From Romanomermis culicivorax (taxonomy: Eukaryota > Nematoda > Enoplea > Mermithida > Mermithidae), in the NCBI GenBank assembly GCA_963922205.1, contig CAWUHX010000272.1:186001-250000 (forward strand): a stretch of DNA of 64,000 nt. The letters run 5' to 3'. The notes beneath the pieces are model-generated. The model was not told where the DNA came from and made no database searches. It worked only from the letters and a program-made list of their open reading frames with translations. Below, piece by piece: positions 1 to 64,000 of the stretch. Numbering within the stretch: position 1 is the first letter of the stretch; each line of letters opens with the position of its first letter. The position numbers were made by a program, and so were the translations under genes.

Positions 1-430
1 CACAAAAATCTTGAAATCTTTGATAAATTTTAAAAAACTGCAATTAAATTTTTAAAAAATTTAAAATTATCGAGAATTTGAAAAAATGTTGAATTTTTAC
101 CAAAAAATATTCAAAATTCTGAACTAAAAACGCCGAAAATTTTTTTGATTAAAACTTCCAAAATTTCAAATTTAAAGAATCTCGAAATTAAATAAATTTA
201 AAAAATTTAAAATTTCTAATATTTTGAAAATTCGAAAATTTCAAAATTTAAAACATTTAAAATTTTAAAAAATTTCAAAATTTGAAGAATTCCAAAATTT
301 GAAGAATTTAAAATTTCCAAAAAACTTCGACATTTAAAAAATTTTCAAATTTGAAAAGTTTCAAAATTCAAAAAAATTTCAAAATTTGGATTATTAAAAA
401 ATGAAAAATTTGAAGAAAAATAATTTCAAA
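1..430. repeat. AT-rich low-complexity tract
   Basis: The stretch is built from short irregular iterations of AAATTTC, AAAATTTGAAG and AATTTTAAAAA, with almost no G or C. No coding frame or element end is visible. It is probably a degenerate simple repeat. Confidence 0.7.
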
Positions 431-584
431 AACCTTATTTTCATATCTTTTTTTGATGCAATAATCATGAATTTTCGTCAAAAATTGTTGAAATTATTCG
501 CCCGGTAGGCAAAACGTATATGTATATTTAATGCTCCAATTAATCGGCCATTGAGAATCTGGTCGAGGAAATGGCACATAAAAG

Positions 585-755
585 CAGTCGAACAGTCGAT
601 AAAGTCGAAGTATCGGCACCAGTCGAAGAGTCTAAATAGTCGAAAAAACACAACAAAACGACCATTCTATTTTCAGTATTTTTGGATAGGTCGGAGAAAC
701 GACATAGACGAAGAACCGACATGGTCGAAGAATCGAAACAGTCGGAGAAACGCCT
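585..755. repeat. 17-bp tandem array with GTCGAA core
   Basis: Imperfect 17-base units start with GTCGAA or GTCGGA, for example GTCGAACAGTCGATAAA and GTCGGAGAAACGACATA. The array abuts the left duplication of the hAT element starting at 785. It resembles the iterated arrays near 12.0, 14.4, 31.7, 62.4 and 63.4 kb in unit size. Open frames across it are by-products of the repeat. Confidence 0.65.
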
Positions 756-784
756 CACAATCTACAATTTTAGTGAAATTGAAC

Positions 785-1837
785 TAGAAATGGGACGAAT
801 CCAGTTTTATGTAGTTTCCGAATACGAATCCAAGAAATTGGTAAGTACCGAATCCGAATCTGACATTAGGGTTCGGGCGAATCCGAATCCTACATTAATA
901 TTTGGCTTGGCTAAAATGAAGAATCATGGACAGTATATGAATCATTCTTTCTAAAAAATTTTCTGATCCCGATAGTTTAGAACCCTGGATAATGGATCTT
1001 TTCAGGACGATTTCGTGATTTAAAATTTGATTTTTTCGGCCTAATGCTAAAAAATCAGCTTGAAGTCAACGATGTTTCATAGATTTGGGCGAAACAACAA
1101 AATTCGTAAATAGTTTTCGTAAACGCGAAGCGTCAAATTATTTTGCAGTTTTGATACTAGGACGCTGGAAATGAATATTTTCGATTTTCATTTCCTTGAA
1201 AAGTGCTGTAATTTTTTATTCAATTCAATCACTTTTCTTAGTCGCACAAAATGCAAAATATCATATTGAAAAAATGCCAATTAAATTTGTAAAATCGGAA
1301 GAGCAATCAAAAATTTAGATCATTCGACAGCACTATCTGTCACTTTCCCGAACTGATGGTGTTCCAATCATACGCCAAAAATAAAAAAAAAATATTTTTA
1401 CAAAGTGCAAAAATTTGTGAAGACCACAGAAAATGTTGTGAAAAAACTGAAATAATCTTCATTATCTCACATAAACTTACGCGCAACATGAAAGATAAAC
1501 TGATTAAACTATGAGGTGAGACATTCTGGGTGGTAACAACTATTGAATGCTTACTATTAAGTAGAATATACATGCTTGTGGTCGCCCTCGAGCTGGATTA
1601 TAGCAAGCAATGGTCAAAATAATCATGGAAAATTTTCAAGGTTTCGACCTTCTTAAATTCACTGGAACGCACCTTTCCGACATATTTCTCATACACTTGA
1701 CATTTTCCAATATATTCGGATTCGGTCTGAAATTTTGGGCGAGACTACCGAATCCGAGTCTGAAAATCAGTGAAGTCGAATCCGAATCCAGAAAAAAAGA
1801 CCGAATCCAGCCGAATCCGGGATTCATCCCATCCTTA
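785..1837. mobile_element. hAT-type non-autonomous element, TAGGGATGGG-end group, GAATCC motif
   Basis: The left end reads TAGAAATGGGACGAATCC and the complement of the right end reads TAAGGATGGGATGAATCC. Identical 8-bp flanks AATTGAAC lie at 777-784 and 1838-1845, which is the target duplication length of the hAT superfamily. Many CCGAATCC/GAATCC copies lie inside each end (about 797-890 and 1725-1825). No transposase frame is visible in the 1053 bp. The terminal bases relate it to the elements at 9842-14101 and 18436-20110, whose inner motifs differ. Confidence 0.85.
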
Positions 1838-1845
1838 AATTGAAC

Positions 1846-2330
1846 TGACACTGCCTGCATTAATATACCTAGTGTTTTCATCTGTGACTAGATTTATTCA
1901 CCACTCATTTATTTGTATTTATCCGTTTACATTTTGAATTGATAACTATCGCGAGAACAATCACAATTTACATTTTTTCATCCTAATACTACCGTATTAC
2001 TCGAACTGACTTGTTAACATGAACAATTATAACTAAAACGGTATCGGTGCCTGAAGTCAGAGAAAACTGGATCGGTCTCAGTTGCTGAAATGTGCTAGTC
2101 GACACACACATCAGAAATTAAATCACGCTATTCATACACGTAACGGGGCCCATACCTGGACAAACCCTATCGGTTCATATGGTACCAGCCCGCCCAAAAA
2201 TTTGGTTGGTTGCCAAATCTTTTCCGTGGTTGTCAAGCCAAACAGGGGTAGGGAAGGGAACCAGATTTGGAGTACATTTATCTTGTACAAAATAGGGAAT
2301 TTGAAAAAGTAAATTCTGGTGCGTTTTAGA
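1846..2330. other. Unassigned non-coding stretch
   Basis: No gene, element end or repeat recognised. The short open frames here have no family resemblance. Confidence 0.4.
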
Positions 2331-2359
2331 CGGTCAAAATCTCAGAATTTTCTAGTGCA

Positions 2360-2990
2360 TCGCATTAATTGATTCCCTGATTAACTGGTTGATTCTATGA
2401 TCGGTTGGTTGATTTCCCGATTAGTGGGTTGATTCCTTGATTGGATTGGGTGGTTGACTGATTTTCTGGTTAGTTTGTTCATTAATCCCTGATTTGTTGG
2501 TTGATTCCCGTACCGGTTGGTTGACTTCCTAATTGGTGTGTTGATTCCATGGTTGGATTTGGTGATTGGTTGATTTCATGGTTGGTTTGTTCATTGATTC
2601 CCTGTTTAGCTGGTTGATTTTCTGATTCAACCGTTGGTTGGTTGATTCCCTGGTTGATTGTTTCGCTAACTTCTTGATTGTTGGGCTGATTTTATGATGC
2701 AATGGTTGGTTGACTGATTGATTGCTTGCTTTCCTAGTTAGTGGTTGGTTGGTCGTTTCCCTGGTTAGTTGGTTGTTTACCATATTCTCCGTTTGGTTCA
2801 TTGGCTCACTGATTTGCTGGTTAATTTACTGGTTAGTTGGTTAATCGATGTTCTTGCTGGTTAGTCAGTTCCCTGATCTGCTGGTTGGTTGATTACCTGA
2901 TTGCTTGGTTGGTTGATGGATTGTTGCATAAAAAGTTGGTCGGCTTATTTCCTAGTTGGTTAATTATCTAGTTTTTAGTGGTTGAAGGTC
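2360..2990. repeat. GGTTGGTTGATT-type minisatellite
   Basis: About 630 bases are made of variants of GGTTGGTTGATTCCCTGATT, alternating TTGG, TTGATT and CCTGATT blocks with an irregular period of roughly 20 bases. The Asn/Gln/Thr-rich open frame on the minus strand (2529-2801) is a translation of the repeat and not a gene. Confidence 0.8.
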
Positions 2991-3129
2991 TATCTCGAAG
3001 TTCTTTATCCCGTTTTTGCTGTTAAAATCGATTCACACACAAAGTATGATCTGGTGCTGAGAATCAAGTCATCTGGTAACCGAAGTCCCCTCATCTGGTA
3101 CCGAGTTGCATCCAGTTGAACCTATTGTC

Positions 3130-3546
3130 CAGGTATGATGGGGCCCCAAGGTCTGGGGAGGTCAGACGACTTTTTCGGGGCGGGGGGTCAGTAATTCCCC
3201 AAAATTTGGGAGAGGGGTTTCTGGAGGGAAAAGTTTCGATTTTTTCACTGGAAAAATCCGAAAAAAGGGTTCAAAAAATGGTATTTTTTTGTCTAAAAAA
3301 CCGTAAAAATGTATCCATGGCGCGAAGCGCCGAGAAAACTGACGTTTTCGACCATTTTTTGTTCAAAAATTGATATTTTTCATCAAAAAACGGACATCTT
3401 TCAATATATTTCCGACCAAAAGTATGAGGGTCCCTATGAGTACCCCATAGGATTGGAAAATCCTTGGGGGGGGTCGCCCAATGGCTAGTTATTTGGACGA
3501 CGATTTCTGGGAGTTTCCTATAGCACTTCCTCCCCAAATTACATGC
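3130..3546. mobile_element. MITE-like repeat, ACATGTAA family (copy 1)
   Basis: A roughly 415-bp copy of a family also found at 10653, 13224, 35905, 37002, 40376, 42808 and 43210. Landmarks in order are GGGGCCCCAAGGTCTGGGG near the left end, a TCAGTAATTCCC block, the hairpin GGCGCGAAGCGCC (about 3320), a block ending TATGAGGGTCCCTATG, and the end CCCCAAATTACATGC. Better copies are bounded by CATACATGTAA and TTACATGTATG. No coding capacity. Confidence 0.75.
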
Positions 3547-3964
3547 ATAACGCTATTGTTTATACATGAACATGATAGAACGTACCTTTAAATATATTTA
3601 TTTGGAAAATTCGGGTTGAAAACTAGAGAGAATTACATGATTTTTCCACATTTAAAAATAGATCACATCTCAGTAAGCTCCAAACTTCGATGCACACTTG
3701 AGCGTCTTTTTGATGAAAGCTAGAAATAACTTTGGCTAAACTTACTACCTCACAAAAGGAGCCATAAGCGAAACAAACTATAGGATATTTTGTTAAAAGA
3801 CTTTTCGCTTGGACTGTCATATGCCTGAACAAAGCCTGCTCAGTGCTCACTTTTCCCAAGTAGGAAACCAAAAAGAATTTAAAAAAGAAAAATCTTACAA
3901 AAACCGCACAAATTACTTCTATCTGAAAATTGGCAGTCATAATCTTTCCGATTTAATGACATCA

Positions 3965-4155
3965 CAGTATGCATCAGACAACCAAAGGGGTATGAGGGGG
4001 GTATTACCCGTACCTAAGGTCCTAAAAATTCTTCACTGGGTGCCTAATTTTGTGGCAAAATGAAGTTTTTAATTGACATTTACCTACACTACCCCCGCAA
4101 ATTTTCAAATTTACCCCTACCTGAAGAATCTAACCTTGGGGACCTCTGATATGCA
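3965..4155. mobile_element. Short ~190-bp repeat, GGGGGTATTACCC family (copy 1)
   Basis: This interval matches 19757-19945 closely over its whole length, including GAGGGGGGTATTACCC, CCTAAGGTCCTAAAAATT, CACTACCCCCG and CTTTGGGG-like blocks. The ends TATGCATCAGA and TCTGATATGCAT form a short inverted repeat. A reversed partial copy lies near 37474. Non-coding and probably a MITE. Confidence 0.75.
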
Positions 4156-4480
4156 TCTTGAAACGCGTATAAAGTAAAAATCTACAAAGCACTATTTCAA
4201 GTTTAACTAGAAGTATTCAGTTACTGAAATGCTCAGTGGCTGAAACAGTCACAATAAAAACCCATAGGCAGGAAAACAACTTCATGCTCTTCGATTCATT
4301 AATATTCATGAGGTTGGCGGACGTCCGTATTTTTGAGAAGGACAAAGACGCAAAGCGGACTTGAGACAGAAACTATGATTACATGCATAGAAAAAGTGAG
4401 CGAGTATTTTATCGAGGAATGTACTAGTAATCCACTAGTGATGCGCCATGGCAGCCAAACAATCAACTAGTATAGCACCA
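4156..4480. other. Unassigned stretch downstream of the RCC1 gene
   Basis: No RCC1-repeat exon could be found here on the minus strand, although the RCC1 gene would continue in this direction. No other gene or element recognised. Confidence 0.4.
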
Positions 4481-4668
4481 GAGGTCGTATTCATAAAAAA
4501 AACTCAAGTCTATAGACCAAAGTCGAGAAAAAACGGTATTCATAAAAAGTCTAAAAGTCGGTCTAAATCGGTCGACTTTTAGACCGAAAATTTAGCCTCC
4601 TACCCTAGCGAGCCAAATGTATTTAGACCAAAATTTTTCATTGAAATGACTGCCTTCTTAAAATTTGG

Positions 4669-4975
4669 GTGTTGAGACGAGAGAGAGTTTTTCGTGATAT
4701 ACGAGATTCCTTAGTTTTTGAACTAAAAATGCAAACATTTCGTTTTGATCGTCAAGATATATTGAACATTACTGAATTGATTCGTGGAGATATTGAAAGT
4801 TCAACTCGGGGAAATTGGGCTATTCCTACGATTTTGCAAGTCTGCATTGCTTTTCGGTACTATTCTTGTAGGGCATTTCAAATGGTAATCGGTGACAGAT
4901 AGTATCAGCCAGCCAACAGCATGTCGAACTATTGATAAAGTTACTGCTGCGATTTTATGCCGTTTGCCACTGTAG
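4669..4975 (+). pseudogene. PIF/Harbinger transposase, N-terminal fragment (frameshifted)
   Basis: The frame to 4902 contains FRFDRQDILNITELIRGDIE and ILQVCIAFRYYSCRAFQMVIGD, the helical N-terminal part of Harbinger transposases (compare LRFYASGCFREICGD in the second Harbinger at 50.4 kb). A frameshift near 4898 moves the continuation ISQPTACRTIDKVTAAI into another frame, ending near 4975. The DDE catalytic half is missing. There is no ATG at the expected start. Inactive remnant. Confidence 0.8.
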
Positions 4976-5649
4976 ATCAGTTTTCCAAATGGAGATCAAA
5001 TTCAATAAGTGAAATCTGATTTCACTTGGAAGTTGGTTTTCCTTGTAGGCATTCATGTTTCTCCCTAGAACTTTGGAATATGGGAGGAAGGAATTCGTCA
5101 GACATACTTACTCTGCTGCTCTAGTAGCTGAGTTTCAATGATAGAACTTTAAAATTTAAAAATTTTTTTTAAATTAAATTTTTTACAAATTTTTGGTGAA
5201 AATGGATACAAATTATAAACTCTGGAATCAATAAACAAAAACAGAAAATCTGCTGTTTTGTTATAAACAAACATGGCTACAGTATTAGTATGTGCCGTAG
5301 TTGCAAAGAATTGCATTTGTGAAAAGTGCGCACATTTCACAAAAAAACTATTTCGTAGTTGGCTAGTTCATCTGTTGGGCACCCTGTTGATGGCAATTCG
5401 CGTGGGGAAATTGCCATGCAAATCGGACAAATGGACGACCAGCGGCGCAGACATTTGCATAGAAGTGGAGCGCCAAAGAAAGACCAAAAAATGATAGTGA
5501 AAATCATTCTTCACGATAATCGTCTTTTTATATTATTCTTGTTATACACAACAAGTGGTGGCTTTTAACTCCTTACCACGGAACTTCGTAGTCAGACTAG
5601 GAGAAAAGAAAATCCTCCAGGTTTCTACAGAAAGTTAGCAGGATTTAAA

Positions 5650-5967
5650 ATGCCTAACGAAAGGATACCGAGAGGTAATACTTTGAATAGATCACCACCC
5701 AGAGTGGTGAGTACTGGGAATCTAGTGAATTTGGGAGACGGAGATCAGCAACGGCATGCTGCTCCAGACCCAGTGATCCCGGATCAAACTCCCGCGAGGG
5801 TTCAACCATTGCAACAGAATGCAATGCATTTTACGCTGCAAGATGCAGGCGTACCGATTGACCGCCCACCAGCGATTGCCATCGATCCGCAACAGGCAGG
5901 CCCGGCGAATCCGGAGGAATTCGTCAGACATGCTTACTCTGCTGCTCTAGTAGCTGAGTTTCAATGA
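5650..5967 (+). CDS. Proline-rich ORF inside the Harbinger element
   Basis: A 105-residue frame from ATG to TGA, rich in Pro, Gln, Asn and Ala, with no domain I recognise. It lies within the Harbinger element and its last ~22 codons plus stop are duplicated at 5086-5150. It could be the remains of the element's second protein or the C-terminal tail of its transposase. It could also be a chance frame. No homologue recognised. Confidence 0.35.
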   Translation: MPNERIPRGNTLNRSPPRVVSTGNLVNLGDGDQQRHAAPDPVIPDQTPARVQPLQQNAMHFTLQDAGVPIDRPPAIAIDPQQAGPANPEEFVRHAYSAALVAEFQ

Positions 5968-6903
5968 TAGAATTTTAAAATTATTTCGTTACTCTATGTG
6001 TAGTTGTTGCTCTATTGTTTCCCTTCTTTGTGAGTACATTGCAACGATCATTGCCTCCTCATCAGCTGTAAATCTTAGTCTGACGCTCATTATGCTGATC
6101 ACCAACTAGATATATGACTCTGTCCGTCAGTTTTTGTGGTTTTTACACATGGTGGAAACTAATTGAACTCAATTTATTCAAACTTGGAGCTGCGGCATGA
6201 CAACGCTTATGCCCTGATGGACATAATATTTTGGAGTATTTTTTACTTCTATGCTTCATTTACAGTTATGAAAGGCATATCAATTCATCTTACTTCTTCT
6301 CTTCATTGATTGAAAGTGGAATTTTTTTTACAAATAGCAACATTATTGTGAACATTTATCAGTGATGAGACTTCAATGACTATGCTATCGCATATAACAG
6401 TTTTTGAAAGATATAAAAAATATTTGATCGAGCAATTAGGAATTATTGGTATTTTCTCTTATAGCATATTTGAACATTTTGCATTTAAATTTACGGTTCG
6501 GGAAACCTTCTTTCTGGAAGTTAGAATTTTTTGTTCCAAAATGCGACAAACTATCTTAATTATTTATGAAGTTATGACTACTAATATTGGATTCTATTAG
6601 TGATATCACAGTTCCTACTAGTCTTTTTCTAACGGGCTAAAGTCTATAGACCGGTCTACATTTAGACAGCCAAAAAAATCTTTTATGAATACTGACTTTA
6701 GGCTGGTCTATAGACTATAGCTCGATCTATAGACTTTAGCCTCCTTTATGTATAGGGCCCAAGGTCATACATAATGCAACGTTGAGTATTGAATCTAAAC
6801 ATGCAGTTCCAGAATTCTCATAGAAAAAGTTTCCTGCAACCATACATTCAAATCCGATATTCTAGAGTGTTCAGAACATTATGAAACAAAAACATACTCT
6901 AAC

Positions 6904-9575
6904 CTTCCACAGACAGTACTTTTTACTGTCAGCCCAGTGAGATCGAAAACTTGTTTAGGTGTTGATTCGTTATTCTTGCTATTATGACCCAGTTGACCAT
7001 AAGTTCCTGCTCCGAACGTAAAAAGTCGTCCATCCTGTCAGCATTAAGTAGTTATTTAGTGAGAACATTCTTCGAGACGATGATCTGACACTTACTTTGG
7101 TGAGAGCCACAGTATGATAAGACCCACAAGCAATTCTAACGATAAACGCGCTACGCAGTGACTTGATTTGAACGGGAAATGCCCTATCTGCGCAGAGGGA
7201 TGATATTTTGGAAAGACTATTGAAAAAAGCACTTACTTTCCACGTCACCGACACCAAGCTGGCCATGTCTAAAAACAAATGCTGGCTGAAAATCGATAAT
7301 AACTACATTAGAAAGTTAAGAATTATCCATTCACAGGTAATAAAGCAGTCATAACGGAATAAATGAGAGAAGAGTGAAGTATTTTACTTATTTTGACCCC
7401 ATGCGAACACAGTTCCAGATGTTGATAAAATTACAGTGTGGCACGAGCCGCAAGAAATTGTATGAAACGCTATGCCGTACAAGGAAGTTATTTCGTGAGG
7501 AACGTCGATATTTTGATTATAACCCAAACCGAGCTGATGGTCGTCATTTCGACCCCACGAGTATAGGCGGCCATCTGGAGAAACAATGTTCTAATCAATA
7601 TTAAAATGTAATATATCTGGAAAACGCTTTCGTTGGCTTTACCCGATAACAGAGCCAATGAGTGCCATGAGCCAGAAGCGATATCAACAACGTTAGATAG
7701 GGCTATTCGTCTACAAAATCAAGAGCTACGTGAATGAAAAATTCGAAACGGTCCTTGAGGGTAATATTCCGTTTCAAAAGCAGTTGACATTGATACAATG
7801 AGCAAGAAAATGAAAGTATGCATTTTTTTATGAGCCTCATTGTATATACATGCAGGCCTGTAGCCAGGAATTTTTTTCAGTGTGGCCCACACATTTTTTC
7901 ACTCAATTTGCTGTTAGATTCGCATTTGACTTTTTCTTGAGGAAAAAAACTAGACATACATTTGCCCTTTCAACAGTTGAAATATTTGGAGGGCACGGCC
8001 AAAACACCTTAGCGGGATATTTTTTGTACCGGCACCTTAGCCTGTTTCTTTCACTAGAATCATTCCGATTCCTGCAGCTCTTACTGTTGAACATAGATTT
8101 TTTTGAAACCAAGATCACACTTGGGTCATAAAATATTAATGAAGCAGAAAGAAGTCATCCAAAACATCGCCCGGAGAAAGGAGACGTATTTTTAAACCTG
8201 ATTGGATAAACCAATCAGAATAAGTAAGGAACCTGTGTTTTTTGCATCTTACGCTTATCAAGCCTGAAAACGTTTTTTCCAGACGAGGATTCAAAAATCC
8301 TATTGTACTCTAGGCGCCAGAAACATTAGTCTCGAACAAAAAACTGAGTAGGATCTTGATCAATTAAAATCTATAATATACACTTACTTCACGCTTTCAC
8401 CATACCTGTAATTGGGGGGGGGTTGGAGACCCCCCCAACATAGCCAACCCTATATAAACCCCTCCCCCCCAAACTTGGAAAAATTGGAAAAAATTTTTCT
8501 TGGGAAAATTTCAGACTTTTTTCGACCCCACCCCCAACTGGTCGGACCTCTTACAGGTATGGCGTTCGCTCAATGCTACATAAAACTTCCAATAACTACG
8601 ACGATTTGTTAGTTTTATAGGTCAGCTGAATCACATTTGTTCAACAAGGGTGCGATTATATCCGGCGTAGTCGAAAATTAACATTCCTAGGTCAAGATTT
8701 GCAGCGAAGTGATATGGATTACTTGACTGGACTTACTTCACAGAAAACGAATTTTCGATGGCCATGCCAATACCCAGTTGGTTGAATTCATTGGAACCCC
8801 AGGAAAACAAGTTCCCATCTTTGGTTAAAGCTAAACTATGAGACGATCCACATGCTACTCGCGCTACTTTGTAAGCCGCTAATCCGTGAATCCGGCCTTA
8901 AAAATTGGGCTTAGATACATAAATACTTATATTAAAATTCGAAATACTAGCTGTTTAACCAGGCCACTGTCTTGATATAGAAATAGTTTTCAAGCGACAT
9001 GAATCATTCTCCATAACAAGTATTCTATTTCGAACAGCCATACTTATTTAATTCAGAACTAATTCAACATTCTCATCCAAAAAATCGACTTTCAAATCCT
9101 TCAGGATCCAAAACTTGTGAAAAAATTCATCTGCTTCTCACAACAAATTTCGTTTTGGGATGTCCGCATACGCTACATTGCATAAGCGTCTTTTTGCGAA
9201 TAGAAGCTTTCTTGAAAACTGGACTACAATCATCTGGTGAACTTCTGATCATGCCTTTTGTAGGCAGTCTATTTAGCTCAGTTGCCTGCATTGCACTAAT
9301 TTTTTGAGATCTCGTCGTCATTTCTTCATACCCAATTTTTTTCTTGGACCGTCGTGGCCCAACTGGCCGACGTCGTTATTACCGCAAGAATAGACTGAGC
9401 CATCTGCCAAAAGGATTAAGGTATGGTGGCCACCACACACTATCGATGCCACTTCAGCGTTTTCCGGAAAGCTACCCGTTGTTACGACGAGTATAGGTGA
9501 TAAAATGTGGCCATTGTCGACGGCAGCACCGACGCCCAATTGACCGTCGACAGTATTCCCGAAACCAAACAACAT
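6904..9575 (-). CDS. RCC1-repeat protein, HERC3/HERC4-like N-terminus (7 exons, incomplete)
   Basis: Exons run from high to low coordinates: 9575-9332, 8896-8737, 7710-7643, 7574-7388, 7268-7237, 7187-7096 and 7034-6904. All introns are GT/AG and all phases join without a stop, giving about 304 residues. Tandem RCC1 repeats are obvious: DGQLGVG, VCGGHHTLILLADGSVYSCG, VACGSSHSLALTKDGNLFSW, ISCGSCHTVILSTSGTVFAW, IACGSYHTVALTKDGRLFTF and FGAGTYGQLGHNS. The start MLFGFGNTVDGQLG, the GQLGH-RKK linker and KQVFDLTG match the first blade region of HERC3/HERC4, where a seven-bladed RCC1-like domain precedes a HECT ubiquitin ligase. ATG 9575 is chosen because it matches the family start. Exon 7 ends mid-codon (phase 2) at a GTTAGAG donor. 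No later RCC1 blade or HECT exon was found, and a Harbinger element lies at 4482-6760. It may be truncated, or may continue outside the window. HERC identity is inferred from the N-terminal repeats only. Confidence 0.88.
7853..8010. mobile_element. Short repeat starting GGCCTGTAGCCAGG (copy 1)
   Basis: It shares GGCCTGTAGCCAG, ATTTTTTCACTCAATTT, GATTTGACTTTTTCTT-like and TTTGAAAAATTT-like blocks with 32251-32420, and more weakly, reversed, with 10033-10200. Non-coding. It lies in intron 2 of the RCC1 gene on the opposite reading sense. Confidence 0.6.
8401..8561. mobile_element. MITE-like repeat, CATACCTGTA family (complete copy)
   Basis: The 161-bp unit begins CATACCTGTAATTGGGGG and ends CTTACAGGTATG, so the ends form a short inverted repeat. 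Between them are G-runs, C-runs, the block AGCCAACCCTAT and CCCAACTGGTCGGACCTC. Related copies are chained at 30707-31197 and a fragment lies at 28828-28890. It sits in intron 2 of the RCC1 gene. Non-coding. Confidence 0.8.
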
Positions 9576-9649
9576 CAAATCTTGCTCCTGAAGATATACA
9601 GTATAGCAGAAGAGCTAACATATCGCCCCTTTAAGAAGTCGTTCTCCTG

Positions 9650-9841
9650 AGACTCCGCTCTTATGCCCAATTCAGACGGCGACATTTCACCCGACATACA
9701 TGTCGCCTGTCACGATTACATGCACCCGAACACACAAATATTACATAAACGTCGCTTGTGTCGGCTACTATAGCCGGCTGGGCGAAAAAAACAAACTGAA
9801 TGTCGGGCTTATGTCGCGCTCGTCATGATTTTACTTAACAT
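9650..9841. mobile_element. Left part of an element with GTCGC subterminal repeats, interrupted by the 9842-14101 hAT
   Basis: TTCAGACGGCGACATTTCACC near 9668 is matched in reverse by AAATGTCGCCGTGCGAA near 14138-14155. Between them, outside the inserted hAT, are many GTCGC or TGTCG copies (9680-9825 and 14115). This suggests an older element of ~250-300 bp with its own GTCGC motif, split by the hAT. Exact ends not fixed. Confidence 0.5.
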
Positions 9842-10032
9842 TAGGGACAGGCCGGATTCACATGTTTCCTAACAGCGAATCCGGATCTTATATGATAGCA
9901 TATACATGTGAGTATGTTCATGAATGATTTTGTATTATGTTCAATTATTCTAAATTCTAAAATTAAGTTGTATGAATTTATATTTTTTCGGTGTCAATAA
10001 ATTATTGATGATATATATGCCCAGAGTATATA

Positions 10033-10200
10033 CAGGCTGGCCTGTAGACCAGGGGGATTAGGGGGGCCATGGCCCCCCTTCAAGTGTTGAAAAAAGGCAA
10101 AGGTTCGGTTCTCGGTTTTTTCAAGTCAAGTCAGCAGAAATGCCAATTTTACGGCAAATTGAGTGCAACAAAGTTTTTCGCTGACATTAATCATAACTGT
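10033..10200. mobile_element. GGCCTGTAG repeat (copy 2, reversed interior)
   Basis: GGCCTGTAGACCAGGGGGATT and GGGGGGCCATGGCCCCCC start the unit. The part CAAATTGAGTGCAACAAAG resembles the reversed ACTCAATTT block of the copies at 7853 and 32251. Boundaries are approximate. Confidence 0.45.
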
Positions 10201-10652
10201 GTTTTTAATTAATCTTTTTTGTAATCTAATCTTTTCAAAATGTTTGTTGAATTTTACTTTGCCAAATTTTAGGCCTATAGTAAACTTCTGCCAAATTTTT
10301 AGGGTAGGGTAAATCCATACCCTGTGCGCATGTATGAGTGGCTGCAGGTTTCTTGTGGTTGTCTCATAAACAGGTTGTTATTGATTTGTTTATAAGTTTA
10401 TTAGTTTGTTCGTTTATTAGACAAGCACATTATTGAGAAATCGATATTCACACAAAACAAGTTGTTATTGACAAATAACAACCTATTCATTAGACAACTC
10501 CATTATTGACAAATCGATATTGACACTGAACATTAAAAGTCTCAGTCAGTAAAAAATAATAAAAAAATAAACTGCACTTTTATAAAAGGAAAAAAATTTG
10601 CTACCCGACGATTTTGGGATTTATCCACGACCTGAAACTGGTACCATGTACA

Positions 10653-11064
10653 CATACATGTAACGGAGCCCCGAGGTCTGGGGGGTCGGACGACTTTTTT
10701 GGGGCTGGGGGTCAGTGATTCACAAAATTTTGGGGGGAGTCTCTCAAGGAAAAAAATCGATTTTTTCCACGAAAAAAGTTCGAAAAATAGTTCAAAAATT
10801 TGTAACTTTTTTCTAAAAAGACCGGAAAATGTATTCATAGCGCGAAGCGCCCAGAAAATTCACATTTTTGACCATTCTCTGTTCAAAAATTGACATTTTT
10901 CAGTTATTTTTCCGGCCAAAGGTATGGGGGTTCCTACGGCTACTATATGGCTAGCCATAGGATTGGAAAATTCTGGGGGGGGTGGTCGCCCAATAGCTAG
11001 CCATATGGTCGACGATTTCTGGGGCCAAGGGTTCCCATAGCACTTCCCCCCAATTACATGTATG
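10653..11064. mobile_element. MITE-like repeat, ACATGTAA family (copy 2, complete)
   Basis: Bounded by CATACATGTAACGGAGCC and CCCCCAATTACATGTATG, a short inverted repeat. The interior shows CCCGAGGTCTGGGGGG, the hairpin region GCGCGAAGCGCCC (about 10841), GGCCAAAGGTATGGGGGTTCC and GTCGACGATTTCTGGGG. The copy in reverse at 37002-37434 has the same order. Non-coding. Confidence 0.85.
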
Positions 11065-12029
11065 CATGCACATGTATTTTTCTTATATGATTTAAGAATT
11101 CATTTTCTATTTTAATACATAACCTATGATCGCTACTTAATATTATTGATCCCAGATACAAAGACAAATTTCTCGAAAAACCTGGAACAAGTATAGTTGA
11201 AACATTGAAAACCATAGTTAGCAATCTAAATTATCAAAGCCAGATCATAATTTCAAACAAAGCTATAAAAAGCAGAAAAAAACGAAGAATAAGCGCGAGG
11301 TTCATTTAATGACTTTAAATCCAGCACCAGTGATGATGAAGAAGATAGAATTGAATCAGAAAATATAAACATAGTTAACAAAGTTTTTTTTTTGTATTGT
11401 CTGTAAATATATACTATTAGTAGAATTGACAGGAAATCGAAATATATATGAAGATGAAAAGAATTTCACCACCTAAATTAAACTTCACGGGCGAACCTGT
11501 CTTTGATAGCCAGAAAACTGTCTGCACCGGCAACGATTATCCCCATCGACTAAACAATTATTCAGTGGTGATCAAATTTATGACCCATCTATGACTCAAA
11601 TTCAAATTTATGACCCCACCAGAAATAGTTTGAGGGGTGATATAAGGTATTTTTAGCACGGTGCTAATAAAACCAGAGCCGTCCTAATGGAATTTTTTTA
11701 TGTTAGCACGCATGCAAATGACTGAAACATAAAAATTTTTGAAAAATTTTCTAGAAGAAAGTTAGAAAGAAAATATCACCAAATGTGGTGAAAAAGGAAA
11801 AATCGTCGTTTTCCCCAATAACTTCGTCAATATCCTTATTCTCTTGATCAATTTTGCTTAGTGAACGACTGAGGCTCGAATCTGAATTAACGTCGGCTCT
11901 TCTAACCTCCTGGACGAGTGATTTGAAGACAGCTGTTTTGACATATGCTGAACCTTATGCAAATCAGTAATAGTGAGTAGCAAATATACGTTTTTAGAAA
12001 AATCAATCGTGAACCTCGTAACTGGACAT
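11065..12029. other. Unassigned interior of the 9842-14101 hAT
   Basis: AT-rich sequence with short broken frames. No transposase motif or element end recognised. Confidence 0.4.
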
Positions 12030-12962
12030 TAAAGCTCCAGACATTAGAGCGCGGACAATACAACGCAAGACATTAGAGCGCAAGATATTAGAGCGCAGGG
12101 ACATTAGAGTGCAGGACAATAGAGCGCAGGGACAATACAGCGCAGGAAAATAGAGCGCAGGGACGTTAGAGAGCAGGACAATAGAGCGCATGGACATTAG
12201 AGTGCATATGGAAAAACTGATTTTTTCGGGCCAACATTCCCTGATTTGCGATAAACGCAAATTTCTAATTGTTTTTGAACATGAAAAAAATGTTAAGCAT
12301 GCAGCTTTCTTTAAAAAACTGGCAAGAAACTGCGCGTGTCATTCTGAATGCGAGTTAGAAATCCAAGATGAATTCGAAAATAACAAAATGAAACAATTTT
12401 ATTCAAAGGTCAAACGACAAACATTTGCGATTTTTCGTGTCTTTCTCAACTTTTGTATGAATGATTTGCATATCCCATCTTTTAACTAACAATTCGAACA
12501 ATTATTGATTCCCCCGTTTATCTACTCATAAAGTGTTTTTTTAATTGATTAGAGGTAAATCCCATATGGGCGACTGCATAAAAAATGTAAAAAGAATATG
12601 GATAATGAGAGAGTCGACGAACAATGAGATATAAAAGGAATAAAAGAAAAACACTAGAAAATGAACACAAAGGGATAAATAAGTAAGATAAAGTAAGAAA
12701 AGTGAAATGAGAAAGAGAGAAAAGGGAAGAAAAGAGGAAAACTGGAAAAACACTCAATGGTGGAAAAATGATGGAACCTGAACTTCTCCAGAGTCAACAG
12801 AAAATGTGAACAAAGCATTTTTGAGCTGAAATGTAATTATTTTTCAAATTATTTCATTTTCGGCTTTTTTATTTTACTCTGATCTAGTGTTTCCGTGCTC
12901 TATTGTCTCTATGCACCACTGTCTACGCTCTTTTGTCTCTGCGCTCTAATGTCCTAATGTAA

Positions 12963-13151
12963 TGACAACGTTATGACATACAGAGTTGAGTTAAGCTACA
13001 CAGCTGCATCTTAACTTTCTCGATATATTTTGTGTGCATGAGTTAAGCTACGGCTGAGCTGCTGTTTAAAGGCGATAGTATAACATATACAGTTAAGCTA
13101 CAGCTTGAACTGCAGCTCAGCTGGAGCTTAAGTCTCTTTGATGGAACCGGC
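12963..13151. mobile_element. Small insertion with TTAAGCTACAGCT palindromes and a Harbinger-like right end
   Basis: It interrupts the reverse 15-mer array. It contains several GTTAAGCTAC and AGCTGCAGCT-like palindromes and ends GGAACCGGCCCCTG, whose complement CAGGGGCCGGTTCC resembles the terminus GGGGCCAGTTGCAATA of the Harbinger at 48717. The left terminus is not clear. Probably a deleted Harbinger-type MITE. Confidence 0.5.
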
Positions 13152-13223
13152 CCCTGCGCTCTATTGTCCGCTCTATTATCCTGTGCTCTATTGTTCCTGC
13201 GCTCTATTGTCCCGCACTCTACT

Positions 13224-13551
13224 GCATACAAGTAATGAGGCCCTGAGGTCTGGGGGGTCGAGCGACTTTATTGGGACCGGGGGTCACTGATTCCCGAAAT
13301 TTCAGGGCGAGAGGTCTCTGAAGGAAAAAAATTAATTTTTCCACTACAAAAGTCCTAAAGGTTAAAAAATAGTAATTTTTGTCTAAAACCATAAAAAATG
13401 TATTCATAGCACGGAGCGACCAAAAAAATGAACATTTTTGACCATTTTCTGTTCAAAGATTGACATTTTTCATCAAAAAATTGTCATTTTCAATATTTTT
13501 CCAACCAAAGTATGGGGGTTCCTATAGCACTGCCCCCCAACTACATGTATG
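13224..13551. mobile_element. MITE-like repeat, ACATGTAA family (copy 3)
   Basis: Starts GCATACAAGTAATGAGGCCC and ends CCCCAACTACATGTATG. It contains CTGAGGTCTGGGGGGTCG and AGCACGGAGCGACC, an eroded form of the hairpin. It is inserted into the reverse 15-mer array of 12030-13582 and is shorter than copy 2. Confidence 0.8.
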
Positions 13552-14448
13552 CTCTAATGTCTGCGCTCTAGTGCCTTGGTACCGTGAATCTATATTGAAG
13601 TTGAAGCGCAGTTCCAGATACAACGAAAACATGGTCTTAACAGAAAGCGAATTCAGCGATTAATAGAAGTATTACTGCCAAACTAGCTGTTGGATATTTA
13701 CTTGTCGGTCATCTAACCAAGCGCATAACGTGACAATGAGCTAATTCAATTAGAATCAAATGTCTTATTCCTTTCGAAAATACCAATATCAAGCATGATT
13801 TCATGAGTCGACAATGCAGTATAAGCAGTTAATAAGAAATGACAAACTCGTATACCTAAATTTGAGACGAGCTAAGTATCAACCGTGCTGACTTGTGCTA
13901 AAACACCTGGGGGATGCTGAAAGCTTGCTATTTGTCAAGTATAATTTAGCTAACCGTTGACTTGGAATTTTTGTGAAACTTAATACAAACTGGAATGAAC
14001 AAAGATCTGATTATGACTGAATCTTAATCTTTGACAGCAGCGGATCCGAATCCAAAAATTTAGATAGATATCCGCGGATCCGGATGCACGGCTCATCCCT
14101 ACTTAACATTCGTATGTCGCAAAATAAATTTTGCCCAAAATGTCGCCGTGCGAACAGGCCTTTAAGGAATGAGACAAGTATAATCAGGGAAGGTGTCATA
14201 GGCCCCAAAGATTTGAAAATGATGGCTTGGTCGTGCATGAACAAGTGGTCAAGAATGCCAGCTTTTTCGGCACTTCGCGCTACAACTTGTCAAAATTACT
14301 GACAAGCTAGATATTGTTTTCGATCTATTCCTAGAATTTTGAAACGAATGTTTCTTTGGAATGACGCGGTGGAACTTAGACAATTAACGAGTCCCGATAT
14401 TCCAAGTCTGTCAACTGTTAGGTTCCATCTCTATTCAGCGAAACACAC

Positions 14449-15378
14449 AACGGCGAAACTCAAAATAGCGAGACTCAATGCAGCGATTCTCAAATCAGCG
14501 GTTCTCAATACAGCGAAATCTCAAAACAGCGGTTCTCATTACAGCGAAGTCTCAATAGAACGAAGTCTCAGAACAAATTCCCAAAATAGCTAATTTTCAA
14601 AAAAGTTATCTTCAGAATGAAAGAATGGTGATTGGACGGGGTAGACGGTTTGTTTGCATGGCCTATTTGGTACTCCATTTCGATCTGGTGGATGCTTATT
14701 GTCACACATTTTGGCACCAAACACAAGATTTCTGACGTTATGTCTTTATAACATATGTTCTTAACGACATTACAGCTTTTTACTCTAGTTTGTTCATTAT
14801 TAACTACATGCATGCTTGTTGTTTCTTTTTTCCTTTATTGACTTATTTCTTTTTATATTCTTTTTATTTTGAGGCCACTTTTTCTTTAATCTTCTCAGGT
14901 TGTATACTTTTAATCTATTTTTACTACATTATTTTACTCTTCGTTTATCTACTATTTGTTTTTTGTTCTGCCTTTACTGATAAATTATTTCATTCGTTTC
15001 ATCTTATTTACTTACTTTATTTTGTTTTATTTATTTCATTAGTTTAATTTTTTTGCGATTGAGCTCCATTCAGAACAACTTTAATCGAGAATCTGTATAA
15101 TTTTGTTTTCGTATATGTTTCGCAAAAATGTTTCTCTGGCAGATATTTTTCGACTTTGGAATGGGCTGTTCGTGCATTTCTACCGCAACTGGAGCACAAA
15201 AGCATGTGAACCTTAGATGGCCAAATGCAACCAACAATAGACTATCTCAAGTAGCAAAAACGATTTCAATAAGCCTAATTTGCATATTTATTTTTTAAAT
15301 GATGTGTGTACATCATTTGAAAAATAATACATAGAACTTTTTATTATTCGCTGTTTTGGGTTTCGCTGTATTGGGGAC
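14449..15378. mobile_element. Foldback-type element with inverted 15-bp arrays (CTCAAAACAGCGAAA)
   Basis: The left array (14449-14592) has eight units of 15-16 bases such as CTCAATACAGCGAAAT and CTCAAAACAGCGGTT. The right end (15347-15378) carries the reverse, TTCGCTGTTTTGGGTTTCGC. A strongly pyrimidine-rich tract (14815-15050) lies between. The core CAATACAGCG also occurs in units of the 12030-13582 array, but the flanking bases of the unit differ. No transposase recognised. Confidence 0.7.
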
Positions 15379-15521
15379 ACGCCAACTGTTACATACCAAT
15401 CGATGAGCACGGTCGATATCAAGTGGTATTCACAGAGCAAAAGCGGCCAGAAAACCAAAAAAGTATTCGAGGTCCAAGTCGGTTAGGTGATCGGAAAAAA
15501 TTGAGCTGATCAAATAATCAA

Positions 15522-15527
15522 TTTATT
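15522..15527 (-). promoter_or_regulatory. Putative polyadenylation signal of RpS24
   Basis: AATAAA on the minus strand lies about 75 bases downstream of the eS24 stop codon. It is the nearest perfect hexamer in the right orientation. Confidence 0.5.
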
Positions 15528-15602
15528 TTCGATCATGTATCCACATAGCAACAAAATGATTGGTACCAAGATAACAAATAAAATAACCGCAATGTCATCT
15601 TT

Positions 15603-18600
15603 TTAGTTTTTCTTCTGCGCCGTGCCGACTTTGGCCTTTTTCGTTCCACGAACTTTCTTCATGCGGTTTTTACGTTCCTTGCGTTGTTTACGGCCCATCC
15701 TTTCTCGTTTGTAATACCCTTTCTAAATAAAAATTGCACAAATCAATTAGCAAATACGGGATTTATTGCCCTGATTAGAGGAGCCTGTCGCTATGTATGT
15801 ATTTAAGTTTGAATTCCATGAAAAAAATTTTTGAAACAGTATTTATGTACGATAGAAAGAATATTCAAACTTTCGAGACATACAGGGCGGTAAGTTTGTT
15901 GGCGGATTAAAGGCCGATTATAGTAATCATGTATTAAACGTCACTTATAATCCAGGATTAAATTTTTTCGTAACTTTGTCGGTCGATTAAACGTAGGTTA
16001 ATTTAATCCGGGATTAAAGCGATCCGCATGCTCGTCAGATGATTAAAGCTGGATTATCATAATCGGCGATTATAATAATCCGAGTTTTCAATCCTGCCTC
16101 ACCCCTGGTTTAAAAGGCCGATTATATATGTTTTTGCGATTGCAAAGTCAGTTTGGTAGTTGAAAAATAAATGTTGATTTTTTGGACGATCTAAACGAGG
16201 GTGAAGCTGAAAATCAAGAACAAATTCGTCATTTCCCTAGATAGATCGAATCCGATGGGAACATTCGAATGAGAAGTTCTGGTCGCGAACTATGTAAGGA
16301 CAGTGCAAGAGAGCTAATTTCATAAAAAAATTAATAAAAATAAAAAATAGACAAAAAAATTAATTTAAAAACGAAATTTTTTAGATAAAAATTCTATAAA
16401 AACTTTTTAATAAAAAATTGAAACCCTATAGTAAATGATTTCATTTAATTTTCTTCAAAATAATTCAATTTCTTCAGAATCAGAATTAGTGGTTTTCTAC
16501 AGACACGTAGATAAATTGATAATGGTTAATTGATGACAAAAGGCGATGTGCTGAAGGAAAAGCTGTGCACCTACACTATAGACAGTATATGTTGTACAGT
16601 TTTCGATCAGCAATTATACTTTTAATCCTGAATTATATGACTTTAATGGGCGATTACATAATCGTCCTTGAATCAGCTGACGAACTTATCGACTATTTCA
16701 ATCGCCGATTAAATTAAAAAGGGGATTAAACGTAATCCTGGATCATTTTAATGGACCAACAAACTTACCGCCCACACAGTTTATCTAACGATAGTACGAT
16801 GACCTGTTTCTGCTTGGCTTTTGATGAATCTTGTATGATAAGCTCAAACTCAATTTTAGTACACAACCGATAGCTTGTATCGACATTTTATAGTAAATAC
16901 TAGACTATCTAACTGGCATTCAGCTATTTATGGAAATGCTTCGTTTATAAATTACCTAAAGCGGCTTGGCAATAGAAAATTATGATTTTCTAAGGTGCAC
17001 TTGAATTCAGCTCTAAAAAGCTCATTTCCTGAATTAACCATACCCAAAACTTTTTTCGCACTATTTTAAAAAAAAGGGCGAGGGTGGGGAATCTGATAGG
17101 TGAAATTTTTGTTAAATTTCAGCATTCAACGCGTTTGAGGGAGCAGGTGGGGTTTCTCATAAGACAATCTATAGGGGGTGAGGAGGATATTACACCGCGT
17201 GAGGTCTGCAAAAACGTTTATCATCAAGAAAAAAGCCATAACTATAGAATCAGGGACCCGAAACAAAAGAGAACCAAAAAAATATTAAAAGTTCACAAAA
17301 CTTATGCCAAAATCAAACTTTTAATCTCCAAAATCTACACCAACATGATTGTTTTTCGTTTACTTGTTTCAGTAAATTTTCATAAGCCAAATCTCTAGTA
17401 GGGCCGAACTTTCCCACGCCTTGATTAACCATTTCCGTCTGCAAGAATTTCCTGAGCAACTTCAGAACTTCAGAATGCATTATTTAGCTTCACTCAATTA
17501 AAAAAAATATCGTGGGCTTAGTGCTAGGTACGCAAAGTAAGGAGTACGCTAAAAATAGAACCAGACTGGCCGATAACCACTAACCGCATATATGCTTAAC
17601 CGCTGCTGTAGAAAGTAGGGGTACCCGATTCTACAGTTATGCCAGAAAAATGGCTGAATAATCCTTCATCCTCCCACAAAAAAGTTACTGGTTAGCTGAC
17701 AATGGAGAAGACTGTCTGACTGGTGCGCGAAATTTCCGAGTGTCATACTCACAGCCAGTGTTTTTTTCTTGCACTGAGCAAAACTTTTTTCCGCTCGTGC
17801 AAAACTTTTTTCAGGTCTTTTGCACCGTGCAAAAAAATATTTAACAAATGTGGAAAAAAATTTGGCGTTTTCATATAGAAAAGATGCATTTTGGTGCATT
17901 TTTTAGGTCCAAATCTTATAACTTCATAACGGTTATAACTTTAATAATCATTATTATTTAATGTGAAGCTCTGGCACGTCTTTTGTCAACCTTCACTTAT
18001 CACTAATTTTTAATAGTTTTCGTCGTCTTAAACGTATTATTTCATGTCCAATTGGTGATCTTCAATATTATATCATTATATTTAATGAAGATCCCAATTT
18101 TTCCTTCATACATTTTTCGGGAAAGATCAACACATCAATTTGGTGCATTTTAGAACGTCATAATCTCATAATTTTCCGGCGCTTTGCGCCGGTTATAGCT
18201 TTAATAATCATAACTAACTATGTATTACATTAGCTCAGACGCGGCTTTCAGAATGTCTACCTTCACCTATCATTTAATCTATTATAGTTTTCATCATCCC
18301 AAACGTATTACTTCATGTTTTAAATGGTAATCTTCGATATTATCTTGATATTTAATGAAGATTCACAGTTTTTCCTCGAAACATTCTTTGAGAAAAATCA
18401 ATACGTCAAGCCTCTAAACTTTTTGAGGTGATTATTAGGGATGGGCCGGGTATCCGGATCCGGATCCGCGGATATCTGCCCAAATTTTAGGATCCGGATC
18501 CGCTAAACTAGATTTTTTGGATCCGGATCCGATCCGGATCCGCTGAACCAAGTTTTTTAAGATCCGGATCCGCTGCTGTCAATGATTAAGATCCGGTCAT

Positions 18601-21547
18601 AATCGGATCTTTATTCATTATTATTCACATAAAATTTAGCTGTATCAGAAAACACCAACAATTTTCCGGCGCTTCGCGCCCGATAAATAATTCTTTGCAA
18701 TACTATTTTTCAACAAATAGTGCTTCCTGGAGAAAAAATTTCCAAGTAAAGGAAAAAATGTTGGTGGTCTTCCTGTACGGAAAAAGCGAATTTCGGTCCA
18801 TTTGAGAATGTCAAAATCTACTCCAACTATTTTGCAACTTAAATTTTAAACATGAAGCCGCGTTTGAATTGAGAAGCATCATGGAACTAATTTTCAAAAA
18901 TTTCAGGTTTAACTGGAAGTATTTCAGATTTATGAAGGTTATGAGTATATTTTCTTAATTTGTAAGATGATTATGAAGGACGGGAACTCGAGTGCTATTA
19001 GGAAGAAACTTTGTGCGAAAATACATAAAAGATCATGGTTTTCTCAGTGTACAAAAAAAATTTCTTCATACAAAAACTTTTTGGCCGATCTTTGTACAGG
19101 TACAAAAAGGCTTGTACAAAAAAACACTGCAATGGTAGCAAAATTATACTTGAGAAACAGTAATTTTTCAACAGTACCACTCTTCAAACGATTTTTGATA
19201 GGATCATAAATTTGACCAGCACCACTCAATAGCTGTTCATAGGTGACACTTTTCGCTGGTGCTAATTTAAGTTTACTTTCTAGATGAAGAAATTGTCCAG
19301 AGACGTTTGAGATTTAAGTTCATGCTCTAATTTGGTTTTTGAGTTGCTAGGTCCATTTTTTGACTATCTTTAAAGAAGACACAAAAACTAATTCTTTAAC
19401 ATAACTTTACTTTACCAGTAGCAATTTGTTCCACAATTACTTCTATTTTCATTATCTTATTTTTATCTAGCCGCAAACTGCTTATACATTGCCATATGTT
19501 TCCTCTCCAAATGTTTTCTCTGACATCCAGTAGCACAACCTTTTCTGGATAACTGGATTCTGCATTTATTGCACTTTGCCTTTTCTTCATCATCTGGGGA
19601 CACTGTGGAGTAGTCCCACACTCTGCTAGTGAAAGAAGAGCTTGAATCCATAAGTTCTGAAAAAAGTTTCTATTTCTATTCATTTCTTTTCTGATGAAAC
19701 CAATATTAATCTAAACATGAATACAACTTAATGAATGAAAATCATCAATTAGTACATGTCAGACAACCCCATGGGGAGGGGTATGAGGGGGGTATTACCC
19801 CTACCTAAGGTCCTAAAAATTGATCGCTGGGTGCCTAATTTTGCAACAAAGTGAAGTGTTTAATAGACATTTAGCCACACTACCCCCGTAAATGTTCAAC
19901 TTTACCCCTACCTGAAAAATCTGACCTTGGGGGCCTCTGGTACATGTTAACTATTTCAATAAACAAACATTTCAATGATTAATAATCTATTAATCTATTG
20001 ACACCAATGAATATATTTTTTTGGATCCGAATCCGATCCGGATCCGCTGAACCAAATTTTCCAAGATCCGGATCCGCTGTCGCCAAAAAAGTCGATCCGG
20101 CCCATCCCTAGTGATTATTCCTTTCTTAACGTAAAATAAATTCAGGAGCTTCATGGAAGTAGTTTTCGGAAATTTCTACTCTTCCACTCATATCTTTTCG
20201 GCCAAGTTCATGAGAGTCAACGAATAAATCACTGGTTTTAAAATTTTTCAATTAATAAAGTTCTAAAAATTACGACTTTTGAACACAAAATTTGAACATA
20301 ATTCTTGAAATAAATGTTTGGAAAATTGATTTTGATGCGTCGCCGAATGTCAATAGACAAAAACTTTTTCCGGCACTTGGCGCCGGAAAGATTAACATCT
20401 TTTTTGGGCTTTCACTTGTCATCATAGAGGACTTAACCGTCGATTTATCATCTAATGCAAATTCATTATGACTTAACCGTCGATTTCTCATCTAATGCAA
20501 ATTCATTATGCGGTTTTCTCGAAAATTTGTTCCACAATGCTTGTAAATTAGACTTGAAACTCGAAAATTTCAGTTTTTGCTCAATTTTAATGTTTGTAGT
20601 TTTAAATTAAATTTGAAAATTACACTGATTTAGTTATTAGTCTTTGGCCATGAGTTATTTATACCTTTTTTTGCGATGTACTAATTGTACAAATGAAATA
20701 TTGGCTGCTGTTTGTACATGTGTAAATGGGTCATGTACAGAGAAAAACCCTGTTTACAGTACAAGAAATTTTTTGGGGTGCAAAACTTGTTTGGTGATTT
20801 TTTTGCACCGTGCAAAACAGCTCGTGCAAAAAAACACTGCTTACAGCTGAGTTGATATGAGAAAAATGACTTGATCGAGCTCACTTTTTCAATTAATGAC
20901 TTATGCTTCCAACAATTTCAGAAATTTACTGTTCTGTCAATTTGAGAAAATATGAAGGTTGATCTATATGCAGAATATGAAACACATGCTCATTGACTCA
21001 GTATCTGTAGCATGCGGCGGCAGAATATGATGAAAACAGTTGCTACACTTAGGCCAAAATATGCAAGTGATAAAGTACAGGGCTCTAAACGGATGAATAC
21101 TTTGCTCGTTTAAGAATCACAATTGACAGAAAAGACCGAATGTAAGTTGAAAGGGCATCAGAAAATAGATGCAAAAAAGTAGTGCTACTAAAAAGAGAGC
21201 ACTTACGCGTTGCTGTCTATATTTAGGCTCAAACTTTTTCAAATAATCCAAAGTATCGTAAATGAGAGCGAAACCAGTCGAGCGACCACCTCCGAAATGA
21301 CACCGAAATCCGAAAGCAGTTATGACATCGGGCGTTGACTTGTACATCTTCGCTAATCGTTCGCAAATCTCCGTTTTCGGTATGCTGGCTCTGTTCGGAT
21401 GCAAAATATCGACAACCTAAAAAGCCGTTTTGATTTTCAATCAACGGCTGGCAGTGTCAATTGATATACTCTCACCATCTGCTTCCGGCAAAGTAATCGA
21501 TTCGTCATTACTTTGCGGGTTCGAATAGTAACAACTCCGTCAGCCAT
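15603..21547 (-). CDS. RpS24: 40S ribosomal protein eS24 (RpS24), 3 exons, complete
   Basis: Exons are 21547-21476 (24 codons), 21416-21207 (70 codons) and 15722-15603 (39 codons plus TAA), giving 133 residues, the usual eS24 length. It is a structural protein of the small ribosomal subunit. Diagnostic segments are [67 protein letters not shown] and the basic tail [20 protein letters not shown]. All junctions are GT/AG in phase 0. Intron 1 is 59 bases; intron 2 is 5484 bases and stuffed with transposons, unusual for a highly expressed ribosomal gene. The ATG is fixed by homology. An AATAAA lies 75 bases past the stop. The frame is intact, with nothing to suggest a pseudogene. Confidence 0.97.
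15885..16773. mobile_element. TIR element with GATTA-rich palindromes
   Basis: The ends are perfect 18-bp inverted repeats, GGGCGGTAAGTTTGTTGG at 15885-15902 and its complement at 16756-16773. The flanking bases ACA on both sides are a possible 3-bp target duplication. Inside each end are repeated GGATTAAA/TTTAATCC blocks that can pair with each other. No open frame of note in 889 bp. Superfamily uncertain; a 3-bp duplication would fit PIF/Harbinger, but ACA is not its usual TWA target. Located in intron 2 of RpS24. Confidence 0.85.
16774..17747. other. Unassigned part of RpS24 intron 2
   Basis: No element ends recognised. A 104-codon plus-strand frame at 17084-17398 has no recognisable domain, starts just after an A-rich run and is not supported by anything else. 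Confidence 0.4.
19041..19132. mobile_element. Fragment of a CAGTGTTTTTTT element with GTACAA motif
   Basis: The right end GTACAAAAAAACACTG has the same terminal bases as the 17756-20839 element, but the repeated inner motif is TTGTACAA/GTACAAAAA rather than GTGCAA. No matching left end was found, so it is probably a solo end inside the GGATCC hAT. Confidence 0.6.
19463..19651 (-). pseudogene. hAT transposase N-terminus, BED zinc finger fragment
   Basis: The 62-residue frame contains [20 protein letters not shown] followed by [11 protein letters not shown] and KHLERKH. The Cys-x2-Cys and His-x4-His spacing with the upstream aromatic is a BED finger, the DNA-binding module at the start of many hAT transposases. 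The frame stops right after the finger. The dimerisation and catalytic parts are missing. It lies in the expected 5' part of the minus-oriented element. Confidence 0.85.
19757..19945. mobile_element. Short ~190-bp repeat, GGGGGTATTACCC family (copy 2)
   Basis: Near-full-length match to 3965-4155, bounded by GTACATGTCAGACAACC and GGCCTCTGGTACATG, an inverted terminal match. Nested in the hAT at 18436-20110, so it inserted later. Confidence 0.8.
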
Positions 21548-22380
21548 GATTTTTTCACAATTCCCTAATAACGTTGAAAGATTTTTACAATAGCTTAAAA
21601 TAGAAAAACACAAGAATTACAGAAAGGGCATAAAAACATAAAAATATAATGTCAAAAAATTTGAACAAATGTGATGTGAAGCGAACCAACTCTGAAAAAA
21701 ATCCTATACTAAATGTAGCAGAACACAATTAATAAAACAAGATCCATACCAGCACATGCTACACGAATGTATACATGGGCGAGAATATGTGATTTCACAG
21801 ACCGATTTTCCGAAATTACGAATTGAGTAATCCATACGCACGGAATACGAGAAGAGCCACTTGAATTTTTCGTGGTAACATGAAAAAGTTAGTGCAATAC
21901 TTGAAAAAAGTATATGGAGTTCCTCATGACCTATTAACAGCGTGTCCAGCAGTATTCAAAAATAAAATCTCTGACTTTCCCACATTTTGACAGCAAAACT
22001 CACATACTTTCCCTAGTTAATGTATCGAATATATGGCCCAAAAGACCCAAAACTACCTGGCTGTGTTGCTGATACCGGACCCGATATCCAAAAAATGTTG
22101 GACCCGAAACCGAAGAAATTTTTACAATTCTGATTCGGGTCTGATGTACAACTAGTGATTCAGCTGGAAACAAATCCCCATGCCAAAGAACGTGATGACA
22201 CATTAATTAACTATTGAAATATGGATAGTAACTTGTGAGACTAGATTTAAAATCTACCGCAACCAAGCTATATTTCACGGACAGTGCCGACTGTTATTTC
22301 TTTTACACGCCGTCTTTTTAATCTAGATCGCTAATAACGATATTAATCTGACAATAAAAAATGAATTTAGAGATGTCTGG
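21548..22380. other. Upstream region of RpS24, no gene seen
   Basis: It should hold the eS24 promoter and 5' UTR; I cannot place a TATA box or start site. A stretch at about 22070-22135 carries GGACCCGATATCC and ATTCGGGTCTGATG, like hAT subterminal repeats elsewhere, but no clean ends are seen. Confidence 0.4.
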
Positions 22381-22390
22381 TCAAACTAAT

Positions 22391-22510
22391 GATCAAAATT
22401 TGATTATCCGACGCAGTGGTTTCAAACTAGTGCAGTGAATAATTAAATTTTCATCATCAATTAACTGTAGAACCACTGCATCGGATGATCAAATTTTGAG
22501 TGTCAATACG
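22391..22510. repeat. Inverted repeat with ~40-base loop
   Basis: GATCAAAATTTGATTATCCG followed by ACGCAGTGGTTTCAAAC (22391-22431) pairs with GTAGAACCACTGCATCGGAT and GATCAAATTTTGAG (22467-22500), with a few mismatches. Possibly a small palindromic MITE. Confidence 0.6.
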
Positions 22511-22776
22511 CAACTCACCAATTAATTTCAGGCCATGCTTTCCATGAATGAATCTGGTAATATGGCATGCAGAAAAATGTAATCGCTTAATAGTGCATTG
22601 GCTATTTTCTGAATTCCTATTGTGAATATGCTCCATCAGCCATCCATGCTGTTGATGGTTGAACAACTTGATAAACTTGACGAGGATACCAATTATAAAA
22701 TGGACTACAGTAGGATGCATGGATAAAACAAATGATAAATCATAACCAGATGGTTGCTTACTGTTAACTCAGGATG

Positions 22777-22824
22777 CAATAATCGTATGGCACATTCTAC
22801 AGAGAATCTGCCATACGATTATTG
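22777..22824. repeat. Near-perfect 22-bp hairpin
   Basis: CAATAATCGTATGGCA (22777-22792) pairs perfectly with TGCCATACGATTATTG (22809-22824). Inside, ATTCT and AGAAT continue the stem after one C-C mismatch, leaving a 4-base loop ACAG. Confidence 0.8.
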
Positions 22825-24820
22825 TAGAATACAATCCAGATAATTTGGGGAGATTATGGTTAAATTGATGTAAAACAATAGTGCCTGCACATCATATTGT
22901 GTGTTTATACCGCAATGAGTAACACATTCAAATAAAATGTTAACTGTAACTTTTATTGTGTACTTCTGATGTAGTGTAAAATATGTAAAATAGTGAATAA
23001 AATTAATATTTTTTGCATGAAAGGTCTAATTTTTCTGTTTTCGATCGGGCGTCTAAAAATTAGGCAAGCAATAAAGAATTAGGATGGCTTCTTCGAACAG
23101 CAAGAACCTTTTCCCCATGCTGATGTGATGACGTTTCAATCATTTTCGATATGAAAAAGGTTATGTTCACGAAAGCCTAAAATTCTAAAGGACCAAACGA
23201 TTTAGTGAAAAGAATGGGGAAAAATCATGATTTTCGTTAAATATGTGAAAAAACAATACAAAGTCAAAAATCCATTAATAACATGCTGATGTTTAAGCAT
23301 AAGCTAGGCAGACATTTTCAACCTGCACAACAGAAATGATATCAAGAATCATAAATTATTAAAAATTCGGCGCAAAGCGCAGGAAAATTTTTAGTACATA
23401 TTCTAAAGCACATAAAAATGCATCTAGGACAGGAAGCTCCTTAACCTAAAGCGTCGTTTGGCTTTTAAAAGCTATTTTGGCTTGTGACGCTAAATTTTTG
23501 GGAGCAAATCAAAATTTTTAGGAGCCATAGCCCCTAATTGGCCTAAAAAACCTTGCCCAATACAGATGTTTCAATCATTTCCCAAATGAAAGAAAAAACT
23601 TATGTTCAGAAAATTCAAAAATTTTCAAAGATCAAAAAATCATTTTGTGGAAAAACTCTTAATTTTCTTCGGATACAAAAAAACGACATCGGATATCACT
23701 GATTAAACAATGAGATGGGACATTCTATCGGTTAAGTGGCAAGTAGAAAAGACACGCTAACGTTTTTGCCTGTCTCTTTTTTTTGTCCCGAACATGATTA
23801 TCATAACAGAAAAAATTTTTGGAGTTCAAGACTGAACAGACGTTTTTGGTAAACTTTAGAAGGTCAAGGCTGTTGTTCACCATGCGCGGCCGTAAACATA
23901 TCTACACATGTACTCCATAATTAACGTTCAACAGTTTCTTTGAATTTAATTATCTCATATCTTCTCTAATCGTTAACAGTCAGTATCATGCCGGAAATGG
24001 ATATGTTCATTAATGTTCACAATTCTTGGCATTCTTTCTACTGAGCGATTAGAAAATATCGTTCTAGCTTAAGCATATGGCTTCTAAACATCAAAGTTTT
24101 GTTTTACGGCGCATATGACAAAAACCAAGATTTTTCTCGATTATTCTCCCAAAATCATTAGTGATCCTCGAAAGATTTTGGCTTTCGTGAACAGTTTTTG
24201 GATTTAAAAAATGTCGAAAACATTTTTAGCATAGAACAATAGCCTTCTCGCCGGTTGAAGAATTCTATATTTGATTGATTGCCTAATTTTTGGAATTTGT
24301 AGTTATCCCGACTAAAATTCATTGAATTCACTAAAAATTTAGATCTCTATCTAGTTATGAGATAATAATAATCCATCAGGTCGAAAATAATACGTCGTGA
24401 ATATAAAGAATAATTCACTGGAGAAATTTGCGAATTAAGTTACACGTCTAAATCAGATCTACCCTTTCAAGTCTATTAGATACCAATTTTGCACTACTAG
24501 AAAGAGAATTCCAAGCGCCGACTACAGAATTCATATTTCAACAGACGATGGCCATATTTGCTAGCGATGTGCTCCGAATATCCGCACGGATATTTTGAAA
24601 AACAGATATCCAGATGAGAAAAAATATCCCGAATATATCCATCCGGATGTTGCAGTTTTAGAATATAACAACCATCGTTTCTTACCTCAAATGGGTCTTT
24701 TGAGGGAAAAAATTTGAAAATGAGGAAAAAAATTGGGGATAACTAAAGTTTACGGTATTTTCTCATTTTTCATTAAAAATCGTCGTGGGGGTTTTCCATG
24801 ATGCTGGGCACGATGCTGAA
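22825..24820. other. Intergenic AT-rich sequence with decayed hAT pieces
   Basis: No gene seen. Recognisable bits are a hairpin GGCGCAAAGCGC (about 23369), a cluster of CTAAATTTTT, GGAGCC and GGCCTAA motifs at 23490-23560 like an element end, and ATCCGGATG/GGATATCC repeats at 24575-24650. Confidence 0.45.
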
Positions 24821-24821
24821 C

Positions 24822-25205
24822 TAGAAATAAGTGGCGCTCATTAACTCCAGTGGTCAAAAAGTCGAAAAAACACAAATTTTGCAAATGAGCAAAAGTAGGC
24901 AATTAAGCCTAAACCAAGGCTTAAACCTAAACCTATGCCTGAACCTAGGCCTTAGCCTGAACTTGAGCCTAAGCCTCAACCTAAGCCTGAACAAAAGGCA
25001 AAGAGTGAACCTAAGCCTAAGCCTAAAACCTGAGCCTGAATTTAAACCTATGCCTAAACCTAAGCCTGAGCGTGAACCAAAGCCCAAGCGTGAACCTAAG
25101 CCTGAACCTAAGCCTAATCCTAAGCGTGAACCTAAGCCTAGGCCTGAACCTGATGTTTTTTTCGACTTTTTGACCAATGGAGTTCATGAGCGCCACTTAT
25201 TTCGA
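24822..25205. repeat. Inverted repeat enclosing degenerate (GCCTAA)n hexamer array
   Basis: Arms AAATAAGTGGCGCTCATTAA (from 24827) and the reverse ATGAGCGCCACTTATTTCGA (about 25187-25206), with flanking GTCAAAAAGTCGAAAAAA, enclose about 260 bases of variants of GCCTAA and GCCTGA (24897-25155). The complement is TTAGGC-like, the telomere unit of many nematodes, but it is diverged. Because six is a multiple of three, long Lys-Pro-Glu frames run through both strands (24831-25277 plus); these are repeat artefacts. Confidence 0.75.
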
Positions 25206-25279
25206 GTTCAGTACCGTTTCGAGCATAATGGAAGACCCAAATCAAGTTTTTCGCGAAAAATAAGAAAAAAACGATAAAA

Positions 25280-26225
25280 AAACTCCACAATATCATTACA
25301 ATAAAACAATAAAAACATAAATTTTCCCCTTTATTTATCCCCCACCCATGAATCGGTGCCCGGTGCTTGTCGCAATCCAAACTAAAGTTTTCCTGATGTT
25401 TCAGGCCTCCCTCGACACACTTGAAAAATTTTGGGAAATTCAAAACCAAAAAGATGCGCTTTCGTGCACCTTAAAAGGTCAAAATCTCAAAATTTTCCGC
25501 CGCTCCGCGCTGGTCTAGGGTACCTATAATAATCATTTTTTCATCAGGCGCGGCCGTTAGCACATCTACTTACACTTACTAATTAATTCTAGAGTTTATA
25601 TCAATCAAGTTGGCCTGTCTGATTTTCTAATCGTTAACAGTCAGTATTTCGTCAAAAGAAAAACAATTTTTCATCAGTTCTCTCAATTTTTTCCCTCGAT
25701 GCTTAGAACTTTTCGAACATTTTAAACATGTGGGTTTATTGAAAATGGAAATTGAGGACATCATTTTAGACTGTGATTTTAGAACTTCTGTCCGGGAATA
25801 TCCATTGAAGAGATAGATTTATTTTCCAGCGTTTTAGAATATATAAACTCGAAAATTTTTCCGGCGCTTCGCGGCGGAATGCGAAAAAAATTACACTAAA
25901 AAAAATTACAAAAAAATTACAAAAAATTACTCAGTCTAATTTTGATTCATTTCCCAACGTTGTGAAGGTTTATTTTCTAGCGTTCTAGAAAGTGAAAACC
26001 CAAAAAGTTTTCCGGCGCCCCGCGCCGGATTAAGACATAAGAATTAAATAAAATTGGACAACTCCCAATCGAAACGAGAATAATATTAATAGCGGATAAA
26101 TTCATGACAACTCTGCCGTTAAAATGCTTTCTATGCTCTTGTAGAACAATTATAATCCTTCATCAGCTCTATTTTGACTAACCTAACAAGAATTTTCTCA
26201 ATTTTTTCCTCATTTTTGCAGGTTT
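25280..26225. other. Intergenic, eroded repeats with GCGC hairpins
   Basis: No gene. Three copies of a TTTTCCGGCGC-N-GCGCCGG-like hairpin occur at about 25495, 25858 and 26008, the last with loop CCC. They probably mark interiors of decayed hAT-type elements. Confidence 0.5.
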
Positions 26226-26229
26226 CTGC

Positions 26230-27312
26230 AGGGTTGGCAAAAACCAAACTTTTGAAATTTCGACTTTTTGGTTTTTTAATAATTTTTTTGGTTTTTCTAT
26301 GGTTTTTTCTGGTTTAATTCTTTAGAATGTCTGGTACATCAAAATAACTATGTAAAAAACTGCTGGAAGCTCCCTGTATCATCTAAGACTAGTTAGGGAG
26401 CCTTGAAATGGCAGCTAGAAGTATTAATCTTATCGAAAGTGTCATTATTTTATGCTTTAGGAAATCCCTATTATAGCAATAGAAATACAGTAATAGTGGG
26501 CACATAAAAAAGGAACCATGAGTTGAAATGACACAATACCGTTTTCGATAAGAGGGTTTTAAATTGATAGATTATTACATATGCTATTAATATTACAAAC
26601 TGCAGTTGAAGGTCACACATAGACATTTCAGATGCTTTGCTTTTCAAACCTGTCTGCGAGCTATAACTACAGCAAGTAGGTCTATATATACTATTCTCGC
26701 TTGCATGTTAGATACATTTTTTTGTACGATTTTTTCTACTTAGTAGCGACCTCTGGTCACATAAAAATGAGCCGCTCAAAAGCTCTTCTCTCTGTTAACC
26801 TACAGTATGCTTAACTGATCTGTATAAAATTTTATTAATGTTGTCTCATCTCATTTATATTTTGAAATTTCGAGCTAAGAAAATCAAAAAGCTTACCGTA
26901 ACAATAAATTCAGCATATTAAACTCAATCATATTTTACAACATTTTGATGATGATATGGATCAATGGATGTCACCTCGTATGGTCGAAGTACACTCCACG
27001 AAACTTTTTTGTGAGCATATAATAGCAAAGTTGACTTATGTACTAAATGTGTGCTTGCAAGATGGATACAAAGGATATCGATTGATTTATATTACATCTT
27101 TTAGTACGAAATGTATCATAAAAGTACGATTTTTTTCTACTTTCTAGTGAAGTCAATTCAACTAAATTATTTTGTTGATTTAGATAGACACGAATACATG
27201 GCTAGAAGATCGACTAATGTGAAAAAACAGTTTCGATATGATTTTGGAAAAAAAAACAAAAAACCAGAGATTTTGAAATTTTTTGGTTTTCTTCCAAACG
27301 AAGTTGTTAGTT
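26230..27312. mobile_element. hAT-type element, GGGTTGGCAA end, TTGGTTTTT motif (right end lost)
   Basis: Begins GCAGGGTTGGCAAAAACC with repeated TTTTTTGGTTTTTC. The part 26990-27312 is a reverse copy of 29648-29985, including GATACAAAGGATATCGATTG and TTTTGTTGATTTAGATAGAC. The complementary outer end TTGCCAACCCTG is not found here. Non-coding. Confidence 0.65.
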
Positions 27313-27834
27313 GAAATAATATCAAGGGTCTGAAATGTAAAAACAAAAAATTTATGAAAAAACGAAAATTATAAAATCGCGATATCTCGAGTATTTTCTC
27401 AATTTGGGTGAAAAGAAAAACATATTCGTGATCAGCAGCATCGAATTACCCTTATGCGGTGATTTTTGAAAATGTTTTGAAAACTAATTTTTGTACCACC
27501 TATGCTGTATAAGTGCCGAAAAAATTTAAGGTCCGGTTCTCATTTCTCAACGTTGTGAAAGTTCATTTTCCATTTTTTCCAGTGTTTCCGGTGTGAAAGT
27601 TCATTTTCCATTTTCCATTCTGTATAAGTGCCGAAAAAATTTAGGGTCCGGTTCTCATTTCTCAACGTTGTGAAAGTTCATTTTCCAGTGTTTTTTCCAG
27701 AAAGTTCATTTTCCAGTGTTTTCCATTTTCCATTTCCAAAATCCGAAAATTTTTCCGGCACGAATAAATGACGTTGAATAATTCTATTCGGAACGACAGG
27801 AATGTTAAAAGCGAATAAATTCCTGACAACTCTA
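27313..27834. repeat. Locally duplicated AT-rich sequence
   Basis: The block around CCGAAAAAATTTAAGGTCCGG with CTCATTTCTCAACGTTGTGA (27512-27560) recurs at 27629-27680, and GTTCATTTTCCA is iterated five or six times. No gene. Confidence 0.6.
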
Positions 27835-28643
27835 TAGTGTTTTTTTGTGATAAAACATGGTTTTTGGCACAAAAAAATTTGGAATGGCACAAAAAAATTT
27901 GGGCGTTTATGCCAATTGGCACAAAATTTATGGCTGTTTAAACATTAAATTTCCTTGATTCTCAGACGATTTAGAGGCCGAAAACGCAAAAAATTTTCGG
28001 CGCTTCGCGCCGAGCCAATTAATATTATCTACTCGTATTTGACCCGAGCGCGAAAAAATTGTCATCGAACAGTGTATCAGCATCGTTGCAGCAAAGTTTA
28101 TAGGCTGTCAATGAAAAATGAATGGAAATAAATTCTGAATATTCTCTGTTCATTATTCAGTCACATTCGGTTCGGATTGAAAACTGAAATTCTTACTTTT
28201 TGTGCTTGATTCTTTCAAATAGAAAATTCGATATCGTTGGTAATGGTACATTGTTCCGACCGAAAATTTACACAATTTTTGACTTTATTTTCACTAGTCT
28301 CTTTACATTGTTCTTAAATAGAATGAGATTCGTGGTCGAAAATTGAATCAATTTGAACTTCCTGAACAATTCTAGAGTTATTTAAATCTCCTCAGCATTC
28401 CATTTCTTTTCGAGTCGTCGTGAACTACGCACAATTTTTTCTTACCTCACTGACGTGGTTGGGCACGATTGTTACAAAAAATTAATGCGTTTAACGTTAA
28501 CATTTAATCAAAATTTTGGCCTAAGATCTTTCCGCAGTTTTCAGTATGTTTCTGGTAGAAAAAAATTTTTTGTGCCATTGGCACAAATTTTTCTGGCCTC
28601 TTGTGCCAATTGGCACAAATGTTCGTGCACAAAAAAAACGCTG
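27835..28643. mobile_element. hAT-type non-autonomous element, GTGCCAATTGGCAC motif
   Basis: Left end TAGTGTTTTTTTGTG and right end CACAAAAAAAACGCTG are near-matching inverted repeats. Identical 8-bp flanks CAACTCTA lie at 27827-27834 and 28644-28651. Both inner ends repeat the palindrome GTGCCAATTGGCAC. The interior carries the hairpin TCGGCGCTTCGCGCCGA (about 27995), shared with the 17756-20839 element. 809 bp, no transposase. Confidence 0.9.
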
Positions 28644-28827
28644 CAACTCTATCGTTAATATGCGTTCCCTGCTCATGTAGAACACCAATTCTTCATCAGC
28701 TCATCTTGGCTAACCTAACCAGGATTTTCTCAATTTTTCCTCATTTTTTCAGGTTACCGACTCCAAAACCATCAAAAAGCTTAGGTATAATTCTCCTTAA
28801 ATGCATACAAAAGCATCCGTACCCACC

Positions 28828-28890
28828 ATACCTGTACGTACTTGGGGGTTGGGGGGGGACCCCCCCAACTTGGCGAACCATGTACCCACA
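28828..28890. mobile_element. MITE-like repeat, CATACCTGTA family (left fragment)
   Basis: CATACCTGTACGTACTTGGGG followed by matching G- and C-runs and CCCAACTTGGCGAACCATGT, then the similarity stops. Truncated copy. Confidence 0.7.
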
Positions 28891-28899
28891 TTAATTATA

Positions 28900-29440
28900 A
28901 ACGTTTTTAAGAATTCCGAAAATTTTTCGAGTAATAAATTTGGAGTAAATAAATTTTGTATTCGGTTCTCAATCATGGGGGAATGGAATAAACCTTACTT
29001 CGAGGAAAAACGGTGGATGAAAGGCAGTGTGGATACATGAATTTATTGAACAGTAAAATAATACAGTAAAAAAATACAGTTAACTTATCACGCGATAGTT
29101 ACTCTTGAGAGTCACATTGTGATAAGGAACCTGAACAGTCAGCAATGCAAAATGCCGAGGTCTAGCGAGTGTGACGATATTGATCGAGAATTATCGGGCG
29201 AACAGCAAGTCATACAGTTAAGACTTTCAGACTCAATCTCAATTAGAGCTTACTGTACTGATTTTGACGAAACGGCTGTTTTGAGCACCATCAATGTGCG
29301 CGCGCACCGCAAGCTGGTGTTTGTGCGCAGGCCAGGTTGCAAAGATCACTGATAGAATAAATTTAGTCGCTCACTTTAAAGTTGGCTAATTCTCGTAATT
29401 TTGCAGAGATCCTATAAAAAGCTAGTTTTCTTGATTTTTT
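28900..29440. other. Unassigned stretch with short plus-strand frame
   Basis: A 77-codon frame (29119-29352) contains SECDDIDRELSGEQQVIQLR. I recognise no domain and no splice-supported extension. Could be a chance frame or an unrecognised exon. Confidence 0.3.
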
Positions 29441-29445
29441 AAAGG

Positions 29446-29560
29446 GACGCAAAACCAGCGTTTTTTTGTGCACACTGCACGTACATTTGTGCCAATTGGC
29501 ACAAGGCCAGATAATATTTTCCAATAGCACAAAAAAAATTTTCTGCTAGAAACATACTGG
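29446..29560. mobile_element. Solo end of a CAGCGTTTTTTT element with GTGCCAATTGGCAC
   Basis: CAGCGTTTTTTTGTGCAC, then TTGTGCCAATTGGCACAAGG and GCTAGAAACATACTGGGC match the reversed right part of 27835-28643 (about 28545-28643). The other end was not found. Confidence 0.7.
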
Positions 29561-29647
29561 GCTTAAAGTTTAATGAAAAGTTAATCAACGCCGTTTAATG
29601 TAATTTTTTGTAAAAACGTGCTCAAACTATTTTTCAGCTAACCATGT

Positions 29648-30012
29648 CAGCAGGGTTGGCAAGGCTTTGGTTATTTGGTTTTTTTGGTTTTTTAAAAAAA
29701 CCAAAAAATTGGAAAATCTCTGGTTTTTTGGTTTTTTTTCCAAAATCATTGGGAAAGTGTTTTTTCACATTAGTCGATCTTCTAGGCATGTATTGGTGTC
29801 TGTCTAAATCAACAAAACTATTAATTGAGTTGAATTGACTTCACTACAAAGTAGAAAAAAGTCGTATTTTTATGATACATTTCGTACTCAAAAGATGTAA
29901 TATAAATCAATCGATATCCTTTGTATCCATCTTGCAACTACACATTTAGTACATGAGTCAACCTTGCTATAATTTGCTCACAAAATAATATGCTCACATA
30001 ATACTTGCACTC
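29648..30012. mobile_element. hAT-type end, GCAGGGTTGGCAA, interrupted
   Basis: Starts GCAGGGTTGGCAAGG with TTTTTTGGTTTTTT repeats. Continues as the reverse of 26990-27312. It is cut at 30020 by the insertion of the hAT at 30021-31525. The two copies sit in inverted orientation 2.3 kb apart. Confidence 0.65.
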
Positions 30013-30401
30013 TGCATGCACAGGGTTGGCAAAAACCCAGTTTTTGAAATCTTCATTTTTGGGTTTTTGGGTTTTTTGGTGGGTTTTTCTGGGTTTTTGG
30101 TGGGTTTTTCTAGGGTTTTTGTTCCAATTTTGTACTAATGAATGATCATTTTACTTAAAATATATATGAGAATGTTATTTTTAACGTATAAAGTGTATTA
30201 AATTGCTGAACAGTGTTCAAGACTGACTATACATTTGGTTGTAACATATTTACACAAGTCACGCAACTGCACATTGCACAACGATTTTGTCGATTTGGCT
30301 CATTAAAACGATTGGCTGTTTATTGAATTTTTTATTGCATGATCTAACCACTAAAAATTGAAATGTCACTTTAAAAAATTGAAAATTACGGAAATCAAAT
30401 T

Positions 30402-30644
30402 TCACGCTTCGGCTTCGCTCACTTCATCAGATTCACAGTCACGGGAACTTTCTAGCAGCCCAAAGTTTGTCTTAACGAATACCAGTTTGCGCACTGTTTC
30501 CGTCGACAATTGATTTCGCAGCTTGGAATGTATGAAGCCATAGCCAAAGGTAGAGAAGTTTCTTTCCGAAGATGCGGTAGAGACAACGAGCGAAAAAACC
30601 TCAATTAATTTTTTATACATGTAATACATTGAAACGAATAACAT
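30402..30644 (-). pseudogene. hAT transposase C-terminal dimerisation region
   Basis: The 80-residue frame contains EVFSLVVSTASSERNFSTFG, then IHSKLRNQLSTETVRKLVFV and KTN, the hallmark of the hAT C-terminal (Dimer_Tnp_hAT) domain. It ends in an acidic tail and TAA. The N-terminal and catalytic parts are missing, displaced by the MITE cluster upstream at 30707-31197. Not functional alone. Confidence 0.92.
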
Positions 30645-30706
30645 GTTATCTATGTACCTTCAGAGCGATTCGTTGCACCAGCGGCCAGTCAGCTCCATCT
30701 GTGAGC

Positions 30707-31197
30707 CATACCGGTACTTGGGGGGGGGGTTGGGGCATACCTGTACTTGGGGGGGGGGTTGGGGGGGGACCCCCCCCCCCCAACTCGGCCAACCCTATAC
30801 CCAAAATCATTTCCCCCCCCCCAACCCCCCCCCCCAGTTGGGAAAAAATTAAAAAAATTTGTCAAAAAGTGTATGTTTTTTGGCCTTTTTTGGGAAAAAT
30901 TTCGACTTTTTCCTACCCCCCCCCCCCCCCCCCCCCAAAATTTCGGATTTACCCCCCCCCCCCCCCCAACTGGTCGGAGGTCTTACAGGTATGGTTGGGG
31001 GGGACCCTCCCCCCCCAACTCGGCCAACCCTATACCCAAAATCATTTTCCCCCCCAACCCCCCCCCCCAGTTTGGAAAAAAAAATTTCCAAAAAAGTGTA
31101 TGTTTTTTGGGAAAAATTTCGACTTTTTCCTACCCCCCCCCCAAAATTATGGATTTACCCCCCCCCCCCCAACTGGTCGGAGGTCTTACAGGTATGC
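30707..31197. mobile_element. Chained CATACCTGTA-family MITEs with long C and G runs
   Basis: Unit starts CATACCGGTACTTGGGG (30707) and CATACCTGTACTTGGGG (about 30735), with ends CTTACAGGTATG at about 30983 and 31186. CAACTGGTCGGAGGTC precedes both ends. At least two complete units are joined, with homopolymer runs expanded. Proline- and glycine-rich frames (30629-31366 and others) are artefacts of these runs. Confidence 0.85.
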
Positions 31198-31680
31198 TGT
31201 GAGCCAATACTCAAGGACAGACTTTTTCTTTTTGACGAGCATCTGGTCTGGTAGCGAAATGAGTTATTTTGTTTTTGTAATTTTGCCTCAATCATGTATT
31301 ACGTCAATTCTTGATACACAGCACTTTTTTGGTCAGCTAGTTCTGGATTTGCCACAGGGAAATTAACGATGAAATCCTCAATCTCGTTCTGGATTTGCCA
31401 CAGGGAAATTAATGATGAAATCCTCATTTTAAAAGAATTAAGAAAAACCCAAAAACCCAAATTTTGTCAAAAAAATGCACCCAGAAAAACCCTAAAACCC
31501 AAAAACCCAGGTCTTGCCAACCCTGTGCATGCAGAATTCATAAATAAACATGCTATTTCGGTTGGGAAAAATCTCTAGGTTTAGTGTATGGATGAGTAAG
31601 TACAAATGCTACTACATAACTGCTAACAACCTAGTTGAATTATTTTCAAATCTGAATTTTTTAAATTAAAAAACAGTGAA

Positions 31681-31742
31681 TTGGGGGCCAATTCCTGGGG
31701 GCAAATTACCAGGGGCGAATTGCTGGGGGTGAATTGTCCGTA
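31681..31742. repeat. ~15-bp tandem array, TGGGGGCAAATTACC
   Basis: Four units such as TGGGGGCCAATTCC, TGGGGGCAAATTACC and TGGGGGTGAATTGTCC. The unit size matches the arrays at 12.0, 14.4 and 62.4 kb. No reverse partner seen nearby. Confidence 0.6.
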
Positions 31743-33542
31743 TCCCCACAACTACATAGTAATGTTGGAAAAAAGAAATTTTGGCGCACGGTTTTGGGCT
31801 TTGAAAAATCATTCCCGGCGATGCAAGGATTTCAAAAACGCGCATGAACCCTGAATTTTGACCTCTTTTGCCAAATAGAGAAAAGGTTTGATAAAAAAAC
31901 AGCGCTGTGCAACCAAATACTTCCCAAAGTTGTACATTGCGACCTGGCCTGTAAAAAAGCCTCTCCGCATTTTAGTTTAATTGTACTTTACATCCAATAG
32001 TCTCGAAAAGGAATGGCATCCGCTACGGATATGTATAAATGTTCTGCCGTGTTCGCAAGCGCTTTTAATCACACCGCATTAGAAACGTGAGTTCTGATAT
32101 GCCTATGCCTTAGATGTAATGTTCACTGTTTTCCCCCATGAAAATCACTGTTTTTCCACAATTGTGCAAAGATCCTTAAATTTTTTTTTCATGCATGAAA
32201 AATTTTTTAAAACGCATTTTTTCGCTCTTAAATGTTCACAGTTGCTATTCCCAGGCCTGTAGCCAGAAAGCTTTTTCGGGGGGCACCCATTTTTTCACTC
32301 AATTTACTGTAAAATCGGCATTTCCGATTTGACTTTTTCTTTAAGAAAAAACGAAACGTTTTCGCTTTTTTCACACTTGAAAAATTTCGGCGGATCATGG
32401 CCCCTAACCCTCCTGCTTGCAGGTACACCACTTGAGGACACCGTTTGTTCATCTGAAGAAATCTACATATATTCTTTCACGACAGGATTACAGAAGTCAT
32501 TTAATAATATCACGATGAAGTTTACTAGTTCTAGCCTGAATAATTTTCATCACGATTGTTTTTTGTTAATCTCTGCTGAATATTTTCAATTTTCTCGATG
32601 TTCTTGATTCGGGATATTGACGTAAATGCACAAAAATTCAATTTTCCCGTGTCGAATCCCCAAAAAATTTTCCCTCAAACAGCACGATTTGGGGAAGAAC
32701 AGTTGACAATATGTAGTGATATTCCGACTGAAATTTGGATCCCGGTCTGTAATGAAATAGTATCTGAATTTTGGGTCCTTTGCTTCTCCATGACGGCCAA
32801 CAGCGAAAGTTTTATCATCCTGAAGTCGAAAGCAATCATTAAAATCTAAAATCACATAGGCAACCAAAGCAGCCAATACACCAAGTCTCGAGATGAAACG
32901 AAAATATTGAACCTACTGAAAGCTTTCCTAAACCTTGAAATAGACCACAAAAGCTTCTAAGCGCACAGGTTCAGCTTCAACATTGCATTTTAAATTAGAA
33001 AAATGTTTTTATCTGCAGCTTTTCATCTCAAAACAAAAGAATCAATCGCGAAATTAGTGAGTCATATAAGAAAAAATATCCTAATAGCATCGTATTAATC
33101 ATTAGCTAACAATAGAGAAATTTTGATGTAATTTTCCATCTTGATTCCAATGTTTACGATTGCCGGAAGTCCAGTTTTTACAATCAAAGTTGTAACTATT
33201 ATTATTATTGTAGCTTTGTCCTATGAAGAATTGCAATGACGCGCAACTAAACTTTTGACATGTTAAGTTGGAGATCTATATCCCAGGAATGTGAATTTTC
33301 ACGAGGGATTATTGCTTACTGTAGTGACTAAAATATTACCACTGTTGTGATTACCACGGTGTCGCTTTTAATAATGCTCCAGAATGAAGCATAAATGTTA
33401 TGTGTTGGATTTTTCGGTGATAAGAAACTATACTCCGTAACTTTATACAAAGAAACTTGGGGATACCTGCGGAAGAGCCTGGAAGAGGATTGGGTTGAGC
33501 TAACCCTGGTAATTCGTGCAAGAAATTTTTCATTTATTTCAG
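31743..33542. other. Region upstream of ZC3HC1-like gene
   Basis: Holds a GGCCTGTAGCCAG repeat (32251-32420). Open frames at 32598-32849 (plus) and 32586-32876 (minus) overlap each other and match nothing I know. The first exon(s) and promoter of the ZC3HC1-like gene should lie here but could not be placed. Confidence 0.4.
32251..32420. mobile_element. GGCCTGTAGCCAG repeat (copy 3)
   Basis: Matches 7853-8010: AGGCCTGTAGCCAG, CCATTTTTTCACTCAATTTA, TTTGACTTTTTCTTTAAG and CACTTGAAAAATTTCGG. Probably a short non-autonomous element. Confidence 0.6.
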
Positions 33543-36500
33543 AAAAGACTCGTTAAGTGCCTTTCAGGATCCTCAAAACGATGGACATCAGCTGAGTAGA
33601 GACTTTTCTAGTCGATTGAAAACGTACAAAGTAATTTTTCCGCTCATTAAGTTTTGGAATAAATGTTGATGAAATTTTGTTTAGTCATTCTGGTGGTCGG
33701 TGAAGCCAGCTACGTGGTCACCTTGGCTGTGCGCCCGAAATGGTTGGATCTGTATTTCGAGAGACATGATTCAATGTTTATCTTGTCGGGAGTACACATC
33801 GTCGCAAGTTCCTGCCGCGGGCGATCACAATTTGTGTGAGAATTTTTTTATGATAGATCAAATTTATCAATCTTTTTCGCGTGCACGAATTATTTTCCAC
33901 TCATTTTTACAGACAACAAATGCATTGATAAGTTCAAAAGATCATTGATTGAGTCGCACAAGCCTGATTGTGTATTTCGATCGAATCCGACGCCTATAGA
34001 AAGATGTACACCAGAAATATCCAATCGAAAAATTGCCTTAGAATTGTTTAAGAAACGTTACGAAAGCATCAGAGATCTCATCGGCACAGAAAAAAATTTT
34101 TCAATTCGAAGTGCCGACAGACTGGTGAGTGAACTAATTAACCTCTTCTCTCATATTTCTATATCCAGAAGTGGCGTAATGTATTCATAAAATTTAGGAA
34201 TGTCACATGCTGTAATGTTATGACGGTGGATGACCACTATATTTCAAATAGGATTGATGTATTTTAGCTTTTTCGAAAATCGCAATAAAGGTGAATTCAT
34301 CAAAGCCCACATGAGAAAGTTGAGAAATGTTTTGTTCTGGTCGGCTTTATAAAAAATTACATTGTTTATAAAATGTATGTATAAATCTCGGATTTTTAGT
34401 CCAAACCTCAACTAACCAATTGGTTTGATAGTTTTCGGTCCGATTTGGAAGTAGAAAATTTAGCCGTGCTGATTAATGCCACACAGTTGAAAATTTTCTG
34501 AATAACTCGTTAAAAAATTTTTATTTCTCAGGGAATCGACGGTGACGAGTTGAGTCTATTAGAATCGTTAGTAAATGATGAAAAAATATCGAAGCAAGCT
34601 TTGGTACTTTCTTTGTGCGGTTGGTCAGCTTACGCAGAAAGTAGCAGGTAATGGTCCTCTGAAATTAATACTACGCCTTAAAATAAGAACCAACTAGTTT
34701 AGCGTGGACACTATTCTCAGAATCCCTGAAAGTTTAAAATGGGTTGCTATTTTTCCCGAAGCTTTCATCTCAACCTATAGTGTTTAATATGGAATAAATA
34801 GCAAAGGTATTAAAAATCTGCTCGATTCGACTTTAATATATCGAATTGATATCATTTTCCAGGTTTAGTGTATCGTGTGATCAATGTAATCGTATTGTTA
34901 ATTTGTGTTTATTCGCTAAAATACCGCAACAGTTCGAAAATGACAATATTTTTCCACCCGACATTAAAAAATCCAAAAAAGAAGTAATTCTTGAATTAAT
35001 TTCGTTTGCGAAAAGAGAATATATGCAGATTCTTTATTTCAGGAAAGGACGTTTTCACCAATAAACGAACATTACCGGTGGTGTCCATGGCTCCAAAACG
35101 CCCAAATTATTTCGTCTATTTATAATACGAAGAAAGGCATCGAGGGAATGCCGAATAGATGGAAAGCTGTTTTATCGCTGTTGATAAAACCGATTGAATT
35201 ATCAGGCGAGCATTTGTTCAAGGTAATATTGAAAGTTGCTTTCCTTTGCTTCTGACAGCGAAACATTTCACTTTCGAAATTCTTAAATTACAAATGTTAT
35301 AGAGCTGGCAGTTGAAATGATACTTCCTAGCTGGTCATATTCCCTCTAACATGCATAAATATGGCCAGCAGTGGTATAAGTTCGCTTGTACCATACGTGT
35401 AACTTGGGGAAAGTGTTATATGATTTCTTCAAGATTCTCCGGTCATATGACGATCATTGATCCAAGGCAGGCATGCACTGCAAGAATTCTTAGGGGAGAG
35501 GATCCTCAGACTTTTCATCGAGGAGGGTGGGGTGGGTGAGCAAAAAAAACAAAAAAAATCGCTAGCATTTTTTAAAATAATCAAAAAACGGTCTTTAAAA
35601 AAGTTCAAGGAGGGGTGTTGGACGGTTTTTTTCGGGTCAGAGCGGCAAGTCTTGGGTCTCAGGTAGGAGGGTTTACCTCCCCTTGACCCTCCTTTATGTG
35701 CATGTATGATGCAAGGTATGAAACCTCCATCCACGTATGAAGAAAAGCTGGAAAATGTCCGAGAAATAATTTTTGAACAAAATTTTTCGGCGCTTAAACA
35801 CGAATTTTAACAACTATAAAGAATATATCAAATTCCTTCAATCGAACATTCAAATGTGTTCTTGACCATACATGAACATAGGGGTTGTAGGGGGTAGACC
35901 CTCCCATACATGTAGCGGGAGCCCCGAGGTCTGGGGGGGATTGAACGACTTTTTTGGGCCGGGGATCAGTAATTCCCAAAATTTTGGGGGGAGGGGTCTC
36001 TCAAGGAAAAAAATTGATTTTTTTCACGACAAAAGTCCGAAAAATAGTTCAAAAAGTTGTAATTTTTTGCTAAAAAGACCGAAAAAATGTATTCGTGGCG
36101 CAAAGCGCTCAGAAAATTCACATTTTTGACCAGCATCGCAGAATGTCAATACGCAAAAAAACTTTCCGGCGTTTCAGGCAGAAAAGATTAATAGCTTTTT
36201 TGGGCTCTCACTTGTCATCATAGAGGACTTAACCGTCGATTTCTCATGTTATTCAAAGTCATTATGTTCTCGGATAGCTTGCTGGAAAATTTTTTCCACA
36301 GTGCTTGTAGATTAGACTTCGATCAAACTCAAAAATTTCAAATGTTTCCTGAATTTTAATGAATTAACGGCTCTAAAATGTTATTGAATAAATGTTGAAT
36401 GACATCTCTTTTTTGATCGATCGCCGTGATGCTCAATATTTACATTTCTTTTAAAAATAACCTAGCATTGGAATTTATTCACGCATACTGATATTATAAA

Positions 36501-39500
36501 ATTGGCTTGCAAAAATTTGGAATGGCTTGTAAAATTTGAGGTCAACAAGCCACTTGGCTTGTGACTCGTAGGTCAAAAAAAAACCCTGATTTGATTTCAG
36601 CTGAATTATTATAGTTTATTTTTAATAAACTACTTCTAAATTCAAAAAAAACCAATACTGTTAAATTGTTGACAGGAAGGTTTTACTGTATGATTTTTCA
36701 TTCAGAAAATTGTTGAAGGCTAGTTGTATAAATCCACAAATTTTTAGCTCTATGTGAGTTATGGTTTGGCAAAAGCCAAAAAGTTCCATTTTTCTCATTC
36801 AGAACCATTTCTGGATAAATAGACTATATATATTATACGTCAGACCCGAATCAAAATTGTGATAATTTTTTCGGGTCCGGGTCCAAAATTTCGGAAATAT
36901 CGGGTCCAGGTCCAAAATTTTGAGAATATCGGGTCCGGGTCCAGCAAAACGGTCGGGTAATTTCGGGTCCGCGTACCCGATACATCTCTACTGTGTATGG
37001 ACATACATGTAATTGGGGAAGTGCCATGGAAACCCCTCCCCCTGAAAATGTATCTAGCCATTGCGCGACCGCCCCCCACGATTTTCCAATCCAATGGCTA
37101 GCCATATGGTAGCCCTAGGGACCCCATACTTTTGGTTGGAAAAATACTGAAAATTGTCAATTCTTTGATGAAAAATGTCAATTTTTGAACAAAAAATGGT
37201 AAAAAATGTGAATTTTCTTGGCGCTTCGCGCCACCGCCATGAATACATTTTTTCGGTCTTTTTAGAAAAAATTACTTTTTTTAACTATTTTTCGGACTTT
37301 TTTCGTTAAAAGTCAATCTTTTTCCCTCGAGAGACCCCTTCCCCCCAAAATTTTGAGAATTGCTGACCCCCGGCCCAAAAAAAAGTGGCCCGACCCCCCC
37401 CCCCCCCAGACCTCGGGGCTCCGTTACATGTATGCTTCCCCCCCCCCCAATTACATGTATGAACCCTCCTACCCAGAGGTCCCCAAGGTCGAAAATTTAG
37501 GTAGGGGTAAAATCTGAAATTTTAAGGGTAGTACTTGAAATATGCCGTGACCTTTTTTTCTTTTTTTTTCTTGCTCTCAGCTTTTTGCTAAGGAGGGGGG
37601 AGTTGTAGTTTCTCGAACTTACATAACTGATTAATACCTCTACTTTATGCTTTTTACAGTCAAAAAACATTTACCATTTCAACTCCATTTTCCAGCTCCC
37701 AATCCTGCAACTTCAATGCACTAATTATAGGTACAGAATAGTCACACTTTGAAGACTGTTGTGCCAACTGATTCCTGCACATTTCAAGAATCGGGCACAA
37801 CATACGTTTGGAAACATTGTTTCAACCAGCATCTTCAGCAGTAAAAGTGCTACCAATTGAAAGTCCTGATGCTGAATGTGACTAGTAATCCCATTAGACT
37901 ATGAACTACGAGTTTGAAACCAAGTACCACTTCTGATCCACGTCAACAGACCTCACGTGTCTCAACTCATAGCAGGAAAGTATGCCACAGCTTGGGTAAC
38001 CATACACGCACAGAAGACCCAACGCAGAAGCGGAGAAAAGGAAAGGAGAGCATGAAGAGGCAGAATTTTAAGAACATAATGTTTTTCTTCCCTAGGGGCG
38101 ATTTTTTGATTAATGACATATACATAAGTCATTATTTCATCTCCCAATTATATTTATAATGATTTCCTACAAGTAGTATATATTAATGTACTGATATCCT
38201 TTCCTAAAAATCGCTATATGGCACAGAAGTTGCATACTTTCCCATTATCATTTGCTCAGTAAATGTGTCAAAAAGAGCAGTGAGTAATTCCTCAGAATCA
38301 CACATTCTGCAATTTTTCTCGAGTTAGTATAACCTACTGGGGAGAGGATGAAGTCTACCAAATTTTTTGGTATAGTGAGCTGTTTTTATGGGGGTAGTAA
38401 ATGAATTTACAAATCTAAGACGGGGGTAATACCCCCCCCCCCCCCCCATGGGGTGCTCTGCTCCTACCTGAGACCTTGAACACCCCTCTGGACCCAAAAA
38501 AAATCGTCAAACACTCCCACTGAACTTTTTCCAAGACAGCTTTTTTGATAATTTTCTATGCATATTTTGTATGAAAAATTTGCTTAGGGAACTTTTTTTT
38601 GTTTTTTCGCTTTCCCATCCCCCCTCTCACCCGCGTCGGTAAAAAGTCCAGGATACCGCCCGTTAAAAATTCTTGCCGTGCATGTCTGTTGTTGACATTC
38701 CTCACTCCTTGGAAACATAGAATGTTTGTGTCACTTGGAGAATCAGTACTTCTCCGAAATTTGATTAAAAAAGTGGTTCGTGCATGGTCAAACGTTGATA
38801 ATCATGTGGAACTATTGGCAATCTGATGTTAAAATTAGCTTTATCTTGGACGTTTGCACTTGAGTACAGATATGTCGAATAAGACTGTAAAGTGAAAACA
38901 TTTGTTCAATGACATGAAAAATGATATTCATGAGTTGCCAGTTGAGGGTGATTATTATTGAAAAATAAATCCATGGAATTTTTTAATAGAAAGAGTTGAC
39001 AAATTGAATTCAGAATGCAGAAATGTATTGCAACCTGACCGATGCAGTGTGTTGCATGATGATTGGAGACATCCCGGCTGCCACATGTATATGCTAGAAT
39101 AAAGTGCAATATACCACCTTTTATAAAATATCGTACATCAGATAAACTACATTACATTGTTTAGAGTTTAAATTTATATGTTGGAAACAAGTTACAGCAA
39201 AACTGCTCAGAAATTTGCTTCGTTTCAGTTGTAACTAAAAAATGAGTTTTGATTTGAACACTGCTCGCCTTATTGATCGAGTTCAAGCTTCAGCATTTTA
39301 TCAAGTAAATTAGCTGGAGCAAGCCTTATTTCAACACATTGGGTTGCGAGGGAGCTTAGAAAATCGGCAAATTAGTTTTTCCGAAATTGGAAAAAAACCT
39401 GAAGAATTCAAATTGTTGACGTCCTGAAACATTGTCTCAAGAATCAAAAGCTATCATTGAACATTGGTTATCAAAGAGACACTTCTCGTGAATGGGCAAA

Positions 39501-42500
39501 GGAAATTCTATCAAGGAGGAAGAAAAAATTATCAGTTCATCACTTTATTCAAAAAATTGTGTGTCGTCCATTTACCGGTGTTTCAAACCCGCTCCAAACG
39601 AATTTGAATCGTGAAAATCGTTTGTTTTGGCCCATTTTCCGAAGGATTATGATCATCTGGATTTTCTAAACTTTGCATTCAGCGATGAATTTTTCATTTA
39701 CGGAATAAGAAAGCCCAATCACCGAAATGACTGCGTTTGGGCGCTAGAAGCGGGCGAAATCCATGATTCGCTGAGACTACGAGCAGTGGTCAAAAATCCG
39801 ATGTGCATTTGACTTTTTTGATGTTTACGCTGAAGAGAATAATGCGGGTAATCAATGAAGAATGCCAGTCTTGGAATGGTACTAATTTTCGGCAAACAAT
39901 TCTATTAAAACACGTGATTCCATTTTTGAATGATGAGGAAAATGTGGTCAGCATTGGTGCACCCACTTTTGTTCATGACCATGCGCAAGGATTTTTTCGG
40001 GTGGAAAATCACAAGCCAAATAGACCTAAATTTTTAGTAACCAGAAATCTGTAATTGAAGAAAATCAACGCACTCTTGAATGTAATCGAATTATATGGAT
40101 ATCCAATCAATTGATATGTGTTCAAAAAATAACTGTTCATAGTTTTATTTCTAATCAGTGTTTTTTGTGTAAGCCTCTTTATACTTGTACACAGAAGATC
40201 AGCCAAAAAATGGTTGTATGAAGAATTTTCTTTTTGTTCACAAAAAAAACATGATTTTTTGTGGATTTTTGCACAAACCTTCTACGTAGCATTCAAGTTG
40301 ATGTCTTTTATATGTAGCGCAAAAGTACAGGGTATTGAAAAATGTAGCTTCTGCACTTATCCCTTATGTTGTGTCCATACATTTAATGGACCCCCCGTGG
40401 TCTGGGGGTTCGGCGACTTTTTCGGCCGGGCACCGGATTCCCCAAAATTTTACGGTAGGGGTCTATCAACGGGAGAAATCGATTTTTTCGCCGGATCGCC
40501 ATTATAAATGTCCCAAAAATGATTGAAAGAATATTATTTTTTGTCTAAAAAACCTTGAAAAAGTATTCGTAGTGCGAAGCTTGACATATTTGACTTTTTT
40601 TATTAAATAATTGACATTTTTCATTAAAAAACCAATTTTTCAGTATTTTTCTGGCCAAAAATATGGGGTTCCTTATGACTATCATATGGCTAGGCATAGG
40701 ATTGACATGATGTTTAGCTAGCCATATGGTCGACTATTTATGGGAGGCGTTCCTATGACACTTCCCTTCTCCAATGACATGTATATGGTTGTGTCCTATC
40801 TTTTCGGCGCGTTGAGGCGAAAAAATATTCCGTTTCTGACATTCTAAAGGGTCATATCATTTATACTTGCGTTTTTCAACGGAACGCAACGAATCGCCAA
40901 TAGCTTGAAGCGTTCAGCCTAAAAATCTAACTTCGGTGGGAAAGGATAACTGCGATTTTGCGGCAAATGACCGACGGTAACTTCCAACCGAACCGAACGA
41001 AAATTTCCATTTCGTTCGGTTACGTTGTGACGATTGCATTCCGTTCCGTTGGAAAAGGCAAATATATGTAAATGACCCTTGAAAAGCTGGAAAATTAGTT
41101 TAAGGTATTCAGTTAACATAAGGTTCAAATTTTCTGTTCAAAAACATGTCTATATCATTTTACAAATTAGAATAATATACTCATACTTTCACAAGTTTGA
41201 GAAACTTCGAGTTAAACTTGAAATTTCTGGAAATCACTTCCATGATGCTTATGACTTCAAACTCGGCCTCATGTTTAAAATTATAGTTACGAAGAAGTTG
41301 AAAAACTAGATTTTGACTTGTGAAATTTATCTTTTTCCTGTCGAACGACCCACATTTTTTCTCGTTTTCGAAAATTTTTTTCCCAAAAAGTAGGATCTGT
41401 AGAAAAAGCAGTGAATGAACCAATTCGAAGATTTAGAAAATGAAATCCTACGCGAAGTGCCGATACATTTTTAGGTGTTTTTTGATTTTAGAGCCTGCAG
41501 AACACTTACTTTAAATCAAAAATTAAATGAGAATACCGATAATTCACTAACACGTAAAGATATATGATCGGTTTATTATTAAGTACTTTTAAACCGGAAA
41601 AGTGGCAAAAACTTGCACTGTCGCCAAAATCATTTGCACCAAGTTTGATTGATTTTTTCTCAAAAAAAATGTTGAAGGCTAGTTTGGTAAGCTCAGAAAT
41701 TTTCATTCATGTTTGGCATGTAGTTCAGCAGAAAATCGTAAAAATAAAAAATAGTATTTGCTTTCCATTGGTACTATTTACAAGCATTTCAAGAAAAACA
41801 GACTATAAATCAGAATTTTTAGGAGCCAAAACAGCTCCTAGACCTAAAGTTTTAGGAACCAAGGCCCAGGAAATGACTAAAAAATATACATTAAATCGAA
41901 TGTCGAAAAATCTGCTTCGAAAGCGAGGTCACAAATTTTGGAGAAATAGCATGTGGCGGGGCAACAGTCCAGATTTGAATCTCACTGAAAATTTTTGAGA
42001 AATTGTTAAAAATTGAGTGGAACGTTTGATGCATCTACAGGCTGGTAAAAAACGTCACTCGAGGGAAACGTTAAAAAGTTTGCATCTCATTTCAACTGAA
42101 TCAGAATACGACATTGAACTTTATCGAAACTTTTGTGTTCTATGTCAGAACGTATTCGACAGGTTAGGGAGACAAATTGCAGTGAAACATATTCAAACTC
42201 GCATTTTCTGTGGATTTTAAGGTAGATTTTCTTTTTGCTCCATAAATCGAGTCAGGTCCGATATGTCAACTTGAAAAATAGTTCATTGAACGCAGAATTG
42301 AATTCCCTACATGCAATGACAATTATTTATAGCTTATACCCGTATGCCTGCTGGCGTGTCTCCAATCATTTTGCAACACCGTGTGCAAATTGCAATTGTT
42401 AGTATATTTTCACAATATAAAATACAAAATACGGAAGTGAAAACTGGTAAATCACCCACCCCCCGAAAAAATGACGATTTTAAAGGTTTCAGGTAACCGG

Positions 42501-43767
42501 TACATCCCTACCAAAATGCATCATTTAATCAATCTCGGAAAGCGAAACACTAATAATGTCGATAGCTTCTTTGATAATAATTTCCATTCTGCGTGGAGGA
42601 AAACCTACAATCTTCGTGCTTGGATCAGATACAAGCGAAGTTTCCTTTTTCGACTACTTTTATTCACGTGTCAGTGTAAAAAATGTCCACTGACAAGAAC
42701 GACTAGTGTAACATAACTCAGCTTGCTCTCGGCCATGGGACACACCATAACAAGGGAATAGTGACATTCCGTTGGAAAACGTTTATTCATGAGTGAGAAA
42801 AATCTATAATGAATATACATATAATTAAGGGGAAGTGCCATAGGGCCTTCAAATCGTTTGAAATATAGTGACACTCTAAGATTTCCCAATCACATTTCTA
42901 AGATGGGACAGCCATAGGAATCCTGTCGGACAAAAACTCAATAATGTTAATAGTTAGTGGAAAATAGTCATTAAAATTGGTCAAAAATTTCAGTATTCTC
43001 GGCCCTTGTGTTTGTGGTTTTTTAGACAATAATTACTATTTCTTGGACCAGTTTTGGACTTTTTAGGCAGAAAAAGACGTTTTTGACCTCCGCCTCTTAA
43101 ATTCTGGACAATCGATGACCCCTCCATCAAAATGTCGCCTGACTCCCCTCCTATAAGACCTTGGAGCTCCATGTATTACAACGAATTAGCAAAATAAATA
43201 TTTTTCAACATATATGTAATGGAGCTCGCGGAGGTGTGAGATTCGGTCATAAATATGGTCATAGGCCGCCCAATACTTAAGACGGTGTCGTTGGAGTGAG
43301 AAAAATCAAAATGTTGACTCAAAAGTCCGAAAAAATGGAATCAGCGATTTATGTCGAAATTCGTATTTTTATGGCGCTTAGGCAAAAAATATTTTGACTG
43401 TTTCGGATCTTTTATTTCAAAACTGACTATTTTATGCTACTCTAGTCTTTTATCCTTTAGGGTTGGGTGTCCATTCCGATAGCCGCATGATGGGTGATTA
43501 ATGGTCGTTGATTTGTTGTGAGAGATTCCTATGTTTCCCTTCCCTTATTTACATTTCCCGACAATTTCAATTTGCCTTTCTGAGTTGCATGATTAGTGAT
43601 CCCGTCCAATGCCTTCACAAGTTTTTCTAATTAATTTATTTTATTTTTCCTTGTATAGTCAATAGGCTACGATCATTTTATTCCAGGAAGATCTTACCGA
43701 GCACTACGTCCTAGCTAAATCGTTGCTGGATGAAGCAATCAACAAAGTGATTTCGAGTATTCCTTAA
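33543..43767 (+). CDS. ZC3HC1: ZC3HC1/NIPA-like C3HC zinc-finger protein (7 exons seen, 5' end missing)
   Basis: Exons are 33543-33630, 33685-33835, 33913-34124, 34532-34647, 34863-34983, 35043-35222 and, probably, 43687-43767 with TAA. Phases agree at every junction. The first zinc finger shows KPATWSPWLCARNGWICISR, then CLSC, then SHKPDC, the C3HC pattern of ZC3HC1 (NIPA), a nuclear protein of the pore basket and F-box family in vertebrates. The second C3HC unit follows: LSLCGWSAYAESSR, CDQC and EHYRWCPWL, then RWKAVLSLL. Order and spacing match the family. The exon at 33543 begins inside a codon, so at least one upstream exon is missing. The last exon follows an 8.5 kb transposon-filled intron and is chosen by phase, acceptor, stop and AATAAA; it is the least certain part. 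Confidence 0.85.
34990..35042 (+). other. Short intron, typical of the host genes
   Basis: The 59-base intron at 34984-35042 (GTAATT to TTTCAG) of the ZC3HC1-like gene can be read through for most of its length, so a single-frame search would merge the flanking exons wrongly. Splicing is needed to reach the ERTFSPINEHYRWCPW segment. Confidence 0.75.
35462..35715. mobile_element. Short repeat with CATGCACTGCAAGAATT end
   Basis: CAGGCATGCACTGCAAGAATT at 35468 matches in reverse AAAATTCTTGCCGTGCATGTCTG at 38665-38690. Both are followed by G- or C-rich and A-rich blocks. Two members of another short-element family inside the ZC3HC1 intron; the far ends are unclear. Confidence 0.5.
35905..36130. 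mobile_element. MITE-like repeat, ACATGTAA family (copy 4, right end lost)
   Basis: Starts CATACATGTAGCGGGAGCC and follows copy 2 through GGCGCAAAGCGCTC and TTCACATTTTTGACCA. It stops at 36131, where hAT-type sequence begins. Confidence 0.8.
36131..36598. mobile_element. hAT-type element piece with ACAAGCC motif
   Basis: The right end AAAAAAAAACCCTG with repeated GGCTTGT/ACAAGCC blocks (36505-36598) matches 57780-57878. The inner part shares TCATCATAGAGGACTTAACC with the 17756-20839 element (about 20421), which carries a different end motif. The left end is missing. Confidence 0.75.
36840..36995. repeat. hAT subterminal repeat block, GGGTCCGGGTCC, end CATCTCTA
   Basis: Repeats of CGGGTCCGGGTCCA end in GATACATCTCTACTG. 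The terminus is of the TAGNGATG type with a GGACCC motif in place of GGATCC. Left partner not found. Confidence 0.65.
37002..37464. mobile_element. MITE-like repeat, ACATGTAA family (copy 5, reversed) plus solo end
   Basis: Bounded by CATACATGTAATTGGGG (37002) and GGGCTCCGTTACATGTATG (37434). It is the reverse of copy 2, with hairpin GGCGCTTCGCGCC at about 37220. A further CCCCCAATTACATGTATG (to 37464) is a solo end abutting it. Confidence 0.85.
37474..37545. mobile_element. ~190-bp repeat, GGGGGTATTACCC family (reversed partial copy)
   Basis: CCAGAGGTCCCCAAGGTC and TAGGTAGGGGTAAAATCTG are the reverse of the right half of 3965-4155. A GACGGGGGTAATACCCCCC block at about 38423-38445 may be the displaced other half. 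Confidence 0.6.
37546..39040. other. ZC3HC1 intron, no gene seen
   Basis: Short frames only. Contains the CATGCACGGCAAGAATT-type repeat end (38665-38690) and a C-run (38433-38448). Confidence 0.4.
39240..40054 (+). pseudogene. Tc1/mariner transposase, N-terminal and central fragment
   Basis: Several frames together show NRENRLFWPIF, then DEFFIYGIRKPNHRNDCVWA (39640-39760), matching the W-x-FSDE-F---VW segment around the first Asp of Tc1/mariner transposases. It continues with NGTNFRQTILLKHVIPFLND and VHDHAQGF, around the second catalytic Asp. Multiple frameshifts and stops. Inactive. Confidence 0.8.
40158..40230. mobile_element. Possible CAGTGTTTTTTGTG element end
   Basis: CAGTGTTTTTTGTGTAAGCC resembles the ends at 17756 and 27835. 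TTGTACAC follows. No partner end found; weak. Confidence 0.35.
40376..40784. mobile_element. MITE-like repeat, ACATGTAA family (copy 6)
   Basis: Starts CATACATTTAATGGACCCCC and ends CCAATGACATGTAT. Interior order matches copy 2 but is more diverged; the hairpin is eroded to GTGCGAAGCTTG. Inserted within the broken Tc1 element. Confidence 0.75.
40867..41062. mobile_element. Small TIR element with GAACGNAACG motif
   Basis: Left TTTTTCAACGGAACGCAACG and right CATTCCGTTCCGTTGGAAAAG are inverted repeats. The interior repeats GAACG/CGTTC (AACCGAACGAAA, TTCGTTCGGTTACG). About 195 bp, non-coding. Family unknown. Confidence 0.7.
41840..42220 (+). pseudogene. Tc1/mariner transposase, C-terminal fragment
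   Basis: KFWRNSMWRGNSPDLNLTEN is the W-x-NSPDLNPIEN block holding the third catalytic acidic residue, here followed by F and a stop instead of the usual W. A second frame (42017-42220) continues the helical C-terminus. Separated from the N-terminal fragment by about 1.8 kb of insertions. Confidence 0.82.
42808..43176. mobile_element. MITE-like repeat, ACATGTAA family (copy 7, reversed, diverged)
   Basis: Starts ATACATATAATTAAGGGG, followed by AAGTGCCATAGGG; ends GACCTTGGAGCTCCATGTATT. Order of blocks is the reverse of copy 2. Confidence 0.7.
43210..43556. mobile_element. MITE-like repeat, ACATGTAA family (copy 8, diverged)
   Basis: Starts ATATATGTAATGGAGCTCG and ends CCCTTCCCTTATTTACATTT. 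ATTTTTATGGCGCTTAGGC replaces the hairpin. Lies just upstream of the predicted last ZC3HC1 exon. Confidence 0.65.
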
Positions 43768-43793
43768 TTCACTCAATTGGCTGTATTGTTTGA

Positions 43794-43799
43794 AATAAA
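43794..43799 (+). promoter_or_regulatory. Putative polyadenylation signal of ZC3HC1-like gene
   Basis: AATAAA 26 bases after the predicted stop codon at 43765-43767. It supports 43687-43767 being a terminal exon. Confidence 0.55.
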
Positions 43800-44528
43800 C
43801 TATAAATGCGTTCAGAAGAACTGGGCTCGCAGTATTCTTCAGTTTATTTCAATTCAATTACTGCGGTATGAGGAAAGCAAAAGGCAACTTGATCAAACTT
43901 CGGAATTTTGCACTTGAGAGGAAAGGTTGACCTTCCGTTTGATATACACAGTTTGGTTCACCAATATCAACATGTTTCAGAGTTTTTGTCGAGTATTTTG
44001 ATAAACAACCTGAAGGCGGATTGCGTAGGGCCTGCCGGCTTGTGCGTACACACCATCTGAAAATGAACCATAACTACTATGTAATCCAGTAATCTGTTAT
44101 GTTAGGGCAAATAAATGTCACTGTCGTGGAGACCTGTTCTATCGGCCTTCTTGTCATGACTATTAAATGTCTGCGACAAGCACTGAATTTCGAAATCATA
44201 ACGAAAGAAATTGTAGGTTTTGACGTTTCACTATTGTTTCGTTGCACAAAGGCCTGAAGGTGTGGTCACAACGTACGGAATGAAGTCACTTTACTTTTAG
44301 AAAATTAACAATTTTCTGCAATTAAACTATTTTAATAGCTTCATATCGCAACTCATTTGTAAGGGAATAAAATTATAAGTAAGGTCAACGAACGTTGAAT
44401 GGATAAACTTTTGATCATGCATACAGAAAAAAATCACACGGATCGAAGATGTCCATTTCACCGGGGGAGTAAAGCCACTTAAGCATAATATATCAACGAA
44501 CAAGTAAAGATGTCAGTTACTCAATCAA
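43800..44528. other. Intergenic space between convergent genes
   Basis: No gene seen. It should contain the 3' UTR of the STAC-like gene; no perfect AATAAA in the right sense was spotted. Confidence 0.4.
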
Positions 44529-47500
44529 TCATTCTAAGCTCATCAGATGTTTCAAGGGGCAATTTACTCGGTGATCTCGTTCAGTTCTAACCGTGATCAA
44601 GCCTTCGCCGATAATTTCATCAACTTGTGCAAAAACAATCTATAAAATAAAGGACTACACTTTTAGCAGGCATGGCGTATAGTATAAGCAATAGCAGCCA
44701 AATACTCACCTGATCCCGATAAAGCCGAAAATTTTTGCTCCCGATCCATAAGCATACATTCTGGACAATTTGCATAATCCTCTCGTTGTTATGTATATGT
44801 GCAACACAGGTCGATGGAAAAATGCCGAGTCGACCGCTAACATTATGGCCCTGGAATTTTAAGAGCCTTCTTTCCGGTTAACAAATAAAAACTAAATTTG
44901 ATGTTATTTCCAATAAGGCAAATCACCACTAACATAATGTTCTTTTGAGTAAGTTTTCATTTTTGACTTTTATCGACTCGAAACAGCATGGGATCAGATT
45001 TTGGTAACTTTTCAAAATTCTTTGGCTATCGAATAACCAGTTTCTAGTTTCCTAAATCACGGTTTTAAAATTTGTGTCACTTTAAGCATACATTGATTGA
45101 GACAAAGCCGAATGCACACGTGGTGTGCCAAAAAAACAAAAACTGTCTCTGCAAAATTCATGAATTTCGGACTTGTCCATAACGACATATACTTGCTAAA
45201 CTAAGAACACTTATAAATTTCAAGGTTCCGAAATATCCAAAAATATACACATCTTCTACTACAAGATTTACCAGTTAAGTACAATTCATGAACTTCGTTA
45301 TCTTGGTTTTTAGCAAGGAGAGAACAAAAATAAAAGCTTGCCTTTAACTCGATTCATGAGTTATACTATTTTTCCTGAAATTCATTGGACAATAAAACTG
45401 GTAAGCAAGTATTTCAACGTTTGACGATTTTCGGCCCGTGCGCACTACTATAGCCTATGTTTCCAAGCGAGCGCAGGAAGATGTTCATGCAAATAGTAAA
45501 CAACCTAACATACACGGACACATTTTTTCTCTGGCTGACTGTAGTTGGACTCGACAGAGCAATATGAGGAAGATTTAGGCATACGATGCAGTTTATATTT
45601 TGCATCCTGAGGCTGATTTGAAAATAAATACTTTTTCAGCTTTTTCCGTTTTTGTGAGTGAAAAATTGTTTGATGAAAGCATCATTTAAACGATCAAAGA
45701 ACTTTGGGGAGAACAGCTTGTGGTGGTTATTATGTTAGAATGAGTCACTGAAGAAAATTCAGTCATGAAAATGCACGAACAAGGTTAGCATGATCTCACC
45801 TGCCACCAATCAGGGTCGCTTGTGTCAACAACCAAGACTCGTTCACCAACTCTGAAAAATTCAAAGTTCAGTCTATAAGAGAGGCACAATAACCGATTCC
45901 AGGCTATTCTTGTAATGGCTGAAATGCTCAGAATGAGAACATCGCAAAATAATGAGTACGAAGACCCGTATAGAAACTATTTATGAATACGATGAAGTAA
46001 ACTTCCAAGAGCTTTTATCAAATCCAAAATTGTAACCCAGTCACAATTCTAAATTATATGGAGACAGAAGTGAGAAAATGATAGACAAGTATAAATTTCT
46101 AATCTCGATTAAATTTGAAACTGATGAGCCTCCATTTTAGACAAGAATCAGCACACGATCATAAACTATACCTGAGATCAATTTCATCTTGAAATTTAGC
46201 GTAATAATCGTGCGTCACCGCATATGAATTGCTCGGTAACATCAACGTTGACCCGCATACCTAAAAGGAAGTTTTGCACTCCGATTTTATGGGAGCTAAG
46301 AAATTTTCAATCTCAAGGAATCTCTCAATTGTCTAAAAGAAGTCCTGAAACGTCCGAAAGACTATTTTGACCAACAAATTTACCGAGGATGGACAAGGTG
46401 AAGCAGAATTACTGCTTTGAACAGTATCATCCGATTCGAAAGAATTATATTTGCACGGCGGTACTCTATAGGCGTGACGATTAGGAACCACAACCACGTT
46501 CTTTGAGGAGTAACCTAAAAAATACGAACTTCAGAAGTAGCCCTATTGACAAATGCTCTTTGAGCCTTTTTTCGAGAAAAATCCAAAATCAACTACAGTA
46601 ACAGATGCCTGATTTGCGAATGGAAAATGAGGAAATTTTTTAAAAGTATGTCAAAGGGTGGAGAAACGCTCAATTTCCATACGAAGTTTGATCAACGGAA
46701 AATAACAAATTCAGGTTCAATTCTGACCTGAATTCTTGGACCACAATCAGCTGAAAGTGAAATTATAACAGCGGCACCTGAACTGAATAACGAACATAAT
46801 GATTATTAAAAGCGAGTATGAGACATCTACCTTTTTGACTACATATCGTATCCGAATGACAAAGCATTTATAGAAAACATGTCCGTTTTTCTTGAAATAC
46901 CTTTAAATAATAATAGTGAAAAGTAAAAACATTTTATATTTTTATAGTATGTGTCATGAGCGTTCTCAATTAACCTAAACAATTTGTGGTGTAAAAAATT
47001 ATACAGTAAAACTTTCTGCTAATTTTGATCGTTTGTCAATTTACAAGCATTTCATAAACATACACTGTATGTATATAATCAAGATGTAATCATTGTAAAC
47101 ATAGTATTTCAAATCAAGTTGTATGAAATTCGTATTTCCATCATGAAATATTGATAACATTCAGGCTGTATTTACTATCATTCAAAACTTTCGCTTGTAT
47201 AAAAATCACCGTTACTGATTAAAATGACGCGAAATTAATTAAATGATTGAGGAACATGCTCTCGACACCTTCTGGAAACGAAACACCCAATAAAGTTGTA
47301 GAAAGTCCCAAGCGAAAAAAGTGGTAATAGTACTAAAATCTGTGATTGACTTTGTTTACAGAAAAATAGTCAAAACGATCCAAAAGACAGAGACTCGGAA
47401 AATATCATTGGATCATCCGGGAAGTGGAATTTCCGCCACTGCAATCAGTAACAAACAAAAACTTTGTAAGATGCAATTTTTACATGAAGAATTGTATAAA

Positions 47501-50500
47501 ATGAAGAATTGTATAAAAAATCCGCCCATTCGCGGACGATAAAATTAGTGTGAATTGCAATCTGCCTTTTAATTTGCAGAAACTGTTGGATTTCAATATC
47601 CGATGACAATAAAGGTAATAGAATGCAGATACCATCTCTGTCACTATGACACTTCGAACTTGACATTTTTAGTTCAAAAGTCTTGAGTCCATTTGACAGG
47701 TTGCTGGCATAAAAAAATCATTTTTGCTTGTCGGTCATATTTCCCATTAACGCAAATGTGATCTATAGTCTTATACCCGATCTCAGCAACGGATAAAGCT
47801 TAAAATATTGAGACATGCATTAAGACAGATAATTGTGAGCATCAAAATATTGTTCATAAAAAGAAGAGTTAATCTCTTCCCCTATGAAATAAACAATCCT
47901 GAGCTTTGATGAAGTTCAAGAGCTCACAAATAAAAAAAAAGGCCCGAGTTCAGATTGTCTCCTCGAGAAAGCTTTTCTTATGTCAGCAAGCTTTATCGAA
48001 TGTGACTTTCCGTCATGCAATTGTACAAGAAACTGTTTGTAACACGGCAAGCTTTTGACGAAATGATATCAAACTTCCATTACTTGTACATAGTAGTTCA
48101 TGATTCTGGCACCAATATGGTCAAAATGATTTTTGAATTGAAAATTTATGCTGCGTAACTGATCAAATGAGCTTGATGGTGACCCAAGATTAGTTGGATA
48201 AGCTTTAATGTTGAAATAGCAAAGATAATTTTTTCAAACACTCTTTTCGAAGCCACGGATATAAATTAGACAGATGAACAATTTTAGTTCGTTACGGCTG
48301 TTGGTTAGAAATTATTGTAAAAGACTAGAATAATGCAAACGGTAAATTTTGTATTCTTGTCCTGACTGGATCTCAAACTTCGACAAACGCGATTCCGAGC
48401 AGGGCCGCTCTTAGGGTTTTAGCGGCCCTGGGCGAAATCGGTTTAGCGGCCCTACATTTTTTTTCAATTATTATTATACACCAGGCAATTTTTAGGTAAT
48501 AGATGATTCACTACTTTACATAGTTTAGAATATCTAAAAACGGCGCATAATTCCATTATTACAAGATTTTATTCATTGAAAATAACACGCTTATGAACCG
48601 GTTGAATGACAACAACTCTGGTGTTGTCATAATAGACGACATCACACAGTATATAACTTGTACGTAGTGCAATATCTGGACATTAACACAATAAAACGCC
48701 TGAGGCAAGGTATCCAGGGGCCAGTTGCAATAACTAATGCTAAGAATCATCGCGAGCTCGGTATTAAGCCATTAATGCTGAGTTTTAGTTAATCGTGGGC
48801 TCGGTTTCATCTTTTTCGGGTTAATTCGGGTAATAAAAAAATCGTGCTCGCGATTAACTGATCCTCAGGTTTACGTCTGAGCTCGCGATTATCTCGACCT
48901 TCCAGAAAGAAACATCGCCCATACATTATGTGACAAACATGTAGAAGTGAAAAGTAAATAAAAGTTGGTGAGAAACACTGTGTCCAACATTTTTTGTCTT
49001 TCTGTTTGGGCTTTCTACATCTATTTCTGCTTAAATTATGAGTGTTCCAACGAGAAAAAACACATGCCGAATTGGACACCTAAAGAAGAATTACGTTTGA
49101 GAGAAGTCTCGAATATCGATTAGTTTTAGATTCAGCACATAGAAATTCTGATACGACCAAGAAAAAAGACCACGTTTGGAAAATAATCGAAGCCGAAGTC
49201 AATGCACAAAATCCTGACATCTGCAGATCTCTGAAAGATATAAAAATTAAATGGAAGAATTTGAAAAGCTGAGCAAAAGAAGATTTGAGCAATGCAAAAA
49301 AATCTGTTTCGAAAACGGGTGGTGGACCTCCTGATACTCGTCTGCCTTCCGAAAACTCTCTAGCCATCATTGGAGCATATGGAGAATCAGCAGCATTCCA
49401 AGAGATCGAGGGAGGCCTAGAATTCAACATGAATTTATCCAAATGACTACTTTTTCGCCGAAGGTTTCATCAGAAAGCTTAGCTTCGATGATTGAAGAGC
49501 CTAGGTCGAAGTGGCAAAAAGTGGGTCGTTTGGAAGAAAACATAGTCTCTATTGAGCGAGAGAAATTGGCATTGGAAAAAAAGCTCAACTTAGAAAAAGA
49601 AAAATTCGAATTCGAAAAATCGAAACTTGCAGTTGAGCAATGCTTGATACAGGCCAAAACCAAATATTCCTTATTGAAATGTGAAAAACTCGAAAATGGA
49701 CTACTTTCTTATCATACAATGTGAGCATACAATATAATTTCATGATTCAAACCTGATGAATACAAATTGCATTTCCAGTTTTTGGACCTTTTGGAGGTTG
49801 AATTCTCAACTCACTGTGCATAGAATAAAAACGTCGTTTCCAACACCCAATTGTTTGTTCAATGAGCACTCTCGTTTTTTTGTGTGCTCAATTGTACCTA
49901 TTTTCAGCGTTGGATTTGGGATCATGTAAGGGAGTCATTCATTAACCACAGTCTGCAAGAGTATCCACTATCCCCCAGTAACAATCCGTCGAATTCATGA
50001 TTCTCGAATTGCTGGTATAAATTTGATAAACGTAAGATCCAGCTATCATGAATGCTGCCTGGCCACCTGGCAACAACATTACTGAAAGTCCCATTCAGTG
50101 AGCAGACACCCTGTATGTTGATAGAATGGTAAAACTTTCGATTTACGTATTGATGCTCATGCTTGATGGGCTGCTGAATCTGGATCGACACAGCCTAGAA
50201 CACCAGGGAATGTAGCTATACTGCAGAAGTTTGCTTTTATTTGATCGCTTTCTTGAAATTTGATGAATCTGGACTGGTAACGAAGAAGAACGTTTGTAAC
50301 TCTCCATAGTGCTCTATTTGCCGTCGATTTGTTCACACCAACCAAATCACCACAAATTTCTCGAAAACATCCGCTGGCGTAAAATCGCAGAGCAATAATT
50401 ACTTTTTGAGTTGGATGGAGGGTGTGATTACGGTTGAATCAATTCAGGTCTGCATGGATCAAATCTAATATGAAGAAGATCGACGCGTGATCAAATATGT

Positions 50501-53500
50501 ATTGATCGTACAATTCTGCATCGTTCATCGAGTCCAACGGATTCGTATGATCGCGAAAAATTTGTTCTCAATTCAATTGACGATTAATTAGTTGATAACA
50601 CAAAAAATTCATTATGACAAAAGTATAAAAAACAACAACTTTCTCGGACTTAAACCTACTACCAATGATGATTAACTTTTGCGTACCACTGAAACCAACC
50701 TCACGATCAGAATTAGACTAGAAAATTTATTGCAACTGCACTGCTCGAGCTCGGGTTTAAGTCCGAGCACGCGATTATCTCGATCGCGACGTCGGGATCA
50801 TCCCGAGGGTACTGCAATTGCTGATCGCGAGCTCGCGATTATTTTGCTGGAGATAATCTCGAGCTTGGACCTAAATCCAAATATTGCAACCGGCCCCAGA
50901 GGTTTTTACAAATGAAATTCTGACGTTCCAGGTTTTCCAGCTTTTTTTCTAGAATTTACTGTTTTTTCCGAAGAAAATTCAATAATTGCTACATAAAATG
51001 GTAAAAATGTGTGTACAATACAGAGATCTGAGCAATGTGCTGATATTTTCTATCAGCTAGATTATGCTGTCAGCGAACTACAAGACCAAAAAAATCAACT
51101 GGAAGTCAACTTTTTTTGCCACCGTTGGCACAAAAAAGTGCAGTATAGAAAAAACGGATGCTTTACAGAACTATGGAATGTGTATGCTCGGATGCAGATT
51201 CCATAATTGTGTAAACTAAGTTTTTTCCAAATAGGAAAGATTTTTTTAAAACACGTTTCTGCTCAAAGAAGCTTATATATCCGTTGTTTGCGTACAAGTT
51301 AGGATGATTAATACTTATTAGTGACATTAGTGTTTTGAATGCTGTTACGTACCTCAAGGAAAGTTTTTTAGTACGTGTTTTATTTCTACTCTACATAAAT
51401 TTTATGTATCTAAAACGTAATGTAATCCGAATCTAGTGATTAAATAGTCATCAAAATTTCGACTATAAATCTGTCGTTAACTGACGATTGACAAAGTACA
51501 AAAATATTTCTCAAAGCGTGTCATAAACTCTCCGATTATTGTTATCCTGAGAGAATCACTATTCTGAAACTATATCATAATAATGCAGTCGACCACCAGA
51601 TCAGGAAACAACTTGAAACTAAAAGTGATGTCGAAAAAATTCTCTTTTGTAAGCAGAAAAGTCAACATTTGAAACAAACCCTCTCATATATAGTTTTCGT
51701 AGTAATGATCGGGTATTTAAGCTTTATAAAAAAAATTCATTCTGGACAAATATTAATTCATTAGCTTTTTTGACCATGCACAGCAAAATATGAAATTCTG
51801 ATATGAAACGTATAGTATGTGACTTAGTTGTAAACCGCCCACTATTGACTTTTTTCATTCAGTTTTATTCCCTTTTGTAATGCTGCTATAATAATATGAT
51901 TCTTATTTTAAACACATTTTTTCAATGCGCTGTAACTAACACAGAAGATTCTTAAAACCAAAGAAAATAGTATTTTCTGAAATTCGTTTTAATTTCATCA
52001 TGTATACAAAGAATGTTTGTGGAAATTCTGTAATGTTTGCAAACAAAAATAGACTATTTATATATATATATATATATATAAGGGCCGCTAAAAGGATTCT
52101 TCAAGCATACACTAGAAAATTTTTAGCGGCCCTGGGCGGCCGCCCAGTTCACCCCCCCCCCTATGAACGGCCCTGATTCCAGAGATACAATGAAAATCAT
52201 TTCTTCATTTGATCCGGATTCCGAAATGTGGCTCACAGATGGTTAGCAGATCTGGACTCGTATATCCATTCCATTTCTGATATAATCAGCAACTGCATGT
52301 ATGTAATAAAATAGTTTTTGATTTGTTGTTACGTCGTCAATAACTTGGTGAGCAAAATAACTGGAAGTTCAAATTCACCTTTTTTCGCGATGCTAGCTTC
52401 ACTGTAGTCCAATGAAAAGCTTTTCAATTTCACGTCTAATTTCGGTGCTCGTTTTGTCAATTCTGAATTAAAAAGACGAGTAAAAATGCTCAATGTCCAG
52501 GAAAATTAAAAACTATTACTTCCGCTGACCACCGTCTTCGATGTAGGTTTTTGCTCCAGCGAAATTTCGGCAGCTTTGTCTGATAGTAAATTTGGGCTAG
52601 AGCCCACTGTAGAACAAATTCAAACGTTTGAAAAACTGCATTCATACATATATATAACGTAATTTTACGTTGGGGTGATCCGATCCTAGAATTATTTACA
52701 CTTCCGGGGCTATTGTTTCTAAATGGAGGATCTTTACTAGAGGTTGCCTCGTTGTTTTCGATCTTCGCAAGTTTCATCTTGCTAGGCTTTTCTTGTTTTG
52801 GCTAAAAGATACGAATATAAATAATACAGGTTGGTGGTTGCCGAGCAAATCTTCAAATTTTAGACAATTGCATAAATGTTCTTCTTCGTGAGGAACTACG
52901 GATAAAAGCTTACTGTAAACGGATTTTGACCAAATTTCCAAAATTTCACCAAATTTATTACTGAAAACATGGACATTTTGCGCAAAAGAAAATTCCACCA
53001 ATAAGCTGATCATCATATTCTCCGAACCAAAAGCAGAAAGAAGAATAAACGACACTAAGGCCGCCACGTTGTATCGTTAATGAGATTTGTTTATAATACG
53101 ACTAAATGGAAAAATGCATTAACGGCGATACTGCGAGGCGTGACTTTTTAGGAGATCTAAAAATCCAAGATTTAAAACGAGCCATTTATAGGGCTGCATT
53201 CACGGGGCAATCAACACCATTTTTTGCCGCGAAAGAATCGACAATATTTTAGGATTCTTGTCCGAAAAGCCAAAAAATTAGCGTGTTACGCAAATTAGAT
53301 GAGAGAATAGTCGGCAAAAAATGTATGCAGTAAATTTTAGGTCAATGGAATCAATACGTGGTCATGGATAAGTCCTTAATAAAGGATTGCAATGGTCTGT
53401 GTGGCATTGCAAAAGTATACTGTATGTATAATAATTTTTTCCTTCAGTTCAATATGTATCCTCCTAGTCTTCCTATTATTCGTGGCTCAATTATGAAATA

Positions 53501-55903
53501 TCAAAAACCCTATAAAAATAGTATTTCACTTTTTAGAAAATTAGGAGCATTTTCAGGTTTCACGTCACCGATACAGTAACACTATTCATAAAAAGTTCGT
53601 AATTACTTTGAAGTATCGCTTGCTCTCATTGTGACTGAACTATACTCACCAGAGAAGTTGTCGACTCCGTCGGAGACATCCTGTTTGTAGAACCGCCAGC
53701 GATCGGCGACTCCATCGTCCGACCACTGACCCCGACGGCTACTGCGTTCTGCTCCGAGCCGACCAAACTTTGCTTCCTCATGCTGGCCATTTTATTGCCT
53801 TCTTTTAAAGCTAAATAGATAGGATCGACTATTTGTTGGTGATAATTGTTGCCGTTGTTGTTGTTGCTATTTAGCGATTCGGCCGATTTCCCCGTTTCTT
53901 GTTGCTGTTTGCCGTAGCTTTTTTTGCTGATGAACAAATTTTCCGCTGAAAGATTGACGACTTCGCGACTATCGGTGAGATTCGATTGAGATTTTGATGA
54001 GTGGGTGTCTTTGCAATTGAGATTATGCAGTGCAAATCCTTCCTGAAAAAGAGCATTTATTTATAGTCTGTTTTTTATACAATGCTTCTAAAATGAATAA
54101 TGACAACAATCAGTAGCAGCATCAAAATCGTCCACGCAAAGCTTTTGCAGTAATATTTTTTGCTCGAAAAATTGCTAACGACTGGTTGAGTAAGCTCACA
54201 AATTTGCAGTTCGTTGTTACATATGGTTCAGCAGAAAATCATAAAAACATGGAATAGTACTTGCTTTCGACTTTTATTCTTTAGAAGCATTTCAGGAAAA
54301 ACAGATTATAGTACAATAAGTGACGAACCAGATCATCGATATAATCAGTCCTTCACAATGTTGCCTGGTTTACCCGACTCTTCGATGGCTTAAACGCTAA
54401 AAATGATTGAAATTTGACGATTCAAGTTTGAATCATGAGATCAAGAATTATAACATTTTTCAAAGGAAACACTGCATTCTGGGCATAATGTCATTTTCAT
54501 GACATCAAATTCTCCTTGCTGACGTGGCATTAATTGGAATAGTTCCCTCTAAACATGCCTTCCACAAATCACTTGTGGATCAGCTGATTTTAATTTCTTC
54601 TTACAGATGATAAATTTCAGCAGATCTACAACAGTCCTGAATCGTGTTTCCAAGTTCTCCTGCTAAAACTTTACTACGTAGAACATTGCTGACATCAAAC
54701 GTTCGAATCCGATTTCCTGTGCAATGTACGTTTTTTCTTCACTCTTTTTCGTGATGCTTCACTTTCTGGTGAAAAGATGCTTATTTCATGCATCATTCTT
54801 CCACTCACTTGGCAATTTTTACTGGCATATGGACGGCAATCGATATGGGCGATCAATCCACAAGCTTGACATTGTGAGACTGCTTTTTTTGTTTGACCAT
54901 TTTCTTGCTCTTCTAGAATAGCAGAAAAAAGAAATTAAGCGATTCTAGCATTGCCTTTCATAATGACGCACGCATGTGGCCCTTCCGTTTTCTCTTCCTT
55001 ATTCATATAATAGCATCGCAGAGGTATAAATTATAAACTTGGGTCACGTGATCTGGCAGTCAGAATTTTTTCCTACATAAACAAACTTGCCAGATTACTG
55101 ATTATTCTTTGTATATTCATCAAAAATTCTTGAGTTAAATTATAGAATATTCAAAATTTGCATTGGTTTATCATGGTCCATGCATATGAACATGATTACA
55201 TCGAAATAATCGAAATCTCTACGAACTTTGGGTGGTAACACGAACGATTATATTAATCAAAATTCAGATTCTGAGTAGGCGATCAGCCATGATTCTCCCC
55301 GGTTCAGCAAACGATCGGTCGACAGAACCCCTAATCTATTGAACGAGATACATTGAATAGTCAAAGAATTTACAAATCATAAATACATTTCCGAAAGATG
55401 TGACTCAACTGGCATATGATCCACACAGTTTTTCGAAATGTAATTCCACAAAAGACCACCAAAGGTCAGTATCAAGTACATATGAGAATTTTTTAATCCT
55501 GAACATAGGTTACTGCACTTTTTGGGTTGAATACCATAATCGGGGCGTCAGCGGACAAGTGAAGTTCACTTCCTTCAAGCAAAATTTTGGAATAAAGCCC
55601 ACAATTCCGAAATTTTCGATGGAAGTGTCGAGCTGGATGAATATCAACAAAACTGAGAGAGTGGCAAAGACTTTTACCCCTCACTCCGTCCAAAGTAGCC
55701 GATGAATGACGCCGAAAAAATTCGGACAACCTGTAGCCGGCGATTTTAGGCAAAATATTGACGTAGGGAACGCTTTTATTAGAAATTGGTGAAATTTTCG
55801 GCGGAGAATCATCCGATTTACAGCATATAACATTACCGGCCGAAAAACGTCTACTATTAGAACTATTTGAATTTTGATTCTTCAACTTCTCGATGATATT
55901 CAT
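44529..55903 (-). CDS. STAC-like SH3 adaptor protein (10 exons)
   Basis: Exons, high to low: 55903-55535 (tentative), 54042-53650, 52801-52669, 52606-52520, 52462-52379, 46514-46384, 46260-46172, 45851-45800, 44850-44710 and 44639-44529 (TGA). All later junctions are GT/AG and phase-consistent, about 529 residues. IVDPIYLALKEGNKMASMRK matches the linker motif (DP-Y-AL) of STAC proteins. An SH3 domain follows: AVTHDYYAKFQDEIDLR, VGERVLVVDTSDPDWWQ, GRLGIFPSTCVAHI. Then comes the second, diverged SH3-like unit (NNERIMQIVQ, FRLYRDQIVFAQVDEIIGEG, ending LKHLMSLE). In animals STAC proteins bind L-type calcium channels and aid excitation-contraction coupling. The C1 cysteine-rich domain expected upstream is not visible. 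The first exon rests on an ATG, a 123-codon frame and phase only. Confidence 0.75.
46515..48399. other. STAC-like gene intron, no gene seen
   Basis: Short frames at 47321-47542 (plus) and 47445-47666 (minus) overlap and resemble nothing known. No clear element ends. Confidence 0.4.
49064..49724 (+). pseudogene. Harbinger Myb/SANT-like DNA-binding protein (broken)
   Basis: MPNWTPKEELRLRE begins a Myb-like trihelix; YRLVLDSAHRN, DHVWKIIEAEVNAQNP and KDIKIKWKNLKS continue it after a frameshift, and a TGA interrupts LKS-AKED. SKTGGGPPDTRLPSENSLAI is the conserved linker of this family (NAIF1-like). A coiled coil rich in Glu and Lys (IEREKLALEKKLNLEKEKFE) follows. Such proteins help the Harbinger transposase enter the nucleus and bind ends. 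Confidence 0.85.
49922..50570 (-). pseudogene. PIF/Harbinger transposase (broken)
   Basis: Reading down the minus strand: FRDHTNPLDSMNDAELYDQY, ALRFYASGCFREICGDLVGV, NKSTANRALWRVT, then after a frameshift QPIKHEHQYVNRKFYHSINI, VVARWPGSIHDSWILR and LLLGDSGYSCRLWL. The VNRK-YHSIN, WPGS-HDS and LLGDSGY blocks are signatures of the DDE_Tnp_4 domain. There is at least one in-frame stop (after HADLN) and one frameshift, and the C-terminus with the last acidic residue is missing. Confidence 0.9.
52057..52080. repeat. (TA)n microsatellite
   Basis: Twelve TA units in a row, inside the hAT at 48400-52175. Confidence 0.9.
52802..53649. other. STAC-like gene intron with a minus-strand frame
   Basis: A 97-codon frame (53067-52774) begins MAALVSFILLSAFGSENMM, signal-peptide-like, and runs into the next exon out of frame. 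No family recognised and no support from splice phase. Probably chance. Confidence 0.3.
54043..55534. other. STAC-like gene intron, repeat pieces only
   Basis: A segment at about 54150-54310 (TTCAGCAGAAAATC, TAGTACTTGCTTTC, CAAGCATTTCA-like) matches 41650-41830 and more weakly 59320-59450. I looked for a C1-domain exon (HxF, CxxC, HxxC) on the minus strand and found none. Confidence 0.5.
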
Positions 55904-55948
55904 TTGGATAATAGAAGGATGAAAAATGAAGAGAAAATACCAATTCAC

Positions 55949-57440
55949 GTAAATAATGTTCAGTGTTTATATAAAAGCAGCCTAATGACGCAAATGTTTC
56001 AACAAATATTAATAAAGGATATATGCAGCGTAAAAATAATCTTAAAAAAATAATTTATAACATTAAGCAATTCTAGAAAGGCCGCCTCCACCCGGCCAGC
56101 GTCCTGACGACGACAGGGTGTACAGAAAAGGTATACAATAAACTAATGAATGTCATCTTGTAGCCGGAAAATGGGAGTGTGGGAAAAAGCTAGCAAGAGA
56201 ATTGTAGGCTTTGCTCTTCTTTAAAAGGCTTTAACGATGATCGTTATCAAGGCTTCAAGATTTGCTGAAAGCCATATCATCATCAACCAAAGATTCTAGC
56301 AAAAAAAAGAATTTGCCTCGTCTTCTTTCTCCCTCATCAAATGACAAAGGACGAAAATCGATGAGAAGTGTTGCTTGGATTTTGGAGGTAAACAAAATCG
56401 GGAAAATAAACAAGGTGATCAGATGGTTGGATAATTTTATGATGGAATAAAAGAGCGAGCAAGACGGGCTGAGAGAAGAATAACTGCTACGGGTTCATTA
56501 GACTGCAACTCTGTAATTCGGTTAAAATTTACATATTACTCATACGTCATAGAAAGTTGGATGTTAAAGCTAACGAGTTCCTTTTATTTCGAACGCGAAG
56601 GAGCATGCCAGAATTCATTTTACGCTTGATGATCTTTTAAACTTGTTTTTACCAACAGGTGAACATCAAAATATTCTGAATTCTTCGTGCCATGTATTCC
56701 GTGAAATGTATGGTCACATGAGTAAAAATTACACAAAAAAGCAAGATGAATGCCATTTGTAAGCATTGTAAACATGATTAGTATGGTTCATTTATTATCA
56801 AACGATCGGAATGCAAAATAATCTGCAAGAATCCGTGAACAGTTAAAACCTGCATCATGCCGAAATCTTTTTTTCTCAAGCTGTTCTCCTAACTGCTACA
56901 GTCAACTAGAAAATACTCAGCTTTGTTTATTGTTTGCCCGAACATCTTTCAGCGCATCGGGGGTCATTAAGAATAAATAGACCGTAGCTGCCTAGAACAA
57001 GAAAATCGAAAGTCAAGGAAACTCACAACATCATGAGATAACGAAATTCATATGTAGAGGATAATGTATTAGACGGATATTCGTATCTGGATCCGTTAAC
57101 CCGGCTTGCCGACCTACGTTTCTGGATCCGTGGAGGAGGTTTGCATGGATCCGAATCAGAGTCTGCTATTGTCGAAGTTTGAGATCCGATCAACGTAACA
57201 ACTTCAGTTTGCTTCGGTATGAAGTATTCTAATTTTTCACAAAAATTTCAAACAAAAGACAGCCGAATTATACTCAGCAAGAACAATGTTTCAGGCGTTA
57301 TTAACCTTCAAAGTCGATTTCACGTTTTTCACCAATTGCTGACTGTATCAGAAGAGTTCTTGAAAAAATTACCTTTGATATCAATATTCAAGTTTATTTA
57401 ATTGATCTCGAGTTACTATAAAGTTCATTTGGTGGATTGG
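55949..57440. other. No gene recognised
   Basis: A 62-codon frame at 56262-56450 has basic composition and no known domain. GGATCCG/ATCCG repeats at 57075-57185 mark a decayed hAT end. Confidence 0.4.
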
Positions 57441-57454
57441 CAGTATAGTTTTTT

Positions 57455-57880
57455 AGCATTTTACAAGCCATGGCTTGTTGGACTGACGAAATGGCTTGTA
57501 GAATTTGAGTCCAACAAGCCAAAATGGCTTGTCGTTTTTTGCTTTTTTACAGTGTAAAAATAGTCATTTTTCAATTATTTTTATTCAAAAACGGCAAAAG
57601 CGGGTGCTATCCAAATGGTCGATAAGTTGTTGCATTAAGTAATCTCTTGTTATATTTCCGTTTTTAAATGTTACTGAATAAATGTTGAATGACATCACTT
57701 TTTTTACGGATTGCCGTGATGCTCAATATACATTTCTTTAAAAAATAACCAAGCATTGGAATTTATTCAGGTATACTGATATTATAAAATTGGTTTGAAA
57801 AATTTGGAATGGCTTGTAAAATTTTAGGTCAACAAGCCACTTGGCTTGTGACTCGTAGGTCAAAAAAAACCCTGGTTAGC
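57455..57880. mobile_element. hAT-type element pieces with ACAAGCC motif
   Basis: GGCTTGTTGG/CCAACAAGCC blocks at 57470-57535 and ATGGCTTGTAAAATTTTAGG through AAAAAAAACCCTGG at 57810-57880. The segment 57665-57880 matches 36376-36598 nearly base for base. Left terminus not fixed. Confidence 0.75.
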
Positions 57881-58136
57881 GGTTGAAACTTCTCAGTTAG
57901 GTGTAAAATTTTTTACGAACAGTGTAAAATTTGCCTGTTTTCAAATCATTTTCACGAATCTGAAGTTAAACGTACTGTTTCTACCGAGTAAAATAGCAAA
58001 GACATTCGCGCTATTTTACACAGTAGGAGAATAGTTTTTTGTATAATTTGATGCATGCTCCTCTAAAAATAACGTCGTAAATATTAGGTTTCCAATTGTT
58101 ATTGACACGTGGCTAGAATTTTACTTGTTGAACGAC

Positions 58137-58224
58137 ACAACTGAATACCACGGAGCAACAAGGTGTTATGTGACCATAAGTGCAATGTCACATAGCACCT
58201 TGTTGCTCCAACGTATTCAATTGT
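58137..58224. ncRNA. 38-bp-stem hairpin, pre-miRNA-like or small MITE
   Basis: ACAACTGAATACCACGGAGC onward (58137-58174) pairs with 58187-58224 over 38 bases with about five mismatches and a 12-base loop CATAAGTGCAAT. The length and bulge pattern fit a microRNA precursor but also a short palindromic transposon. Expression is unknown. Confidence 0.35.
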
Positions 58225-58599
58225 TTAAAGATGTTTGCGTTTTGGGCTCTTGCTTCATTTCTACTTTCTTTTTCGTTTTTGAGCTATGATTTTGAACACC
58301 TTCGACTAAAAATACTTACAGGCTTTATAATATGCTTTTTCTACAGACTTTATTTTTTCATAACGGCTAATCTTTTAATTCCTTCTCTGCGTGTTTTGTT
58401 TTTCAGGGTTTTTGCATAAAACTTCTGTAGTAGTGATGAATATTCTTTTTCTTAATGAAATTTGGAAAGCAAAAAGATGTTTGCAAAGAACAATCTACGT
58501 TGACAGAAACGACTGTGACGACAGTTTTGCCAAAACAGGCTATAGTTCAAACATAATATGAATAAATAACATAAATATAAATCATAAATATAAAAATAT

Positions 58600-58705
58600 A
58601 GAACCGGATCGTCATTGCGATGTTCTAGAACCGAATTTGGATCAAGCAAATTTTCTGGATCCGGATCTGCATAGTCAAAAATAGTGGACCCGTCTCATCT
58701 CTATG
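58600..58705. repeat. hAT subterminal block, GGATCC/GGACCC, end CATCTCTA
   Basis: ATTTTCTGGATCCGGATCTG and GTGGACCCGTCTCATCTCTA form a right end of the TAGNGATG group. The left partner was not found. Confidence 0.6.
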
Positions 58706-61220
58706 GCAGAATAGATTTTGGAATGTTTCGATAAAAATTAAAGAGCTCGCTTTAGCACTATAAAAAACTATGAAATTCTCGAAATACACTACACTGTGAT
58801 TTTCATTTTGGTGAAACATTGCTCATGGACACATTCCTAGTGAACGATTCATAAAATTTGGATCGCGAAGATTTAAGGTCATATGGACTCTTTTTTTATA
58901 AAGTGTTTGTAGATTCGGAAATGACAAAAGCGAGTTCTGACAAAAGAGTTCTGCTAGGCTACCACAACAGGGAAATAAAAATCATAAGCTCTGTGATTAA
59001 TCGGATCATAATTTTAGCAAAAATATAAAAATATACAGAAAGAAACTGAGAAAAATTTCTAAACATGACACGCTTCAAAAACTTTCTCATTGTAGAAGCA
59101 AACAGGTAAAATATTTAAAAAAGATAAAAGATATGTTGAACCTAATATATGAAAAAGTTATAAATTACCTGTTACCCAATATTTAAGCTTCTGTATCGAA
59201 ATCGCCAGTGCCTCGCCATGGCAACTTTTATTTTATTATTCTTTCCCGAAAAGAGTACCCTCAGAGTCGTTTACACAAATCTTTCACTGTAGGATTTTTA
59301 CTTTAAAAATTGATAGTTGTTAGTTGATTAGGGTCACAAATTTCCAGTCCTAATTTTACGAATGTTTTAGTAGGAAGTCGTGAAAATTTGAAATAGTAAT
59401 CGCTTTCTGCAAGCGTTTAAAGGGCAGGTTATAAAAACCTCGTATTGTACTATTACAGCAAGTGTGGACGCGGGGGTCGCATTACAGATAATCCGCATAT
59501 TAGAATTGTTACCACAAGGTTTTGGAATAATTCACGTAAGATTCTGAAACGAAGACAGAACTATACTCCATTCATTTGCAAATAAGCCTCGTAATACAAA
59601 CAATTCCAAAGAAATCCATAAACAAGTGATAACCGTGCTCGGAAGCTTTCCTTTTCAAGTTGTAGTCCTAACTGCCAGAGTCAATCTGAGGAGAAAAGTA
59701 TAGCCGCATATGAAGACTGTTTGCTGTTTGCATGAACATCTTTTTCTTTCGAGAAATTTTGACGATGTACCAGGTCACTGAAGAAAGTTATCTTATTGTT
59801 CCTTCGCCGTCTGAAGACGAAAACATTTTTCTAATCGGTTACAGTAGTAAGTTGATTATTTTTCCACGATCATTTTGCTGCATCTGCCATTTCAAGATAA
59901 ATGGCCTATAGAACATTTTCACATAGAATCACAGTGATCTAAATATTTTTCAAAAAAACTACTTGCAACAAAGAAGCTTTATTTTGAAAACTTCCGGTCT
60001 GCCTCAGCTATATACATCGGAGCCTATTAGATGATACGCATTCTCACGACAAGCACGGGATGCCATAGAAAGAATTCTAATTTATTTCATTTTCCCTGAA
60101 GATAAACTTTCACAACAACAAATGGTCGTGGATTTCCTGCAAAATTTTGAAAACGTGTATGCAAATTTTCTGATTGCTCGTAACAACACAAAATGGACGG
60201 GAAGTTTTCAAGAGCAAAAACTACCAGAAAATCCACTTTTCGGAAAATAAATAATTACAAGATGCTAGCACAACAGGAAAAGAATTCGGGCAAAATAAAA
60301 AAGGGACATAACACGTATACGCATACAAATCAAAATTCTACATATAGGAATTTTGGAAAAAGACATAAGCTCTTTAAAGTCTACTAGAAGAACGTTCTAT
60401 TAGAAGAGGAATGATAGAGGAGAGTTCCGAGGAATGAGCACACGGCTTAATTGTTTCCCGTATTTTTCATAAGCGATAACCAGGTAGGCTCGGGAGAAAA
60501 GCCGTTTTTGGAGTAAAAGTATGCGAAAAATGCCAAAAATTCATTCACTACCACCTAGAATCCTCAGAAAGTCGTTTGTCATCTGGCCTTGTCTATAAAA
60601 GTTCGGTTACTTTTTTCTCAAATTAATGAATTTTTCTCCCCAGTGACGAATTTTATGGAAAATTTTTCAATGATTGCTTGAGCATGTGATTATTTCAACT
60701 ATGGAAAAAACAAAAGGTCCTATGAACGGAGCAGGTTGTCACAAAAATGAATTATAGATGATTAGTATAACAAATGGAGAAATTATCCTTTTTAAAAAAT
60801 GAGGAACTTCTCTTCAGATAATGAAATTCCTTAGACAGACTTGTATGTTTAGCGTTAAAAAGCAATGTAGAGGCAGGCGGATCTGCGTCTGCATTCAGCA
60901 TGGTCGCAGAAGGTCACGTTGAGCATTCGAAATTTTTTTCAATTGTCAAAAACATACAGACATTAAGCGGAAAAATGAAGAGCGCCGGCAGAGGCGCTCT
61001 TAGACATAGTAATATGACATGAGGAAAAGTTCAAAGTAGCCAAAACATGCAACAGTGACATGATTGAAGTGTGCTGCGTAAAACTTCTTCAGTCTTACGC
61101 GAATAGTACTGAATTGAGTAGCAAAGGGACAAATTTGCGTAGCATAAAATCGATGTTAGTTGTACTAAATTCAGTAGTGATCAATAGTAAAAGTACGGTA
61201 TTGAAGAAGTAGTGGTAATC
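58706..61220. other. No gene recognised
   Basis: Short frames only (for example 60193-60387, Lys-rich, no domain). A perfect 8-bp-stem hairpin AGAGCGCC/GGCGCTCT lies at 60980-61001. Weak repeat similarity at 59320-59450 to 41650-41830. Confidence 0.4.
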
Positions 61221-61224
61221 TTGA

Positions 61225-61925
61225 AAAAATCAACATCCCATCTTGAAGAAATATCAGGATGGGCGGAACATCAAATGATGAAAATTTATGAAACTAGCCA
61301 ATCAAAAGCGTTGCTTCGCTTCTTATGTTTATGTATACGGGAATCCTTTAAAGTGGATTTCTGAGGTCACGGCTTGCAGGCTGACGGCGCCCTTAGTTTT
61401 TATGGTGAGTGACAGGGTGATTATTTTGCACAGGAAATTCGATGGACATGTTGGTTTCTCGAAAAAAAATTATTTTTTTGAAATTTTTCAGGAAGACGTC
61501 AAAAATGCTTGCTTTTCACCCAAATTGAAAGTAATTTCGGGAAAGGTTCCAAATTATCGTTCTTTTGTCTGGATGGTCTTAGAACGGCCGACAGAGTCCT
61601 GAATTGTGATTATTTTCCAGAATTATTGCATTTTGGGTGAAAAACCACGTTTTTGACATTATCCTGAAAAATCTCGAAAAATAAAAATTTTTACGAAAAG
61701 CTAATATGTCCATCGGATACCCTGTGCACAATATTCCTTCTCCTATGCAAATCCCTCCCTGTAAAAACCAAGGGCGCCCTCTGCCAACAAGCCGAGACGT
61801 CAGAAATCCACTTTGAAGGGTTCCTGCATAAATGAACATAGGAGGCAGAGCAACGATTTTGATGTTTAGTTTCAGAAATTCTTGTCCTTTGATGTGCCGC
61901 CCATATTGATTTTTTTCCAGATGTC
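61225..61925. repeat. Large imperfect palindrome (~350-bp arms)
   Basis: The left arm 61225-61600 and the reverse of 61602-61925 align throughout: GATGGGCGGAACATCAAA with GTGCCGCCCAT reversed, AAGTGGATTTCTGA, GATGGACATRTTRG and TTTTTCAGGA. Frames on each arm translate alike (PLKWISEVTAC versus PSKWISDVSAC), so the arms may derive from a coding or repeated sequence duplicated in inverted orientation. Centre near 61601 with almost no spacer. Confidence 0.85.
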
Positions 61926-62407
61926 ACCTTGATTTTTTTCAAGATTATCTTGAGAAAAATGCGATCGAGCATCCGGAAAGCTCTTGCATCTTGATTTTTT
62001 GCTATGTATCTTGAAATTTATGCGAAGCATCTTGAAATTTTTGCAATGCACCATGAAGAAATGTTTTGCCTCATGTGCGAAGGTAACGATTTTTAAAGTG
62101 ATAAATTTTTTCAAGTGTTTTTTTTTCAAATGGCCCTTCTCGTATTCCGTAAGTTAGTATCTTGGCGAGATTCGGCGAATGAGGTGGTGGACCTATTCTA
62201 TCGAAAGCACACAAACAGTGCCTCTCATATAAGGTGGGCACTTATGACCGTATAGTCCTGTAAATAAGCTCCTTATAAGCTAGGATAAATGGGTACAGGT
62301 GTGTCCCCACAAATGTCTATACAGGTGCATCCCCACAAAATGTTAAAAAAGGAGAAATGGAATCTGTGTTCCATTCAATAATGGCTTTCTTGCCGAAAAA
62401 TCGATGA

Positions 62408-63875
62408 AACGGGTGCCTTATCCAATTACTCCATGTGTCCCATTAACCCAGGTGTCTGTTTATTCCAACAACGCTGTAAATTTTTAAAATTGCAATAGGA
62501 TTAAAATGATTATTTTACAGCTAATCATTAAAAGTATTTCAATATGCAAATTTCACTTTATGGTGCAATAGCTCGTCTGCCATTCTGGAACTTTCCCTGA
62601 CAGGCACGTTTATTCAGATAACAGCAAAAGCAGATGTTCAAAAGTTGTTGTAGTTTTTTCCAAAAAAAAAATTTTTTTATAAAATGATGCAAATTTTTCA
62701 ATTCATTAGATAAGGTTTTTATTTTGTAATTTAAATCACCTGTAATGAACATTACACGGTAACTAAAAGTAAAAGTATTCTCATTAGATCTATAGTTAAT
62801 TTTAAGAATAATTTTTTGACAATTAAAAATTTACTACAAAATTATAACTAAATGCAGATGATTTGCCTTCTTTAAATAATTTTGTGGAAGTTTATATTGC
62901 ACAAAACTTCGATCACTTTTGCATCCTCTGGTTACCCACCAACTTTTACGCACCACTAGTGCATCCACTTTTCTTTGCTTTGCACGAAACCGCAAGATTC
63001 TAGAGCATACTGTTCAAAAGATTACGACAAAATTCGGAACCATATTCAAAAAATGATTTTTTTCAGGTGATACTGTGATGTAATATAGTGTGCAAGTGGT
63101 GTAAATACAATAAACATTGTTCGATAGCATATCCAATTGGCTGTGATTAATAAAACAGTGCATGTTGTAAAGTGCGCTACAATGGAAACTATGGATAATC
63201 TCCTGCACCCATATTGCATCAAAAAATCAGGGTGTTTTATTTTCTTCAAAAGTTATAGAATCAAATGATCAGAGCATATGCTCTTGGTTTTCAATTTTCA
63301 TCATTGCACAACGATTTCTCTAATGACAGACTAATTTAAAGGTCATGCAAGGTACGTGCCGCCATTTCGGGGTCCCCCACGTCGGCGCCGCCGTTTGGGC
63401 TTCAGCCATGGCCGCACTGAATCATTACGGCATTGGCCGTTTCGGCGTCAGCTATTTCAGTGCCGGTCACTTTGGCACTAGCTGTTTTGGTGCCAAATGG
63501 TTATTCCTTTTCTATTTATTTTTTCTTCAGTTTTATTTCTTCTTATTTTTTCTTTTTTCAACTATTTTTCTTCGTATTTATTTTTTGTTCTCTGAGTCTT
63601 TGTTTGTGTTTTGGTTTATGTTCATGCTGTTCTTTCTTTGCCCTATACTTTTCTTTGTATTTTTTTTCGTTTTCTGTGTTCTGCTTAAGTGTTTGTTCAA
63701 GTTGTTTCGTTAAAGTACCTACGGGAAATTCTAGAAGATTCATATAGCATTATTAGAATAACGGAACACCATTTTTTCAAAAAAAATCATTAGCTGGGGT
63801 AAAGGGATTTATAGTATTACCTGGAGTAACAGGTCACTTGGGGTAATGGGACATTTGGAGTTAGGGCAAACAATC
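62408..63875. mobile_element. Array-bearing foldback-type element, ACTTGGGGTAATGGG units
   Basis: The left array (62408-62470) reads TTACTCCATGTGTCCCATT and the right array (63803-63875) carries the reverse, CACTTGGGGTAATGGGACA, as 15-17 base units. The arrays are inverted 1.3 kb apart. Inside is a second array with a different unit (63362-63503) and a pyrimidine-rich tract. Confidence 0.55.
63362..63503. repeat. 15-bp tandem array, GTTTCGGCGTCAGCT
   Basis: Consecutive 15-mers include GTTTCGGCGTCAGCT, ATTTCAGTGCCGGTC, ACTTTGGCACTAGCT and GTTTTGGTGCCAAAT. They are followed by a pyrimidine-rich tract (63505-63710), as in the elements at 12.0-13.6 and 14.4-15.4 kb. The 122-codon frame across it is an artefact. 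Confidence 0.75.
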
Positions 63876-64000
63876 AAAGGGTAAAGATAACACCAATCAT
63901 CCAGCCGAAAACAAGTCCCACAGTCAAACTGAATCGAACACTGTTTCTTACGTTCCACTTTGATAACATAAACCGCAGTTTTGCAAAATGACGTCACAAT

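What the first reader, a model, noticed from the sequence alone, without database searches (positions are those of the whole stretch)
785..58705. Related transposons keep their tips but swap the short palindromes just inside them
Three hAT-type tip groups each occur with several different inner motifs. TAGGGATGGG tips: GAATCC (785-1837), mixed GAATCC/GGATCC (9842-14101), GGATCC (18436-20110), GGACCC (36840-36995, 58680). CAGNGTTTTTTT tips: TTGCACGGTGCAA (17756-20839), TTGTACAA (19041-19132), GTGCCAATTGGCAC (27835-28643), ACAAGCC (36505-36598, 57470-57880). GGGTTGGCAA tips: TTGGTTTTT (26230, 29648) and GGGTTTTT (30021-31525). The motif is iterated many times at both ends of one element. Interiors can remain homologous while the motif differs: 20320-20630 and 36131-36370 align although one element uses GTGCAA and the other ACAAGCC. 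I infer that subterminal transposase-binding sites turn over as a set, perhaps escaping repression or cross-mobilisation.
Basis: partly seen in the sequence, partly recalled or inferred. Interest (0 to 1): 0.85.

Follow-up and report, generated by a model that had tools for sequence, protein, structure and literature searches.

The report
Transposons with swapped inner motif arrays
Several families of an ordinary kind of jumping DNA in one animal genome share the same tips but carry different repeated short motifs just inside them, and in some pairs every copy of the motif differs by the same letter at the same position, which looks like a recognition code being changed as a set.

Summary
The observation largely holds. 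Animal DNA (eS24 gene). Six hAT elements have 8-bp target duplications (five 8/8, one 7/8): 785-1837, 9842-14101, 18436-20110, 17756-20839, 27835-28643, 30021-31525; the other ends are single. Motif arrays are nearly exclusive to a class, and the two ends of one element match best (best of 720 pairings). New support: some classes keep the site layout and change one letter at every site (A1L/A3R, 5 of 5; B1R/B2R, 4 of 4). In 5 of 8 elements the two arrays match best, beyond shuffles, in direct orientation although tips are inverted, suggesting copying between ends. ACAAGCC ends share only a T-rich tip with other B ends. A GGATCC element carries a decayed BED-finger remnant, so BED-read sites are plausible but unshown. 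Motif-BED covariation was untestable: one BED finger found, no genome held. The general concept (family-specific subterminal motifs; motif arrays diverging together) is published for hATs and VANDAL elements.

The parts
785..1837 (.). A1: complete hAT element, TSD AATTGAAC 8/8, GAATCC arrays at both ends (10 on +, 2 on -; no GGATCC)
9842..14101 (.). A2: complete hAT element, TSD CTTAACAT 8/8, sparse mixed GAATCC/GGATCC sites; no Pfam match at E 0.05 in six frames
18436..20110 (-). A3: complete hAT element nested in B1, TSD GTGATTAT 8/8, GGATCC arrays (8 left, 3 right in 150 bp); decayed transposase pieces on the minus strand
19496..19627 (-). BED zinc finger remnant in A3 (Pfam zf-BED, E 4.6e-8, above cut-off)
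19143..19259 (-). possible C-terminal hAT dimerisation remnant in A3 (E 0.0039, below Pfam cut-off)
18513..18575 (+). A3 left array block, 94% identical in direct orientation to 20017-20079
20017..20079 (+). A3 right array block, direct-orientation match of 18513-18575
36843..36990 (.). A4R: single end with 6 GGACCC sites; left boundary uncertain
22077..22151 (.). fragment matching the A4 GGACCC array (81%)
58596..58703 (.). A5R: single degenerate end, mixed sites, three to four in the register of A3R; left boundary uncertain
17756..20839 (.). B1: complete hAT element, TSD CTCACAGC/CTTACAGC 7/8, TTGCAC/GTGCAA arrays at both ends
20670..20752 (.). B7R: second tip (CAGGGTTTTT, TGTACA sites) just inside the right array of B1; no partner found
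18706..19129 (.). B2R: TTGTAC-type end inside A3, remnant of a longer element related to 40125-40312 and 41154-41407
40156..40312 (+). B8L: degenerate end related to B2R
27835..28643 (.). B3: complete hAT element, TSD CAACTCTA 8/8, GTGCC/GGCAC arrays at both ends
29456..29559 (+). B4L: single GTGCC-type end, 81% identical to the right end of B3
36376..36588 (.). B5R: ACAAGCC-type end, 92% identical to B6R
57442..57874 (.). B6: ACAAGCC arrays on both sides, no TSD found; left boundary assumed
35300..36375 (.). E: probable separate insertion (TSD AAATGTTA 8/8, TIR 8/12) that contains the segment cited as shared interior
26229..27300 (.). C1: TTGGTTTTT-type element with a left tip only; motif-like sequence also near the right side; right boundary uncertain
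29651..29985 (+). C2L: TTGGTTTTT-type end; 29694-29985 is 91% identical to 27007-27293 (inverted)
30021..31525 (-). C3: complete hAT element, TSD TGCATGCA 8/8, GGGTTTTT arrays in inverted orientation
30465..30617 (-). hAT C-terminal dimerisation domain remnant in C3 (E 9.5e-6, above cut-off)

Best explanation
These are decayed and non-autonomous hAT DNA transposons of an animal genome (shown). Each class carries, just inside its ends, an array of one short motif (shown; at both ends in five of the six complete elements) that is most likely read by the N-terminal BED finger of its transposase, while the conserved tips are read by the catalytic core (inferred from published hATs). Within a tip group some classes descend from one end whose site layout was kept while one motif letter changed in every site (supported for GGATCC/GAATCC and TTGCAC/TTGTAC; weaker for GGACCC, GTGCC and TTGG/GGG; not supported for ACAAGCC). 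Arrays are kept uniform because blocks are copied between the two ends in direct orientation (supported by sequence; the copying mechanism is inferred). A change of BED specificity plus spread of the matching array would then separate sister families (inferred, untested).
For: TSD/TIR scan above background. Motif exclusivity. The true left-right pairing of the six complete elements scores best of 720 permutations with a 6-mer measure that names no motif. A1L against A3R, ungapped from the tip: sites start at 13, 36, 42, 66 and 72 in both; 2nd letter G in 5 of 5 against A in 5 of 5; other motif columns 21 of 25 identical, spacers 17 of 37. Random placement of three site clusters gave that register 8 times in 200000. 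B1R against B2R: 4 of 4 sites switched (C to T read on the TTGCAC strand), other motif letters 19 of 20, spacers 17 of 27. Tip-anchored alignment: 12 of 66 different-class pairs above z 3 (7 of these 12 between unmixed classes) and 6 above z 4; control pairs from different tip groups 3 of 152 above z 3 and 0 above z 4. Direct-orientation match above all 300 shuffles and above the inverted match in A1, A3, B1, B3, B6, 5 of 8. BED and dimerisation remnants. Published: hAT BED proteins bind motifs that match their own subterminal regions, 4 of 4 hAT proteins (PMC8097297); the Hermes BED domain reads subterminal repeats whose phasing the authors call crucial (PMC10368747 passages).
Against: Only one BED finger was found, so motif-BED covariation is untested. 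Spacers between classes are only 46% and 63% alike, so descent of the arrays rests mainly on register. A1L against A3R has 38 of 67 identities at shift 0 but 33 at the best other shift. ACAAGCC ends do not align with other B classes. A2R against A4R, ungapped, is barely above other shifts (29 against 25 of 54). C1L against C3L is T-rich (42 of 58 at shift 0, 35 at the best other). The inverted left-right match also beats all 300 shuffles in A1, A3, B1 and B3 (as repeated motifs would give), and the direct score is only a little higher in B1 (45 against 37) and B3 (46 against 41); C3 is inverted; A2 and C1 show no clear match. A2, A5 and B8 are mixed or sparse, and A3R holds one GAATCC. In Hermes, a section is headed that binding of auxiliary transposases inside the ends is unlikely to support transposition in cells, and some maize Ds1 move without the Ac hexamers while Ds-l elements with them did not excise, so not every array copy need be a transposase site. 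Sample: one 64-kb window.
Confidence: 0.55

Rival explanations
1. The classes are separate old hAT families that each evolved their own array; short tips look alike because the catalytic core constrains them, so nothing was swapped.
For: The self-comparison at E 1e-8 shows little interior similarity between classes. ACAAGCC ends show no scaffold similarity to other B classes. The B tip is largely a T run. Herves authors state that the bound regions differ in sequence between hATs (PMC3143072 passages).
Against: A1L/A3R and B1R/B2R share site register and change one letter at every site; control pairs from different tip groups do not reach z 4.
Confidence: 0.27
2. The one-letter differences are mutational decay (deamination) of one ancestral array rather than a functional change.
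For: The A-group and B1/B2 motif differences are all transitions. A2, A5 and one site in A3R show mixed sites.
Against: A1 holds 12 GAATCC hexamers and no GGATCC, and 5 of 5 register sites of A1L carry the same letter. The changed bases are not in CpG (read from the sequence). Other motif letters are kept in 21 of 25 and 19 of 20 columns, better than spacers. C1/C3 differ by T to G.
Confidence: 0.08
3. The arrays serve another protein, such as an element-encoded anti-silencing factor or a host factor, and turn over in that arms race, as in VANDAL elements.
For: VANC target motifs form tandem arrays that vary between related elements (PMC5735166 passages).
Against: Sites lie within about 80-150 bp of the tips and, in some classes, at fixed distances, which fits a transpososome better. 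No second element-encoded protein was recognised, but the elements are decayed.
Confidence: 0.1

Closest known systems
hAT transposons with subterminal repeats: Ac/Ds (AAACGG), Hermes, Herves (CG/AATTCAT)
   Same: 8-bp TSD, short CAG/TAG tips, repeated short motifs just inside the ends, BED-type DNA-binding domain, non-autonomous derivatives
   Different: Here several tip-sharing classes in one window carry different motifs, some with the same register and one letter changed throughout. The passages I read did not describe that.
hAT-derived CGG-binding proteins (Yellan et al. 2021, PMC8097297)
   Same: Diverse BED specificities; motifs of all four hAT proteins that gave data match subterminal regions of their own Repbase models
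   Different: That study measured proteins across species; here only DNA ends in one genome are seen and no binding was measured.
VANC/VANDAL motif arrays in Arabidopsis (Hosaka et al. 2017, PMC5735166)
   Same: Short-motif arrays that diverge together between related transposons

Membership tests
hAT superfamily | 8-bp target site duplication | tested here: met
   8/8 in A1, A2, A3, B3, C3 and 7/8 in B1; no convincing partner for the ten single ends
hAT superfamily | short terminal inverted repeats starting CAG or TAG | tested here: met
   9-12 of 12 in A2, A3, B1, B3, C3; the right tip of A1 starts TAA
hAT superfamily | transposase with N-terminal BED finger | tested here: met
   A3 only, 19496-19627, E 4.6e-8; none in A2 or 26201-31200; the remnant is decayed
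hAT superfamily | C-terminal hAT dimerisation region | tested here: met
   C3, E 9.5e-6, above cut-off; A3 E 0.0039, below cut-off; no other match in 26201-31200
hAT superfamily | RNase H-like catalytic domain | tested here: inconclusive
   no hAT catalytic family among those listed at E 0.01 in the six-frame Pfam scans; elements are deleted or decayed
Ac/Ds group | AAACGG subterminal hexamers | not tested
   AAACGG was not counted; likeness of the TAGGGATG tip to Ac is recalled
VANC/VANDAL-like system | element-encoded anti-silencing protein that binds the arrays | not testable with these tools
   no intact element recognised in the window and no genome held

The most novel reading that the evidence does not exclude
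Sister hAT families arise by a switch of BED-finger recognition in which one letter changes in every subterminal site at fixed register, made possible by copying whole array blocks from one end to the other in direct orientation, so that motif and finger co-evolve as lock and key while the tips stay the same.
Probability: 0.35. Interest if true: 0.72.

Novelty: new variant of a known kind. Interest (0 to 1): 0.5.

Why it matters
If sister families differ by one letter in every site while keeping register, the pairs are natural experiments on how BED fingers read DNA and on how new transposon families become isolated from old transposases and their defective copies. The prediction (which finger residue changes with which base) is directly testable in any genome with young autonomous copies.

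Tried and rejected
Whole-genome copy collection was not possible. Related loci: a tip-plus-motif pattern for the TAGGGATGGG group gave 0 matches in viral contigs and a wider one 0 in genome contigs; patterns for the other two tip groups were not searched. The BED peptide (15 pattern stretches, viral) and the C-terminal peptide (382 in genome contigs, 39 in viral) gave no confirmed relative. The BED region had only one solved-structure match, at E 0.34. The interior homology 20321-20592/36112-36361 was considered as proof of motif swap and rejected: 36376 is both the start of the B5/B6 homology and the base after an 8/8-TSD pair, and a partner that good by chance appeared in 1 of 3000 simulations. 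Against that rejection, the left flank of E shows no B6-like sequence, so the history of that locus stays unresolved. Strand-biased hypermutation in A1 was looked at by base and triplet counts only and showed nothing clear. CpG decay was rejected because the changed bases are not in CpG.
Full report
Origin. No whole genome is held for this window. A ribosomal protein S24 gene, split by introns, lies on the minus strand (matches at 21535-21473, 21416-21207, 15719-15612). The joined exons score up to 189 bits against solved ribosomes, with 169 bits for 9bh5 and about 150 for the next block. That the top block is animal, 9bh5 a nematode and the next block plant is recalled, because the table names no organisms. 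On that basis I call the window animal DNA; the species is not identified.

Elements. A scan that assumes only [C/T]AG tips, 8/8 TSD and TIR of at least 8/12 finds 7 pairs, against a mean of 0.2 and a maximum of 1 in 20 simulated sequences. Two form a fourth tip group (CAGAGGNCCCCAAGG; 19760-19939 and 37474-38460), and one is 35300-36375. With one TSD mismatch allowed and TIR of at least 9, 8 pairs are found (background 0.7); 17756-20839 is among them. 785-1837 has a perfect TSD but a right tip that starts TAA. Ten other ends (19129, 20752, 29456, 36588, 57874, 36990, 58703, 26229, 29651, 40156) have no convincing TSD partner within 8 kb. I label ends by group and side; A3R, for example, is the right end at 20110.

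Arrays. Counting ten motifs in the inner 150 bp (90 bp for one short element) of 26 ends gives a nearly diagonal table with the exceptions listed in the observation check. [quoted passage not shown] Top shared 6-mers are CGAATC and GAATCC (A1), CGGATC (A3), GTGCAA (B1), GGCACA (B3) and GGGTTT (C3). A2 is weak (cosine 0.22), and its right end resembles A3L (0.51).

Swap in register. Read inward from the tip, A1L and A3R align without gaps and their sites start at 13, 36, 42, 66 and 72 in both. The sites are GGATC/GAATC cores; not all are perfect hexamers. The second letter is G in 5 of 5 sites of A3R and A in 5 of 5 of A1L. The other motif columns agree in 21 of 25, spacers in 17 of 37 and the first ten bases in 8 of 10. 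Random placement of three site clusters gave that register 8 times in 200000. Overall identity at shift 0 is 38 of 67 with 33 at the best other shift, so the case rests on the sites. A2L keeps the first three sites; A5R keeps register with degenerate letters. B1R and B2R align over 65 columns: 4 of 4 sites switch TTGCAC to TTGTAC (or the reverse complement), other motif letters agree in 19 of 20 and spacers in 17 of 27. An inner TTGTAC occurs in B1R at about the same place as in B2R, but it lies at the junction with the B7 tip, so I do not build on it. C1L and C3L agree at 42 of 58 ungapped positions, against 35 at the best other shift, in T-rich sequence. A2R and A4R share three site positions, but overall identity (29 of 54) is close to other shifts (25).

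Wider test. Tip-anchored alignment of nucleotides 14-110 for all 79 within-group pairs was compared with 200 shuffles each. Of 66 pairs from different motif classes (A2 and A5 counted as classes of their own), 12 exceed z 3, of which 7 are between unmixed classes, and 6 exceed z 4. Of 152 control pairs from different tip groups, 3 exceed z 3 and none z 4 (100 shuffles each). No ACAAGCC end exceeds z 3 against another B class, so that class shares only the tip. In the same test the two ends of one element, both read inward, exceed z 3 only for B3; left and right ends have different layouts.

Direct copies. The 63-bp array block of A3 at 18513-18575 recurs at 20017-20079 at 94% in direct orientation, although the tips are inverted. 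Among 8 elements tested (boundaries of B6 and C1 assumed), the direct match beats all 300 shuffles and the inverted match in A1 (39 against 27), A3 (106 against 39), B1 (45 against 37), B3 (46 against 41) and B6 (49 against 29). The inverted match also beats all 300 shuffles in A1, A3, B1 and B3, as repeated and palindromic motifs would give, so A3, B6 and A1 carry the argument. C3 is inverted (50 against 25); A2 and C1 show no clear match. I read the direct matches as blocks copied between ends. That would homogenise an array and let a new letter spread through it. In A1, 10 of 12 sites read GAATCC on the plus strand, at both ends, and 2 read GGATTC, as direct copying would give.

Why not decay. 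A1 holds 12 GAATCC-type hexamers and no GGATCC. The changed bases are not in CpG (read from the sequence). The remaining motif letters are kept better than spacers.

The interior argument. 20321-20592 and 36112-36361 are 72% identical. However, B5R matches B6R only from 36376 (92%), and 36375 is the right edge of the pair 35300-36375 with TSD AAATGTTA. A partner this good by chance was found in 1 of 3000 simulations. Joining the flanks gives homology to B6 on the right side only; the left side is probably intron of a host gene (inferred). So the segment probably belongs to a separate insertion, and its neighbour B5R was already truncated or later rearranged. On the other side, 20321-20592 is separated from the B1 end by another tip at 20752. 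This pair does not show one interior with two motifs.

Proteins. Scans with stops as X show a BED finger in A3 (19496-19627, E 4.6e-8) and a weak hAT dimerisation piece (19143-19259, E 0.0039, below cut-off) on the minus strand, and a hAT dimerisation domain in C3 (30465-30617, E 9.5e-6). A2 gave nothing at E 0.05. The whole-window scans list zf-BED for one member only.

Literature. Seven searches. Read: PMC8097297, parts 1 and 2 of 3; passages only of PMC10368747, PMC5735166, PMC3260210 and PMC3143072; other hits were seen in the listings only. From these: hAT transposases bind family-specific subterminal motifs; BED specificities are diverse; the Hermes authors call the phasing of left-end sites crucial, though they find binding of auxiliary transposases further inside unlikely to matter; VANC target arrays in VANDAL elements diverge together. 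In those searches and passages I did not find a description of tip-sharing hAT families with register-preserving one-letter swaps; most listed papers were not read and many papers are not in the library.

Verdict. The motive (escape from repression or cross-mobilisation) is a guess.

Noticed in passing
15612-21535: Ribosomal protein S24 gene (minus strand) whose roughly 5.5-kb intron holds the nested hAT elements B1 and A3.
   Followed up: partly
19760-19939; 37474-38460; 3986-4151: Fourth hAT-like tip group (CAGAGGNCCCCAAGG / CAGAGCACCCCATGGGG) with 8/8 TSDs in the first two; 3986-4151 is 89% identical to 19777-19942. No shared motif array stood out.
   Followed up: partly
3138-3548; 10653-11072; 13224-13525; 35905-36132; 36992-37434; 40376-40784: A roughly 420-bp repeat family in several full or partial copies, 67-88% alike, sometimes in inverted pairs.
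   Followed up: no
20670-20752: A second hAT-type tip with TGTACA sites sits just inside the right array of B1; no partner end was found.
   Followed up: partly
47941-48090; 57011-57160: The only windows away from the listed ends with 3 copies of a motif (TTGTAC and GGATCC); possibly further decayed ends.
   Followed up: partly
61216-61947: Long imperfect palindrome, 74% over 749 aligned columns.
   Followed up: no
49111-49287: Myb/SANT-like domain on the plus strand; DDE_Tnp_4 matches (2 of 12 members, place not resolved) in 48-64 kb suggest a Harbinger-type element (inferred).
   Followed up: no
33915-34073: Weak zf-C3HC (NIPA-like) match, just below the Pfam cut-off, on the plus strand.
   Followed up: no
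2368-2619: Tandem array with a 112-bp unit, 2.2 copies.
   Followed up: no
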